Shown here: positions 1 to 64,000 of the stretch, in pieces
Layout of the letters: each line of letters begins with the position of its first letter
Position numbering within the stretch: the stretch's first letter is position 1
Assembly (NCBI GenBank): GCA_029891345.1
Contig: CM057006.1
Location: 46,257,556-46,321,555, forward strand
DNA: 64,000 nt
From: Dryococelus australis
Taxonomy: Eukaryota > Arthropoda > Insecta > Phasmatodea > Phasmatidae
Direction: 5' to 3'
Program-made: the position numbers and the translations under genes
Notes under the pieces: generated by a model
What the model was told of the DNA's origin: nothing
Seen by the model: only the letters and a program-made list of their open reading frames with translations
The model's database searches: none

Positions 1-214
1 GCACAAAAAAAAAAAGCCAAAGAAAGAATTTTGCTATCACAAATGGTTTCCTAAAACACTTTTTATTCGACTTTATGGAACTACTTTCCATCCATCGTTA
101 CCAACTGTACTCGGCGAATGTCATTCAGTGCGACGATTATAATGTATGCATGCAGGGGCAGTGACTATTTTCTAAGGTTCATTTCTAAAGTGCTCACTTT
201 ATCGTGAACAACCT
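1..214 (-). mobile_element. MITE-A copy, cut by window start
   Basis: Reverse-orientation family A copy. The diagnostic inner blocks (CACAAATGGTTTCC, TTTTTATTCGAC, ACTACTTTCC, TCATTCAGTGCG, GCAGGGGCAGTGAC) lead into the end AAAGTGCTCACTTTATCGTG followed by AACAACCT. Its other half lies before base 1. MITEs encode nothing and depend on a transposase supplied elsewhere. Confidence 0.85.
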
Positions 215-1809
215 ACCTTTAACACGAGTTACCAAGAGCTAGTAACTCTTCGAGATTGTACTGTTTGAAAAACAACATTTTAACCAGTTATTTTTTATAT
301 TTTCTATATGGCAAACACATAATTCTGTAGTTAAATATTAATTAGCAGGTAATTTTTATTTAATAATACCGAAATAGTGTGATTAATATACTTTAAGCTT
401 CCTATATCGGAAAGCAAAAGTGAAATAATAATACATTTGCGACAAAACTAATATTTACATATCTGTTACTCCCAAAGTCTGGACATTTCTTTATTCGAAA
501 ACTGCAACTTACGATTCACTGTGCAGCCGTCGCGCTACATGTTCTGTCTGTGTGGTTCACGGCTGCCAGCATGGTAGCAGCACAGTAACGAGCAAAACGA
601 TTACTGATTATCGAAACGAAAATACCGTTGTCTAAAAAGTTACGTTAAAATATTATTCGATGGTAGTATTTATAACATGAACACAGAAATAATTGCATCA
701 CTGGGGAGTATTTTATATCACTCACCTGTACTTATAACGTAAATACTCGTAATCGTATTTCTGCCGTGGATTCCAAATATGACTCCATTTTCTCTCTCCC
801 CAACCTCCGATTCGAACAGCTAGCTACTGGTTCATCCTCAATAACCAGCAACTGGGAGCTAAAGTTTATGTTAGGCGTTGACTTGAGGTGGTAAAACGAA
901 ATTCAGTGCTAGCCTGCAGCTAATTTTGACCGGGAGAATAACAAGTGGTAAAACCGGCCCTAAGACTTGAAAGCGAATTCCGAAACAGAGAAATCACTGG
1001 TCATTACGGAACTATGTCGCTCTGTTATTCACGAGTAGTGGAATTCGCCTCGCTGCTTGATCGATCGAACAAGGGCTTTCCCCGACATGAACAAATAACC
1101 CCAGATAGATCCAGGCCGATGGCGGTGTAGGGGGAGGATGAGGGGAGGAACACATAAAACAAAGACGAAACAGCCCGGCCATAAAGTCGCGAGAACGCAA
1201 CAAAACAAACACGTCAATCTACCATACTGGAAGCGGTCCAGCGAGTTAAAAATACTCAAACGGGCAATTTGTTGAGAAAAAAAAACGATCGAAAACCAAC
1301 AACACAATGAACGATTCAGTACATTACCAGCACAGAACTTACTACAGTAGTTGGGTAAGACAATGTTTTCTGTGTTCTATCGAACAGCGGATGCAGTCAC
1401 GATCTCCCGTCCCTGGAATTCGCAAATACTACGGCAGTAACATCCTTCGCTCTTATTCAGCGTGCACAGAGCCACCCACAGTTATTACAAGCCATGTCCA
1501 CCAACATTTGCCACTTCAGTCATCAGAGTAAACCGAGCTGTGCACACAGACAGCCCCAATCTTTGAAGACAACATTCTATTTCATAGGCACTAGCGTGCT
1601 TTAATTGGCTCCAGTTGAATGCATTCCAATAGGAGGAGATACGTTCCTTCCAACCACAGTGTATGTCATAGAACCACCTTACTGGTCAACAGCGTCATGC
1701 AGAGTTGAATCTACATGGGTCATATTGATGGGGTCAAGGCCTATCCACTTTCTACGAACGCTATTCGTAAAGGGTGCTCTTCCTAGGCGGATCAGACCGT
1801 CAACCCTTC
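215..1809. other. Unassigned AT-rich sequence
   Basis: No gene, RNA or repeat family was recognised. The open frames here are all under 95 residues, overlap on both strands and show no coding bias. The part from about 1540 is slightly more GC-rich and runs up to a fold-back arm that begins at 1810. Confidence 0.5.
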
Positions 1810-2035
1810 TTAAGGGTCCTATGTACTGAAACGTTTTCTGTGAAATCGTTTGCGCAAGAGCGTATCTCTGTAAATAAAAGTTCTGGAAATGCTAAGTTTT
1901 GCCAGACAGGATAAAATATAATTATCTACGCCCCGATTTTTTTTTACTTTTGTCATATTAAGTGTATTCTTGGGGAAAAATTCGTGAAAATGGTCAAATA
2001 TAGCAATTTTAAAGCTTGCCTATGCAGTTTCCGCA
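1810..2035 (-). mobile_element. FB1 fold-back element, single arm fragment
   Basis: Begins TTAAGGGTCCTATGTACTGA and continues with blocks GTTTTCTGTGAAATCG, GTAAATAAAAGTTCTGGAAA, TTGTCATATTAAGTGTATTC, CGTGAAAATGGTCAAA and GCCTATGCAGTTTCC. These match in order the right half of the large palindrome at 41488-42416, from its centre outward. The copy stops where that arm would continue, so it is a truncated half-element. Confidence 0.8.
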
Positions 2036-2760
2036 AACTACACCGGTGGCAGGCCTCCTCCCAGCAGGAAGGTCAACCAGCGCCACCCAGAGTCCGACCT
2101 GCGATCAGCACGGCCTAAGCAGGGGCTTCTCGCTGATCCCCTGGGTCACCACGACTGTACTGTGCACACAGAGTTTTCACCCAGGAGAGGCCCAACTCCT
2201 CCGGGACGCAAGACAGTCCCTTCTGCGGAGCTCCGTCACCCCGAGATCTACCAGCCTCGGTTAGGGACTGTGCCCCCGGCTCGCGGGTCATCAGTGCAGG
2301 CGAAGAATACATGCAGCCCCTGGATAACTAACTACACATGACCTCGCCGTGGCTGACCACCAGTGCACTCGTGGGGCCGCCACATTAGCCCACAGTCGTC
2401 CTCACCCCCGTCAGCCACAGCGTTTCCAGCCCTGACCTATAGAGGAAGTGGCGATGGACTTGAGCAGGAGAGGCTGTGCAATCGCATCACCGCCCCATAT
2501 CGGGGAACAAGCCTTGACGCACGCCGCAACACCCACCCGCTAAGGCCGATAACTCCGGAGCAAGTATCCACCAGGGGGAGGGCCGGACAAGGATAGCCAT
2601 TCCGCTATTGTCACAACTACCCAACCAGGCACTTTGAGGAGACATACTCCGTGCACTCCCTATTCGTCGGGATCTGCTACCGGATTTCAGCAAGTGCATT
2701 TTCTGCCTTCTCGTCACCTTAATGACAGGTTGGTTGCCCTCCATGGCCAGACAGAACAGA
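2036..2760. other. GC-rich island of unknown identity
   Basis: About 700 bp, clearly richer in GC than its flanks and starting exactly where the FB1 fragment ends. Short frames are open on both strands (for example 2363-2596 plus and 2487-2744 minus), but none shows a protein motif I recognise. It could be the 5' part of a non-LTR retrotransposon or a captured host fragment. Confidence 0.3.
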
Positions 2761-2936
2761 ACAAATTAAAATGGCACCAGTACCCAGCCGAAGACCATAA
2801 CTGGTCCCAGTTACTTGAATTTAAAATAAATTTACAAAAATAGTAGAAACATAACATTTGTCGCGTTATAACATTTAAAAACAAGCTAGATTTTAAAACA
2901 GACCCTTAAAATTAATTTCATAATGTTTAAAAGTCG

Positions 2937-3128
2937 GGTAAGACAGGCATCGACTTAACTTCGCTCGTGGGATTCGTGCCGAAAGATGCCGCTAGTTGAA
3001 GGGTTTTCTCGGGGACCTCCCGTTTCCCCGCCCTTGCATTCCGACGTTGCTCCATATCCATCTCGTTTCACCCTCACCGACTCTCAAGATCTTGTCGTTT
3101 AGAGCCACCCAAATCTCTCCACTCCACT
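2937..3128 (+). mobile_element. SINE-S, 5'-truncated
   Basis: The body of the tRNA-derived SINE family that is intact at 37011-37235. It shows GTGGGATTCGTGCC, GATGCCGCTAG, TTTTCTCGGGGACCTCCCG, CCCCGCCCTTGCATTCCG, CTCGTTTCACCCTCACCG and the 3' block AGAGCCACCCAAATCTCTCC. The tRNA head with the Pol III A and B boxes is missing. Confidence 0.85.
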
Positions 3129-5149
3129 TAACTTTCAATAATAACTAACTGGATAATCCCCAAAACTGAAAATGAAACAGGTATCGAAAAACAAGGGAGA
3201 ATTATCTCAACCTTGCTCGCTAGTTGCAAATATGACAATGCTTGGTCAGGTATCACGTGTTGTTAATGAGCCCGGCTTTTAAAACGAGTCCTCCATAAAT
3301 ATTCTGTTGTAGGACTTGAAACAGTACAGTCCATTCCCCACTGAAAGAGACGTATGAAAATCAACCTTTGAAAAATCACTCTAGGCGTAACATGTCAACC
3401 TGTTTTTTCAATAACATGTATTCCACAAATATATAACACTGTGGTTAACTTTAGAGTACTGTATTATTGAATAAATAAAACTTTACCTTAACATATCCTA
3501 TAACGTGTAATATTTACTTCATATTAAATATGAATTAACAACAGCGAGAGCAGTGACGTGTTGCAACGGCCGGTAAGAAATAGTTCACAGTTAAAATATT
3601 ATTTTAGCCTGGTTTATTAGTACGCTATTTGTAAATTAAATGGTGCCTTATAAAATATTTAAATATTTAGGTAGCCCCGATGGCAACATATTTCATTTTT
3701 ATATTAAAAATAACAGCGCAAAATATAGTTCGTAGGTCGTAGTAGCACGGTGTTTGTTTTATCGAGCGACGGAGCAACTATCGGCTGGGCGAGGCTTGTC
3801 GTTCTCTCTCTCTTTCTTTGTCTCTCTCAAATGGGACGCTTCGCTAATAAGCAAAAAAATATATACAGGTTTTCAATTGTAGCATATTTAATACTTATTA
3901 TAGCATATTTAATACTTATTACAGCAATTTTTTTTAAATTTGTAATTTACAACTGAAAAGAGATTTTAATATTTGAATACTTATTTTAATATATTTAGAT
4001 ATGATGGCGGGATGGATACCATCGGAAGTTGGCTGACGTGGCGAGCCAGGACATGGAGTATAGCTTTTTGCTACGCAAAGCGGAAATTATTCTTACACCG
4101 AAAAATACTTTCAATTACCACATCACGTTTGTAGATGATGTGTTTTTTAAACCTACCTAGGCAAGTTACGATGTTGTGATAAATATGTGTTTCCACGGCA
4201 GTAATAAATATACTGTTACGTGTGTTTCGATAACCACTGCGTGTAAAATGGCGTGCCGTTGCTGCGTGGTGGTCGTTTGGCTGGCTGTGTGTGTGTGTGT
4301 GTGCGCGCGCGCGCGATTTCAAATATTTGATGTGTACTATTCATACGTTTTAACTTTGAACTGTTTTTATGACGAAGTTAATTATTATATCCGCGTCTGT
4401 TTATTCATCACAAAGTTGTACCTTTTCCTTAGGTGTTTGAAACACAGCCGTGTAACATGATTGGCCACAGCCCCAACAAAATACTAAGCCCTGCCCGATA
4501 AATTTCAATAAACGTAATAAACAGTAAGTAGCAATACATAGAAACATGAGCGGAATAAAAGTTACCGTAGGCTTATTTGTGTGCATGTTAGCCGCTATCT
4601 TTTAAGTTTGTATGACAAAAAAAAAGCAACACGAGCTGTGTGCTTGAATTTAGCGTGTCTTTTTCGTTTGACTGGTTGTTTTTCCGTTTTAAAATTTATT
4701 CCAACTGAGGCCGTCCTTTTAAAGAAATAACACAACACACATCAATAGCAAAAGGATAAATACTACAGTTCTTTGTCTCGCTGTTGTAACAGAGTTAAAC
4801 ACAGTCGCGACAAAATATTAACGTGCATTACATGTAATGTGCTATGTCGTAGAAAACAAATATGCTAACGTAAAATATCCGAAGAACTATCGTCAATTCA
4901 GGCATTTTTAAAAGGTCATAAAGCTGACTTAAATAATGTTAAGAGGCCTAAACTGTGAATATTCGTATGGAATTATTTTTGGAACATGACAGAATTCTTT
5001 GGAAAGCTTTAAACAAGAACCACACATTTGACAGGTATTAAAGTAGAAGTCACATTTCAATGCTATTGTTTAGGTGTAGAGAAAGTATACGAACACATGT
5101 ACACAAACAATGGAATTTGAACAATGATTTTGACAGATGCTAGATGGCA
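3129..5149. other. Unassigned AT-rich sequence with short repeats
   Basis: No gene recognised. It holds a 20-bp direct duplication (TAGCATATTTAATACTTATT at about 3881 and 3901) and a compound (TG)n(CG)n run at about 4285-4313. Frames up to 94 residues overlap on opposite strands and are probably chance. Confidence 0.5.
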
Positions 5150-5245
5150 GTCACATGATAATGTTTGTTTACATTTGGCGGAAGGATACGAAACGGACCA
5201 GCAGGTACATATTTAGCAGGGCTCCGAGAAAGTGTCTTCCAGTGG
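5150..5245 (+). mobile_element. MITE-A 3' remnant
   Basis: Blocks AATGTTTGTTTACAT, GGCGGAAGGATACGAAACG, CAGGTACATATTTAGCAGGG match in order the last 90 bp of MITE-A (AATGTTAATTTTAAATA, GGCGGAAGAATACACAACG, CAAGTAGATCTTAAGCAGGG). It is strongly diverged and the terminus itself is eroded. Confidence 0.5.
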
Positions 5246-6802
5246 GGAATGGACTATACAAGTACGTACGTAAGTTCGAGTTTTTCAAAGTTTCTCTCCA
5301 ACTATATTCCTTCCTTCCCTCACCTAACATCCAGAGATAGAAAATTGCTAACCGGGTGGAAGAGTTGGGTTGAAAAATTTGGGGAACTCTTTAACAACTA
5401 ATCTTTATCGCCCATCATGAGAAGTAAACGAAGAAGCAACAGATTACAATGGCGAAATAAACGGGAGTACACGGAGGAAACCCAACGGTAAAGGCAACCA
5501 CGTTTCCCACGCGCAAAACAAATGGACAATAATATGTTTAAATGTAAAGAGTATGTAATATATACACACCTTTAAGCTATCCCGTTATAAACGCACAACA
5601 ATACTATTACAATAAGGTCAGTGTTGCTCATGGCACTTACTATGACCCAGTGCAAAGTAATTCCCGGTAAGGGGATCCTTATAAGGCAAAGAAACGCGTC
5701 TTCTCTTCACTGGTGAACTCTAACCTCGGCCGACTGCACTAATGAGTGGGTGGAAAAAAAAAAAAAAAAAGGGGGGGGGGGGGGGTTAATTCCTCAAATT
5801 GTTTTTTATCTCCATTCCAGTACAACTTCAGAAAAGTGAGTACGAACCCTCCAAGTATTCTCCCGTTAAATTAGAATTACCGGTCTGCGACATTAAAGGA
5901 AATATCATCATAGTTAATATTACAGTAGATACACCATCGAGACGTTATTAGGTGAAAATCATAGTGCAATAATAATTCGCAAAATTGGGATTAGCATTCC
6001 ATAGTAGCCAACAGCTTAGTCCACTGACAAGAGTACTCTTGTTTGCGACCCTGCAAGGCACAGATGTTCCACACGTGTCAAGATGGAGTACCTTAAAGGG
6101 GCGTCTTTACTCCAAGAGCCACTTGACAATCTGATTAGGGAGATAAAAATGTCACATATATGAATTTAATTTCAATAGTTGTTAGCTTGAGATGCAATCT
6201 TGTTAATTATGAAATTGACACACAGAGAGAGAGAGAAAGAGAGAGAGAGAGAGCGAGAGAGAGAGAGCGAGAGCGAGAGCGAGAGCGAGAGAGAGAGAGA
6301 GCGAGAGAAATAACCTGAATAAACAATCGAGTAAAAAGGACAAATGTAACTTAAAAGGAGAACGCAGATGAGCTGTACAGCTTGTGTACTGAACTGTGTA
6401 TGCCGTGTTTAAACAGGTACACGGCAAAGCAGTAACACCTGCAAATTCAAAGATGCACACATTTCAAGTCCAAAGCAAACGTATTAGATCTGAAGTACTT
6501 TGCGCAAGTGAAAATTACCTCTTAAAATCACACTGTTACTTCCATTAACCCACATTAGCCAATTTTCGCATAAGAGTGGCAATGCAAACGTAGATTATGA
6601 CCAAAACTTTTTGCCAAGTCGTGAGTAAACAATACTTGAAACGGTGATTGGTGGTAACCGAAATGCTATTTCAAAATTTTAAAGTCAAAGACAGTACGGT
6701 CTCGAATACTCGTCATATTTTTTTTTGCATCCATACCGATTTTCTGTGTTAACATAAGCAACGATGAGACCTCACCCCGGGTACTGAACATCTTTCGAAT
6801 GA
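5246..6802. other. Unassigned AT-rich sequence with simple repeats
   Basis: No gene recognised. It contains a 17-A run joined directly to a 16-G run at 5754-5786 and an impure (GA)n array at 6222-6307. The 85-residue minus frame at 6203-6460 reads through the GA array as low-complexity Leu/Ser/Ala and is not a gene. Confidence 0.5.
6222..6307. repeat. (GA)n microsatellite with GAGAGC interruptions
   Basis: About 86 bp of GAGAGA with regularly placed GAGAGC and GAGC units. A simple repeat. Confidence 0.9.
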
Positions 6803-7596
6803 GAGTTCACGATGAAGTTAAGAACTTTTGTAATCAACCTTCAAGAAAAAAATATTCTCCCCGTAACAACGTATGTGTTACAGTACAAACTAGCATACAG
6901 ACACCCGTTAAGTTAATAGAGAATTAATATAAAGTAGTTCTTCAAACTTAACGCTTAGGCAGTATAATACTTAAATGTATGGCCATGTAAGTCACTGTTC
7001 GTTTTACACACACAAGTGCATGAATATGCATTATTAACACATTTACTTTCCCAAAAATGTCCAGTTTCATATGGATGGTGAATAAATAATGTGAGACGAT
7101 CCATCGCAATGTTAATATTACTAAAGACTATTCACGATAAAGTGAGCACTTTAGAAATCAACCTTAGAAAAAAGTCACTATCGCTATCTGCATATATTTT
7201 AAAGGGCGAACTGAGTGGCATGCGCACGCACATTAAAGTTGGTAACGATGAATGGAAAGTAGTTCCATATCTTAACGTCTAATAAAAAGTGCCAAGTAAC
7301 CATTTGTGATAGTTAAAATTGTTTCTTTCACTTTCTTTTTTTTTTTTAATGCATCGAAGTGTTCAAATTGGCAGATTTGCAAAACATTTTCTTTTGCAAT
7401 AATTTTACAGTTGCACTAGGCCGACGCATGAATAAAGTGACGAGACCCATGCCAATGTTAATTTTGGATAAGGTGGAAGAATACACAATGTGCATGCAAG
7501 TATATCTTAAGCAGGGCTTTCAAAAGTGCTCATTTGATCGAGAACAGCCTATAAAACATAAGGATACAAAACGATGCGGAAATTTGATATTAAACA
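6803..7596 (+). mobile_element. Old MITE-A copy split by a younger MITE-A
   Basis: The left part starts GTTCACGATGAAGTTAAGAA and reads AACTTTTGTAATCAACCTTC, then AAAGTAGTTCTTCAAACTTAACG, then ACATTTACTTTCCC and CAATGTTAATATTACTAA. These follow the order of MITE-A. At 7125 a fresher copy begins. After it ends at 7550, AACATAAGGATACAAAACGATG resembles the continuation of the old copy up to the SINE at 7600. Confidence 0.55.
7125..7550 (+). mobile_element. MITE-A, near complete, nested
   Basis: Runs from AGACTATTCACGATAAAGTG to CAAAAGTGCTCATTTGATCG and AGAACAGCCT. All internal family blocks are present, including AAATCAACCTTAGAAAAAAG, GTAGTTCCATATCTTAACG, GACGCATGAATAAAGTGACG and CTTAAGCAGGGCTTTC. 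The small frames at 7091-7282 and 7359-7604 lie inside it and are not genes. Confidence 0.9.
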
Positions 7597-7599
7597 TGG

Positions 7600-7837
7600 A
7601 ATGATTGAAGAGATTTGGGCGGCTCTTAACATCGATGTCTTGAGAGCCGACGTGGGTGAAGAATGGTATGGAGCAGCGACGGAATGAAAGGGCGGGGAAA
7701 ACGGGAAATCCCCGAGAAAACTCGCTGACCAGTCGCATCGTCTGGCAGAATACCCACATGCTAAAATCCGTGGGGGAATCCAGCCCGCTTCACTTAGGTG
7801 GAAGGCGAGTAATTAACCACTACACCGCAGTGGCCTC
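7600..7837 (-). mobile_element. SINE-S, full-length, minus strand
   Basis: Reading on the minus strand, a tRNA-like head (GGCCACTGCGGTGTAGTGGT, then the A-box region) is followed by the SINE-S body and ends with AGAGCCGCCCAAATCTCTTC. The B-box region is degenerate. It lies directly behind the old MITE-A remnant. Internal Pol III promoters of this kind drive SINE transcription, but decay here makes activity doubtful. Confidence 0.85.
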
Positions 7838-8023
7838 ACAAATTAAACATGAAGAGTCTATACCAGACAACAGAGATCTTCCATATTGCACTCGGTTAAC
7901 AAACAGCCTGCCACAATTCTACGAGAAAAAATATTGTTACATGGGATACCTGAGGGGTGTATCTTGAGTCTTTGAGGGATGGGGCTTTAAAAAAAAAAAA
8001 AACTAAATTTGATTTATAATATC
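7838..8023. other. Short unassigned spacer
   Basis: It ends in the pentamer ATATC at 8019-8023, which flanks the LTR-like element that follows. Nothing else is recognised apart from a poly(A) run near 7990. Confidence 0.4.
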
Positions 8024-8695
8024 TGTCTCCACTATTACTTTTCATTTAACAGTGAGCGAAACATTTAATGTCTATTTCAACTGTAATTAACGTCCTCCTT
8101 AATTGTCTCTGGCTACATTCAACTCATACTCATCATTAACACGTGTTCAGATTATTTGTTGCCACCGTTTTAATATCTTTCACTCACGCATATAGTCCAA
8201 TAGTCTAGTCTGCCAGCCGCGTCCTTCACTGCTTGATACTCGCAGTCGCAGATTGCTCTTCCGCAGGTATTTAGCTGCTCGTCAAATATCGCTCGGAACT
8301 CAGCCACTCGTTCACTCAACTACAACTCAACTCGCGACCTGTCGCAATATTTATACAGCTCACCCTGACCATATGTAAGGTTCAACGCACCCCGAGTCGC
8401 GCTGAGAGAACGTCAGTAATCCAAATCATTCTTCAGATAAACGCAGAAATCAATACAACCAGTGTCAGCAGCATTCACCGAAAATAGGATTATCGTGTCG
8501 GCTCGTTTTTTTTTTTGTAACTAATACGCGGCCCCCAGCCTATCGCTCACCTGTTCATTCAAAACAATCCTTTGCCTCGCTGCCGCCACTATCATATAAC
8601 GACTCTCTGTTCTCTTCTTTTGCTCACGAGGAGACCGTGTGGGGGGGGGGGGGGCGTAGAGCAACGCCAGCTGCGCGGACCAGCAACACGTAACA
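8024..8695 (-). mobile_element. Solo LTR (candidate), minus strand
   Basis: 672 bp beginning TG and ending CA. On the minus strand it starts TGTTACGTG, has a GC-rich first half, a TATAAATA box (8348-8355 on the plus strand) and ends GTGGAGACA. It is flanked by ATATC on the left and ATATG on the right, a 4-of-5 target-site duplication. This is the organisation of a Gypsy-type LTR left after recombination between two LTRs. No coding region adjoins it. A 14-G run at 8641-8654 lies inside. Confidence 0.55.
8348..8355 (-). promoter_or_regulatory. TATA box of the LTR-like element
   Basis: Minus-strand TATAAATA preceded by GAGCTG and followed by TTGCGACAGG, about 340 bp from the LTR 5' end. This position suits the U3/R boundary. 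Confidence 0.45.
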
Positions 8696-9140
8696 ATATG
8701 TACGCCAACACCTCGACGCGAAAGCGTGCGAGAAGTGCGTGACGAAATTAGCCCGCGGACTTCTTTGATGTGCGGCTCTGAGACGAGCCAAAGAGAACGA
8801 GGCAGCATCGTCTGTTTTCTTTCTGAAAAGGACGAGACGTGAAAGCATTCCAAACAGCCTCCGCTAGGCGATACACTGTCATCTGTACGGAGGCTGCAAT
8901 TAGTCTGCCGTGAAAGCTGAGCCTTTCAGAGTAGCCAAGTGAATCACGTTTCAATCTGCGTTCAGTTCAATGAACATGAAATAAAACTCCTTTTCCGATG
9001 CTAACTGCGCAAAGGACGGATACCAACAAAACAAAGATGATTAAAAAAAAGGAGTATGTTACCCATGCATCACAAAATATTACCACTGAACGACCTTTCT
9101 GAAGTATACGATAAAACTGATACCACTTCAAATAAACATT
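8696..9140. other. Unassigned, moderately GC-rich sequence
   Basis: CpG-containing sequence between the LTR and an FB2 arm. Frames on the minus strand (8748-8954, 8967-9197) have no recognisable family. Confidence 0.35.
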
Positions 9141-9296
9141 CGCGGCGCGTGTTGCTTGCTTAGGTCTACAGCTGTGAGTACAGGTCCACTGCCCCATGCT
9201 ACCGGCCCATTTAACTTAATTACATCTGCACATTATTTCTTGGCGTTTCTGTGTTACTTTCCATTGCATATGCTTTATCGCTGAATTCCTCTTTGC
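9141..9296. mobile_element. FB2 fold-back element, one arm
   Basis: Blocks GCGCGTGTTGCTTGCTTA, AGCTGTGAGTACAGGTCCAC, TGCCCCATGCTACCGGCCCA, CACATTATTTCTTGGCGTTT, CTGTGTTACTTTCCATTGCA and GCTGAATTCCTCTTT match the right half of the centre of the fold-back at 32890-33624. No opposing arm is present, so this is a single-arm remnant. Confidence 0.8.
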
Positions 9297-9302
9297 ATGT
9301 TC

Positions 9303-9432
9303 GGCAGATTTTCTCGGGGATCTCCCGTTTCCCCCGCCCTTTCCATTCCGGCGCCGCTCCATACTCACCCCAATCACCCTCATCGGCTGTCAAGACATCG
9401 CTAAGAGCCGCCCAAATCTCTCAACTAGACTA
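9303..9432 (+). mobile_element. SINE-S, 5'-truncated
   Basis: Body from TTTTCTCGGGGATCTCCCG through CTCATCGGCTGTCAAGACAT to AGAGCCGCCCAAATCTCTC. It abuts the FB2 arm with only a few bases between. The tRNA head is absent. Confidence 0.85.
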
Positions 9433-11411
9433 GGTTCAAAAAGTACCGGAAGAAACGTACTATAAATATGTATAATTAAAGGCTAGAACGTATTATCCGT
9501 AATAAATCATAATTTCCAGTAGACCTATGCTAACATTATTAAATGCCTGGTATTACTCTTACGAGGTAATAATCTGCTACGATAACTCACTGGCAAAGCA
9601 CTTCGCCGAGTTCAAAGGCAAAGGCAGTGGGTTCGAGCTCTGGGATTAGACTGGGGATTTTCACAGTTGCGTCTCGCCAGAATTATACGCGCTAAGAGCC
9701 CAACAGCGAATATCGTTTTATACACGTTCTTCGAACATTTATTAATCCCGCTGGCCTGAACAGATTACATTAAAATGTTAACGCTACAGTATTATCTGTT
9801 TCCCAGTTGTAATTCAATCGGAACAGCCAACTGCGGGCAAACAAATGAATTGCACTGATATACATGCAAACGTAATTAGAGTAAACCTGGGTTTGTCAGT
9901 GCAAATTACTGAAAGCAGAAACTCACAATCCATCCATGTGGCGTTACATCTATCACTCTGGTGGAACAAGTCAAATACCAAAATTTTCGAGCCTGATTAA
10001 ACAGCCGATAGTGATATGACCCTGGAGTCAATCAAATGCGGCAACGGTTAACGAGTTTTAAGAAGATAACTAGGAAAAACTTTTTTTTTAACCAGCTTAA
10101 TAAGAAATCTGGTACGCCGACGGAGGCAGGTTTCCATTAATCCAGAGTGACCGGAATTTTGTTGCTGCAACCAGAATTGTTACGAGACTATTACATCATT
10201 TGCGGCACAAAAATGGTTGCATTCGGATGAAACTAAAAAATTAACACATTACTTTCCTCCGTACCTCGCTGAGAACAGCATTTTTATGAGAGTGTTTTAA
10301 CTAGTCTGCATATAATAAGCAATTTGGTTTTCCTACAACAGCAGATGGGTTTTGTTATTTTCCCACAGTGAAAACTGAGGTTACGATTACTAATAGTAAA
10401 ATTAAGTACATTAAGGTGGATTACTTTAGCCCTTGCGGGCAACTCTAGCCCAAATATCGCAAAGTAGTATATACTTTCGCATTTATAAAATAATGAACAT
10501 GTTTTTTTTTTCCTATTGCTACTCTTTGAAAACTAAACCTCAAAACAGAGCAATGCACATGCGTTTCTAATAATAAAAAAAAAGTAAACAGTTTTGCCTG
10601 AAATTAAGGCCAAAGTTACCCCTAAGGGCCATTAAATGAATATGTAAAATGTCTCACTTATTTCAAAAACTCTACATAACATCCCAAAGTTAATATCTTA
10701 ACACGCAATACAAAAACTTGAACTTTTCCTAAGCATTATTTTCACATAGGTAAAATCAGTACAATTTTAACCTCTTTTCACGTTCAGTATTAAAGAGATT
10801 TTACCCAAAGTAGCATAATAAAAACGTTAAAATAAATGGATGCGTTGCAGAACACACCGAACAAAGTTATTTGTTTACAATATCAAAATACACAATGCCA
10901 GAATATTAATGCTTCTGCAGCATTGAGGTTGGCCTAGTTCTGTCCAGTTTGTTACTACAAAAGCCTTCGTAACTCTATTTGAACATTAAGCGGCTTCCTA
11001 AATCTAGACGACGATACAGGCAACTACATAGTAAAAGAGGTAATTATATAGCTAAGTTGTACATCATGCCTATTATTCAAGGAAGAAAGCGATTCAACAA
11101 ATTAAAACAGGAAAAGGGAGCAGGTTATTTGCGGAGTATTCAAACGTAATAGCCTTGACTGACCACGGGTAAAGAAGGATTAGGGATGATAAAAAGAAAC
11201 GGATGTCAGATGTGGCAAAACAAGGCCAAATAAATGGCTTGAGACACAAAGAGAGCAGAAAATCAGCCCCATGGAAAAGGGGGGGAGGGAAAAGGAGACA
11301 GAGAGACCCTCGTCGCAAGGAACCTAATTAGCACGATGGAATACGATTTACATAAATCTCTCAACACCACAGTCGTCGCATCTACCTCGTACGGGGAGCT
11401 AACTGGGCTAT
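9433..11411. other. Unassigned AT-rich sequence
   Basis: About 2 kb with no recognised gene or repeat. The stretch 9780-9950 is rich in homeodomain-like cores (TAATTC, AAATGAATTG, GTAATTAGAG) with little low-complexity sequence. Near 9600-9660 a B-box-like GGGTTCGAGCTCT hints at a ruined tRNA-derived SINE, too weak to call. Confidence 0.4.
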
Positions 11412-11827
11412 AGGCTGTTCACGATAAAGTGAACACTTTCGAAAACTCTGCTTAAGATCTACTTGTATGCACGTCGTGAATTATTCCGCCTTATGTAAAA
11501 TTAACATTGTCATGGACCTCTTCGCTTTATTCATGCGTCGGCCAAGTGAAATTGTGATATTAAGAAAGTAAATATACTTTACAAATCTGCTCATATTTAA
11601 GCTTCGATGCATAAAAAAAATTGAGCGCGAAATAAAAACTTAAGTTATAACAAATGGTTACCTAACGTTTTTTATTCGACGTTAAGATACGGAACTATGT
11701 TCCCTTTATCGTTACCAACTTTACTGGGCGCAAGTCACTCAGTGCGCCCGTTAATATAAATGCAGGTAGGAGGAGCGACTTTTTTCCGAGGTTGATTTCA
11801 AAAGTGCTCACTTTGTGAACGGCCGTT
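11412..11827 (-). mobile_element. MITE-A, complete, minus orientation
   Basis: Starts AGGCTGTTCACGATAAAGTG with CTGCTTAAGATCTACTTG next (the family's 3' end reversed) and ends AAAAGTGCTCACTTTGTGAA, CGGCC. Both termini and all inner blocks are present. It is flanked on the left by CTATA. Confidence 0.9.
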
Positions 11828-12100
11828 ACCTGTAAACAGCTTCGCGTTTCACAACCTCTGCAATGAGTATCCTCCGTACTTTCGCTAAATGCTGAATAAC
11901 AGTTATCTTACCAGAAGTACAGTCAATGATATGGCATATATATCATAATTACTGTATGCTTATTACCGTACTTGTTTCCACACGAGAAAGCTTTCAACTT
12001 AACTAAACTTCCATTAAAAGGCGAGAGATGTTAACCCGGGGATTTACAACCGAAAACCACTCAAAGGCGGAGGGATGCTTCACAGGCACTGGTCCCACAG
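11828..12100. other. Short unassigned spacer
   Basis: AT-rich sequence between two MITE-A copies. Nothing recognised. Confidence 0.4.
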
Positions 12101-12488
12101 AGGTTGTTCACGGTAAACAGAGCACTTTTGAAAGCCCTACTTACCATCTACGTCTGTGAGCACTGTGTATTTTTCCACCATACGTAAAATCTACATTTAA
12201 ATGGGCCTCATCACTTTATCCATGAGCCGAAAATGTTAAACTATTAAAAAAGTACACATTTTACAAATTTTCAAATTTTTACTCTTGTATTTAATAAATT
12301 TACCAATGTTTACTCTTGTATGCATAAAAAAAAAACCAAGTAAAGAAAATCGTTTCAGTATTCGTAAATGTTTATTTAAAATACACTTTTAATGCTATTT
12401 TCAGATGCGCAATTACTTTCATTTAGTTGTTACCACGTTCACTGGGCGCACTCCAATCTGCGTGCCGCGTAAAAATATACGCAGGCAA
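12101..12488 (-). mobile_element. MITE-A, minus orientation, one end missing
   Basis: Begins AGGTTGTTCACGGTAAACAG and reads CCCTACTTACCATCTACG through to CACTGGGCGCACTCC and ATATACGCAGGCA. The last roughly 40 bp, including the second terminus, are absent. In their place the next MITE-A copy begins immediately, so the two copies share a junction. Confidence 0.8.
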
Positions 12489-12836
12489 AGGCTATTCACG
12501 ATAAAGTGAGAGCTTTTGAAATCAACCTTAGAAATGTCACTGCTGATACCTTCATATATTTCTCGAGCGCACTGAGCGACATACGCCCAGCACAGTTGGT
12601 AACGATGGAGGAAAAGTAATTCCATACCTTAACGTTAAATAAAGAGTATTGGGTAACTATTTGTAAAATATTTACTTGTCTAATAATTTCACAATTTAAC
12701 TTGACGGACGCATGAATAAAATAGTGAGGCGCATGACAATGTTAATTTTACATTAAGGCGGAAGAATGCACAACGTGCGTACAATTAGATCTTAAGCAGG
12801 ACTTCCGAAAGTGCTCAGTTTTTCGTGAACGACCTT
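12489..12836 (+). mobile_element. MITE-A, internally deleted
   Basis: Begins AGGCTATTCACGATAAAGTG and ends AAAGTGCTCAGTTTTTCGTG plus AACGACCT. At about 348 bp it lacks roughly 70 bp between GGGTAACTATTTG and AAAATATTTACTTG that full copies have. Confidence 0.85.
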
Positions 12837-12983
12837 TAGGAAAAACTAAAATTCTTTGCAGTTGAATGGAGCGTGTATAAGAATTCAGAAACACTCGAGT
12901 GAGGATCGAACTGGACGAAACTTTCATCTGCCTCAAATGGAAATCTCCAAACCTTTTCGATTAAAAAGTTATTTTCAACAATA

Positions 12984-13080
12984 TAGGCTGTTTGCGGTTG
13001 AACATGTTTAAAGACCTGCTTAGGATCCAGTTTTTTTCTCCTCTTCTGTATTCTTACGCCGTACGCAATACTAAAATAGC
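12984..13080 (-). mobile_element. MITE-A terminal remnant
   Basis: ATAGGCTGTTTGCGG, then AAGACCTGCTTAGGATCCAG, then TGTATTCTTACGCCGTACGC matches the first 95 bp of a reversed MITE-A in order, with heavy divergence. The rest is lost. Confidence 0.5.
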
Positions 13081-13332
13081 AGCACGAACCCGACGACGCG
13101 ATTCACCCGTACTTCGAGCTGAACTGTCAGATTTTTACGAAACGTATCTATATTACTGGTGACGTTAGTTACAGCTCTCACGTGCATACAACAGACAATC
13201 ATTGACTTGTCCACAAATTTAAACATTGCAATTCTTGTGCGGCGTTAAAGCGGTCGCCTGCCTAGTGCTTGGAACGCGCTGCATCGTCTACGAAAGAAGA
13301 TTTCTTTTTTATTTATTTTTGACAAAACTATT

Positions 13333-14376
13333 ACGCTGGATTCACAATGCCACAACGAGCTTGCCCCGACAGTCCGACACGACTTTTCTGTCAAACGATT
13401 TCCACCACCAAAATTAGTTGTGTTTACAATACCCCGCCAGTTTCCATCAAACAAGTGTTGCGTGACTTTCGGGAAATCCTGGAATGGCCGAAAATACGCA
13501 TATTATCAGTAGTACCAACTAAGTTCCGATAAAGCCAATCTTGATCATCAATCTCAAACTTAATTTTCTTACGAGAATAAAGAACAGGAGTAGAGTGAAT
13601 ACTTTTTTCAAGACATTTTGCGGTAATGTTGGAGATACATTTGGGAAATTCTGGGTAATTTTGGAGTCATTTTCCAGTCATTTTGGAGTAATTTGATTAC
13701 AGCAGTACAATTAACGACATTTTCGTGTACTTGAAACAGTTTTCCCTCACGAGGATCAATATCTCCCAAATCCTGAGGTTTAGGAATCTTTGCTTGAAAT
13801 GGTTTTCTGAAGAAACAATGTTCTAAAAGACCACTACCAGCTTTAGAAGTTATACCTTCTAGACCAATATGGAATAAAAACTACAATAATATACAACTTT
13901 ATTCGCAAATCCATTACTCTTAAAAAGTCCACGTTTTATCTTCCTTATCAACATTATTAAAATAAGATAAAGTGGCCTGTAATTCAAAGAAATCACAAAT
14001 AATTGAACACTATTTTGTTCTGATAAAATTGGTAAAAAACGTATTTTTGGATTTTGGAACAGTGTCCACGAATATTTATGTTCGGCAATTTAACAGCTCT
14101 CCGTTACAAGATTATCAGGATGTACACAGATATTTTTAGTGTGAAATTTACCACCGCACGAGTGTTGTAGGGTTATGTTTATGGTTTTTTTTTCTGCTAG
14201 CAAGCGAATCCCACCAGTCCGACGCAGGTAGAGAGTAGAAAAAGAATCTTCTTTCGTCGGGCTGTTGGGGCTGCGATTTTGTCGGGGTGACCTTTATCCT
14301 GATCGGCGGGCATTTTTCATCAGCCTGTGTCGGGGCTGTTTTGTCGGACTGTCGGGGGGTTATTGTAAATCCAGCC
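13333..14376. mobile_element. Candidate DNA transposon with subterminal GTCGG repeats
   Basis: The left end GCTGGATTCACAATGCC with CCCCGACAGTCCGACA faces the right end, whose reverse complement reads GGCTGGATTTACAATA and CCCCCGACAGTCCGACA. Inside each end the core CCGAC recurs, densest at 14250-14360. Left flank TTA and right flank TCA could be a mutated 3-bp target duplication. The interior is AT-rich and has no transposase frame, so it would be non-autonomous. The superfamily is unresolved; a Harbinger-like trinucleotide target is only a guess. Confidence 0.45.
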
Positions 14377-14910
14377 TCAAACGTGGTCTCATAGGCCTGC
14401 TTACAGAAAGCTCATTCCGGACTTTCGAGACAACTCAATCACATTGGAAACATTATTTTCATGCCCTACAACCTAGCAGAAAATGGCTTTTTCGGAATCC
14501 TGTATCTCAAAATAAGAATTGTTACTGAAGAAAGCTAAAATTATACATTTAAAGAGGGGAAAATGTACATCTAAGAGTACCTAATGAAGCTAAAGTACGA
14601 GTAAAAGCAGCTGTCCGAAAAGCAAACAAAACAAGAGATCCGGGACAGACGAGAGTGAAACAGAACACAACGTGCAAGGACAAGGCCAAACAGGAAAGAA
14701 ACATAAAAATTAATCCAGTCCCAAAAAACGTTAAGGTTAATATTCTGGACAATTATGAAGAATAGAAGAGGAAGGAAAGACAACGATGTGTAAAATGTAG
14801 ATACGATAACACCGGAATGCAAATGAAACGCAGAAATAATCACCAGGGTTAGGCTGTAATTGATGAACTGATCGCGCATGCCCTAGTAGCAACAATCTCA
14901 CAGTTATTGG
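14377..14910. other. Unassigned sequence
   Basis: Purine-rich, with overlapping minus-strand frames (14549-14973) that read as hydrophobic low-information peptides. No family recognised. Confidence 0.4.
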
Positions 14911-15060
14911 TATAGGCTGTTCACGGTAAAGTGAGCACTTTTGAGGCACTCGTAAATTTTTCCTTTCAGCCATCTTTTATCCCTTAACCACCTTTTTAAA
15001 CAAATATTGTAACGTAAGTTATAAAACCACAGTGTGTATATTCCATAGTATACAGTTTGT
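14911..15060 (+). mobile_element. MITE-B, 3' end missing
   Basis: TATAGGCTGTTCACGGTAAA, AGTGAGCACTTTTGAGGC, TTTTTCCTTTCAGCCATC and CCACAGTGTGTATATTCCAT match the family B 5' half. The downstream half and second terminus are not recognisable. Confidence 0.8.
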
Positions 15061-15230
15061 GTGTTTAAAAAATTACATTACATAATAAAACCAATTTGTA
15101 ACAAAATAGTACGAGGATTTTACAATATCGGTTCTCGTTTGCGTTCAAAAAAATTATTTCTCGCAAAAGCTGTAGAAATTGGAGATCGTGGCCTAACACA
15201 TGCGCTTCTGTTCATCATGGCGAGGCCACG

Positions 15231-16046
15231 TTAACGCAGTTAATACACTTTTTGAAGCAAACCCTTGGAAAATCATCCAATGAATGACGCATTTCACCGT
15301 TTTCTAAATATGTCCTGAAACACAAGCGTTTTATACTTTTGTTAACATAAAAGAATCTTTTGTTCAATTAAAACATTGCATTATATTTTATAAATCAAAA
15401 TATTTAATTTAAAATTAATGTGAATAAAAGAGAAAAAACAGGCGTGTTGATAATGCCTAAAGGCTGTTAACAGTAAAATTAGCACATTAGTTAGCCCTGC
15501 TTAAGATCTACTTGTATGGCACGTTGTGTATTATCTAGACTTATGTAAAATGAACACTGTCTTCGGTCTCATCACTTTATTCGTGCGTTGGTCAAGTGAA
15601 ACTTTGAAATTATTAGAAAAGTAAATATTTCACAAGTATTCTCCTTTTTACACTTCGATACATAAAAAAAAAAGTACAAAGCGAAATAGATATTTTAAGT
15701 TATTACAAATGGTTACCGAACACTTTAAATCTGAAGTTAAGATATGGAACTATTTTCCAGCCATCGTTATCAACTTTACTGGGCGAATGGCAGTCAGTGC
15801 GCCCGATATATGCAGGCAGGAGAAGTGACTTTTTTTAAGGTCGAGTTCATAAGTGCTCACTTTATCGTGAACAGCCTTTCGTAAAAACCAGTTCTCCTGC
15901 AAAATATTACTAAACTTAGTGCGCACGAATGCGGTGCGTTGTCGCTTTGGTGTAATTTTCTTCGCTTTGTTTGCATGAGGCGGAGGAATACCCTGAAAGT
16001 AGAAATGTAGCATAGCTTCGGAAAAGTTGGAAGTAACCATGGATAG
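15231..16046 (+). mobile_element. MITE-C interrupted by a MITE-A
   Basis: The left part (ACACTTTTTGAAGCAAACC, AATCATCCAATGAATGACG, CACAAGCGTTTTATAC, GTGTTGATAATGCC) and the right part (GTAAAAACCAGTTCTCCTGC, GTGCGCACGAATGCGGTGCG, ATGAGGCGGAGGAATACCC, GGAAGTAACCATGGAT) together make one family C element like that at 28844-29260. They are split by the MITE-A at 15461-15877. Comparison with the uninterrupted copy shows the insertion at a TA. Confidence 0.8.
15461..15877 (-). mobile_element. MITE-A inserted in MITE-C
   Basis: Starts AGGCTGTTAACAGTAAAATT, then CCTGCTTAAGATCTACTTG, and ends AAGTGCTCACTTTATCGTGA, ACAGCCT. The left flank GCCTA and right flank TCGTAAAA, set against GCCTAGTAAAA in the empty relative near 29085, fit a TA duplication whose right copy mutated to TC. 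Confidence 0.9.
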
Positions 16047-18072
16047 AAGATAAACAAAACCGCTTTAATATTCCCCGCTACATTCAAGAGACGCCTAACC
16101 CGCTGGACTGTGATGTCCGGCACAACTACTTGTGTTCGGTCCTGTTTGGTGCGGCGAGGGACGTTTCGTTTTACAAGATGAAACTCTTTTCTTGTTGAGA
16201 TACATTCTTCGACTTTTACATTCAGTTTCGTGGCGATAATTTGCTTATTTCCTGGTTTTCAACACCCTCCCCACAATCACTTTCATAGTGTGTTTCGGTG
16301 TGGCCTTCTAGGGCAGAGTTGTAAATCTAAAAACGGATTTCCATTTCTTTTCTAAAACAACCGGAGATTGTGGGGGGGGGGGGAATCCCAAAGACAAGTA
16401 AAAGGACTGGACAGGGCTCAGCAGCTACAGCACAAAAATCATTGCTGTGCATAACTAATACGTGTGAAAAAAATATAACACCAGCAAGCTAAATGACATC
16501 CACAAACTACCTGAAGAAGTCCCAACAGCGTTTAACGAACCACGACAAAATGATTGAATGGGCGTAACACTAGTAAACAATTTACCTGCTTGCTCTTTCC
16601 GTTAATGTCCAATTTAAAGGGCCTTACATTAACAGCGACTAAAATTACACATCAAGAACGATTTTAAAGAGCAAACAAAATTCACTGATACAAAATAGGT
16701 ACATTTAGAGCCACTGAACGCGAAATGGACAAATTTCCCTGCAGTCAAAAAGTCTGTAATTACTTCGAATGAGCTACTAATGCTGAATGGCACTCGTTTG
16801 AAACGTTACGTTACATTACCACGTTTTATTGTAACGCTTTTAACTTTTACGATTCTACAACATACGCCAGCTACCGTACTTTACGATTCCTCGACTTTAC
16901 GTGCAAATAAGTTTAATATGACGGCTTCCATTGAATATTTTAAGTGTAGAAAATACGCACGTGTGCAACCATGCGTGAAATACTCTAGTACTGCTGAAGC
17001 GATAGGGATTTAAATCTTGTATCAGTAACACAGAAATTTTTATTTGCTCCCCTATTTCTTTTCTACAAAAAAAAACTACACGCTATCGAATTTTAACAAA
17101 TGCGAAACCACTAACGTCTTTTTTTTTCACGTTTCCTTTTTATATCAGCTCAACTTACGACGTTTGTGTGAAAATGCTAGGTTACGTAAAGTCCCGGGTA
17201 TCCTAAAATTTTAAGATAAAATAAGTCTTACTGAATAGGACAACTTTTTTGTCAATTTGCTGCCTGGACTTCTGCGAAGACATGCTAACGAAGTTGACAT
17301 GAACATAAATCCCCCCCCCCCCTTTTTTTCTCTCTCTGCTGGAATTGTGGTCTGGGTAAAATCGTATCTGTACTGCCTCGTCGTTACTAGCTGCTCACTT
17401 ATCTTACCATACACACATACTAGTCAGTTAAGATATCTTAGTGGCTATAAAAGCAATGTAATCTCTGGTAAATGTATAAACGCTTCAACAAGCGTTGTTT
17501 TACTTCGACGAGATGCCTTGTTAACATTCGAAATGAATGATATGTCGTTGCGAAATGACCTCGTCCTCCTCCTGGTGAATTTGTTCAGGGTGGCAGTGGT
17601 AACGATTATTTTAGAAAGTTTCAGTACCACTGATTTAATACTTTCGTGACTTAAGATACATGCAAATTAATGAACTGCAGTTAATCACAGTAACCTAACT
17701 TATGACAGCTGTAACAAAACATGCACGCATTTTAAAAATTATATAGTTATTTTTTAATGCGTACTATTAAAATAATTTTAGTATTTGCACCTGATTTTAA
17801 ATAGTTGCCAGAAGGCGACCCTACAATTGTTTGACGTATTATAGTTCTGGTAGAAAATGTACAGAAAATTAGAGACCGGCAAAGAATAACTGTAGCCAAG
17901 CATAAGGAGCACAATAAAGAAATCGGAACTTAGATACGTTCAGCACATGCAGCTTGTATCATCATGTGGCTAGCAAAAATTACTTACGTGACCAGTAATA
18001 TGATTGCCAGCAACACAAACCTGGCTAGAAATCTATCCTAGGTGCGTGAATACATATAGGCCTAAAAGGTGT
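16047..18072. other. Unassigned AT-rich sequence
   Basis: About 2 kb. It contains a 12-G run (16372-16383) and a 12-C run (17311-17322). A 130-residue plus frame (17257-17649) starts across the C run and is opposed by frames on the minus strand. It lacks codon bias or known motifs and I do not call it. Confidence 0.4.
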
Positions 18073-18838
18073 TGACTAACCTGTCTAAATTCAAACCACA
18101 GAATCTTTGGATTAAAATAAACAAAAAATCCTACTAACAAAATTTTGGAAAGGTCATGAGTATTTTTATATTTAAGTAGAAGTTAGGCAAAACAACGCAG
18201 GGAGTCCGCAACTTCTCGTACGTACGTGGACAGCAAGTTTCATACCACGAAGGCGAACGGAACTGGCACGTCATGCAGAGAGCGCCGCTAGTGGTGTTGC
18301 TTCTTAGTATACGCGTATCAAACTACATGAACAATGGGAAATTAACAGTTAAGTAGTAAAGGCTGCTATAGGCTATTCACGGTAAAGTGAGCACTTTTGA
18401 AAGCCCTCTCATTTGGAATAATAGTCAATAAATATTTTATTGTCGCCTTAGACGTTTACTTCCAGTGCGGTGCGATACACACACTGTGTTTATTATTTAG
18501 ATGGCGATATTTAGTTAGAAATATGATTAACGGATTTTAAAAATGGCTGATAGGAAAAGTAACTAGAGCCTCAAAAGTGCTCACTTTACCGTGAACAGCC
18601 CATATAAGTGATTGCATTTAATTTCCGGCATGGTGCGCCAATTCCGTTCGCCCTCGTGGTATACAACTTGTAAGGCATGCAGCTACGTGAAGCTGAGGAC
18701 ACCTACGTTGTTTTGCCGAACTTCAACCGAAATTTAAAAATACTACACGACCTTCTACAAACATGATGTTACTAAGAGTTTTTATCTGTGTTTACAATAG
18801 TCCACTGAAGCTGTGGTTTGTATTTCGACATGTTAATG
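18073..18838. mobile_element. FB3 fold-back element with MITE-B in the loop
   Basis: The left arm (TGTCTAAATTCAAACCACAG, TAGAAGTTAGGCAAAACAAC, CATACCACGAAGGCGAACGG) is repeated in reverse in the right arm, whose complement reads TGTCGAAATACAAACCACAG, TGAAGTTCGGCAAAACAAC, TATACCACGAGGGCGAACGG. Arms are about 200 bp each. The loop 18287-18625 carries a MITE-B. No coding capacity. A fragment of the same family is at 36018-36065. Confidence 0.75.
18368..18604 (-). mobile_element. MITE-B, complete, minus orientation
   Basis: ATAGGCTATTCACGGTAAAG to CAAAAGTGCTCACTTTACCG and TGAACAGCCCATA. Internal blocks AATAATAGTCAATAAATA and AAAATGGCTGATAGG are family B reversed. It sits between the two arms of FB3. 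Confidence 0.9.
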
Positions 18839-19686
18839 AAAAACATCTTGTATATCTATTGCATATATACACACGCACCACACAATATGATAATGGACGC
18901 ACAGCCTGACGAATATATCATTTATACGAATCCAAGCATAATGCGCCAGGTAGAGTCTGCTAAACCACGATTTCTCAAATATTTTCAGCACAGCGTACGT
19001 CACAAAAATTAATGTTAGTCGCCGTATGTGTCCGAAGCTGTCGTGGGAACCAACAATTTAACCAGTATTTTATCACTTGTTCGAACGACGAGATACCAGA
19101 ACCTATTTTTAGTCCGACCACCAGGCGATTAGTATACGCGCAATTTTATTTTTAACATATTGTAAGACTACATTAATAGGAAACTGACGATAACAGAACC
19201 GGTGCTAAGAAAGATGTAGAAAAAAATGCCTCGGAGGTAATCGCAGACAGAACGCTTCGTAAGTAAGATGGTTAAAACTTCAGCTTCCCGGGAAGAGGAA
19301 TCTTCGGCGAATAAAACGTAGGTAGTTACGCTGCAAGTTTCCATTTACACCGCGGTCCCGTCGCCAGCTTACTGTCACTGCGCCTTCAAGCGGTACAACA
19401 CGTTCGACTAGCCGGCTCCCTTCTACGCCACTTTCTGTTGCCTATATTAGGAACGAGTGCACTATTTTTGACAATTCTGAAGGCACGTCTGATTTACAAC
19501 TGTTTCCATGGATACGGCTGTCTCTTCCCCGCCATAAATGATGTTTACACACACATACTCCGTTGTCAAACTGCCCAGTATGTCAACAGAAAATATTTTG
19601 CCATTATAATTATTGTGCACAAAAAAAAACTACTTTCAGATCTGTCGAAAGCGCGCTCGTTCGTGAAACGGACTATTACCAGAGGG
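18839..19686. other. Unassigned sequence
   Basis: Mixed AT-rich and CpG-containing sequence with no recognised feature. Confidence 0.4.
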
Positions 19687-19880
19687 GGTCGCGGTGGTGG
19701 CGTGGTTAGACTACTCGCCTCCCACTCAGGCTAACCAGGTTCGATTCCCGGCGGGGTAGCTCTCTCCCGTTTCTCCCTCGCCCTTGAATTCCGGCGCTGC
19801 TCCATTCTCACCTCGTTTCACCCTCATCGGCTCAAGACCTCGATGTTAAGAGCCGCCCAAATCGCTCCACTCTAATCCAA
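19687..19880 (+). mobile_element. SINE-S with tRNA head, internally deleted
   Basis: The head has an A-box-like TGGTGGCGTGGTTAGACTAC and a good B box GGTTCGATTCC. The body then jumps to CTCCCGTTTCTCCCTCGCCC and ends AGAGCCGCCCAAATCGCTCC. The segment between the B box and the CTCCCG block is shorter than in other copies. Confidence 0.85.
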
Positions 19881-20338
19881 TATAACCTGAATTCCAAAGC
19901 GTAGTTAAGTACACAAGGCATAACGCACTATTTATGTTGGTGCAGTAAATATGTAGCATTACCTTGGCGAACGTCACGACTTCAAAAATTTCTTCCTGGA
20001 CTTAAGTACGCCATGAAATAAAAAGTATATGAATTATCATCTCAGCAGAAAGGGTGAAAGAGAAATAGCAAGGCGTACATTTAAGACGTACGCGATCAGG
20101 CCGCTTGAAACGGCGATGTAAAATCACTTTAGAGCGACTACGCGTGCAAACTACAGACATCGAACACACACAACCTTCGAATGACCTCGTGCACGCCAAC
20201 CGAAAGACGAGAAACACGCAAAAGGCGGAAAGTTGCGTGCGACCTCGCACGAAGATTACGTCCAGAGTTGCTCCTGGATGTCCGTGTTGATACCAGCAAA
20301 CATCGTTCTCGTACATGTACCACGCAGACACTAAACGA
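19881..20338. other. Unassigned sequence
   Basis: Contains overlapping open frames on both strands (20002-20349 minus, 20105-20369 plus) that run to the edge of the next MITE-C. No motif is recognisable. Confidence 0.4.
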
Positions 20339-20740
20339 TTATAATCCATTCACAGTTACTTCACACTGATCTGAAACCCTGCTATTCCTCCACCTCGTGC
20401 AAACTAAGCTTAATTAAGTCCATAAAATTACACCAAAGAACATCGCACCGTATTCGTACGCAATAAGTTGTAATAATATTCTGCATGCGAACTGTTTCTT
20501 ACCAAGCACTACCAACACACATGTGTCCTCACTGTTTTTATTCATATTAATTATAATTGATATAATATACAAATAAAATATAGGTAAGACTTGAAATTAA
20601 CGAAAAATTATAAAGTTTTATGTTAAAAGAAGTATAAAACGACCGTGACACATGGTGTATTTGGGAAATAACTTAACACGTCATACATGGGGTAATTTTT
20701 CAAAGGTTTGATTCGAAAAGTGTGAAAAAACCACGAATAG
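20339..20740 (-). mobile_element. MITE-C, complete, minus orientation
   Basis: ATAATCCATTCACAGTTACT, TCACACTGATCTGAAACCCT, TGCAAACTAAGCTTAATTAA, TACCAACACACATGTGTCCT, CATGGGGTAATTTTTCAAAG and the end AAAAGTGTGAAAAAACCACG, AATAG. The terminus resembles those of MITE-A and B, with ACTTCACACTTTT in place of AAGTGAGCACTTTT. Confidence 0.85.
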
Positions 20741-21745
20741 ACAGCTAATTGACAGCAGCAAGCTGAAAACTCCAGGGTAAATTACAGTTAAAACACGTAC
20801 ACGGGAGGTATACGGGAGTCATAATTCTGTACTCAATTCCGTACTTCAACCCTTACAAATTATACGTTCCCGTAAAAAAGTAAAATGTTAACATACTGTA
20901 TCGCAACCTGTAATTAAATAGTTTTCCCTCAAAAATAGTATAAAATACAATGCATGAATATTATAGGGCTGATTGTATGGAATTAAAAAAAAAAATCAGA
21001 GGGTAGGGGCACATGAGAAGGCAAAGAGTCCGAATAGGCGATTCTATAACGGAGAGAACGCTATAAGGTCGACTCTAGCCGACTCCCCACTTGCCCATCG
21101 CCTCTACGGGCAAGGCGCTCAACAGGTGCGCAATATTTCCGCCGGCGACTCACCTAAAAGTGACTAAGCTGTGACTGTACATTTGTATGGCAAGCTAGCA
21201 AAGATAAAAGTATGATGCGGGTCTAAAAAAAAAAAAATCTGAAGTTCCTGTGTAAAAAAATGTATCAACTTAAACTGATAAAAAAAAACTGGTTTAGCCA
21301 TTTCCACGTACCCCCCATTATTAAAAAGGGGGGGGGGGGGGTCTCTGAGTTTAAGTTAAAACTTGAAACATTTCTTTGGCCACGGAACGATTCTTAAATG
21401 CTTTCCGTGTTCTGTCACTACTACAAAATATCGCAACGTTTTCCAATGACGTGTTTTCTACCAAACCTATATCTGCAATGAACTTCAAGCACCAACACTT
21501 GAGAATGCGTTAGACATAAATCAAGGGCGTGAAAGTTCATTGCATTCTACAAGTTTATGGGAGGCAACATGAAAAAAACCCCAAGAAATGGCAATCACTA
21601 CATAACTGCCGTTACCGACTTTTACAGCGCATATTTTACCACCAGTATAATGCATTCTTGGCGAGTTATATCTTGCGCCGTAAATCTGCACGTGCCATTG
21701 CGGCTAAGATATTGTGCAAAATATTTGTTTACACAGCTGTCAACT
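20741..21745. other. Unassigned sequence
   Basis: AT-rich with a small GC-richer patch at 21000-21170 and a 14-G run at 21328-21341. No gene recognised. Confidence 0.4.
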
Positions 21746-22114
21746 GATAATAGTCCAATCGTGGTAACTTACTACCTATCTGAAGCCCTGCGGAAGTTCA
21801 CCTTCCCTCTCAAGCTATTCCCCCAGCTCATGTAAACAGAGCTAAACCAAGTCATGAAAATTAATACTGAAGAACAACGCACCCCGTTAGTGGGCTCTCA
21901 GTAGGCATTACCAACACACCTGTTTTTATTCGTACTAATTATACATTGAGTATTATAATTTATGTATAAAATTCACGCAAAAGTTCACTATAATAAAAAT
22001 TGCCATCTTTTTATGTTAGCAGACGTATAAGCGGCTTTCGATACATTACGGTTTTAGGAAACAACTAAACCCGTCATTCAAGTTTGATTCCAAAATTTGA
22101 AGATGCCGCGAAAA
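21746..22114 (-). mobile_element. MITE-C, minus orientation
   Basis: ATAATAGTCCAATCGTGGTA, CTATCTGAAGCCCTGCGGAA, CAGCTCATGTAAACAGAGCT, ACCAACACACCTGTTTTTAT and TTGATTCCAAAATTTGAAG follow family C order. More diverged than the neighbouring copy. Confidence 0.8.
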
Positions 22115-22302
22115 GTCTGTATCTAGGATCGGCCTTTCTTCGTTTTTCTACGTTCGGCGTACTTGGATTAACGTATTTGGCGTTAATTTCTGCTCCACCA
22201 CGCCCTCAAGAGCACCAACTTCCGCCCAGCGGGAGACCTGGTGGTTCGAGTCCCAGCACAGCACACCCCTACACGGATGAAGGAAAAAAGGGGGGGGGGG
22301 GT
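22115..22302. other. Spacer with B-box-like motif and poly(G) run
   Basis: Contains GGTGGTTCGAGTCCCAGCAC near 22241 (a tRNA-like B box without a convincing A box) and a 12-G run at 22290-22301. Possibly a ruined tRNA-derived SINE. Confidence 0.3.
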
Positions 22303-22308
22303 CGGTAC

Positions 22309-22484
22309 CTGTGCACGAGGCTGGAGCGGCGCTCGGTCGGGGGCGGGGCGGAGGCGGCGCCGGCGAAGCTGCCCCGCCTCTCGGTGGAGACGGACGGCGG
22401 CTTGTCAAGCACCGTCAGCGACCTGCGACGCCGCTCCCGGCCCAGCATGGTCGCCGACTGCCACGTGGCACCCTCACGCCTCAT
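22309..22484 (-). CDS. Candidate first coding exon, unknown gene
   Basis: A GC-rich minus-strand frame starts at an ATG in good context (GTCGCCATGAGG), reads 58 codons with strong G/C preference at third positions, and meets a consensus donor CAG/GTACCG at 22309/22308. The peptide is Arg/Ser/Pro-rich; it includes LGRERRRRSLTVLDKPP and ends near TERRSSLVH, resembling a disordered, phosphorylatable N-terminal region. A second ATG 12 codons in also has good context. I do not recognise the protein. No downstream exon was found, so it could instead be a chance frame in a CpG island. Confidence 0.4.
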
Positions 22485-22640
22485 GGCGACGCCCGCCGTA
22501 CATGTCCTCCGCCGTAGCTGCTGCTGCCTGGGACGTCGGGCCGGCCCGCTGGTTGCCTAGCGACTGCCCCGCCGCCGGCTCTGCTATCCCGCCGCAACCC
22601 CTCCTAACGTAACCCCCCCTCCCTTACCCTCAACTGATTT
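22485..22640 (-). promoter_or_regulatory. CpG-rich region upstream of the candidate exon
   Basis: Very GC-rich sequence directly 5' (minus strand) of the candidate exon, falling back to AT-rich beyond about 22640. No TATA box. It would suit a 5' UTR or CpG-type promoter if the exon is real. Confidence 0.3.
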
Positions 22641-22756
22641 CTTCTCCCCGCTTGAACCGGCAATACGTAGTCCTGCAAGACCAACACACTAAACACGGCG
22701 TAGAGTTAAATCTTCGGCGCACGTACACCTACACTGACCTACCACACGCCAATATA

Positions 22757-22945
22757 AGTTCGATTTTCGCGCGTGGGAATCGTGGCGGACGATGCCACTG
22801 TTGACTGCATGTTCCCTCGGGGGGATCTCCTATTTCCCCCACGCCCTTGCATTCCGGCGCTGCTCCATTCCCACGTCACTTCACCCTCACCACAGGCTCT
22901 CAAGACCTCTTATGCTAAGAGCCGTCCAAATCTCCCACCACACTC
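22757..22945 (+). mobile_element. SINE-S, head truncated
   Basis: TTTTCGCGCGTGGGAATCGT, GGCGGACGATGCCACTG, GGGATCTCCTATTTCCCCC, GCATTCCGGCGCTGCTCC, AGGCTCTCAAGACCTC and AGAGCCGTCCAAATCTCCC. It has a small insertion (CCACA) before GGCTCTCAAG. Upstream TTCGATTTTCG may be the tail of the B box. Confidence 0.85.
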
Positions 22946-23325
22946 TCCACACCAGTGCAAATGTCAAAGTCACGTGGTCAACAGCAATCGTGTGTTTGCG
23001 TCTCAGTTCTCAGAAATCAAGCCCTTTATATACAAGATGATTTGCTATTAGACCGACAAACTTCGGGAGGTGATTGATTCTTCAATGAGATAATATATCG
23101 GTGACGAAGTAAAATAGTGACAACTCTCGGAACATTATTGTATGTTATCGGGACCTTCAACGTAAGAGCCGACATTTTGCACAAATACGGCTTAAAATCT
23201 CGCATTTTTTAAAGGGCTCAATACCTAAACCGAATATTAAGGGAGGTATAAGTGTCACATGTGTTATCCTTTTACTTTTTCATGAAGAATACCCTCCCGA
23301 AGTTCGTCGTTCTAATTGGGAATTA
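22946..23325. other. Unassigned AT-rich sequence
   Basis: No recognised feature. TCGGGAGGTGATTGATTC near 23064 and CCTCCCGAAGTTCGTCG near 23295 form a loose inverted pair around this stretch. Confidence 0.35.
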
Positions 23326-23327
23326 TA

Positions 23328-23412
<85 letters not shown>
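23326..23412. repeat. (TA)n microsatellite
   Basis: About 85 bp of nearly pure alternating TA, starting with TATATATGTGTG. Self-complementary and likely length-variable. Confidence 0.95.
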
Positions 23413-23414
<2 letters not shown>

Positions 23415-23741
23415 CATTTTCCGATCTGAATGAAAAAAAAACTGGAGGATGAAAGAACATTTCAAAGCACTTATTTACAGTGTGTTCTAACATCGAATCA
23501 TATCCACGATGTTGGTAGAAGAGCAGTTCAATGTTGGAACAGTGCCAGCAGTTACCGCGCAGCTCGCTTGCGCACTCTCTACGACGTTCTCAGTCTACGG
23601 TGTCATTGCGGCGTGTCCAAGGACACCTGTCGCGGCGAGGATGTGCGAGATCTGCGCACGCGACACGCTTCCCTGACTCGCTGTCGAGCGGCGCTATCGG
23701 CCAGTCTTGAGAGTGGTATGGACCCCATGGGAACCCCGCGT
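23413..23741. other. Unassigned, GC-richer from 23520
   Basis: CpG-containing sequence between the TA array and an FB1 arm. A 109-residue plus frame (23430-23759) runs into the FB1 arm and has no recognisable motif. Confidence 0.35.
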
Positions 23742-24376
23742 ACAAGGTCAAGATGTTAGGGCGCGATGAGGACGGCACTAACGCGTGCTCTAGCGCCTCA
23801 TCGCTCCTGCACGCAAGATGTGCAGTGTTTCCGTCGTAACGCTGTGCTGTGTAAATTAGAACTGAAACAGTGAGATTATTTCACCCATAGAATAAAACAA
23901 TAAAACTACGCCCGTATATTTATACTCTTCTCTTGCCGCTTTAATAAATTGCATAAGCAAGCTTTAAAAATGCGATATTTTACCATTTTCTCCAGCAATA
24001 CACTTAATAAAAAAAAAAAAAAAAAAAAAATAGAATTACGGATAATTGTTGATATTTTCTATAGGCTGTTCACGATAGAGTGAGCACTTTTGAAGCCCTA
24101 GTTACTTTTTCCATCCCGCCATTTTTTTATCCTTTAACCACTTTTTTGAAATAAATATAACTATGTAAGTAAGAAACGTAGTTTGTATATTTCACCTCAC
24201 TCTGAAGTTAACGTCTAAGGCTAAAATAAAATATATTTATTGATACTCTTCCAAATGAGAGGGCTTTCAAAAGTGCTCACTTTACCGTGAATAGACAATA
24301 ACAAAGAAATCGTATTTGCAGAACATTTATTTACCGAAATACGCGTATTTGCGCAAAAGCTATTTCACAAAAACCG
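23742..24376 (+). mobile_element. FB1 single arm, interrupted by MITE-B
   Basis: ACAAGGTCAA, CTAGCGCCTCATCGCTCCTG, GTGCAGTGTTTCCGTCGTAA, TTGCATAAGCAAGCTTTAAA and TTATTTACCGAAATACGCG match the left arm of the palindrome at 41488-42416. The outermost 45 bp and the palindromic centre are missing. A MITE-B occupies 24061-24295. Confidence 0.8.
24061..24295 (+). mobile_element. MITE-B, complete, inside FB1 arm
   Basis: ATAGGCTGTTCACGATAGAG, AAGCCCTAGTTACTTTTTCC and CTCTGAAGTTAACGTCTAAGG, ending AAAAGTGCTCACTTTACCGT plus GAATAG. It interrupts the FB1 arm between TATTTTCT and the AAATCGTATTTGC block, so it is younger than that arm. Confidence 0.9.
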
Positions 24377-24480
24377 CGTGCTGCTGGGTTTGGACGTCGA
24401 CCCCGGACAAGACTATCGACCAGCGTCGGCACGCGCCGTGGGCCGCTAGGGAAGCGATTCTAATTCCCTAGCGCGCCTTA

Positions 24481-24990
24481 GGCTGGACTCACTACAGTTC
24501 ATTGCATCCGCCAACCGTCCATCCGTCCGGGCGGTCACGTGATTTTCAACCACTCGCAGAACAACATTTTTTCTACCCGTCCATCCGTCAAATATCTACC
24601 ACACTAACTTTCGGCGGACGGATGAGCCAACACCTTACGAGGGCATTCCTCAGACGCAAGTACGCACTTCGATAAAATCAAAAACTTTAAATGTAAAAAA
24701 AAAAAAAATGTCAGTATAGATATTCTTAAAATGTTTCTTCCTTGAAAATGTATTTCCAACAAAAATATACCTCCAGCGGTAGGAAGATCGCGATACTCAG
24801 TTGCCACAATGAAATTCTACCGTACAGAAGGACTGACTGACACCGACGGAATGTTGTGATCCGCTTTCAGCTGACAGACGTAAACAAAGAAGGATGGCAG
24901 CCGGACGGACGGACTACTGACGGACGGTTGTGTGTCCAACTTTATCGGGAGCCCAAATTTCGTGAGCACCGCTAGCAGGTAGTAGCGGAG
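24481..24990. mobile_element. Candidate element with CCGTCC subterminal repeats
   Basis: TTAGGCTGGACTCACTACAG opens the block, much like the GCTGGATTCACAA end of the element at 13333. CCGTCCATCCGTC occurs at 24520-24590 and its reverse complement form GGACGGACGGAC at 24900-24930. The inside is AT-rich. No matching second terminus was found, so the right boundary is a guess. Confidence 0.3.
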
Positions 24991-25289
24991 TTGACACACT
25001 GATAGGCCGGGGACCACTACACGTCGTGGCCTGGCAACTTGCAACCTGCTTATCGTTCCCACGATGTTAATCGGCTCTCAATAAGAGCGAAAGTGAATGA
25101 GAACACACCAGGTCCCAGCAGCTACTCTCATAGGTAAAACGAATCCTTACTGAAGATAAGCTTATTTGAATGGAATATTCTTTTTTGGGCATATTGTAGA
25201 AACACGTGCTTATTTTAATTTTCATGATGGCTGCACAGTAGTCTTCGTCTATGTAAGCAATTATTAAACTCTTGGAGGTATTTAATTGT
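24991..25289. other. Unassigned sequence
   Basis: Includes 25185-25265, which recurs in diverged form at 25772-25855 (shared core AGAAACACGTGCTT followed by ATTTTCAT and GCACAGTA). Otherwise nothing recognised. Confidence 0.35.
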
Positions 25290-25480
25290 AAACGGCTTTT
25301 TAACGTCCCTCGGTTTTATGCTTGAAAGCTTAGCAGGGGACGGCTTACAGACTAACTTATAACCTAACTTAAATTAACACCCATGCCTCACCCGGGATTC
25401 GAACCCAGAGTCATCCGCACCCAGATCAGTGGCGCACCAACCGACTGCGCTACGAGAGGTCGCGAAACTCTGGAGGTCCT
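25290..25480 (-). mobile_element. SINE-T: second tRNA-derived SINE, minus strand
   Basis: On the minus strand a tRNA-like head (25384-25470) carries an A box TAGCGCAGTCGGTTGG and a perfect B box GGTTCGAATCC. It is followed by GTCTGTAAGCCGTCCCCTGC, AAGCTTTCAAGCATAAAACC and GAGGGACGTTAAAAAGCCG. The GACGTTAAA tail is unlike the SINE-S body, so this is a separate family. The acceptor stem does not close, which argues against a working tRNA gene. Confidence 0.65.
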
Positions 25481-27156
25481 TGAGCTTATTAATTCTTCAT
25501 GAAAACCTAATAGAAATGTTTTAATTATGCTCTAACTGTTTAACCTCTGTAGCTGTTTAACAATTTTTTTTATAAACGACACTGGTTTTCAGGAATTTTG
25601 TTGTAAACTACACTTGAGATTGTAAATAAATAGGCTGTATAAATGAAAATATTTTCTTACTTGTAATAACTAAACTGTTGGCGATAGGGCAAAATGTACG
25701 TAATATCAAAGTGGTATTAGTAATCAAACTTTAAGAACCTCTACAGTAAACAATCACTTAGATTTTCTTTTTAGATACTGCAGAAACACGTGCTTCGTTA
25801 CATATTTTCATTTTTATGGCGATAGCACAGTATTTGTCTACGTAGATTTCGTGGCTTTTACGTAGTTTATTTCATATCACGTGTATTTTCATGAATATTC
25901 GCATGAACATCTATAAAAAATGTTTCATCTCCTTCACTGGAATGTATTTGTGGTTTCAAATAATTACGAATAAACGACACAATATTACCCAAACTTTAAA
26001 TAAGAAAAATATTAGGCTGACAAATTACTACTAATATAAGGTTCTCTCGTCATACTGTAGAGTTTCACCTCTTTCCTTTGTATGCTCCTTGGTGGGCCGC
26101 CAACCAGATAGGGACCTCCCAAAAATTTAGCGATATACATCTTATTTCCTGAATTAGCAAAATTATAGAAGGAATCTGTATGGGATCCTGGACAGGAAAG
26201 AACCAAAATTAGCAAAGGGAAAAATTCCTTTGCTGACACAATTACTAAAAGCAGACTTACCGCCAGTTCTGAAGGTAAAATTCTGGCAAAATAAATACAA
26301 CAGAATTTGGAAATCACGCAGGCACGACAAAAAATTAAATTTAATAAATAAAGGAAAATATGGACTTAAGCCGGAGCAGAAAAAACCTTATTTTTTCCGC
26401 AGTAGTTATAAGAAAACTGATGCCAACCAAAACTCGTTATACTACTATGTACTGAAAAATTACAATATATTTTAAATCTGGTTGCTTTTCCTCAAACTCA
26501 CTCCAGCTACCTGTGTTATGCACCGTTACGCAATACTATGAATTATTCCTTGTAAAAAGTGCTTCGGCTTGTGTAGCAAATGCAGTTATCTCCACGTTCG
26601 AATTTTAAAAAAACATTCCATCATCCCCATATATATACACATATATAGTCTACGTTTGGGAACAGTAATTTTCTCACTAGATTCTCCAATTATACTATCC
26701 TATCTCTATCAATCCACACATGTTTCATTTATCTAACAATTTCACAACTATTCCTCCTCCTGACCACTTGCAATTCTTATCCATTCCATATTCATAAAAT
26801 GATTCCCACGTTCATAAGTATTTTTACATATTTTGTATTCGCCATCACCACCAAAGCTTAATTATAATTTCAACTCCTCCTTAAAACTTTAAATTTCCCT
26901 ATAAAAGAAATGTCTAGCAAACACGTCAAAATAATTGAACTTCACACCACAATACGATATCTATAAATCGTTCCGACATGCAATGGTCTACATAAAATTT
27001 AAAGCAAAAATGCGGATACGATTTCTACATTTCATGCGCAGAAACACTTACGATTTTCAGCGAAATAAAGACCCCTACGTGAAAATGATTATTTAGTTTG
27101 TCCTCTCAGGTGTACACTTATGTGCCTATTCAACATAAAAATTAAAAACTCCTTTC
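25481..27156. other. Unassigned AT-rich sequence
   Basis: Contains the second copy (25772-25855) of the diverged direct repeat noted near 25185. The 81-residue frame at 26230-26475 and the 101-residue minus frame at 26012-26317 overlap and show no family. Confidence 0.4.
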
Positions 27157-27464
27157 AGGTGTGTCTGAAATAGACCAGCAAAACATTATGCATCTTCCTT
27201 CTAGCAAAAATTTCATTATCCAGCGCGATCGCATAATCATAAGCATTTCCGATGTCCGGGCTGCTTTCAACGTGAACCGTATAACATTATACGCACACAA
27301 TCTTAATACCGCGAGAATTACGACAAGATTACAAGGATTATTTCCATACAAAAAGCTTCCATTTAGAGAAAACAGCTGTAATATTCTTGTAAAACGAATT
27401 GCGAATGTTCTATCAATATTTGGTTTAAGTCTCCCATTCAGCAAGATGTTTCTGACACACCCTG
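27157..27464. mobile_element. Candidate small TIR element
   Basis: CAGGTGTGTCTGAAA at the left faces TTTCTGACACACCCTG at the right, giving inverted ends of the form CAGGGTGTGTCWGAAA over about 308 bp. Such ends are common on Tc1/mariner-type elements. Frames of about 100 residues are open on both strands but match nothing. No target duplication is clear. Confidence 0.4.
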
Positions 27465-28424
27465 GTTAAATTATCATCAGTGAACATTTTAAACGTCTCA
27501 CTAAAAATTATAATAATCTATAATAATGCGTTATCTAATTGGTCACATATGACCATTGTTAGCAAAAAAACCCGTTGTCACTTTCTTACTTGAACAGATT
27601 TAAAAAAAGCTACACGAAATAGTTACCCACATCGAGAGCAAAGCTGGACTTTATCGTTACTATTTTATTTTGCGGCGATCTCACACCGCGACGCTCCACT
27701 AAAACATTAAAAATTAATCATATTACATTTCCGGCCTTTCCGCCTTCCCTCGTACACAATTTAAGTAGATTACACGGATTTACAGTCACTAAGTATGGCT
27801 TTCACCAAAACCGATGCGAAGTAATTGGACAGGGAAGGACATCCACCACCTATGTACAAATACCCCGCAGTTCAATTCAATATCTTACAGCCGTGGACAA
27901 CACAAATAATTCCCACTGGTGAATACATATTTTAAAAATTCGTTCAACTACATATCGCAGTTTCGCAGAGAATGGGCGATGAGAAGTTTGAGCTCACATC
28001 GGCATAGAACATATCAGCCCTTGACGAAATTTTCCCCGCCGTTGTGATGATGACATTCCGTCGCGAATAATCTGACTGAATGTAGTTTATGCCAGTTATG
28101 TTACTGCACATTGCTGCGCACGATTTGGGATGCCAACCGTCCGTTTAAGGCGTAAAATACACTGGGTCCTCTGTCAACGTTACCATTAGAATAACTGCAA
28201 ATAAAAACTTCAAGTGCAAGTCGCACGCGACAACGCAGATGGTATACGTTGCAAACCCAGAGAACCAGAACCATAAAATTATGTGATGGGAGATAAGTAC
28301 AAGCAATAAAGCCCCTACATTCTGCACAGTTCGCATCAAGCACATACTCGCGATATGCCAATAAACGATATTACACTTACAACCACCGCAACGTCCCACG
28401 AGGGGCAGCAAAAATCATTGCTAA
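27465..28424. other. Unassigned AT-rich sequence
   Basis: No gene or repeat recognised in about 960 bp. Confidence 0.4.
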
Positions 28425-28843
28425 AGGCTGTTCACGATAAAGTGAGCATTTAAAAAAAAATAAACCATTGAAAAAAGTTACTGCTCCTACTTGCATATAT
28501 TTTGACGAATGCACTGAGTAACATGCGCCCAGTAAAGTTGGTAATGATGGATGGGAAGTAGTTCCATGTCTTAACATCGAATAAAAAGTGTTAGGAAACC
28601 ATTTTTGACGACTTTTATTATTTCTTTCGTTTTTTTTTTTAATGCATCAAGTGTAAAAATGAGCAGATTTGTAAAATATATACTTTTATAAAAACTTCAT
28701 AGTTTTACTTTAAAGACGCATGAATAAAGTGACAAGGCCCATGGCAAGGTTAAGTTCACATAAGGCGAATGAATACACGACGTGTATACAACTATATCTT
28801 AAGCAGGGCTTTCAAAAGTGCTCATTTGACCGTGAACAGCCTT
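28425..28843 (+). mobile_element. MITE-A, complete
   Basis: AGGCTGTTCACGATAAAGTG to GGCTTTCAAAAGTGCTCATT and TGACCGTGAACAGCCT, with every family block in order. Its right end is followed without a gap by MITE-C. Confidence 0.95.
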
Positions 28844-29260
28844 TATAGTTTATTCGCGGTTTCTTCACACTTTTTGAATTAAACCTTTGAAAAATCTTCC
28901 CATGTATAACGTGTTTAGTTATTTCCAACATATGCCATGTATCACAAGCGTTTTATATTTGTGTTCATGAAAGTTACTTTTTTTTCCTGTTAAATTTAAA
29001 TGTTATTCGTATTTTATCAATAAATTATAACGTTTCATTTGTAAATAATCTTAATAAAAAGAGTGAGAAAACATGCGTTGGTAGCGCCTAGTAAAAAAAA
29101 AATAGTTCTTATACAAAACACTGTTGCACTGAGTGCGCACGAATGCTGTGCGCTGTCGCATTAGTTTTAATTCCCTATAGTTGGTAACGCTTTGTTTAAA
29201 TGAGGCGGAGGAATATCCTGGAAGCTTCAGAAAAGTGTGAAGTAACCGTGAATGGATTAT
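28844..29260 (+). mobile_element. MITE-C, complete
   Basis: TATAGTTTATTCGCGGTTTC, TTCACACTTTTTGAATTAAA, CACAAGCGTTTTATATTTG, GTTGGTAGCGCCTAGTAAAA, GAGTGCGCACGAATGCTGTG, AATGAGGCGGAGGAATATCC and the end AAAAGTGTGAAGTAACCGTG, AATGGATTAT. The best uninterrupted family C reference in the window. Confidence 0.9.
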
Positions 29261-30046
29261 AGTTGAGACAATGCTCTCTGTTTCTGTATCAAGTATCATT
29301 TTCATACGAGTCCCGTGGGATAAAGCAGATTCTCGATGGAGCATAAATATATAATTGCCGCCACAATTTTGCATCAAGCCCCGTGACAGAAATTACACAA
29401 CGATGAAAGATATCCTCCGGCTGAAAAACTGCAAGAAAAAACCCGTATATTACAGGGTTTGTGTATCGTTCTGTTCTGGGCAAAGTTCGATAATTTCACC
29501 ACGCTTTTCAAAGTCTGCTTCACCAAAACAATTTCAGTTCTCTTGGTGGAAAGGAAAGGGAACAAAGAAAAAAAAAACTCATAAAAGGTATAAAAGGCCC
29601 GCCGTTTCATTACTTGGCAAGTGTGTACTTCATAATAGCCGTTACGCAAACTGCTAGCGACTTGCAAAGAGCCGACACAAACCCAACTTTCAACTCTCCC
29701 AAAAGACAGCCCGTGGTTAATTAAACGCAGCAAGTTCTAAATTGCCATTGAGAAGGACCAGAGGCTTGTTTTGTCACTTGTTTTCCTCTCGGAGGTTTCT
29801 CAATTCTAAGAAGGGGGTTGGATAGATGGGGGAAGGAAGGGTGCAAGTGTGAAAGTCCTATATCGATCTCGACAGGCGGCCACCAAATGGACCGACACTA
29901 ACGCCAACCGCAGGTAAATTAGCCTCGCGTGAGGTCGTAACCCGGCTGGTTAAATGTCAACGAGATACGGTCCACGGAGAGCCAGCACTGCTGCAAATAC
30001 ACTACAGGCTCTTACCGCAGCTAAATTTACGTGAACAATTACCTAA
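29261..30046. other. Unassigned sequence
   Basis: No gene recognised. The frames at 29355-29657 (plus) and 29374-29733 (minus) are mutual shadows without motifs. The stretch 29880-29990 is GC-richer and low in simple sequence, so a conserved non-coding element is possible. Confidence 0.4.
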
Positions 30047-30446
30047 AGTTTGTTCACGATAAAGTGAGCACTTTCGAAATCATCCTTTAAAAAATGTCAC
30101 TGCCCCTGCCTGCATGTATTTCAACGAGCGCCCTCAGCCACATGCACCCAGTTAAGTTCGTAATGATGGAGAGGAAAGTAGTTCCGTATCTTAACGTCGA
30201 ATAAAAAGGGTTAGGTAACCATTTCTGTCAACTTAAATTATTTCTCTCGCTTTCTGTCTTTTTTTTAATGCATCGCAGTGAAAAAACGAGTAGATTTGTA
30301 AAATATTTACTGTTCTAATAATTTCACAGTTTCATCTGACCGACGCATGAATAAAGTGATGGCGCCTGTGACAATGTTAATATTAAATAAGGCGGAAGAA
30401 CTCTTAAGCAGGATTCAAAAAGTGCTCATTTGATCGCGAATAGCCT
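30047..30446 (+). mobile_element. MITE-A, complete
   Basis: AGTTTGTTCACGATAAAGTG to GCAGGATTCAAAAAGTGCTC and ATTTGATCGCGAATAGCCT. It has a short deletion near the 3' end, where GGCGGAAGAA joins CTCTTAAGCAGG. Confidence 0.92.
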
Positions 30447-31599
30447 AGTTATTGCCCTAACACTCTTAAGAACTAAGTAACGTATAATCACTATATGTTG
30501 ACGCACATTCTACCTTTCGCATACCTTTGAGGATTTTGTGTGTTTTATTCTGTCATTGTACTTTGGCCATCACACCGGAAAAAATTACCGTGAAAAAAAA
30601 AATTGTCTCAGATTTAATAATGTGTGTGTAACGAAACTCATAGAAGTGCTGTTATCTGTTAGAGATGACAATACGGCCACGTTTTCTGAAAGAAATGCGG
30701 ATCTGTCCGATATTTGTATATAAAGTGTGTGTGATTGCTCGATCAGACACCATCTCGGCAACTTGCATGTATGTAGTCAACTCGTTCGTGTAAGATGATA
30801 CCAAGTGAAATTGTGCTCATACTATTCAAAGAATCTTAAAAAAAAAAAAAAAAAACCGCTACCGATAGTTTTACATTTTTTCTGAAGCACAATATTCTAC
30901 ACTACTTTCTTTCGCCAAGCTAAAAACGATGATTATAATAATAGATTTTTAAACTTCGCCCTTAGAGAAAGCAAGTTCATCCAGCATGTCCACAAGCGTC
31001 AAATGGTCGAACACACTTCATAAATGTTTGTAAGTTTTACTCAACATCTTAAAAAGCCCAGATTTAAGAGCAAAAAAGTAAGTTTTCAAAATAAATACTG
31101 TACGAAGCAATGACTGCCAAGGTCACAACAAATTTCTGGTAATTTTAAGGAGCATATTAGGTTTCGGCTTATATCCATTTTAAAGAAATATGTATCTGTA
31201 AACATATTCTGAAAAAAATTGTTACGGTGGAAACAAACTCTTACCTACTAAAACTTTAAATCTGTTCAGCTATACACAAATGTGAAATAGCAACGCCCTT
31301 TCAAGTTAAATAAATAAAATTCCTTCAAAATTTACCAAGATCAATGGTACCTTAATTTTCTGGAACAACATCCCACATACCATTAAGTTATGTTTTATTG
31401 CACGGAAATAAATTTTTTCCCTCGTGATTTTAATTTTAAAATTTTGCAAATTTTGGTTGTGTAAAAAAAAATGCGTGACCGTGTGGAGTATAACTACACA
31501 CAGGAAACAGAAAGTGCCTACTCCAATGAAAAGAGTTGAGCTTAGAAATTCCATCTCGCGCGTTATTTTCTGCGGGTAAGAGGGGAATTACACTGCGTG
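30447..31599. other. Unassigned AT-rich sequence
   Basis: Nothing recognised. Frames here are short and AT-biased. Confidence 0.4.
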
Positions 31600-31900
31600 G
31601 GAGTTGGATGTTTCACCCGAGTTTGTGCAGAGTACAGGAAATAAGGCATATAACCCACTGCACGGTATCTCCCTCAAAAACAAATGAAATGCAATGGAAC
31701 GCAGCGCGGACAATGATAAAGACTTTATCTGCGGCATGTGTTCCGAGGATGACAATCAAGATGATAAATGATGCCACTAAGGATAAAGGTCGCGCGTCGC
31801 ACACAATGCAAACAACCACATGTCAATTAATGGCCCATCAGTTTATTTCCAATTAAAATGACGTGATATTCGTCGCGGCGCGGAGATGATTAATCTACAA
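31600..31900. promoter_or_regulatory. Candidate conserved regulatory element
   Basis: A motif-dense stretch free of simple repeats: a perfect 15-bp palindrome GATAAAGACTTTATC (GATA-like halves), homeodomain-type TCAATTAATGG and CCAATTAAAATGACG, and CAGTTTATTT. Frames are open on both strands without motifs. It looks more like an enhancer or conserved non-coding block than an exon, by composition only. Confidence 0.25.
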
Positions 31901-31987
31901 TGTTTCCTTCGCAAAAAATATAAACAGATTAGGAATAAAAGCTCCCACGCTTACTTGAAGTACGGGATGTGGCATCAGTGACGGCAA

Positions 31988-32407
31988 AGGTTGTTCACGA
32001 TAAAGTGAGCACTTTAGAAATGAACCTTAGAAAAAAGTCACTGCCCCTGCCTGCGTATATTTTAATGGGCTCAATGAGTGACATTCGCCCAGTAAAGTTG
32101 GTAACGTTAGATGGAAAGTAGTTCCATATATTAACGTCAAATAAACAGTGTTATGTACCCATTTGTGATAACTTAAAATTATTCATTTCGCTTTCTGTTT
32201 TTTAATGCATCAAAGTGTAAAAATAAGAAGATATGTAAAATATTTATTTTCTTAATAATTTCACAGTTATTATTTGACCGACGCATGAATAAAGTGGCGA
32301 GGCCCATGGCAATGATAATTTTAAATAAGGCGAAAGAATACACAACCTGTATACAAGTAGATCTTAAGCAGAGCTTTCAAAAAGTGCTTATTTTAGCGTG
32401 AACAGCC
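31988..32407 (+). mobile_element. MITE-A, complete
   Basis: AGGTTGTTCACGATAAAGTG to GAGCTTTCAAAAAGTGCTTA and TTTTAGCGTGAACAGCC, all blocks present. Confidence 0.95.
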
Positions 32408-32435
32408 AATAGCACAATGCATCATTTTACAGATC

Positions 32436-32479
32436 GTTCACACACAAGGCGGAAGGTGTTCACACACAAGGCGGAAGGT
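32436..32479. repeat. 22-bp tandem duplication
   Basis: GTTCACACACAAGGCGGAAG GT occurs twice in a row. It lies just outside the MITE-A at 31988-32407 and resembles its GGCGGAAG block only by that short stretch. Confidence 0.85.
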
Positions 32480-32769
32480 GAAGACAGTACGGCGCAACGC
32501 GATGGATTGTAAAACACGAACAATCAAAATTAATTTAAAGATACAGAACAATCGGAAAATATCGAATAAATGATGTATGAGAAGAATAGTATAATCTCAG
32601 AGATCCTCTCAGTATTTGTAACTTCAATAGTTAATACAATGCAAGTGTAGCGTTAGAACCGCGGCGGCAAATTGAATCGTTGCAATGCCGCGTGTAAGAA
32701 GCGGCAGGGCCGCGCCAATCTCTGCACTTTTTTTACTCTCACGAGCAGTTAAATTATGGTACCTGCGTA

Positions 32770-33737
32770 TAGGCTGTTCACGGTAAAGTGAGCACTTTTG
32801 AGGCCCTAGTTACTTTTTTGTATCAGTCATTTTTCATCCTTCCTCCAATTTTTCAAATAAATACTGCCATGTTAGTAATGAACACTGTATACAAGATGGG
32901 TCCGTCTAACGTGGACACCCCCACAATTTCCGTAACTGTTGCAGATCACGAAAGCGGTGCTCGCTTAGTGAAATTACGAACGGGGCAAGCAATTTGCCTC
33001 AAAGTGACTCTTCGTAACACGTGTATGTACAGAAATAATTTAACCACACAAGATTTTTCTCCTGGAAATATGCATTTATTTCAACAGCATCTGAACGTAT
33101 GTGTAAAGAGGAATTCAGTGATATAGGTTATGCAATGGAATGTAACACAGGAACGCCAAGAAATATAGTGCAAATATGATTAAATTAAGTGGTCCGCTAG
33201 CATGGGGCAGTGGACATGCACTCATAGCTGTAAGCAAGCATCACGCGCCGTGACACATCGTGGCAGGACAGCTGTGAGTACGGGTCCACTGCCCCATGCT
33301 AGCGGACCACTTAATTTAATCATATTTGCACAATATTTCTTGGTGTTTCTGTGTTACGTTCCATTGCATAACCTGTATAACTGAATTCCTCTTTCCCCGT
33401 ATTTTCGGATGTCAACGAAATAAATGTACGTTTCTAAGGGAAAAATCGTATGTGGGTTTTATTTCTGTTCAAACATGTGTTACGAATAGTTAAGTGTTAC
33501 TAATAGTCACTTTGCGGCAAACTGCTTGCTCCGTACGTAATTTCATCTAATGAAAACTGCATTTCATGATATGCAACCGTTCCGGAAATTTTGTAGATGT
33601 CCACGTTAGGTGGACCACCCTTTATATTTCACCGGACTCGAAAGTTAACGTCCAAGACTGCAATAACATATATTTATTGACTACTATTCCAAATGAGAGG
33701 GGTTCAAACAGTGGTCACTTTACTGTGAATAGCATAT
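32770..33737 (+). mobile_element. MITE-B split by FB2
   Basis: The left part (ATAGGCTGTTCACGGTAAAG, TTTTGAGGCCCTAGTTAC) ends at 32890 after AACACTGTAT. The right part resumes TATATTTCACCGGACTCGAA at 33623 and ends GTCACTTTACTGTGAATAG. Joined, they give a normal family B copy. The 112-residue frame 32788-33126 spans the junction and is not a gene. Confidence 0.9.
32890..33624. mobile_element. FB2 fold-back element, complete
   Basis: About 735 bp forming one long inverted repeat. The left arm reads CCGTCTAACGTGGACA, TGAAATTACGAACGGGGCAA, AGAGGAATTCAG, TAAATTAAGTGGTCCGCTAG, CATGGGGCAGTGGAC. The right arm is its complement, with the centre near 33245-33260. Ends TACAAGATGGGTCC and (reversed) TAAAGGGTGGTCC are flanked by TA. 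The inner arm segments are almost identical while outer parts are diverged. No transposase is encoded. Confidence 0.85.
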
Positions 33738-35132
33738 AGTAGCGTGCATCACCCCATTTCGCCTTGATAATGGCGGTGAAGCGGTGTGGCACGAGACTCC
33801 ACAAGGCACCGGAAGCGTTCGGGATCCATGCCGATCCATCAACGCCGCACAGCCTCCCGCAACGCATGGAGTTCGGTCGGAACAGGATCCACAGCACGCA
33901 TTCATCTTCAGAGAAATGTGTTCGATAGGAATGAGGTCGAATGACCTTGGGGAGCAGGCAAGCAACCTCAAGTCCATGGAATGTTCATCCAAACACTGTC
34001 ACAATCGGGAGCGCGGTGGTCCGGTTCGGGATCCATGCCGATCCATCAACGCCGCACAGCCTCCCGCAACGCATGGAGTTCGGTCGGAACAGGATCCACA
34101 GCACGCATTCATCTTCAGAGAAATGTGTTCGATAGGAATGAGGTCGAATGACCTTGGGGAGCAGGCAAGCAACCTCAAGTCCATGGAATGTTCATCCAAA
34201 CACTGTCACAATCGGGAGCGCGGTGGTCCGGTGCATTGTCTTGCTGTACATTCAAGTTTCCTGCAGGTTGCTTTAGGTGCATACATGGGCGTACGTGATC
34301 TGCCAGTGTGCCCCCCCTCCCCTTGTATGGTTCGCCGGTCAGGGACGATGACACACGTGTACCAGGGGACCCCTTTCACACCACGTAAAACAGTCACCAT
34401 ACGGGGTTACCACGATCACCGACCTCAACTGAATTGTACCCTGCCGACACGAGGTATCAATCACTTCATGCACCAGGCGACGCACTCGTTCCTACTATCG
34501 GCGTGTGCTAACGTGTACCTAGACTCATCCGTCCAGGCGACATTTTCCGTTCGTCGAGGGTCCAACGGTGAACAGAGGTGATGCGACGGCTTCTGTACCC
34601 CATATCCATGCGACGGTTCTGGATGCCATAACTGCCCACAAGTTGATGTGGTCCAACACTGAATTGGCGGGTGATCTGTAGCACTGTGGCCTGTGCACCC
34701 TTTGTTCCCAAACGAGCTGGCCGTCGGAGATCCCCGTAATCGATACGTTGTGCGCCACGGCAGTTGTACTACTAGGCCGAATCTATGAACTAACGGTACA
34801 GTGGAAATCCCAGCGCCGGCTCGAAATCTGAGATAGAGTGCCCCATACATCTGGTCCCAACGATCAAATGCGCTGAGATTTTGATTCTACCCCATTGCAT
34901 ACTCGACCGTAACTCAAGATTGTGTAAAGTCCGACGACATCCCAGTTGCGTGTGTCTGGGCACTACGCAATTTGACGGGACGATCACAGCGCCATCTCGC
35001 CAACACGGCAGGTGTTTAATTCAAATGCCCATGAGTGTACATCGCTGCGTATGTCCTACCGTCGTACGTTAGAAATGCTGAATCCCACGCCAGAGTGCGA
35101 GGCGCTTAATCCTGCAGAATGGTGATGCAAAA
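33738..35132 (-). pseudogene. Decayed Tc1-like transposon with transposase remnant
   Basis: The minus strand shows pieces of a Tc1-type DDE transposase. In order they are WTDESRYTLAHADSR (first catalytic Asp region) near 34530, QQDNAPDHRAP (second Asp) near 34220, and SPRSFDLIPIEHIS (the SPDLNPIEH region before the final acidic residue) near 33930 and again near 34150. Stops and frameshifts break the frame throughout. The inverted ends TGCATCACC (33745) and its complement (35121) may be terminal-repeat remnants. The left end abuts MITE-B. The element is inactive. Confidence 0.7.
33817..34230. repeat. 207-bp tandem duplication inside the Tc1-like element
   Basis: Bases 33817-34023 are repeated at 34024-34230 with no difference that I can see. 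The unit covers the part encoding the region between the QDNAPDH and SPDLxPIEH motifs. The copies are identical while the rest of the transposase is ruined, so the duplication is recent or homogenised, or is an assembly artefact. The 265-residue plus frame over it is an antisense shadow. Confidence 0.95.
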
Positions 35133-35140
35133 ATAAACAA

Positions 35141-35640
35141 GTGACCTTTTTTTTTGTAGCCGGAGCTTTTGAACTATTTTTCTCTACCCGAAGTACGACA
35201 CGAAACCGTGACGGTGTCCGGGCGCGGAGCGGCAACCCGCAAGGCAAAACAAACCGGACCGAGCCCACGAGTTGCGCTCAAGTGCAGTCGCCGGCACATG
35301 TTAACAGTTTTGTCAACATCGAAATGTTTTCTTTGCGCAAAAAAAAACCCGCGAACCCCGCGGGTCGGTTCGAAAACAAGCGTCCAACCCTGGCGGAAAG
35401 CTCGCGAGGTATCGTCGAGTGTGTGTGTCTGTGGAGAGGCCACGTGACGCGATGCGGCAAAATTAATTTCGCGCCGATGAACAACACTTCAAAAGGGTTC
35501 GCGGCAATCGATCACGTGGTAGAAACTGTAATCAAGTTACGTGCGCACATCCAGCGGACGTCCAGAATAAAAAATTAACCGCAAGCGACCATGGGCAGCG
35601 GACGGCGCTCCACGACACGGATAAAGGCTCTGTCGCTAAG
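35141..35640. other. CpG-rich island, unassigned
   Basis: About 450 bp with many CpG, two CACGTG E-boxes (near 35441 and 35511), an ATCGAT and AAATTAATTTCGCG. A 145-residue plus frame (35141-35578) is open but shows no codon bias or family. It may be a regulatory island. Confidence 0.3.
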
Positions 35641-35815
35641 CAATTAAGGCGGATTCACAACCTCCAAGCTAGTATAGTCAAATGCTGAGGTATCGTATCA
35701 GGGGTGAAACTTTGTTAGCGTAGCTATATTGCAGCACGTGTGTTTATGCCACTTTGATCTTCCATAGGGGTTTTTTTTTAACTGCTGATAATACCCGCGA
35801 GCTCCTGTGATGTAG

Positions 35816-35972
35816 GAGCCGCCATGGTGCAGTGGTCAGACTACTTGCCTCCAACCAAGGCGAACCGCGTTCGATTCCCTGATTTTAGCACGTGGGAATT
35901 GTACCCGACGATGCCGCTAGTCTGCGGGGATCTCCCGTTTCCGCCGCCCTTGCATTCCGGCGCTACTCCATA
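35816..35972 (+). mobile_element. SINE-S with tRNA head, 3'-truncated
   Basis: Head GGAGCCGCCATGGTGCAGTG, A-box region GCAGTGGTCAGACTAC, B box GTTCGATTCCC, then body GGGAATTGTACCCGACGATG, GGGATCTCCCGTTTCCGCCG, CATTCCGGCGCTACTCCATA. The final CTCATCGGC to AAATCTC section is missing. Confidence 0.85.
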
Positions 35973-36017
35973 CCTCAGTCAGTGTACACGTTGAAATACA
36001 AGATTAAAAAAAAAAAA

Positions 36018-36065
36018 AAAAACATGTCGAAATTCAAACCACAGACTATTTAAAGGCAAGTAAAC
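36018..36065 (+). mobile_element. FB3 arm fragment
   Basis: ACATGTCGAAATTCAAACCA, CAGACTATTTAAAGGCAAGT match the outermost 45 bp of the FB3 arms at 18078 and 18832 (reversed). It follows a 17-A run. Confidence 0.55.
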
Positions 36066-36232
36066 AGGAAACGAATCAGGACGCTGAAGACTTGGGCAAT
36101 GTATAAGAACAAAGAGGAATGGCATGACAAGGTTCCAATCTTCGAGAACCAGACTATGCGGGGAGGAGGACCAAAAATGAGTCCACATGCCCTCCTCTCA
36201 GCAGGCAGTTCCAAAACTGATGACTGGAATCG

Positions 36233-36425
36233 AACATTAGCCACTAATAAATATACTTTATTGCAGCATCAGATGTGAACTTTTGAGAGTGGTGGAAAGT
36301 ATTCATTGTGTTTATTAGTCACGTGGCAATGTTTACATTAAAACGTGGTGGGAATATAGAAATTGGTTGAAACAAAAAATTTAGCAAAGCCTTAAAAAGT
36401 GTTCACTTTACCGTGAATAGCCCAT
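36233..36425 (-). mobile_element. MITE-D, one end missing
   Basis: TTAGCCACTAATAAATATAC, GAGAGTGGTGGAAAGTA, TTATTAGTCACGTGGCAATG and the end CCTTAAAAAGTGTTCACTTT, ACCGTGAATAGCC. The other terminus (about 40 bp) is absent. Confidence 0.85.
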
Positions 36426-37010
36426 AGCTGTAAGTAGCCCTTTCTTTGCGATATTTATTCTTCAGTAAAACAGTGTTTTGAAGTATAGCGACAGTGATGT
36501 ATCTTTTCTGAAAACATTGCTTTATTGAAACCCTGTATTCATAGCTTAAATTTCAAGTGTAATGGAACACGCGCAAAGCTTACGCTATTTTTCATCGCCG
36601 TTACACTCCTCCCTTGCAACTGGACGTGACTGAGGCGTTTATTATTGTTTAGTAAGGATTACCCTTAAGGGGGACCAGACCCCACCATCTTGAATTTATC
36701 CTTATTAAGTCACAACTTGCGTTTAAGATGGTTTAACGCAAGTTTTTCGCACGAGATACTATAAATAATAGCTTCTGAAGCTTTATTAAGTTGTTAAGTT
36801 TTCACTGCCTATACTAATTTTTAACAAGTAACAGCCTGAAAGACGTCATTGAATTTTACTGCGTGCGACTCCAGCAGATAAACTAACCACAGTAGCCGAG
36901 CAATACAAAATTCAGGAAATGTACAAACTAATGCCCAGTGACATGTTGTTTCCGTAAAATTCAATACAAAATCTAGACTGCAGGTTTTTGCGAATATTAT
37001 AAAAACCCAG
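36426..37010. other. Unassigned AT-rich sequence
   Basis: No gene recognised. Confidence 0.4.
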
Positions 37011-37235
37011 GGGCCGCAGTGGCTGAGCGGTTAGACTGATCGCCTCCCACCAAGGTCAACCGGGTTCAATTCCCCGGATCACTTCTGATTTTCGCAAGTG
37101 AGAACCGTGCCGTACGATTCCGTTGCTCAGCGAGTTTTCTCGGGGATCTCCCGTTTTCCCCGCACTTGCATTCCGGCGCTTAACCATCCCCACCTCGTTT
37201 CACCCTTATCGGCTATCAATACTTCGCTGTAAAAG
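37011..37235 (+). mobile_element. SINE-S, full-length reference copy
   Basis: tRNA-like head GGGGCCGCAGTGGCTGAGCG with the A box TGGCTGAGCGGTTAGA and B box GGGTTCAATTCCC, then the family body (TTTTCGCAAGTGAGAACCGT, TTTTCTCGGGGATCTCCCG, CACTTGCATTCCGGCGC, CTCGTTTCACCCTTATCGGC). The head resembles class II (Ser/Leu-like) tRNA more than others, though assignment is loose. Pol III type 2 promoter elements are intact enough for transcription. A polypyrimidine tract follows. Confidence 0.9.
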
Positions 37236-37376
37236 AGCTCTTTCTCTCTCTTTCTTGCAATCTCTGTCTATATTTCTTTCACACTCTTTCAAACTCTCTT
37301 TCTATTTATTTCACCCACTCTCTCTCTTTTTCTCTATTTTACTCTCATTCTCTCACACTCTTTTTCTCTCTCTAAA
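37236..37376. repeat. CT-rich tract after SINE-S
   Basis: About 140 bp of degenerate (CTTT)n and (CT)n pyrimidine sequence beginning directly where the SINE body ends. It is probably an expanded SINE tail. Confidence 0.8.
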
Positions 37377-37875
37377 ATCCAATATGGCTGGAAATGATCA
37401 CCCTTAAAAACTTTTTTTTTTAAGCTCTAGCTTGTTGGCGGTAAAGGTGGATTAACTGGCCACAGCGCTCATTTACATATCGCAGGCAGTCAGACACAAC
37501 AGTGGCGAGTAAGGCCCGCGCACTGGCCTCCTAACGAGCTCGCATTGTTAGAGCAGTCAACGCCCATTATGTTAATTGCCGGTATCGGCGGAGCTCGCAG
37601 AATGAATAAGCTGCCTCGCCATACCGACCACTTAGCCTACATCCCGCTTGCGGACAGCGCCTTGTAAATTGCCCGCGCTTCGTCGGCGCCTTTTGCAGCC
37701 GCAGCTCGCGTGCCAAATTGAGTTTCGCCGCGCTCACCGTGATGTATGCGCTCTGCCCTCGCTATGCACTCTCCACCGCCGCGGCGCCCTTCTCGGGCCG
37801 CAAGGTCGCGCCCGCCGACTGTGGTCATCTCGCCGAGAGAGTTCTCTTTGAAAACTGAGCCGGGAAAACGAATAA
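37377..37875. other. CpG-rich island, unassigned
   Basis: GC-rich from about 37490 to 37860, with frames open both ways (37648-37851 plus; 37637-37972 minus, which runs into the MITE-A). No recognised protein. Could be regulatory or an exon fragment. Confidence 0.3.
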
Positions 37876-38241
37876 AGGCTATTCGCGATAAAATGATCAC
37901 TTTTGAAATGAACTTAAGGAAATAGGCACTGCTCCTTTCTACATATATTTCAACTGGCGCACTGACTGACACCCAGAAAAGTTGTTAACGTCGAATAAAA
38001 AGTATTAGGTAGCTATTTGGGACAACTTAAATTATTTCGTTCCTTTTTTTTATGAATCGACCTCTAAAATTAATAAGCAGATTTGTCAAATTTTTATTTT
38101 TCTGATCATATCACAGTTTCACTTGACCGACGCATGAATAAAGTGATGAGGCCCATAACAATGTTAAACATACAAAAGGCGGAAGAACACACAACGTGCA
38201 TACAAGTAGATCTTAAACAGGGCATTTTACCGTGAACAGCA
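37876..38241 (+). mobile_element. MITE-A, internally shortened
   Basis: AGGCTATTCGCGATAAAATG to CTTAAACAGGGCATTTTACC and GTGAACAGC. It lacks about 25 bp around GGAAAGTAGTTCC and the TTCAAAAGTGCTC piece near its 3' end. Confidence 0.9.
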
Positions 38242-38868
38242 TATACAAACTTTTATACACAGTAACGAAACCTGCATGCATTGAAATTCCTCGGAGACCT
38301 CGCCTCAGAAAATTTTCTTTAACGTAATGCAATAACCAAACAACTACATTCTGGCCCTTCAAAACCACTACTTCGAACTTTCCACAAAAAAAAGTACGAG
38401 ACGCTAAACTTATTTTCTGTGAATCTACAAGACTGTAATTCTGCACTTTTTTTTTTTCACATGGGGATGTGCTCGTGCAATTTACGGATAACTATTTTAT
38501 TGAACAAATTGAAGGGGGGAAAAAAAAATTGCCGGTTTATGGCAGCCACGTCGACGCGAATGATATGAACAAAATGTCCACTCGCACCGAGACCAATATG
38601 TAGAAATGGAAGAGGCAGGGGTGGTGAGCGCGGGTGAAAAAAGGGGGGGGGGGGAGCGCTTGTCAGCCATCACTGATGCTAATCCGCAATAATTAATGGG
38701 GCGCATGAGTAATGTGCGTAGCTGTGTGCGGATTATACGAGCCGCGCCAATCAGCGATGAAAACCGGATTACTCTCTCGCGTGTCGAACAACAAAAACAC
38801 GTGCTCCGAGAGAAAGAGAGAACCCTCAGACGGAATACAAAGAAGAGACGCATGCAAGCTGCTCTATG
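38242..38868. other. Unassigned, with a CpG-containing stretch
   Basis: Includes a 12-G run at 38643-38654. Then comes a simple-repeat-free block at 38680-38800 with AATAATTAATGG, CGCATGAGTAATGTGCG and GCCAATCAGCG, motifs common in regulatory DNA. No gene recognised. Confidence 0.3.
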
Positions 38869-39105
38869 TATAGCCTATTCACACTTTTGAAACAAACCTT
38901 TGAAAATCACCCCGTGTATGACGTATTTAGTTATTTCCTAATATGGCATATATCACAAGCGTTTTATACCTCTGTTAATATGAAAGCATATTATTATACG
39001 TTAATTTAAGGTGTTACCTATATTTTATATATAAATTATAATATTTAATCTGTAATAAATATGTATACAAATAGTGAGAAAACTCGTGTGTTGGTAGCGA
39101 CTTAG
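38869..39105 (+). mobile_element. MITE-C, 5' half
   Basis: TATAGCCTATTCACACTTTT, GAAACAAACCTTTGAAAATC, CACAAGCGTTTTATACCTC, GTGTTGGTAGCGACTTAG. It lacks about 15 bp inside the terminus and all of the second half. Confidence 0.85.
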
Positions 39106-39282
39106 AGCGTCGGAGAACATTTCCAGGCAGTACATCCCGCGACTCCGATGTGCTGCAGCGCGCTGATTCTGGTGCCGAACGGAAGATGTCGTCTAGATCC
39201 TGCCGATTTAAGCCACGAAAGTCAATTATCACTTCGTTATTTTCATTTCGGTCCCATATCTGAAGAGAATATTACCAGCTAT

Positions 39283-39661
39283 AGACTATTCACGGTAAAA
39301 TGAGCACATTTGAAAGCACTGCTTAAGAACATCTTATATGCACGCTGTGTATTCTTCGGTCTTATGTAAAATTAACATTTGCATGGGCCTCATCACCTTA
39401 TATCTTCGTAGGTCAGGTCAAACTTCGAAATTACTAGAATATTAAATGTGATACAATTCCAATCGTTTTTTTCACTTTAGTACATAAAAAAAAGCGAAAT
39501 AAATCATTTGAGTTACCATTTTTTATTCAACGTTAAGAAATGAACTACTTTAAATCCATCATTACCATGTCACTCAATGCGCCCGTTAAAATATATGCAG
39601 GCAGGGGCAACTACTTTTCTATGGTTGGTTTTAAAAGTGCTCACTTTATCGTGAACAGCCT
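39283..39661 (-). mobile_element. MITE-A, minus orientation
   Basis: AGACTATTCACGGTAAAATG, CACTGCTTAAGAACATCTTA through TATGCAGGCAGGGGCAACTA to TAAAAGTGCTCACTTTATCG and TGAACAGCCT. Short deletions inside. Confidence 0.92.
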
Positions 39662-40475
39662 TTAACGTGGACGAATTCTGGGGGGGGGGGGGGGGGAATA
39701 AATAAAATAAACCATGACCACATGCTCGACACAGCCACAAATGAGAATGCCAAAAACCCAGTAGCTTGGGCTCATTAAGTCAGTTCGAGAGACAATAGAA
39801 TTCCTAAATTGAAGATTTGTATGGTTTCGTGAACATCCAATAATAATATTCATCATGTTTTTTAATAGTAAATATGAGCACTTAAATTTAAAATTTTGAT
39901 TCGCATAGAAGTCCCAAATTGTTATTTAAACACAAAGTTTGACTACAGTTGAAGTAATTGTCCAAGTCTCAAGAGTGGCGTAATGCAATTTCTTTTAAAT
40001 CCGATAGTTTAATTCGCCTGCGATAAGGGCTCCCCAACTAGTATATGTTTTGACTTGAAATAAATTCATTCGAAAATATTACATTTTAACCACGCTGTTT
40101 GGCAAGTCTACTGGGAAACTCTTTCGAAGTTGGCCCTACGAGAATAGTTAACGCCACGCAGCTGAAGGCTGACATACATTACATACATACATACGCAAAC
40201 TTCCCATGCTATACTGAATTCTTGGTTTTCCTATCTCGTTTATATTTTTAAGAATGAAATTCTGAAAGTACACTACAGCAGTGTTTTAAACTACAGCGAC
40301 AACGCTGTATCCTATCTGTACACATTGCTGTATTGAAGTTCTATAGAAACATGCTTATAAATCCCCAGCGAACAGAACACACGCAAAGTTTTTTTTTTTT
40401 TTACCGTATTTTCCATCGCCGTCACAATACTTCCTCACGGGCGAACGCGAATTTGGGGCGCTCGATTATGTTTAA
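39662..40475. other. Unassigned AT-rich sequence
   Basis: Starts with a 17-G run (39680-39696) just outside the MITE-A. No gene recognised. Confidence 0.4.
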
Positions 40476-40855
40476 AGGCTGTTCACGATAAAGTGAGCAC
40501 TTTTGAAATAAACACTAGAAAAATGTCACTGGTCCTGCCTGCATACATTTTAACGGGCGCACTGGTTGACATGCGTCCAGTAAATGGAAATCAGTTCCAA
40601 TTCCTAACTTCGAATTAAATGTGTTAGGTTTCCATTTGTGACAACAATTTTTTTAATGCATCTGAGTGTAAAATGGCCAGAGTTGTAACGAGTGTACTTT
40701 TTTTAATGATTGCACGGGTTCGCCTGATTGACGTATGAGTAAACTGACGAGGCCCAAGGCAAATGTTAATTTTCCATAAGGCGGAAGGATAAAAAATGTG
40801 CATACGAGTAGATATTGAGCAGGGCTTTCAAGAGTGCCTATACTAAGGGTTAGCC
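40476..40855 (+). mobile_element. MITE-A, complete but diverged
   Basis: AGGCTGTTCACGATAAAGTG, AAAAATGTCACTGGTCCTGC, GACGTATGAGTAAACTGACG and GAGCAGGGCTTTCAAGAGTG, ending at an eroded terminus AAGGGTTAGCCT. Confidence 0.88.
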
Positions 40856-41187
40856 TTGAGCTATTCGCAGGAGACGAAAATCTGTCCATCTGGTATCTCC
40901 GGCGCGTGGTTCGACAACCACCCAGAGAGTGGACCAGCGAAATGTTCAGAGTGCGCCCGCCTGCCCGTTGGCTGTTTTTTCTAAACTACCTTATTCTAAG
41001 TGTTAAGTGTACGTCCGAAGGTAGGGACGGGTTCTAATCGCATCTCAGGGCTGAGCTCCTTACGCCTAAAGGAGAGGGAATTGAATACAAAGAAGGCAGG
41101 CATTGCGGCCGAGAGGGAATGGGTAGGCATGGCCATCACTTTGGGGCTACATTAAGAAGGGGTGTGGTACAACCCGCGCAGACACGG
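40856..41187. other. Unassigned sequence
   Basis: Mixed composition. GGGACGGGTTCTAATCGC near 41024 loosely resembles a B box. Nothing firm. Confidence 0.35.
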
Positions 41188-41199
41188 TAAAACCCATAC

Positions 41200-41308
41200 C
41201 GGCAGAAAAGGAGTTAAACTCGTGGGGGCACTCGTGCCAGTTGGCGATACACGGGTCGTGGAAGGCCTTGCGACGCGAGAGGCAGTACGACTGCCCTCGA
41301 GCACGCAG
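41200..41308 (-). CDS. Candidate internal exon fragment, unknown gene
   Basis: On the minus strand a frame of about 36 codons uses G or C at most third positions and encodes an aromatic, Cys/His-rich peptide containing AFHDPCIANWHECPHEF, unlike chance translation of this AT-rich DNA. It is closed downstream by a possible donor CCG/GTATGG at 41200/41199. AGs that could serve as acceptor lie at 41291 and about 41297, with a poor pyrimidine tract. An in-frame stop lies at 41309-41311. I do not recognise the family. Confidence 0.3.
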
Positions 41309-41487
41309 CTATCGCGACTTGCGGCAGGAGAGTGAAACATGGACCCTCGTCACGCAAGCACGCTTGTCCTGCCGATAACAGAGATACCGCACCAGTTTAA
41401 AGCCGTTCAACAATCTAATATTACCTTCTACATTTTCAACATACTCTTACAATTTGTCATAGACCTTGGAATTAGCTAGGTTCCTTA

Positions 41488-42416
41488 AGGGGACTATGTA
41501 GCTGCGCGCCCAAGGTCAATATGCGAGAGAGCGATACGGGCGACAGACACGCACGCCTAGCGCCTCATCGCTCCTACGCACAAGGCGTGCAGTGTTTCCG
41601 TCGTGACGCTGTACTGTGCAAATTAGATCTGTAACATACGGGTTTTATTACACGCGATGAAAGACCACAGATTAAACTAGGTCCGTATATTTGTACTTTT
41701 TTTCTTGCCGCTAAGGAAATTGCACAGGCAAGTTTAAAAATGAGATATTTGACCATTTTCACGAATTTTCTTTCTCCAAGAATACTCTTAATATGATAAA
41801 ACTAAAAAAATTGGGCTATAGATAATTGTTGTGTATCTTTTCTGACAAAAAGTCATATTTCCAAAACTTATATTTACCGAGATACGTGTTTACGCGCAAA
41901 CAACGATTTCACAGAAAACGTTTCAGTACATAGGACCCTTAAGAGTCCTATGTACTGAAACGTTGTGACATAGGACCCTTAAGAGTCCTATGTACTGAAA
42001 CGTTTTGTGACATCGTTGTTTGCACGTATGTTGGTAAATAAAAGTTTTGGAAATATGATTTTTTATCAGAAAATATAAAACTATCTATGTCCCCCCCCCT
42101 TTTTTTTTTGTCATATTGAGTGTATTCTTGGGGAAAAAATCGTGAAAATGGTCAAACATCGCATATTTAAAAATTGCCTATGTAGTTTCCTTAAGAGGCA
42201 AGAGAAAAGAACGGGACAGACGTAGTTAAATCTGTGGGCTTTCATCGCGTGTAATAAAACCCCTATGTTACAGATCTAATTTGCACAGTACAGCGTTACG
42301 ACGGAAACACTGCACGCCCTGCGCGTAGGAGCGATGAGGCGCTAGGCGTGCGTGTAACTGTCGCCCGTATCGCGCCCTTGCTTCTTGACCTTGGACGCGC
42401 AGCTACATAGTCCCCT
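41488..42416. mobile_element. FB1 fold-back element, complete 929-bp palindrome
   Basis: The left end AGGGGACTATGTAGCTGCGC is mirrored at the right by its complement, and the arms (about 450 bp each) stay alignable to the centre at 41920-42005. There GTTTCAGTACATAGGACCCT-TAAGAGTCCTATGTACTGAAAC forms an almost perfect inner palindrome, tandemly repeated with a 40-bp period. TTAA sits at the left boundary and at both inner palindromes; the right flank is GATG, so a TTAA duplication is not proven. No coding capacity. Confidence 0.85.
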
Positions 42417-42609
42417 GATGGGATGAACGTCTTAATTTAATGAAAGAGTTAATTATACTTTCCAAATTTACTTACAATGAACATACTCTCGACTCAATAT
42501 TTCACAATAATTTGCCATCGCTTGCTATTTACAATTAATACACACAATACAATTTACAATCTCATCGAAGAAATCAACATAATTAATAACAGAAATCAAC
42601 CCCAATAAA
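42417..42609. other. AT-rich sequence, possibly part of the LTR-like element
   Basis: No separate feature. It may belong to the 3' part of the neighbouring minus-strand LTR-like block, whose end I could not place. Confidence 0.3.
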
Positions 42610-43209
42610 CTGTGTATCAAAACCTATTGAATTATGTTATATTTATGTGTGTGTACATATTTGACAGTTCCAATATTCTCAATCAAGTCCGTATCACATG
42701 TTCATACAGTCTCGCCTTAGTTCAGTCGATATTTCACCGGTTCGAAACATTCTAGAGATCTCCAAGCGCCCTCATGCACGGGAGCCTTCAACTAGTCTTC
42801 CACACTGCTAGAACACTCGTCTAATATCCTTCGCTGCACAAAACTTCGCCCGATTACCACACTTCAGTCAGATGGCTTCCACAAAGAATTCTCGACCCTT
42901 GTATTTATAGTGTCGTCGGCCACGATCGAGGAATTTCTCCAAATACCGCGCTGTGCCGAGGGACACAGTTATCACAATATTCTTGCGCATCATCCCAAGT
43001 CGACGGCTCCTCCTACAGGGGGGAGGAGGGGCTGTGACGCCAACCTGGTGAGCTGTCGATCGTTCCCGGCGGCCCGGCGACGGGGCAGCGAGCGAGTCTA
43101 CCTGGAAGGAGGGGAGGATCGAGGTGACTCGACCCCTACAAGGCTGGATCCGCGCATAACAATGTTACACAGTACCCTTCGTGGCAAGCGCGGCGGTCAG
43201 CGCGTAACA
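42610..43209 (-). mobile_element. LTR-like block, minus strand
   Basis: On the minus strand the block starts TGTTACGCGCTGACC at 43209, has a GC-rich first 300 bp, then ACTATAAATACAAGGG (TATA box at 42902-42909) and an AT-rich remainder. This repeats the layout of the solo LTR at 8024-8695, including the TGTTACG start. No flanking duplication was found and the 3' boundary is uncertain (one choice ends TGATACACA at 42610). A GC-rich host promoter is the alternative. Confidence 0.35.
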
Positions 43210-43780
43210 ATACCTTTGTGGTCGGTATATTAAATAACAGTCTCCAAGTATGGCAATGGAGGAAAATGAATTTTCAAAAACTAAATGATCTACAGGACTA
43301 TCTTTTCACGCGTTAATATCAAAATTGAACAAAATAAATGCATTTAGCTACAGATCAATATAATAAATGTTCATGCCATCAGGATTTCATGAAGAATATT
43401 TCCTGGAAATTCGTTACGAGGTTCACCCGTATTTAAATTTTAACTTTTCCGATAAAATTTGAAATCTAAATTGCGAGAAACTGAAACATTAGAGAACTAT
43501 AGTCAGATTTAAAATAGATTGCAGCACGTCGCTCATATAACTTCAACTAACACTGGTTTCAATCAAACTTTGTGTTAGAATAACTTTTTTTTCTTTTTTA
43601 ATTTATGTAAACCAAGAAGAAGACAAATGCTACTATTTACGCTTAAAAAACCCTGACGAATGTTTTAGTACGATTAGGTATTTTTTACGAGTTGTGACGT
43701 CATGCTACGAAACTGTAAAATTTTTTCAAAATCTACAAAAAAAAATGGCTCTTGTAATGTTGCAACACCGGTTGGCCACT
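43210..43780. other. Unassigned AT-rich sequence
   Basis: No gene recognised. Confidence 0.4.
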
Positions 43781-44130
43781 AACTATTCCATTCTTGTAAC
43801 TTACAAACTTTTCTGAGGCCTTGCTAAATTTATACTTTCAGCTATTCATTCTTCCGCCTCATGCAAACCGAGTTGAATTAAGTCAAGGAAATTACATCAA
43901 AGGACAACGCACGGGATTCATGCGCACTCAGTTGTAGCAATATTTTGCATTAGAACTATTTCTTAACTACAGGTAAAACTTCAACTGAACGAAAATAAGA
44001 CACTTTCATGTCCACAAAGGTTAAAAGCGCTTGTGATACACGACATATTTGAGATAACTGAACACGTCATACACGGGGTGATTTTTCAAATGTTTCATTC
44101 AAAACATTTATGAAACAGTGAATTGACTGT
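43781..44130 (-). mobile_element. MITE-C, minus orientation
   Basis: ACTATTCCATTCTTGTAACT, ACAAACTTTTCTGAGGCC, ATTCTTCCGCCTCATGCAAA, CTTGTGATACACGACATATT, TACACGGGGTGATTTTTCAA, ending AAACAGTGAATTGACTGTAC. The middle (TTTTTATTCGTATTAATTAT) is deleted. Confidence 0.85.
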
Positions 44131-44845
44131 ACCTACAACTGATCGCTGAAATGAGCGCCGACGTATTCAGCGCTGAAAGTAAACATAAATACTATTAAAT
44201 AACGCGATGACGTGTCAACATTATTCTGATTAAACTTTTTTTTTTTTGCGAATTCAATTGCGTTTCGCATTCCGGTAGATAAACAGTGAACTTTAAATAC
44301 ACAGCATATCAAATTCGATAGTACCAATTGTTTACATTAAAAAAAAAAAAAAAAAAAAATTACTGGTGGTGAGGGCGAGTGGACGGAATTTTAATGGATC
44401 AAAATTGTTTCGGGGATTGCTAGAAAAAAAAAAGGGGGGGGGGAGTTAATAAAACTTTATATTTGTGGTCAACGTTTCGGGCGCATACGATTGTGGAGTA
44501 CAATTATTTTTGGTACGGTTATGTTATTTTTAAGTATATAATTGCAGTGATAAAATTGATTTTAGTCTTCCGGGCATATCTAACACCCACTTTTGATCTG
44601 CCGATTTGTAATGCCATATTCATGTGACCAAACAATGATACGAATTAAAAAAACGTAATAAAATACGTCTTCGCTATGTTAAATCTGTGCCAGGAGAAGA
44701 GTAATAAACTTTCGAAGCGCATATTTCTGTAACAGCTGTATTAACCAAGACTAGGTACTTGGAATTTTGTTTTTTTTTTTTCCGTGTTGGTACTACGATA
44801 ATAGTTGATACACTGCTGACGGCCGCACTTTACGCCATATTCTAC
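44131..44845. other. Unassigned AT-rich sequence
   Basis: Contains a 21-A run (about 44339-44360) and an A-then-G run ending in 10 G at 44434-44443. No gene recognised. Confidence 0.4.
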
Positions 44846-45087
44846 TATACGATGCTCACGATAACGTGAGCACTTTTGAGGCCCTAGTTACTTTTATCCT
44901 TATCAGCCATTTTTTTTATTCTTCCATCACTTTCTAGAATAAATATAGCACTGTAAGTAATAAGCACAATGTACATATTTCACCGGACTCGAAAGTTAAC
45001 ATCTAAGGCTACAACAAAACATATTTATTGACTATTATTCCATATTAAAGGACTTCAAATAGTGCTCACTTTACCGTGAATAGCCTG
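44846..45087 (+). mobile_element. MITE-B, complete
   Basis: TACGATGCTCACGATAACGT, TGAGGCCCTAGTTACTTTTA, TTTCACCGGACTCGAAAGTT, TTGACTATTATTCCATATTA and the end AGTGCTCACTTTACCGTGAA, TAGCC. The left terminus is eroded. Confidence 0.9.
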
Positions 45088-45972
45088 TAACAGTTTAAAT
45101 TTCGGAAAAATAAAGGGAGGGGATAAATTACCTAGTATTCTCAGTTTCGTTCCGATCGTCATACATCGATTCATTCTGGTTACAAACATCGTTTGGGCCC
45201 GACTACCACATGCTTCCAATATCATTCGCAGGGTCTCAATGCCCGCTGAAAAAAAAAAAAAAATGGAGAAAACGCTCAAATGCATCTGCAACATTTCCCG
45301 TATCAAACTCCCACAGCGTCCTGCATCACTTCACTGTCCGAAGCGAATATTTTAGTTACGTAACCTTTACCAGATGACCTTCTGACCAAAGAAAGTTTGG
45401 TGAGAGGTCAGTTAATTTCTCTATTCTCTCTGCACATGCCTGGTGAAGACACGCACGCTCGAAAGTGTGAAAATCAATTACTGACCCTTCCATGTTATCT
45501 CCTTCGCAAAGACACTCACTGCAGTCTCAATTTTCGCTGGAAGAACAAAGAGCAGTTTGTCATTTCCGAAAGCTGGAAACAGCACCCAACATCGACCATT
45601 CTTTTCGCAACCGCAAAAGGGTGGACGAGGAAGGCAGTTTGGGAGAGGGAAAGCGGAGAGCAAACAATTTTTCAGAAGAGGGAATAGGTAAGAACAGGTA
45701 ATCTGTAAGGCCGCAACGAAAATATAACTCCTTTATTCATCGATTTGCATTTAATTTATATAGAACCCATACCAGGTAGTTTCATTGCCGTATCGCTATA
45801 TGAAATAAAAAAACTCGGGGAACGGGAAAGAAAATAACATAACAGTGAATTACACCAAATATATTTACTGCATGCAATTTCAACCAATATCGTCAATATG
45901 GCCGCTGGCGACGACGTCGTCTGTATTATGATACAAAATTGAACGCTCAACTCTTGCTACATTTCAGTGTAA
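45088..45972. other. Unassigned sequence
   Basis: Frames at 45397-45687 (plus) and 45478-45663 (minus) overlap and show no family. Otherwise nothing recognised. Confidence 0.4.
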
Positions 45973-46387
45973 AGGCTGTTCACGTTAAAGTGGGTACTTT
46001 TTGAAATCAACCTTAGAAAAAAGTCACTACTCTTGCCTCCATTTACTTTAACGGGTGCACTGAGTGACATGCGCCCAGTAAAGTTGGTAACAAAGGATGG
46101 AAAGTAGTTCCATACCGTAACGTAGAATTAAAAGTGTTGGGTAACCATTTGTGATCATTTAAATCATTTCTTTCTCATCCTGCGTTTCTTTTATGCATCG
46201 AAGTGTAAAAATTAGCATATTTGTAAAATGTTTACTTTCGTAATAATTTCATAGTTTCACTTAACCGACGCATAAGTAAAGGGATAAGGCCCATGACAAT
46301 GTTAATAAGGCGGAATAATACATAATGTGCATACAAGTAGATCTTAAGGACAACTTTCAGAAGTGCTCATTTTGCCGTGAACAGCCT
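45973..46387 (+). mobile_element. MITE-A, complete
   Basis: AGGCTGTTCACGTTAAAGTG to ACTTTCAGAAGTGCTCATTT and TGCCGTGAACAGCCT, with all inner blocks. Confidence 0.95.
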
Positions 46388-47792
46388 ATATTTTACAGGA
46401 AAACGTGCAAACATCAAAACAGAACAGTGCCACATTACTTCTCCGCGATCGATAATTAAATGTAATGAGCTGCTGCGTATTTATTTTCGACTCGCATGTT
46501 TGTTCAATATATGGCGGAAGTAAATATTTTGGGAGCATTGTCATTTGAGCAAAGAACAGTTCCAACAGGAAAGAGTGTATTACAGTTCATAGCATCTTCA
46601 TAGCATCTGCCAGTGAGTGTGTGATTTGTTACAAACTACCGAAATATTTTCTAAAACTGTCCAAGATATTTTGCTCGTGGAATTCGGCGGATAAGCACTG
46701 AAAGTAGAATCGGACATTCACACTGCATTTACAGAATAACAGGTAGCGGTTAACAAATCCGCCATGGATGTTAATTACGTAAAGTTCCTACATTTCTTGG
46801 CAGTTCACGAACTCAAAACGAATGCTATCTGTCCTCCACACGTCATTCGACAGCACTATCTACCTTACCGGGTATGTATATCGACAACATAGGACAACGA
46901 AAATTAATGTTCAAGTTTTCTCTTTCTGCTGAAAACGTATAAGTTGGAGAAATTTCATCTGTAGATTACAAACATAAGAGGGTCTGGATAGAATGACGCA
47001 ACAGCAATACACAAGATTTTTTTTTTCCCACAGTGAACTTTGGGGTTTCGATCAAGCTTCTTCATCTAAATGGATTTTCAGAGAAGAAAAATAAGGGCAG
47101 GGGCCTACCGCTTGTCCACTTCGCTCCCCTAACAGCTCAACTAAGTTTAGACATTACTCAGACATGCTGTTTACATCCCGCCACAGATGGGAGGGCTTCA
47201 GGATCTCGCGGTGATGTTTAAAAACTGCCGACTCTACTTTTGCACCCAGTGTGCGAGGAAATGTGTGAATGTGGACTAAAGATTGATATGCCTCTTAAAG
47301 TGACACGTTCATACTTTTCTATTTAATTATATAGTTATTTAGTTTCAATGTGCCCACATTACGTAGCAATTTAAGTTTTTACATTTTCCTACAACTGCTG
47401 CGCTAACGTACAAAGGAAATGCCCGTTTTCTGCTCGCAACGAATGTGTCTGGATCAGAATGCTACAATATGTCTAACAATCAAAGTCATCTTCTCGGTGC
47501 ATTACTACGGGAGTGTAGAAGATTGTAAATGCATGCAGAAGTAATAAACGTCCACCGCCACTGTTTGGCTATAGCTACAAAAATTCAGTTAAAGATCTCT
47601 ATTTTTTTCTATTCAGGCTGCAATTAAAATTTTAACTTATTTTCACATTTGAGAAGTGAAAGTGCATTTTTTTTTTTTTTTGGAACGGGACAATATAAAA
47701 TTCACAAAACTGGAAAACTCAAGACAGCAAAATTTAAAATCGCAACCTTACTTCGTGAAGGCCGAACTCTTGGGTAAAATACTGTGTGACAG
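46388..47792. other. Unassigned AT-rich sequence
   Basis: No gene recognised in about 1.4 kb. Confidence 0.4.
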
Positions 47793-48018
47793 AGGCTGTT
47801 CACGGTAAAGTGAGCACTTTTGAGGACCTAGTTACTTTTTCCTTTTAGCCATTTTATCCTTTAACCACTTTTTAAAGTAAATATTGCCACGTAAGTAACA
47901 CAGTGTGTATATTCCATCGCACTCTGAAGTTAAAGTCTAGGACTAAAATAAAATACATTTATTGACTATTTCCAAATGAAATGGCATTCAAAATTGCTCA
48001 CTTCACCATGAATAGCCT
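47793..48018 (+). mobile_element. MITE-B, complete
   Basis: AGGCTGTTCACGGTAAAGTG, TGAGGACCTAGTTACTTTTT, CACTCTGAAGTTAAAGTCTA, ATTTATTGACTATTTCCAAA, ending TTGCTCACTTCACCATGAAT, AGCCT. A clean family B reference of about 226 bp. Confidence 0.95.
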
Positions 48019-48952
48019 ATAGTAAGGTTAAGATGATACTTCACTTTTTTTTTTTTTGGTTATCTGAAAGAGCTTTCGAAAAGTGTCCCGTTAATGCAGT
48101 TATCAGTTGTCAAATCATTATAGTTTTCTAAATATAACACTCAAAAGCCTTAATTTCCCGAATTCTACAGCATACCATGATTTGCCCCTAGATATTTTTT
48201 TTCCCAGTGAAATTGCATTTAATGCAATCTGTATGGTGTGCAGAACATACTGATTCAGTATGAGTGCGATTTATAAACAGATGAGCGAGTATTGGCACTC
48301 TAGATTTTGTTGAAAATAGGGGTCAGACTTGTATATATATTTTTGTTCATTCAATCGAAGCTGTTAAAATTCATTTAGTAAATAGTTTAAATCATAAACT
48401 GTAGAGGAAAAGTTGTTTTTGTTCCTTTCGTAGCTTGCGACACAAATGTAGTAAGTATGCCGCACTTAAGACTAATTCAACACTTAGAACCTGGCTATAA
48501 CACTCGAGTCGGAATTTGAGTGTTAAATTTTGAAAACTATAATGATTAGACAACTAACAACTGCATTAAGGGGACACTTTTGGAAACCTCTCTCAGATAA
48601 CCAAGTTCCAAAAAAAAAAAAAGAGAAATATCACCTTTGTTTATATTATCTTAAAAGTTAGCTCGTGCACATTCTCCTCGTTCAGGTTTTACACTACTTG
48701 TCTTACAGGTTGGAAGAAAGAAGATTAAGCGAATTAAATTTTTCAAGCGGCACAATTCAAATACCTCTGCCCGAGATTAGGTTCGCACCCACAACCTGGT
48801 TGGCTGTTGGCAGACGCTCAGAATCCACTCCCATGAGAGGCAGATACGTGTTTACGTAACTGTGGAACAATTACGCCGCTTCACGGAACAGCTAGCGCAT
48901 ACGCCACGTCACTTCGAAGATAGCCTGTGTGCATATATCCAACTGTTGTCGC
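48019..48952. other. Unassigned; possible tRNA-like fragment at 48770-48840
   Basis: Mostly AT-rich. On the minus strand of 48770-48840, GGCAGACGCT-type and GGGTGCGAACC sequences recall a degraded tRNA-derived head, but stems do not form. No gene recognised. Confidence 0.3.
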
Positions 48953-48973
48953 GGGGGGGGGGGGGGGGGGGGG
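48953..48973. repeat. Poly(G) run, 21 bases
   Basis: An uninterrupted run of 21 G. One of more than a dozen such tracts in the window. Confidence 0.95.
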
Positions 48974-51900
48974 AGGAGGAACTATCGCTCTACCGCGGGT
49001 ATGCGGACGTCTGCGAGGTACGTAGAAACCCTTCACAGTCCAGCAGAGGAGTATGTGAAAGTTTTCCTAGGAAAGTAATGACGTGTGGCGGCGAGCTGTC
49101 TTCATAAAAGCGAGCCTCGCCTTTCTACGATCACCGCAAAACGAATAATGGTGGCACTCGAACGTCACAATTATCTTAACCAAATACGTAGGAATTACGG
49201 TTAATAAAAACAGGTATTTATATATTGCGAATGTGTATCACAATTTTAGCTACTACGGATGTGCGTATGACGAGGGGGAATATAAATTTGCATTTAACTC
49301 ATACACGTTGTTTTTTAAGAATTAGTACAGTTCGACAAACAAGAGAAATGACGTTCGAAATTAAAGGTGCTCGAAGGAAAAAGTCCACATTACTTTCGAA
49401 AAACTGTAGCGAACACCATAAATAACACAGTTGTATGCATGTTTGCACAACAAAATCACCGATCCTATTGTATGCCGATTCTATATTAAACCTACATACG
49501 TGACACACACGCGAAAATAATTTACAACGAAATGTCATACAATTGGATAAATATACAAGCTCGCAAAGCCCACGTAAGAATTCATACTTTTAACAACTGT
49601 TACAAACATGCAACTTTTAACATACTTTAAAACCTACGAATAATTAACACAATTAGGCCTAAAAAAAATTGATACAAGTATGCGCAATGACACACATACT
49701 TCTACGGCATTTTATTTACTTTCTATTTCGTAATATATCATAATCACTTTAAATATAGTTAACAGTTTTTCGAGTACAACAGTTAAACTGCAACTGTATT
49801 AACACTGACGTATTGTCCCGAAAAATAAAAACACTACAGCAAACGGATGTGAAACCAACACAATAATTCAATATTATTAGTAGCAGTAATAACATTGTAA
49901 GTGTCGTTACGCGATGAATGTATACTAATCCGTGTGAAACTAGAGACGTCGAATTAATCTACAGTTTACAGGCTTTCATTTACCCCTGTCTCCACTCAAC
50001 CAGCTAGTCCACTGAACATGCTGCCAGTTGGTCCGTTGAGTTACGGGAAGCGATTTAGCGAACGCGTTTACTACAAAGGAACTCCTTCAATCGTACTTCA
50101 CGAGCCATTTCCAATAATAAATATTTAAGAAACACGGCCCAAGGACAGCCAGTTTGCCTGTTAAGCAATCCGTAAACACACAACAGAATCGCAACTTTGA
50201 AGGAAGTAAGGTATCAGTTGAAAAACAGCACATATTCATCACTTCTTGAAAATCTTTAAATAGTTACTTAGAAATAAGAAAGGAATTTTTCTAGTTTTAG
50301 GGACGAAAGACTTCGATGGTATATATAACACACACATTTTATACGATTTTTTATGGCACCCAACTACCTGATATCGCCTACTTAAGAGATTGCACTGCAA
50401 AATGTTTTAAATCCTCTAATTGGTAGAAGTGACTACAAAGTATTTATACTCGAAAAGAACATGAGGACCAAGTAATAGTGAGTCATGGGCATCACACACA
50501 TTGAAAATACTATCCGGAGCTCCTAAACATAACCGGAAAACGCATTTTAAGACACACGTGCTCGTAAAAATAATATAGGAATACATGAGGAACTTCTCTA
50601 TAAAAGTATACTGAACTTACCAGCAAGGATACTGTCAGCATGTTTCTGCAGATATGGTCCAGGCCAGTATCACAATAACATAACGATGTGTCACTTCCCC
50701 CTTCTGTTGTTCACGTCGTGTTTCTTCAGCAGCGAAGAAGCATTTCACTACTTGTGCAGTGAAATATGCAAAGCTTTCGAAATTACTGGTTTTCAAAAAA
50801 ATTCTAGCGACTAAATTTGGTGACAATACGAGGGAGTTTCCTGACAAGATTAAAATCATGCTTATTAAGAAGCGAGTTCAAGAAACGTCGAACTGGATAA
50901 AAATAATGCCGAGTACGCACAAAGAACTGTCATTTCCATTACAAAACAAACTTTTCTACAGAATAACTACAAGAGTAATCTCAGAGTCAATACCCGAAGC
51001 ATTTTTATTGATTGGCTGTCACAAAAAATTCGCACGTAAAATGTAGGTTTATTACAACCAACAAAATCCTCGTTCGTATTTGGCATACAAATATATTTAC
51101 TAACCTAAACAAAATATTTTGTTGGGTAAAAAAACATGAAAAACATGTATGTGTTGGGGAAAAAAAACCCGTCAGTAAAATGGTAAGTTGAGTCGACTGT
51201 ATATAATTTGTTTGGCCACTCGAAAATACGGTTCGAGAGTTTATTTTGTAATTTTTGCGGTACTTAGCATAGTGTCAGTGTTTGTTAGTGTATTTATTGA
51301 TACTTAATAACATGCATTTAAAAAACATTCCCGAGGCTGTGCTTACCACCGATCCCAACCCATCCATGACGACCCTACATCAAGCTTGAGCTAATACTAC
51401 TATGCTTCTCGTGAAGAAAGACATGAAGACCAGTTACAAAACAAATGTTTAAAAAAATAAGAACTACACACACATTTCTTGTTTACTCTTTACCGTATGA
51501 TCCAGTTACTTCCCCACAGCAGTAAAAAACAGGCGAACCAACCACTTGACTTGGTAACACCACAGCGGGGGATAGCTAACCAACAGGTGTATGTAAAAAC
51601 TGACGTTTGCAGAAATATATTCACGCACCGGCCTTTCCAGTATTCATACCGTAAATTTGTGCTTCATTATATCCGAGCATATTCGATAAGCGTTTTCTGT
51701 ACACTCGACGGAATAAAATCCAATCGGAAACGCACATTAGCAGCGTTACATATTCCCGATGCGTATTCATCACTTCCATGCATAAAGCATAGCCTACAAT
51801 GAGCTGCTGACGTTGCCAAATGCATGTTCGTTTCGTGACAGAACGACCAGCCGTACCCCGTAACCCGTCGAGCTTCGACCTGAATCCACATCTCTCGATT

Positions 51901-52636
51901 CCTCTAATTTCTGCCTCTCCCGAACATTCAGTACCGGCCACGAACCTACTAGAGTACCGAGGCAATTTGCCAAATGACAATATCGTAATAGTTTAGTAAT
52001 TAGTAATTTCGCATGGTTCGACTGGAACTCTGCAACAGTCATTCACCGCGATGGTGCTATCTGTCCAGCAAAGTCGGCATTGCATAACATGCACCATTTG
52101 GCATGATGTTCTCACGGAATCATCTTAAATAAATGAATTAGTTAATATATAAATAAATATTCACATCAAAATAATTAAGGCATCTATGGCTTCTATAAGT
52201 TCCTCTGACATGCTGGGTACTCCAAAATAAACGTCCGAACAACTAATTTTCCACTACTTCGATAACAAGCACTATACTCTCTCACAGGCTTCCAAACGCG
52301 GACTGCGTGCAGGAAACTATGTACAATGCTTACGGCGTGCAGACCCGTGCAGGCATGAACCTGCGCTGCGCGCCAATGTGTGATTTCCAACCTACACACA
52401 CTGTTTGCATTTTCCTGCACTACGCTGCGCTACGTAGAACTACGCAACTACGTCCCAATGTGCATGCGGCCGGCCTTAGGCAAGCACTGCTTTACAAGGC
52501 GGTGTTGAATTATATTCAAGCAGCCATACTTGTGGAGGGGAAAAAAGTAGGAGGGGAACGTGGGGGAATAATTTCTAGAACAAAGCCACGGAACACCGTA
52601 CAATAACTCACGAAAGCTACAAAAACAGAATATGCG
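48974..52636. other. Unassigned sequence, the longest repeat-free stretch
   Basis: About 3.7 kb without any of the repeat families seen elsewhere. Frames up to 119 residues (51621-51980 minus, 50759-51046 plus) lack motifs and have overlapping shadows. Near 52290-52460 a GC-richer patch has facing copies of TGCAGGAAA / TTTCCTGCA, possibly a small eroded inverted-repeat element. Confidence 0.4.
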
Positions 52637-53064
52637 ATATAATCCATTTACGGTTACTGCACACTTTTCTGAAGCGCTGCTAAAGTTCTACTTCCAGGGT
52701 ATTCCTCCGCCCCGTGCAAACTAAGCTTAACTAAGTCTGGAAAATTACACCAGAGGACAACGCACCGCTTTCTTGCGCACTCAGTTGTAATATTATCTTG
52801 CACTGGAACTATTTATTGGTAGGCCCTACCAATACAGATTTTTCTCTCACTGTCTTTATTCGTGTTTATTATAAAAGAAATATTATAATGTATAAATAAA
52901 ATATAGGTAAAACTTCATTTTACGGAAAATAAGATACATCTGTGTTTGCAGAGGTATAAAACGCTTGATACAAGGCATATTTAAGAAATAACTAAATAAG
53001 TAATACATGGGGTGATTTTTCAAAGGTTTGTGTTGAAACGTCCGAATAATCCTTAAATAGACTA
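52637..53064 (-). mobile_element. MITE-C, complete, minus orientation
   Basis: TATAATCCATTTACGGTTAC, TGCACACTTTTCTGAAGCGC, TATTCCTCCGCCCCGTGCAA, TTGCGCACTCAGTTGTAATA, ATACATGGGGTGATTTTTCA, ending near TGAAACGTCCGAATAATCC. A well-preserved reversed family C copy. Confidence 0.9.
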
Positions 53065-55403
53065 GCCTATGCCTTTCTTTTGACGTGAAAGATCGTTTAC
53101 GCAACCAAAACGCGGTACTTAAAATAATTGCTCCCTTTTCATGTGTTACCCACGCAAGCGCGAGGTTTTCAAATAAATTGCAATTTTACTTCCTTTCTAT
53201 TTTTTGAAATAGGCACACGCACATAATATGAATCGCAAACAGCGAGTTCTACAGAGCAGGAAGAGCTACGCACAACAATATATATATCCAATAAACAGAA
53301 TTAGCCAAGTATAAATCGTTTCACACCAACATAAATCATCGCGATGAGAGAATTATATTACAATATTGCCTATGAAAATGAAAGTTGAGGAACTTCTAAT
53401 TATCGGACGATACTTTCATTCACAATAATCTATTACAGTTTCTGCTGGACATCAATGCAAACTGTACGAAATTATAAAAAAATAAATAAAATACAAACAG
53501 CTAGGAAAATAATAAGTATCAATGAACATTTAAATATCTGATCAACCGTTTTGAACGATTTGAGCGTTTTATTGAAGTGAGAACGGACATTACACGATGC
53601 GAATTCCTTAAAATATTTTCTTTTGTGAGGGACCAGGGCCATGTACAGAACTGAAAAGCGGCAGGCAACGATGGTTACAAAGGGCTCAGAAATCAACTAC
53701 GCACAGAAACTTTACTGGGCTTCTGAAGGACGCCGTACTAGGGGAGCCAAACCACACGTATTCAACTTTTTCGCCATAGAAGCGCGACTTTGCCCTCACG
53801 GACAAAGTGAATTTCGTAATTCGAAAAACCACACTTCATGCCAATGACAAACATGTAACAACACTCAATTTTGTTCGTACAATAAGTCCAACAAACACTG
53901 CACCCAAAGTGTGTTGGGTGTACGTCGCGAACAAGAGCCAAAACCCTTCAATTTTGTGAATTATTCTTTTACAACTGATGCTGTTAAAGACGTTTAATAC
54001 GGAATTACAGTGCTAATTCCCGAATAAATTTGACGGACAAATTCATCAGTCATTTTTCATTGCAATTTTGGTACGTGGGCTTGCACAATTCGCTTAGAAG
54101 ACCTACCAAAATGGGTTCCAAAATAAAGAAAATTCCTTGTTAAAAAAAAAAAACAAACCTGACGTCCGTAGAAAAACAAAATTCTAATAATCCAGGACGA
54201 AATTGTCAATATCGCCGTGTAATTAGCCCATTTTCTTTAGTTTGAAGATCTTAGAGGACTTCGCCAAATGCTTTTTTTTCTCTCCACGGAGTGAAAGCCA
54301 AAGCCACAAAATGTTCTCATTGCATTGGGAGTTATGCATAAACAGTGGTCTGTGTTGGTGAGATAGTAATTATTACAAAGGAAAGGTGAGGTTCTGGGTC
54401 AAAATTAAACTGCCCGCTTATTAATTTGGAAAACCCGCATCTACGCCAATAAGGAAGCGATAAGGGCAATTCATAACAGGCTCGGACATAAACAACGTGC
54501 TGTTAATATCGTCAAGGTAATATGGGGTAGGGTGAAAATACTAGATAAGCAGTAACGCGTTTCTGTGTCACAGCATTGGGCTGGTTTTTACCAATAAAAC
54601 TATCATAACAAACGTGGGTAGCATTTGCGATAAGGAAACTGTGTTAGTATAGATTTTGAAACTTTTTCAAACTTCCTCTCGTCAAGTTTTATTGCAACCA
54701 GTACACCCTCCAGTTAGTCAAAATATGTCAATATATGCAGAACCAAACTTAAACGAATACTCTCTTTGCTGACCAGCACTCATGCTTACTGGAACTAGCT
54801 TCCGCGTGTTGCTGTGCTGACATCCTGTGTTGGGATACACTAGTACTGAGAACGTTGAATATGCTGGAGCTCGTAAAAATAGTGCAGTGCCTGTAAAGTG
54901 ATGTTGGAGGGCTGTTCAAATTTCGTGTTTCCCGATTGCGATTGAAGCAGCATTAAATACAAAACAGTCTTCATGAAATTCCACGAAAGAAAAAAAAAAA
55001 CTTGGAACAGAATTTACCTTACCATGAATATTTATTTTCTTCAGTCCCGCAAGCACTCGTTTTTTTTAAATGCATTAGCAGTCTTAAATTAGCGAAGAAA
55101 ATCAAATTGAACCAAGAAATTATTCACTGCAATTTTGGTACATGGGCACCATCAGACTAATAATAGATGTATTCCTTTTTATTAAATTAACGTAATTGTT
55201 GAGCGTTCCCGAACAGTCGGCTTAGTTACGGACAAAAATAGTTACAGTTTACTGCAGACTGTTTCGTTACTGCTGACGAACGCTGGCAAATCACAGACTT
55301 CAATCTCCCCCCCCCCCCCCCCATCAGACATCTTGTCCAGGAGCTACGTCGTTCAACTTATCATTGGGAAAGGGTTGTCCTCAAGCATGCGGGGTTAATG
55401 AGA
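53065..55403. other. Unassigned AT-rich sequence
   Basis: About 2.3 kb with no recognised gene or repeat, apart from a 16-C run at 55307-55322. Confidence 0.4.
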
Positions 55404-55671
55404 CCAGCGTCGTCGCCATCGACATCAACGTGCCATCGTCTTCGTCGTCATCGACATCAACGTGCCATCGTCTTCGTCGTCATCGACATCAACGTGCCAT
55501 CGTCTTCGTCGTCATCGACATCAACGTCGCTGCCTTCGTCGTCATCGACATCAACGTCGCTGTCTTCGTCGTCATCGACATCAACGTCGCTGCCTTCGTC
55601 GTCATCGACATCAACGTCGCTGTCTTCGTCGTCATCGACATCAATGTCGCCATCGACATCAACGTCCTTAA
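55404..55671. repeat. 30/32-bp minisatellite (VVIDINVA-type unit)
   Basis: About eight tandem units built on TCGTCGTCATCGACATCAAC. Three units are 32 bp (ending GTGCCATCGTCT), followed by 30-bp units whose ends alternate CGCTGCCT and CGCTGTCT, and a shortened last unit. Because 30 is a multiple of 3 and the unit lacks stops, all plus frames and one minus frame stay open. The 222- and 172-residue frames across it are therefore expected without coding function. Confidence 0.95.
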
Positions 55672-55689
55672 CTTGATTTCATTTCGGTG

Positions 55690-56035
55690 GTTGTTCCGAG
55701 AGTTCTCGGTGTGTTTTGTGTGTATAGGAGCACCTACCAAGGAGAGACGCGGTTCTCGGCAGACGAAGGCGCGAGCTCCGCGAACGGCACGTGGGCCGCC
55801 GGAGAGGGAACAATGGCCGCCGCGCTCTGGCACGACGAAGCGACAAGGTCCGCCACGGTATAAATATCGCCGACAACCAGCCCGGCTCTTTGCTCCCGGA
55901 CAAAGCGTGCTGCAGTCGCCCACCTGCGCGCGTTCGCCAGACGTTCGACAACACCGCCTGGCTTGTCGGCGCAACACTATAACACTCATCTGGTCGGTTA
56001 ACAGCACTGCTTGCCTGCTGGCTGCCAGCTGATAG
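55690..56035 (+). promoter_or_regulatory. GC-rich block with TATA box, candidate promoter or LTR
   Basis: About 350 bp of CpG-rich DNA right after the minisatellite, with GGTATAAATATCG (TATA box at 55859-55866) and a GC-rich downstream region. The TATAAATA and GC layout recalls the two LTR-like blocks, but no TG...CA ends or duplication were found. It could equally be a host core promoter firing rightwards from about 55890. Confidence 0.35.
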
Positions 56036-57988
56036 ATTTATACAGGTTTATACAGGAAATACTGCGTTAAGAAAATTTCGCCTCAATGCGTTAATTTTAA
56101 AGATTGGTGTTTCAAACAATGTATTCTTTGCGAATTTTTATGAGAAGATTCCTACGTACGTATATTTTCAATGTAGATGTATTTTCAATGTACCTTTTTT
56201 GGTAAATCTAAATGTTAAGAAATTCCTTGTAAACAGGTTATACATGTTATAGAAATTATTTCCGCTGTGGGGAACATATCCTAAAAAAAATTGCCGAAGA
56301 ATAGATTTTTTTTGGAACGCCTATATTTAAAATGAATACACTAAGGCAAAATTCCCTTAATATGGGGTTACCTCTTTAAATTGTGCAGCTACCAGCCGGT
56401 ACGCAGTGCCATTAAGTGTCGCGTAACTCGTTATCCAGCACCCTAAAGGGCTCGGGAACTTCGCCCGATTGTTCGGAAGTAGACAAGACATTGAGAATAG
56501 TTGACCAGGGAGGTATTTTCTTAGCTGGCAGCTAGTTAGCTTTCGACCCCGAGTACTGAACCGGTCCTGTGGTGCGGCACGCAGACGTTCCCGTAATGAG
56601 TGCCCTTTGTCTTCTGGAATGTCCCTCTTGTTTCTCCTCTGCAACTACTCTACTGTGTCGTTACGTTGCTGCTAATTCGTAGCAACAAAACTTAAAGGAA
56701 TACTCACTTCAATTAAAAAAAAAAAAAAAAATGCTTGGGCGTCCACAGTGTAACTGTAAGAATTCTTTTATGATACAGTTTTATCTTACGGACATTATGC
56801 GGGCAGTAGCTTCGAAGATACAGTTGTGTGCCGTAATAATTCGACAATTTTGGTTTCAGACGCTATTCAGCTGCCAATCTTGCAGGAACTGGAGGACGGA
56901 CTGTATAAAGACGGACACAGGTTTTCATGGGCTTCACTTAAACTGGGTTTACTATAGTAAAATTAAATGTTAACATTTTTGCCCGACTTTCTCAGAAAAT
57001 ATTGCTACATAAAATAATTTTTGAATATGTATTTCGTCATATGTGAATTTTAATATTACATTTAGAAAAAATAAATTAAACAAAACAATCGGCAAGATGT
57101 CTTAACGTAACAACGTTCCTTAAAAAATTTCACGTAGAATGATATCTGTTTGAAAAGCCATCTTTAAAACTGGCGCAATGAGAAGGAATTTCGTTTAACA
57201 TTGATTCCCCATTTGAAGTTCGCGGCTGCCGGCTTGGTAGGTAGGGCCGTTAGGCGTCAGCATTATGATTTGTGCAGCTGAGACTTAAAGAAATATCTTG
57301 TGACAGTGTTGTTATATTTATTTATTTAAAAATGCAGTTTTAGTAACAAGCGTCAGTAACTGTACTACTATACAGTATTCGTGAAAACCTAAAATAATAT
57401 ATGTTTTACTTCTCAGGCATAAAAAAAATCTCCAAAGGAATTAACATTACCACCCCCCTGGTCTCATACAAATTTTTATTATCAATTTCGGAAGGTACAA
57501 TAAAACTATGCCGACGACGTAATAGACTAGTTGAGCAACGATGTCTGTGCACAGTGCACGGATAAGTAGAGACCCCCCTTTTCCCCCCGCCAACTCAACT
57601 CACCTAGAACAGGAGAATTACGGGAAGAACTACACGCCACCTCGTCACGTCCAGCCAATCACATAATTCGTTCCGTCGCTGAAGCCACATTCCAAATGGA
57701 ATCAAACATCCAGATAGACAACCTGTTGCGCACTTTTGACACAGGCCTTTGGAAATAAGGGTGGTAGGGGGGGGGAGGGTCCTCGCGATAATGATGGCGG
57801 GGAATTGGTTAAATTGGTTCCCCGTGTTGTACTGGTGTACTATTAATAAAATTAATGGCGCCTGACTTAGATTTTTGTTTTACACACACGCGAGTATTGG
57901 CTTAATAGTTACATATATATATGTAACTGTACTAAATGTAAGGGGAATTTGAAAAAATCCCCCTTAATTTTATCGTAAGTATTAATGT
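56036..57988. other. Unassigned AT-rich sequence
   Basis: No gene recognised. A perfect 22-bp palindrome (AGTTACATATA and its complement) lies near 57907. Confidence 0.4.
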
Positions 57989-58706
57989 AAGCTGTTCGCA
58001 GGTAACTGAGCACTTTTGAAATCAATAACCACTACCCCTTAAGGGGACTATGTAGCTGCGCGTCCAATGTCAAGAAACGAGGGAGCGATAAGGGCTAAAC
58101 TAACACGCACGCCTAGGGCCTCATCGCTCCTACGCGCAAGCCGTGCAGTGTTTCAGTCCTAACGTTTTACTGTATAAACTAGATCTGTAACTGCGAGGTT
58201 TTATTACACGCGATGAAAGTAAACACAAATGAAACCACCTACGTATAATCTTACTTCTCTCTTACCGCTTAAAGAAACTTCATGCGCAAGCTTTAAAAAT
58301 ACGATATTTGACCTTTTCCACGATTTATTTCTCCATTAATACACTTAACATAATAAAAGTAAAAATATAGTGACATAGACAATAGTTTTTTTTATCCTTT
58401 CTGGCAAAACTTCGTATTTCCAGAACATTTATTTACCGAGACAAGCGTTTACGCGCAAACAACGGTTTCACAGGAAACGTTTCAGTACCCTCAACACCAC
58501 ATATTTGGAAGAGAGTCAATTAAATTCGTGAGCGCTTGAACTCATTTAATATCACATAGTATAGACCTACACTTAATCGAAGCATGAATAAAGTCAGTGG
58601 ATCCAGAGCAATATTAATTTTACATATAGCGGAAGGATACAAAAACCGACAGAGAACTAGATCCTCATCAGGACTTTAAAAATTGCTCCATTAACGTCTA
58701 ACAGCC
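57989..58706 (+). mobile_element. MITE-A split by an FB1 arm
   Basis: The 5' end AGCTGTTCGCAGGTAACTGA, GCACTTTTGAAATCAATAAC, CACTACCCC stops at 58038. The 3' end (CTACACTTAATCGAAGCATG, AATAAAGTCAGTGGATCC, AGCGGAAGGATAC, ATCAGGACTTTAAAAATTGC) resumes at about 58562. The segment between is an FB1 arm plus about 70 bp of unrecognised sequence. Strongly diverged. Confidence 0.65.
58039..58488 (+). mobile_element. FB1 single arm inside MITE-A
   Basis: TTAAGGGGACTATGTAGCTG at the left, then CCTAGGGCCTCATCGCTCCT, GCCGTGCAGTGTTTCAGTCC, TTTATTTACCGAGACAAGCG and CAGGAAACGTTTCAGTACC. This is one complete FB1 arm from outer end to near the palindromic centre, without its partner. Confidence 0.85.
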
Positions 58707-59485
58707 CATACAATTCTTCAAAGTAAACTTGTGTACGCATTTGCAATCTATTCCTTTAAGAAATATTATGCTTAAAAATTGTCCGGAAAATAACTGTAAA
58801 GATAAATCAGAGCAAACATTATTTTGCGACTTTCAAACTAATAAAAGACAGCATTTTCATACTAATTTACCCACATAAACTACGAAAACACAGGCGAGAA
58901 TTTTAAAGGAGAATGTAACTTGTAATAAAGTCCCACCAATGATATGTTAGGGCCATCACTTGAGAGGAAACAGGACGTATCTTATCACAGCTAGATAACG
59001 TCTTTTAACGCAAAAAAAAAAAACGGTCGATTCAACAAAGGCAATTTTTAATACTATAAAACATGGTAATCAGCTTGAAATGACATAAAAATGGTCATGT
59101 AAAAAATTCCAAATCAATAGAAGTCTTCAACAGTTTTTGTAAACGAAACATCTGGCGTGAACTTATAAACCCACGCATTCAAATCCCGCAGTTGTGAGGA
59201 CACATGGCATACTGCAACGCAACTTCATGCACTGTGCGTAGAGGTGACGGAGTAAATAGATACCTTTTCTACTGTTGCCCTTATAGCTTCCTTACATTTT
59301 GAGTATTAATCGCACAAGTAGACGGGCGCCACCAGGTTAAGTTACCCGACAATTACTCACCTGGCACATCTAACCTCACACTGATAAACCAGCCCTTGAA
59401 AAGTCTGTATGTATACACAAGTGTATACATATATGCAAACGTATATGTATCTATATACACACACAGTCACTACAAAATATTGTTA
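58707..59485. other. Unassigned AT-rich sequence
   Basis: No gene recognised. Ends in a degenerate TATG/CATA-rich stretch at 59403-59466. Confidence 0.4.
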
Positions 59486-59969
59486 AAGCCTGTTCACGAT
59501 AAAGTGAGCACTTTTGTAATTAAATTTAGAAAAAGTCACTGCCTCTGCCTGCATATATTATAACGGGCGCATTGAGTGGCATGCGCCCAATAAAGTTGAT
59601 AACGAAGGATGGAAAGTAGTTCCATATCTTAACGTCTAATAAAAAGTGTTAGTTAACCATTTGTGATAAATTATGTCTTTCCCTTTCTGCTTTTTCAATG
59701 CATAGAAGTGTAAGAATGAGCAGATATGTAAAGTATTTATTTTCTTAATACTTTCACAGGTATTATTTGACCGACGCATGAATAAAGTGCTGAGGCCCGT
59801 GGCAATGTTCACCCATCAAGTCGAGCCTAGGACTGGTTAGGACCCTCCAAGTCGATCCTAGGACTGCCTAGCACCCTTAAGTTTAGATATGGCGGAGGAA
59901 TATGCAACGTGCATACAAGTATATCTTAAGCAGGGCTTTCAAAAGTGATCATTTTACCGTGAACAGCCT
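59486..59969 (+). mobile_element. MITE-A with a 77-bp internal insertion
   Basis: AGCCTGTTCACGATAAAGTG to GGGCTTTCAAAAGTGATCAT and TTTACCGTGAACAGCC. At 59810-59886 an extra segment interrupts GGCAATGTT...GGCGGAGGAATA. It holds two 31-bp repeats (CAAGTCGAGCCTAGGACTGG and CAAGTCGATCCTAGGACTGC as their starts). Confidence 0.93.
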
Positions 59970-60081
59970 ACACATGCCTGCTGCTGTGCATCGCTTCCCT
60001 TACCCCATCGACCCACTGGAGCGAGTGAAGGTGTGTGTCAAGGCCGGATAAGTTACCCGATGAGTGTGAGGATATTTACAC

Positions 60082-60153
60082 GAGTGCCGCTGCCACGATA
60101 ATCCTGAGTGCCGCTGCCACGATAATCCTGAGTGCCGCTGCCACGATAATCCT
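60082..60153. repeat. 24-bp tandem repeat, three copies
   Basis: GAGTGCCGCTGCCACGATAA TCCT three times without difference. The overlapping minus frame at 60076-60270 reads it as a repeated IIVAAALR peptide and is not called a gene. Confidence 0.95.
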
Positions 60154-60332
60154 ATCGGGACTCGTGCCGTCTTCAGTCTTTTGAAAGGATAGAACGTCTG
60201 GATTTATCGTTAAAGAATGTTCTGTCCATGCGCGAATCGAATAAGGCATTTGGATTTGGAATGATGGCAATACACAGGAAATATGTGTAAATAATGAGAG
60301 TTAACAAATATAAGACACCGTGATAAGGGCTA

Positions 60333-60570
60333 TAGGCTATCCGCGGTACGGTGAGCACTTTCTAAGGCCCTCCCAACATGCATTAATCACTGATAAATAT
60401 ATCTTATGGCAGCCTCAGGCATTAACTTTTGTGAATGGTGAAACGTATACATAGTTTTTTTGGCCACGTTGCAATGTTTATATTAAAAAGCAACAGGAAG
60501 ATAGAAATTGGGTGAAAGAAAAATTTTATAAGGGCCTTAGAAAGTGTTCACTTTACCGTGTAACGGCCTA
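60333..60570 (-). mobile_element. MITE-D, complete
   Basis: TAGGCTATCCGCGGTACGGT, AAGGCCCTCCCAACATGCAT, GCAGCCTCAGGCATTAACTT, GAATGGTGAAACGTATAC and the end GGGCCTTAGAAAGTGTTCAC, TTTACCGTGTAACGGCCTA. The inner part aligns with reversed MITE-B (AATAAATATA, GCCTCAGACATTAACTTT). Confidence 0.9.
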
Positions 60571-60623
60571 TAATTAGAATTTAGATAAACAAATATTGCG
60601 CTCACTGAGAATAACATAACTAT

Positions 60624-61047
60624 AGGCTGTTAACGGTAAAATGAGCACTTATGAAAACCCTGCTTAAGATCTAATTAAACGCAAACTGTGTATCCTACCG
60701 TCTTATGTAAAACTAACATTGCCATAGGCCTCACAACTTTATACACGCGTCGGTCAAGAGAAACTGTGACACTATTAGATAAAGTATATATGTTACGAAT
60801 CTGTTCATTTTAGCACTTCGGCGCATCACAAAAATAACAGAAAACGAAAGAAATAGTTTAAAATATCATAAATGCTTGCCTAATACTTTTTATTCGACGT
60901 ATACACATAGAACTACTTTCCTTCCATAGTTACCAACTTAAGTAGGCGTATGTCACTTAGTGCAACCGATAAAAATATATGCAGGTAGGAGCAGTGACAT
61001 TTTTCCACGGTTGATTTCAAAAGTGCTCACTTTATCGTCAACAGCCT
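60624..61047 (-). mobile_element. MITE-A, complete, minus orientation
   Basis: AGGCTGTTAACGGTAAAATG, CCCTGCTTAAGATCTAATTA through TATATGCAGGTAGGAGCAGT to CAAAAGTGCTCACTTTATCG and TCAACAGCCT. All blocks present. Confidence 0.95.
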
Positions 61048-62629
61048 TTGGTAGCGGGGACAGGTAGATTATGTTATAAAGAATAACTGTTTGAATATTT
61101 ATATCATAAATAAATTAAAAGTTAAATTTAGATATTTATTTAAGACCACCATCCCACACGAACCGATACGTCCCTGGCGTCATGTAACAAGATTTTATTG
61201 AGACCAGCACTGCAAATGTTCTGTGAAGCATTAATTTATCAAAACTGAACAATTTACAGCAACTTCAAATTAATTTCACTATCGCAAAAAAGTTGGCGAG
61301 CAACATTTCACATTCACACAAACATTTCACATCGACCACCAATTTTTTTACCCCCCTGTGGTCCCACGACTTGCAACTTCCTGGTCACCGGCGTAGTGAA
61401 AAGTTCTTGAAAGCTGACCACATAAATGAGTAAGCATAAACAATTGCAATGCATTTAAGTTAAGCTGGAAGCTTCGCAACAAAGAGCACATGCGAGGGTG
61501 AACGCTCACGGCCGCACGTTTAAGTGCTAACCTTTTCTATGACATTCCTTTATATCAGCTGCTTTCAGCTTGGCAAACAGTAATGCGACTGCAACAAGAG
61601 TCAATTATTCTCCCCCCCCCCCATCATCAAGTAAACGTACAAGCGGCCTGTCAGTATTTATGGAGGCACACAAAAGCTTACACATGCCGCCCCATTAAGC
61701 GCAATAAAGAGCAATATGAAAATTTTCATTTTTGTTTGTCCAGGGAAAAATAGTTAAGCTCCTGATATCGAAATATTCGCAAAATGTGTAATTTAAATTT
61801 CCTAGTAGCGGGGGGGGGGGGGGGGGGCGGCCACAAAACTCGTTAACACAAACAAGATTTTTTTATTCAAAAATTTATTTCCAAGATTTATTTTCTAAAC
61901 GCTTAACCGTATCTGTTGATGGCAAAACTAAATCCCACGGTCTATTCGGTTCGCGAATTGACATGGCAGAATCTTGAAATAGGGGGGGGGGGGGGGGGGG
62001 GGAATTGCACATATGTCGTTCGTTCGAATATGCAGCCAGACCACGTTCGAAAAATAGCTGTTCACAAATAGAAGCGGCTCCGGCAAGGCCAGCCACAGAC
62101 AGAAAACACAGCGTGTGCGGCAAGCGACGCACGGAAGATTTTGGCGCGACTTATGGAAAAGAACCGATGACCCCTCTTAAGTGGAATCCGACTGCAATTG
62201 ATTCGCTGAAATCTCCGCTCGGCCGATTATTCACAAACAAAGCGGCCGATTTGGGGGTACTTCATAAATAAGAACATAAACTATTTTATATTTGATTTAA
62301 AATAGGAGCTTTTAGACATGACAAGTGATGTTTCAATTATACAAGAATGATATTCCATAGGTTTTATATAGCAAAAAATAAATACGAGGTTTGAAACACA
62401 TAAAATAAATTAATCATTCACGAAGAAAGATAAATATAAACTGAGACGTAGTGTGTAGTCTTTTTAAGTCTGACTATAAAAGAAAAGAGAGCCAGCCACA
62501 AAAAAAAAACACCATTCCTCTTTGTATAATTAACCTGATCTCTTGAATAAGGTAATAATAATATATTAATGTAAATTACTTCATTTCTTCAAGTGAATTT
62601 TATTTAATATGGTCGTAAATCACTAAAAA
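61048..62629. other. Unassigned AT-rich sequence with G/C runs
   Basis: Contains an 11-C run (61612-61622), an 18-G run (61810-61827) and a 21-G run (61982-62002). The frames at 61875-62271 are opposed and motif-free. Confidence 0.4.
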
Positions 62630-62866
62630 AGGCTGTTCATCACGATAAAGTGAGCACTTTTCAAGGCCCTCCCAACAGGCATTAACCACTAATAAATATA
62701 CTTTATTGCAGCCTCAGACATTAACTTTTGAGAGTGGTGAAACTATACACCGTATTTATTAGCCACGTGACAATAATGATATTAAAAAGTGGTTTAAACA
62801 TACAAACTGGCCTAAAAGAAAAATTTAGAAGGGCCTTAAAAAGTGCCTTTACCGTGAACAGCCTAT
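62630..62866 (-). mobile_element. MITE-D, complete
   Basis: AGGCTGTTCATCACGATAAA (with an extra ATC), GCACTTTTCAAGGCCCTCCC, CAGGCATTAACCACTAATAA, GCAGCCTCAGACATTAACTT, GAGAGTGGTGAAACTATAC, ending AAGTGCCTTTACCGTGAACA, GCCTA. Confidence 0.92.
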
Positions 62867-63074
62867 GAACGTCGTCAATACCGGGTCAGTGTCGTCGAAC
62901 CGGCAAACAATACGGGGCCTTGGCGATGAACCGTGCCAACATCAATCCCAGTGGCACGACACGGCCGACTGCAGGACCTAGAGGGATGCGCTCCAAAGTC
63001 AACAATAGCGGGCGCGACGCCTACTGAGCCGTGCGCGAATTACAATACGCTCCCAAGAGCACCACGCCGAATTA
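62867..63074. other. Unassigned, GC-richer spacer
   Basis: No recognised feature between MITE-D and FB4. Confidence 0.35.
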
Positions 63075-63765
63075 CAGGTTGTTTTACAAAATTGCATGTC
63101 AATACTTAGCGGAAACATTCCTCACATCTGGAGGATGAAGAAATGTTATATGAAAACAGGTCTGCAAAAGGCTTCGTCTCTTGACTACAGCTAGAAATAC
63201 ATAATATACAGCGTACGGCCAACGGGCTGGATCATGTTACTGTGGAATGCCATTGCAGCATTCATTTGCAGTAGGAAATTCACAGGAGTTATTGCACATG
63301 TGCGAAAGCTTATCGACGGGTCTGAAGAAAGTGTTCAAAATGCCCTTTATCAGCACGAACGCATGCATCAACCCGCCATTGCACGGACTCCCGGATGCGT
63401 TGATGAATCCCTGGAGTATTCATGATAGTTTCGTAACCCGCCACAATAAGGTAACGGAGGGGGCCCACTTCGTCCAATGGGGTTGCATACACAAATGCCT
63501 TTAAATGTCCCCACAGATAAAAGTCTAGTGGAATCAAATCAGGGCTCCGCGGGGGCTGGTATGGGGCTGCCAATTACAGCCGTGATAGTATTCCACTGTA
63601 ACATGATCTAGCCCGCGGGCCGTCCACTTTACGTTATGTATTACGGACTGTAGCAAAGAAACTAACCGTTTGCGGACCTGTGTTCATATGACATTTTTTT
63701 ATCCTCCAGATGTGAGGAATGTTTCCCCTAAGTATCGACAAGCAATTCTTCAACAGCATGTACTG
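63075..63765. mobile_element. FB4 fold-back element carrying a transposase fragment
   Basis: The left arm 63075-63255 (CAATACTTAGCGGAAACATT, CCTCACATCTGGAGGATGAA, GGCTGGATCATGTTACTGTG) is mirrored by the right arm 63580-63765, whose complement reads CGATACTTAGGGGAAACATT, CCTCACATCTGGAGGATAAA, GGCTAGATCATGTTACAGTG. The loop carries the C-terminal part of a transposase on the minus strand. Confidence 0.8.
63310..63570 (-). pseudogene. Tc1/mariner-type transposase, C-terminal fragment
   Basis: An uninterrupted minus-strand frame of about 87 codons reads QPPRSPDLIPLDFYLWGHLK early on and ends near RADKGHFEHFLQTRR before a stop. SPDLxPLDFxLWG is the hallmark around the last catalytic region of a DDE transposase group abundant in insect genomes, and HFEHFL is its usual C-terminus. 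The catalytic Asp residues further upstream would lie where the fold-back arm begins and are absent, so no active enzyme can be made. Confidence 0.8.
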
Positions 63766-63814
63766 GCACACTGCACACTAGCAAGCCACGTACCACACCT
63801 AGAAGATTTTATTT

Positions 63815-64000
63815 TGGCGGGGAAGGAGTAGAGTCGAGATTTGACGCACTTGGACGGCTCTTAACAACGAGGTCTTGAGAGCCGGTGAGGGTGAAATGAC
63901 GTGAGAATGCAGCAATGCCGAAATTCAAGGGCGGAGAAAACCAGCCGACCCGACTGGGGATTGAACCCGGTTCGCCTAGGTGGGGAGGCGAGTAGTCCAA
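63815..64000 (-). mobile_element. SINE-S, minus strand, cut by window end
   Basis: Reading leftward, GGACTACTCGCCTCCCCACC, B-box region GGTTCAATCCCC, then GCATTCTCACGTCATTTCAC and CCTCACCGGCTCTCAAGACC to AGAGCCGTCCAAGTGCG. Part of the body between the B box and GCCCTTGAATTTCGG is missing. The very start of the tRNA head lies beyond base 64000. Confidence 0.85.

Follow-up and report, generated by a model that had tools for sequence, protein, structure and literature searches.

The window analysed here, 64,000 nucleotides of Dryococelus australis DNA, contains copies of four repeat families, A to D, with consensus lengths of 233-426 bp (element size about 235 or about 420 bp). These repeats are real: the A-D profiles match 39 intervals that comprise 11,358 bp, or 17.7% of the window, close to the "about 35 copies" and "a fifth" of the first-pass annotation, and a BLAST search restricted to the A, B and D queries covers 12.8%. 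The consensuses are non-coding, with no long reading frame (longest open frame, 74 codons). Families A, B and D have the end WAGGCTGTTCACGRTAAARTGAGCACTTTTGA in common and carry terminal inverted repeats of about 31 bp at both ends, bounded by inverted (W)AGGCTGTTCACGRTAAARTGAGCACTTTTGA. The C ends are ATCCATTCACGGTTACTTCACACTTTT and GTCTATTCGCGGTTTCTTCACAC. A single type of terminus, claimed earlier for all four families, is thus found for A, B and D but not for C, which lacks the AGGCTGTTCACG start and has another, or at best a diverged, terminus. Requiring at least 21 of 31 matches to the A/B/D consensus gives 44 termini in the window and 0 with the reversed consensus; this cut-off matters, as at least 20 matches give 46 versus 6, and at least 18 give 82 versus 76. 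Genome-wide, the A/B/D 20-mer has 377,899 matches at two mismatches or fewer, versus 14 for its reversed control.

Copies of families A to D in the window. L and R, left and right; numbers in brackets, profile positions.
Feature	Position	Strand	Basis
A, L part (1-214)	5..214	-	profile match
C fragment (30-279), weak, 42 bits	3355..3603	+	profile match
A, old copy (6-341), 54 bits	6805..7126	+	profile match
A full length, flanks CTAA / ATAA	7125..7550	+	terminus scoring, profile match, TA flanks
A (2-419), damaged L terminus	11412..11824	-	terminus scoring, profile match
A (56-419)	12101..12492	-	profile match
A, internally deleted, two intervals	12489..12834	+	profile match
A fragment (144-419), weak, 39 bits	12985..13248	-	profile match
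B half (100-233)	14915..15049	-	profile match
C in two intervals (24-248 and 247-423) around A copy 15461-15877	15246..16047	+	profile match
A full length, within C	15461..15877	-	profile match
B full length	18371..18600	+	profile match
C full length	20340..20744	-	C-end comparison, profile match
C, spans profile end to end	21750..22119	-	profile match
B full length	24064..24295	-	profile match
A full length	28425..28842	+	profile match
C full length, directly adjoins A	28846..29261	+	C-end comparison, profile match
A full length	30048..30446	+	profile match
A full length	31988..32407	+	profile match
B in two intervals around ~730 bp of other DNA	32772..33733	-	BLAST, profile match
D (48-235)	36235..36422	+	profile match
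A, spans profile end to end	37876..38240	+	profile match
C fragment (15-247)	38873..39102	+	profile match
A, spans profile end to end	39284..39661	-	profile match
A (1-402)	40476..40841	+	profile match
C, internally deleted, two intervals	43785..44129	-	C-end comparison, profile match
B full length	44851..45085	-	profile match
A full length	45973..46387	+	profile match
B full length	47794..48017	-	profile match
C full length	52638..53063	-	C-end comparison, profile match
A interrupted by other DNA; BLAST gives the L terminus (57989-58025), the profile gives the R part (58568-58706)	57989..58706	+	BLAST, profile match, terminus scoring
A with 67-bp insertion (59810-59876)	59487..59969	+	BLAST, profile match
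D full length	60334..60569	+	profile match
A full length	60624..61047	-	profile match
D full length (profile match 62635-62864)	62630..62864	+	profile match

The dinucleotide TA, whose frequency is 7.7%, adjoins 31 of the 44 window termini. It adjoins 58 of 86 termini when sampled loci are added to the window, a count that leaves out locus L031 and all but one of the six copies of a composite repeat; the 28 termini lacking TA are read as mutation or truncation. At locus L050 a C copy contains A and an A copy contains D, and at L053 one A copy lies in another; the junctions of these nested copies fit a TA duplication. In L050 the right end of D lacks its W base, and in L053 the A consensus is incomplete by a few bases at the left flank. 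In the window, the two profile halves of the C copy split by A overlap by 2 positions. The TA flanks and three nested insertions, two of them with small base losses, point to the target-site duplication of Tc1/mariner-type MITEs, and fit duplication of TA by A, B and D on insertion. By anatomy, being short and non-coding, the elements are MITEs of Tc1/mariner type.

Similarity among the families was assessed on 24 pairs of 127-bp ends with 1000 shuffles, after the A-D alignment had already been seen. The reverse complement of B resembles D over its whole length (interior, 0/300 shuffles; both ends, 0/1000), and A and C are alignable at both ends (49-bp ends, 0/200 each; 127-bp ends, 16/1000 for L and 4/1000 for R), so both pairings made in the first-pass annotation stand. 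The likeness of A to C lies mainly at the ends, as whole interiors reach only 13/300. Past 33 bp, R-end similarity is strong for A-D (z 8.3, 0/1000), with many mismatches in the alignment. The corresponding values for A-B (z 4.7, 1/1000) and A-C (z 4.2, 4/1000) are modest because 24 end pairs were tested and the A-D alignment was already known. All cross-clade end pairs other than the R ends of A-D and A-B have z below 2 and at least 62/1000 shuffles, including the R ends of C-D (93/1000) and C-B (62/1000). The B/D profile matches 6 of 13 A copies colinearly, at best with 5.1 bits, while one of 260 shuffles reached 6.6 bits. The C-B interiors match in a non-colinear orientation (1/300), which does not fit the explanation preferred below.

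We favor the view that the MITE families A, B, D and, more distantly, C probably belong to a single Tc1/mariner-type lineage in this phasmid. The first-pass option of one transposase that moved unrelated interiors, taken here with only the terminus in common and any further similarity due to chance, appears unlikely. It agrees with the failure of the L ends, and of most interior sequence, to align between the clades, with the whole A-B interiors (187/300 and 9/300 shuffles in two orientations) and with the A-B R ends at 49 bp, where no similarity is seen (80/200). It does not account for the 127-bp R ends of A-D and A-B, nor for the A-D interior (1/300). "Unrelated interiors" thus holds only in part, as at one end A resembles D beyond the terminus and, less firmly, B and C. 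The other option of the first-pass annotation, one ancient element that radiated, fits somewhat better, because the two cross-clade pairs that stand out both involve the R end, although the loss of the A-B signal with shorter ends and the unalignable remainder weigh against it.

A different history, in which recombination or conversion placed an A-type R end on another element and made B/D a chimera instead of a sister, is possible but doubtful. The restriction of the likeness beyond the terminus to one end and the dense, nested copies would suit such an event, but any exchange must be old because the A-D R-end alignment is rich in mismatches. Assignment of A-D to PIF/Harbinger (Tourist-like) or piggyBac MITEs is very improbable. 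The GGCTGTT start may resemble some Harbinger ends, but the flanks consist of TA plus one element base (T, except at the L end of A, where it is mostly A), and the two sides do not carry the same TWA or TTAA. Neither the 3-bp TWA duplication of PIF/Harbinger, at the termini of the window and loci including nested copies, nor the TTAA duplication of piggyBac, at the termini of the window and loci, was encountered.

The first-pass annotation had proposed a scan for a long element with the same ends around a DDE transposase. The first look gave 14,198 candidates for DDE_3, 8,242 for DDE_1, 720 for Transposase_1 and 10,466 for HTH_Tnp_Tc3_2, from which the 64 best-scoring loci were read (30, 10, 12 and 12, respectively). 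No element combining A/B/D ends with a transposase was found at these 64 loci, each spanning about 1.5 kb on either side of the transposase match, a span that longer elements could escape. At three loci, another transposon lies inside an A copy. L015 was considered as an autonomous A element of 1.54 kb, but it holds a Tc1-like transposon that has ends of its own and is inserted in an A copy; at L056, a fold-back mariner whose arms measure 633 bp lies within an A copy; at L075, about 1.65 kb, for which no ends of its own were found, interrupts A sequence. One long MITE-carrying repeat accounts for six DDE_3 loci at which a D element lies upstream. The transposase donor may be rare, decayed or lost.

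Under the single-lineage explanation, a common source element would lie behind all four families. Its R end would have been retained, and replacement or deletion of the L end and the middle would have led to A/C on one side and to B/D on the other. Cut-and-paste transposition of the copies would have relied on one DDE/D transposase that recognized the shared ends, and the source of C would have drifted to a different terminus. More tentatively, this could be a terminus-defined MITE lineage that occupies about 5-10% of the 3.4-Gb genome and depended on one mariner-like transposase, now lost or not yet described. Its growth would have retained one end as a portable module and exchanged the middle together with the opposite end, and C would represent a terminus switch within the lineage.

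A D. australis paper gives 63.29% repeats, with 1.56 Gb of 2.17 Gb unclassifiable (PMC10268593). A lineage covering several percent of this genome that can be named by its ends and target would aid the classification of phasmid repeats. The one-end similarity is a testable case of MITE family splitting, and the copy number raises the question of which transposase moved so many copies.

A, B and D resemble Stowaway-type and other Tc1/mariner MITEs in being short and non-coding, with inverted ends, a TA target and high copy number; cut and paste, as in those MITEs, would apply to them also. The plant Stowaway terminus is CTCCCTCC, unlike the A/B/D terminus WAGGCTGTTCACG. The likeness of the MITE termini to ten other transposon ends is weak in 30 comparisons. 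The end of a mariner copy at L063, CGAGGGGTGTTCACAAAGT, has a TGTTCAC...AAAGT core in common with the A/B/D terminus, and differs in its first bases and by a 3-bp gap; its p of 0.0045, uncorrected and the lowest of the 30, is not significant once corrected, and the likeness may serve as a lead only. A Tc1-like family with the end CACAGTCGAATCACATTATTATGA (L004, L009, L015, L019, L027) is a separate transposon from A-D, with uncorrected p values, among the same 30, of 0.04 for the L015 end against A/B/D and 0.007 for the L027 end against C. Among the listed literature matches to the terminus strings, none is identifiable as a transposon paper. In another stick insect, Clitarchus hookeri, MITEs are the most abundant repeat type, with 87 models and 1,214,018 copies making up 5.79% of the assembly (PMC5691397). 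These and A-D are alike in being abundant in a phasmid. With abundant MITEs on record there, A-D are further MITE families of a kind already known.

Families A to D form a real MITE lineage, ordinary in type and present in very large numbers. Profiles built from window and fetched copies (19 rows for A, 11 for B, 6 for C and 7 for D, the last leaving out five of the six D copies that lie in one composite repeat) covered 17.7% of window bases at a cut-off of E 1e-5, in 39 intervals (35 parts), bearing out the first-pass annotation's estimate of about 35 copies and a fifth of the window; a BLAST search limited to A, B and D queries covered 12.8%. A window scan with the 31-bp A/B/D terminus gave 44 sites with at least 21 matches versus 0 for the reversed string, and 46 versus 6 with 20 matches. 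The same annotation gave all four families one type of terminus. This holds for A, B and D, but C ends in ATCCATTCACGGTTACTTCACACTTTT and GTCTATTCGCGGTTTCTTCACAC, with A-like sequence next inward. In the genome searched (3,415,067,245 bp, 646 contigs), ATCCATTCACGGTTACTTCACACTTTT had 20,042 matches with up to 3 mismatches versus 1 for the control, and the A/B/D 20-mer had 189,238 + 188,661 with up to 2 (control, 9 + 5).

The window holds 27 strict termini, about 4 times the genome mean density. Profile coverage was 10.7% (bootstrap 6.6-15.4%) across 14 sampled 5-kb regions, placed at round coordinates and including two (L034, L047) without BLAST match. These regions are richer in strict termini than the genome mean (15 observed, about 7.7 expected), so the lower figures, 5.5% (3.7-10.9%) when scaled to the genome-wide terminus count and 4.7% using the window's ratio, are safer. 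The measured copies are old and none of them is fresh: median K2P to consensus is 0.135 for A, 0.128 for B, 0.151 for D and 0.149 for C, with a single-copy minimum of 0.075. Other repeats in the window are tabulated below.

Other repeats in the window
Feature	Window position	Remarks
Perfect tandem duplication	33817-34230	207 bp
Minisatellite	55502-55681	30-bp unit
Further repeat family, copy 1	23780-23896	copies 1 and 3 are 69% and 86% identical to copy 2
Further repeat family, copy 2	41547-41663	reference copy
Further repeat family, copy 3	58103-58219	
Inverted repeat	33044-33455	188-bp arms, 85% complementary; within DNA splitting a B copy

TA directly precedes the first base (W) of the A/B/D terminus at 31 of 44 window sites (background TA frequency, 7.7%) and at 58 of 86 when window and loci are pooled, leaving out locus L031 and five composite-repeat copies. 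At locus L050 a C copy is split by an A copy, itself split by D, which gives the insertion order C, A, D for that place; at L053 one A copy is nested within another. Both sets of junctions read as duplicated TA, with the W base absent from the right end of D at L050 and the left flank short of a few A-consensus bases at L053. Junctions and TA flanks agree with Tc1/mariner-type insertion and disagree with a TWA or TTAA duplication. The L031 locus (C1:4346301-4347900) carries, at about 505-1066, some nine tandem 63-bp units, each a MITE terminus plus flank, leading into a B/D-clade MITE at 1022-1253; the array reads as a MITE end that has expanded into a minisatellite.

Similarity beyond the terminus was measured by removing 33 bp from the consensuses and locally aligning the next 127 bp at each end (L or R) against 1000 dinucleotide shuffles for 24 end pairs, with B oriented so that its R end matches D. 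The B-D pairs at both like ends and A_R-D_R were each equalled by 0/1000 shuffles, A_R-B_R by 1, A_R-C_R by 4 and A_L-C_L by 16, and all other cross-clade pairs by at least 62. R-end alignments span about 95 columns for A-D and 70 for A-B. An earlier test (49-bp ends, smaller consensuses, 200 shuffles) gave 0/200 for A_R-C_R, A_L-C_L, A_R-D_R and C_R-D_R, and no A-B likeness above chance at the R end (80/200); the C_R-D_R likeness was lost with 127-bp ends (93/1000). Whole-interior alignment gave 1/300 for both A-D and C-B, the latter in an orientation at odds with the common R end, and the between-clade profile search, in which 6 of the 13 A copies matched colinearly, is too weak as sole evidence.

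These comparisons firmly indicate that the likeness of A and D extends beyond the terminus at one end, and less firmly the same for A-B and A-C; the remainder differs. The interiors, unrelated in one of the first-pass annotation's two readings, do differ over most of their sequence, but are better put as partly common at one end. Exchange between copies is a possible explanation of that likeness. Descent of these families from a single source element is the favoured reading.

No element joining A/B/D ends to a transposase was found among the 64 best-scoring loci (30 DDE_3, 10 DDE_1, 12 Transposase_1, 12 HTH_Tnp_Tc3_2) with about 1.5 kb either side; the sample is small relative to the candidates and the flanks are of limited reach, so this result reaches no further than the loci examined. 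A ends flank a transposase match at L015, L056 and L075, with A sequence continuing on either side. All three were rejected as autonomous A elements because A sequence resumes outside the inner DNA; the inner transposon has its own ends or arms at L015 and L056, and none were seen at L075. The best terminus lead is the L063 mariner, whose end compares with the A/B/D terminus at p 0.0045, the lowest of 30 comparisons, uncorrected.

Six of the 30 DDE_3 loci (L006, L013, L018, L020, L025, L026) are copies of one long repeat, 87-92% identical over 3.1-3.5 kb in five and 2.2 kb in L018. The repeat holds a Tc1-like frame, 361 codons long in L026, and some 480 bp upstream lies a D-type MITE, which has thus spread as a passenger. 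Mariner-type fold-backs among 12 loci have inverted repeats of 428-634 bp (L056, L060, L062, L065, L066) or 224 bp (L061).

No mention of the terminus strings in a transposon context was found in the literature searched, which takes in few subscription papers and no repeat database. According to the account in PMC5691397, MITEs are the commonest repeat type in Clitarchus hookeri (1,214,018 copies, 5.79%), Bacillus is also cited for abundant MITEs, and Timema is said to be without them. Mass MITE expansion in phasmids is thus already known.
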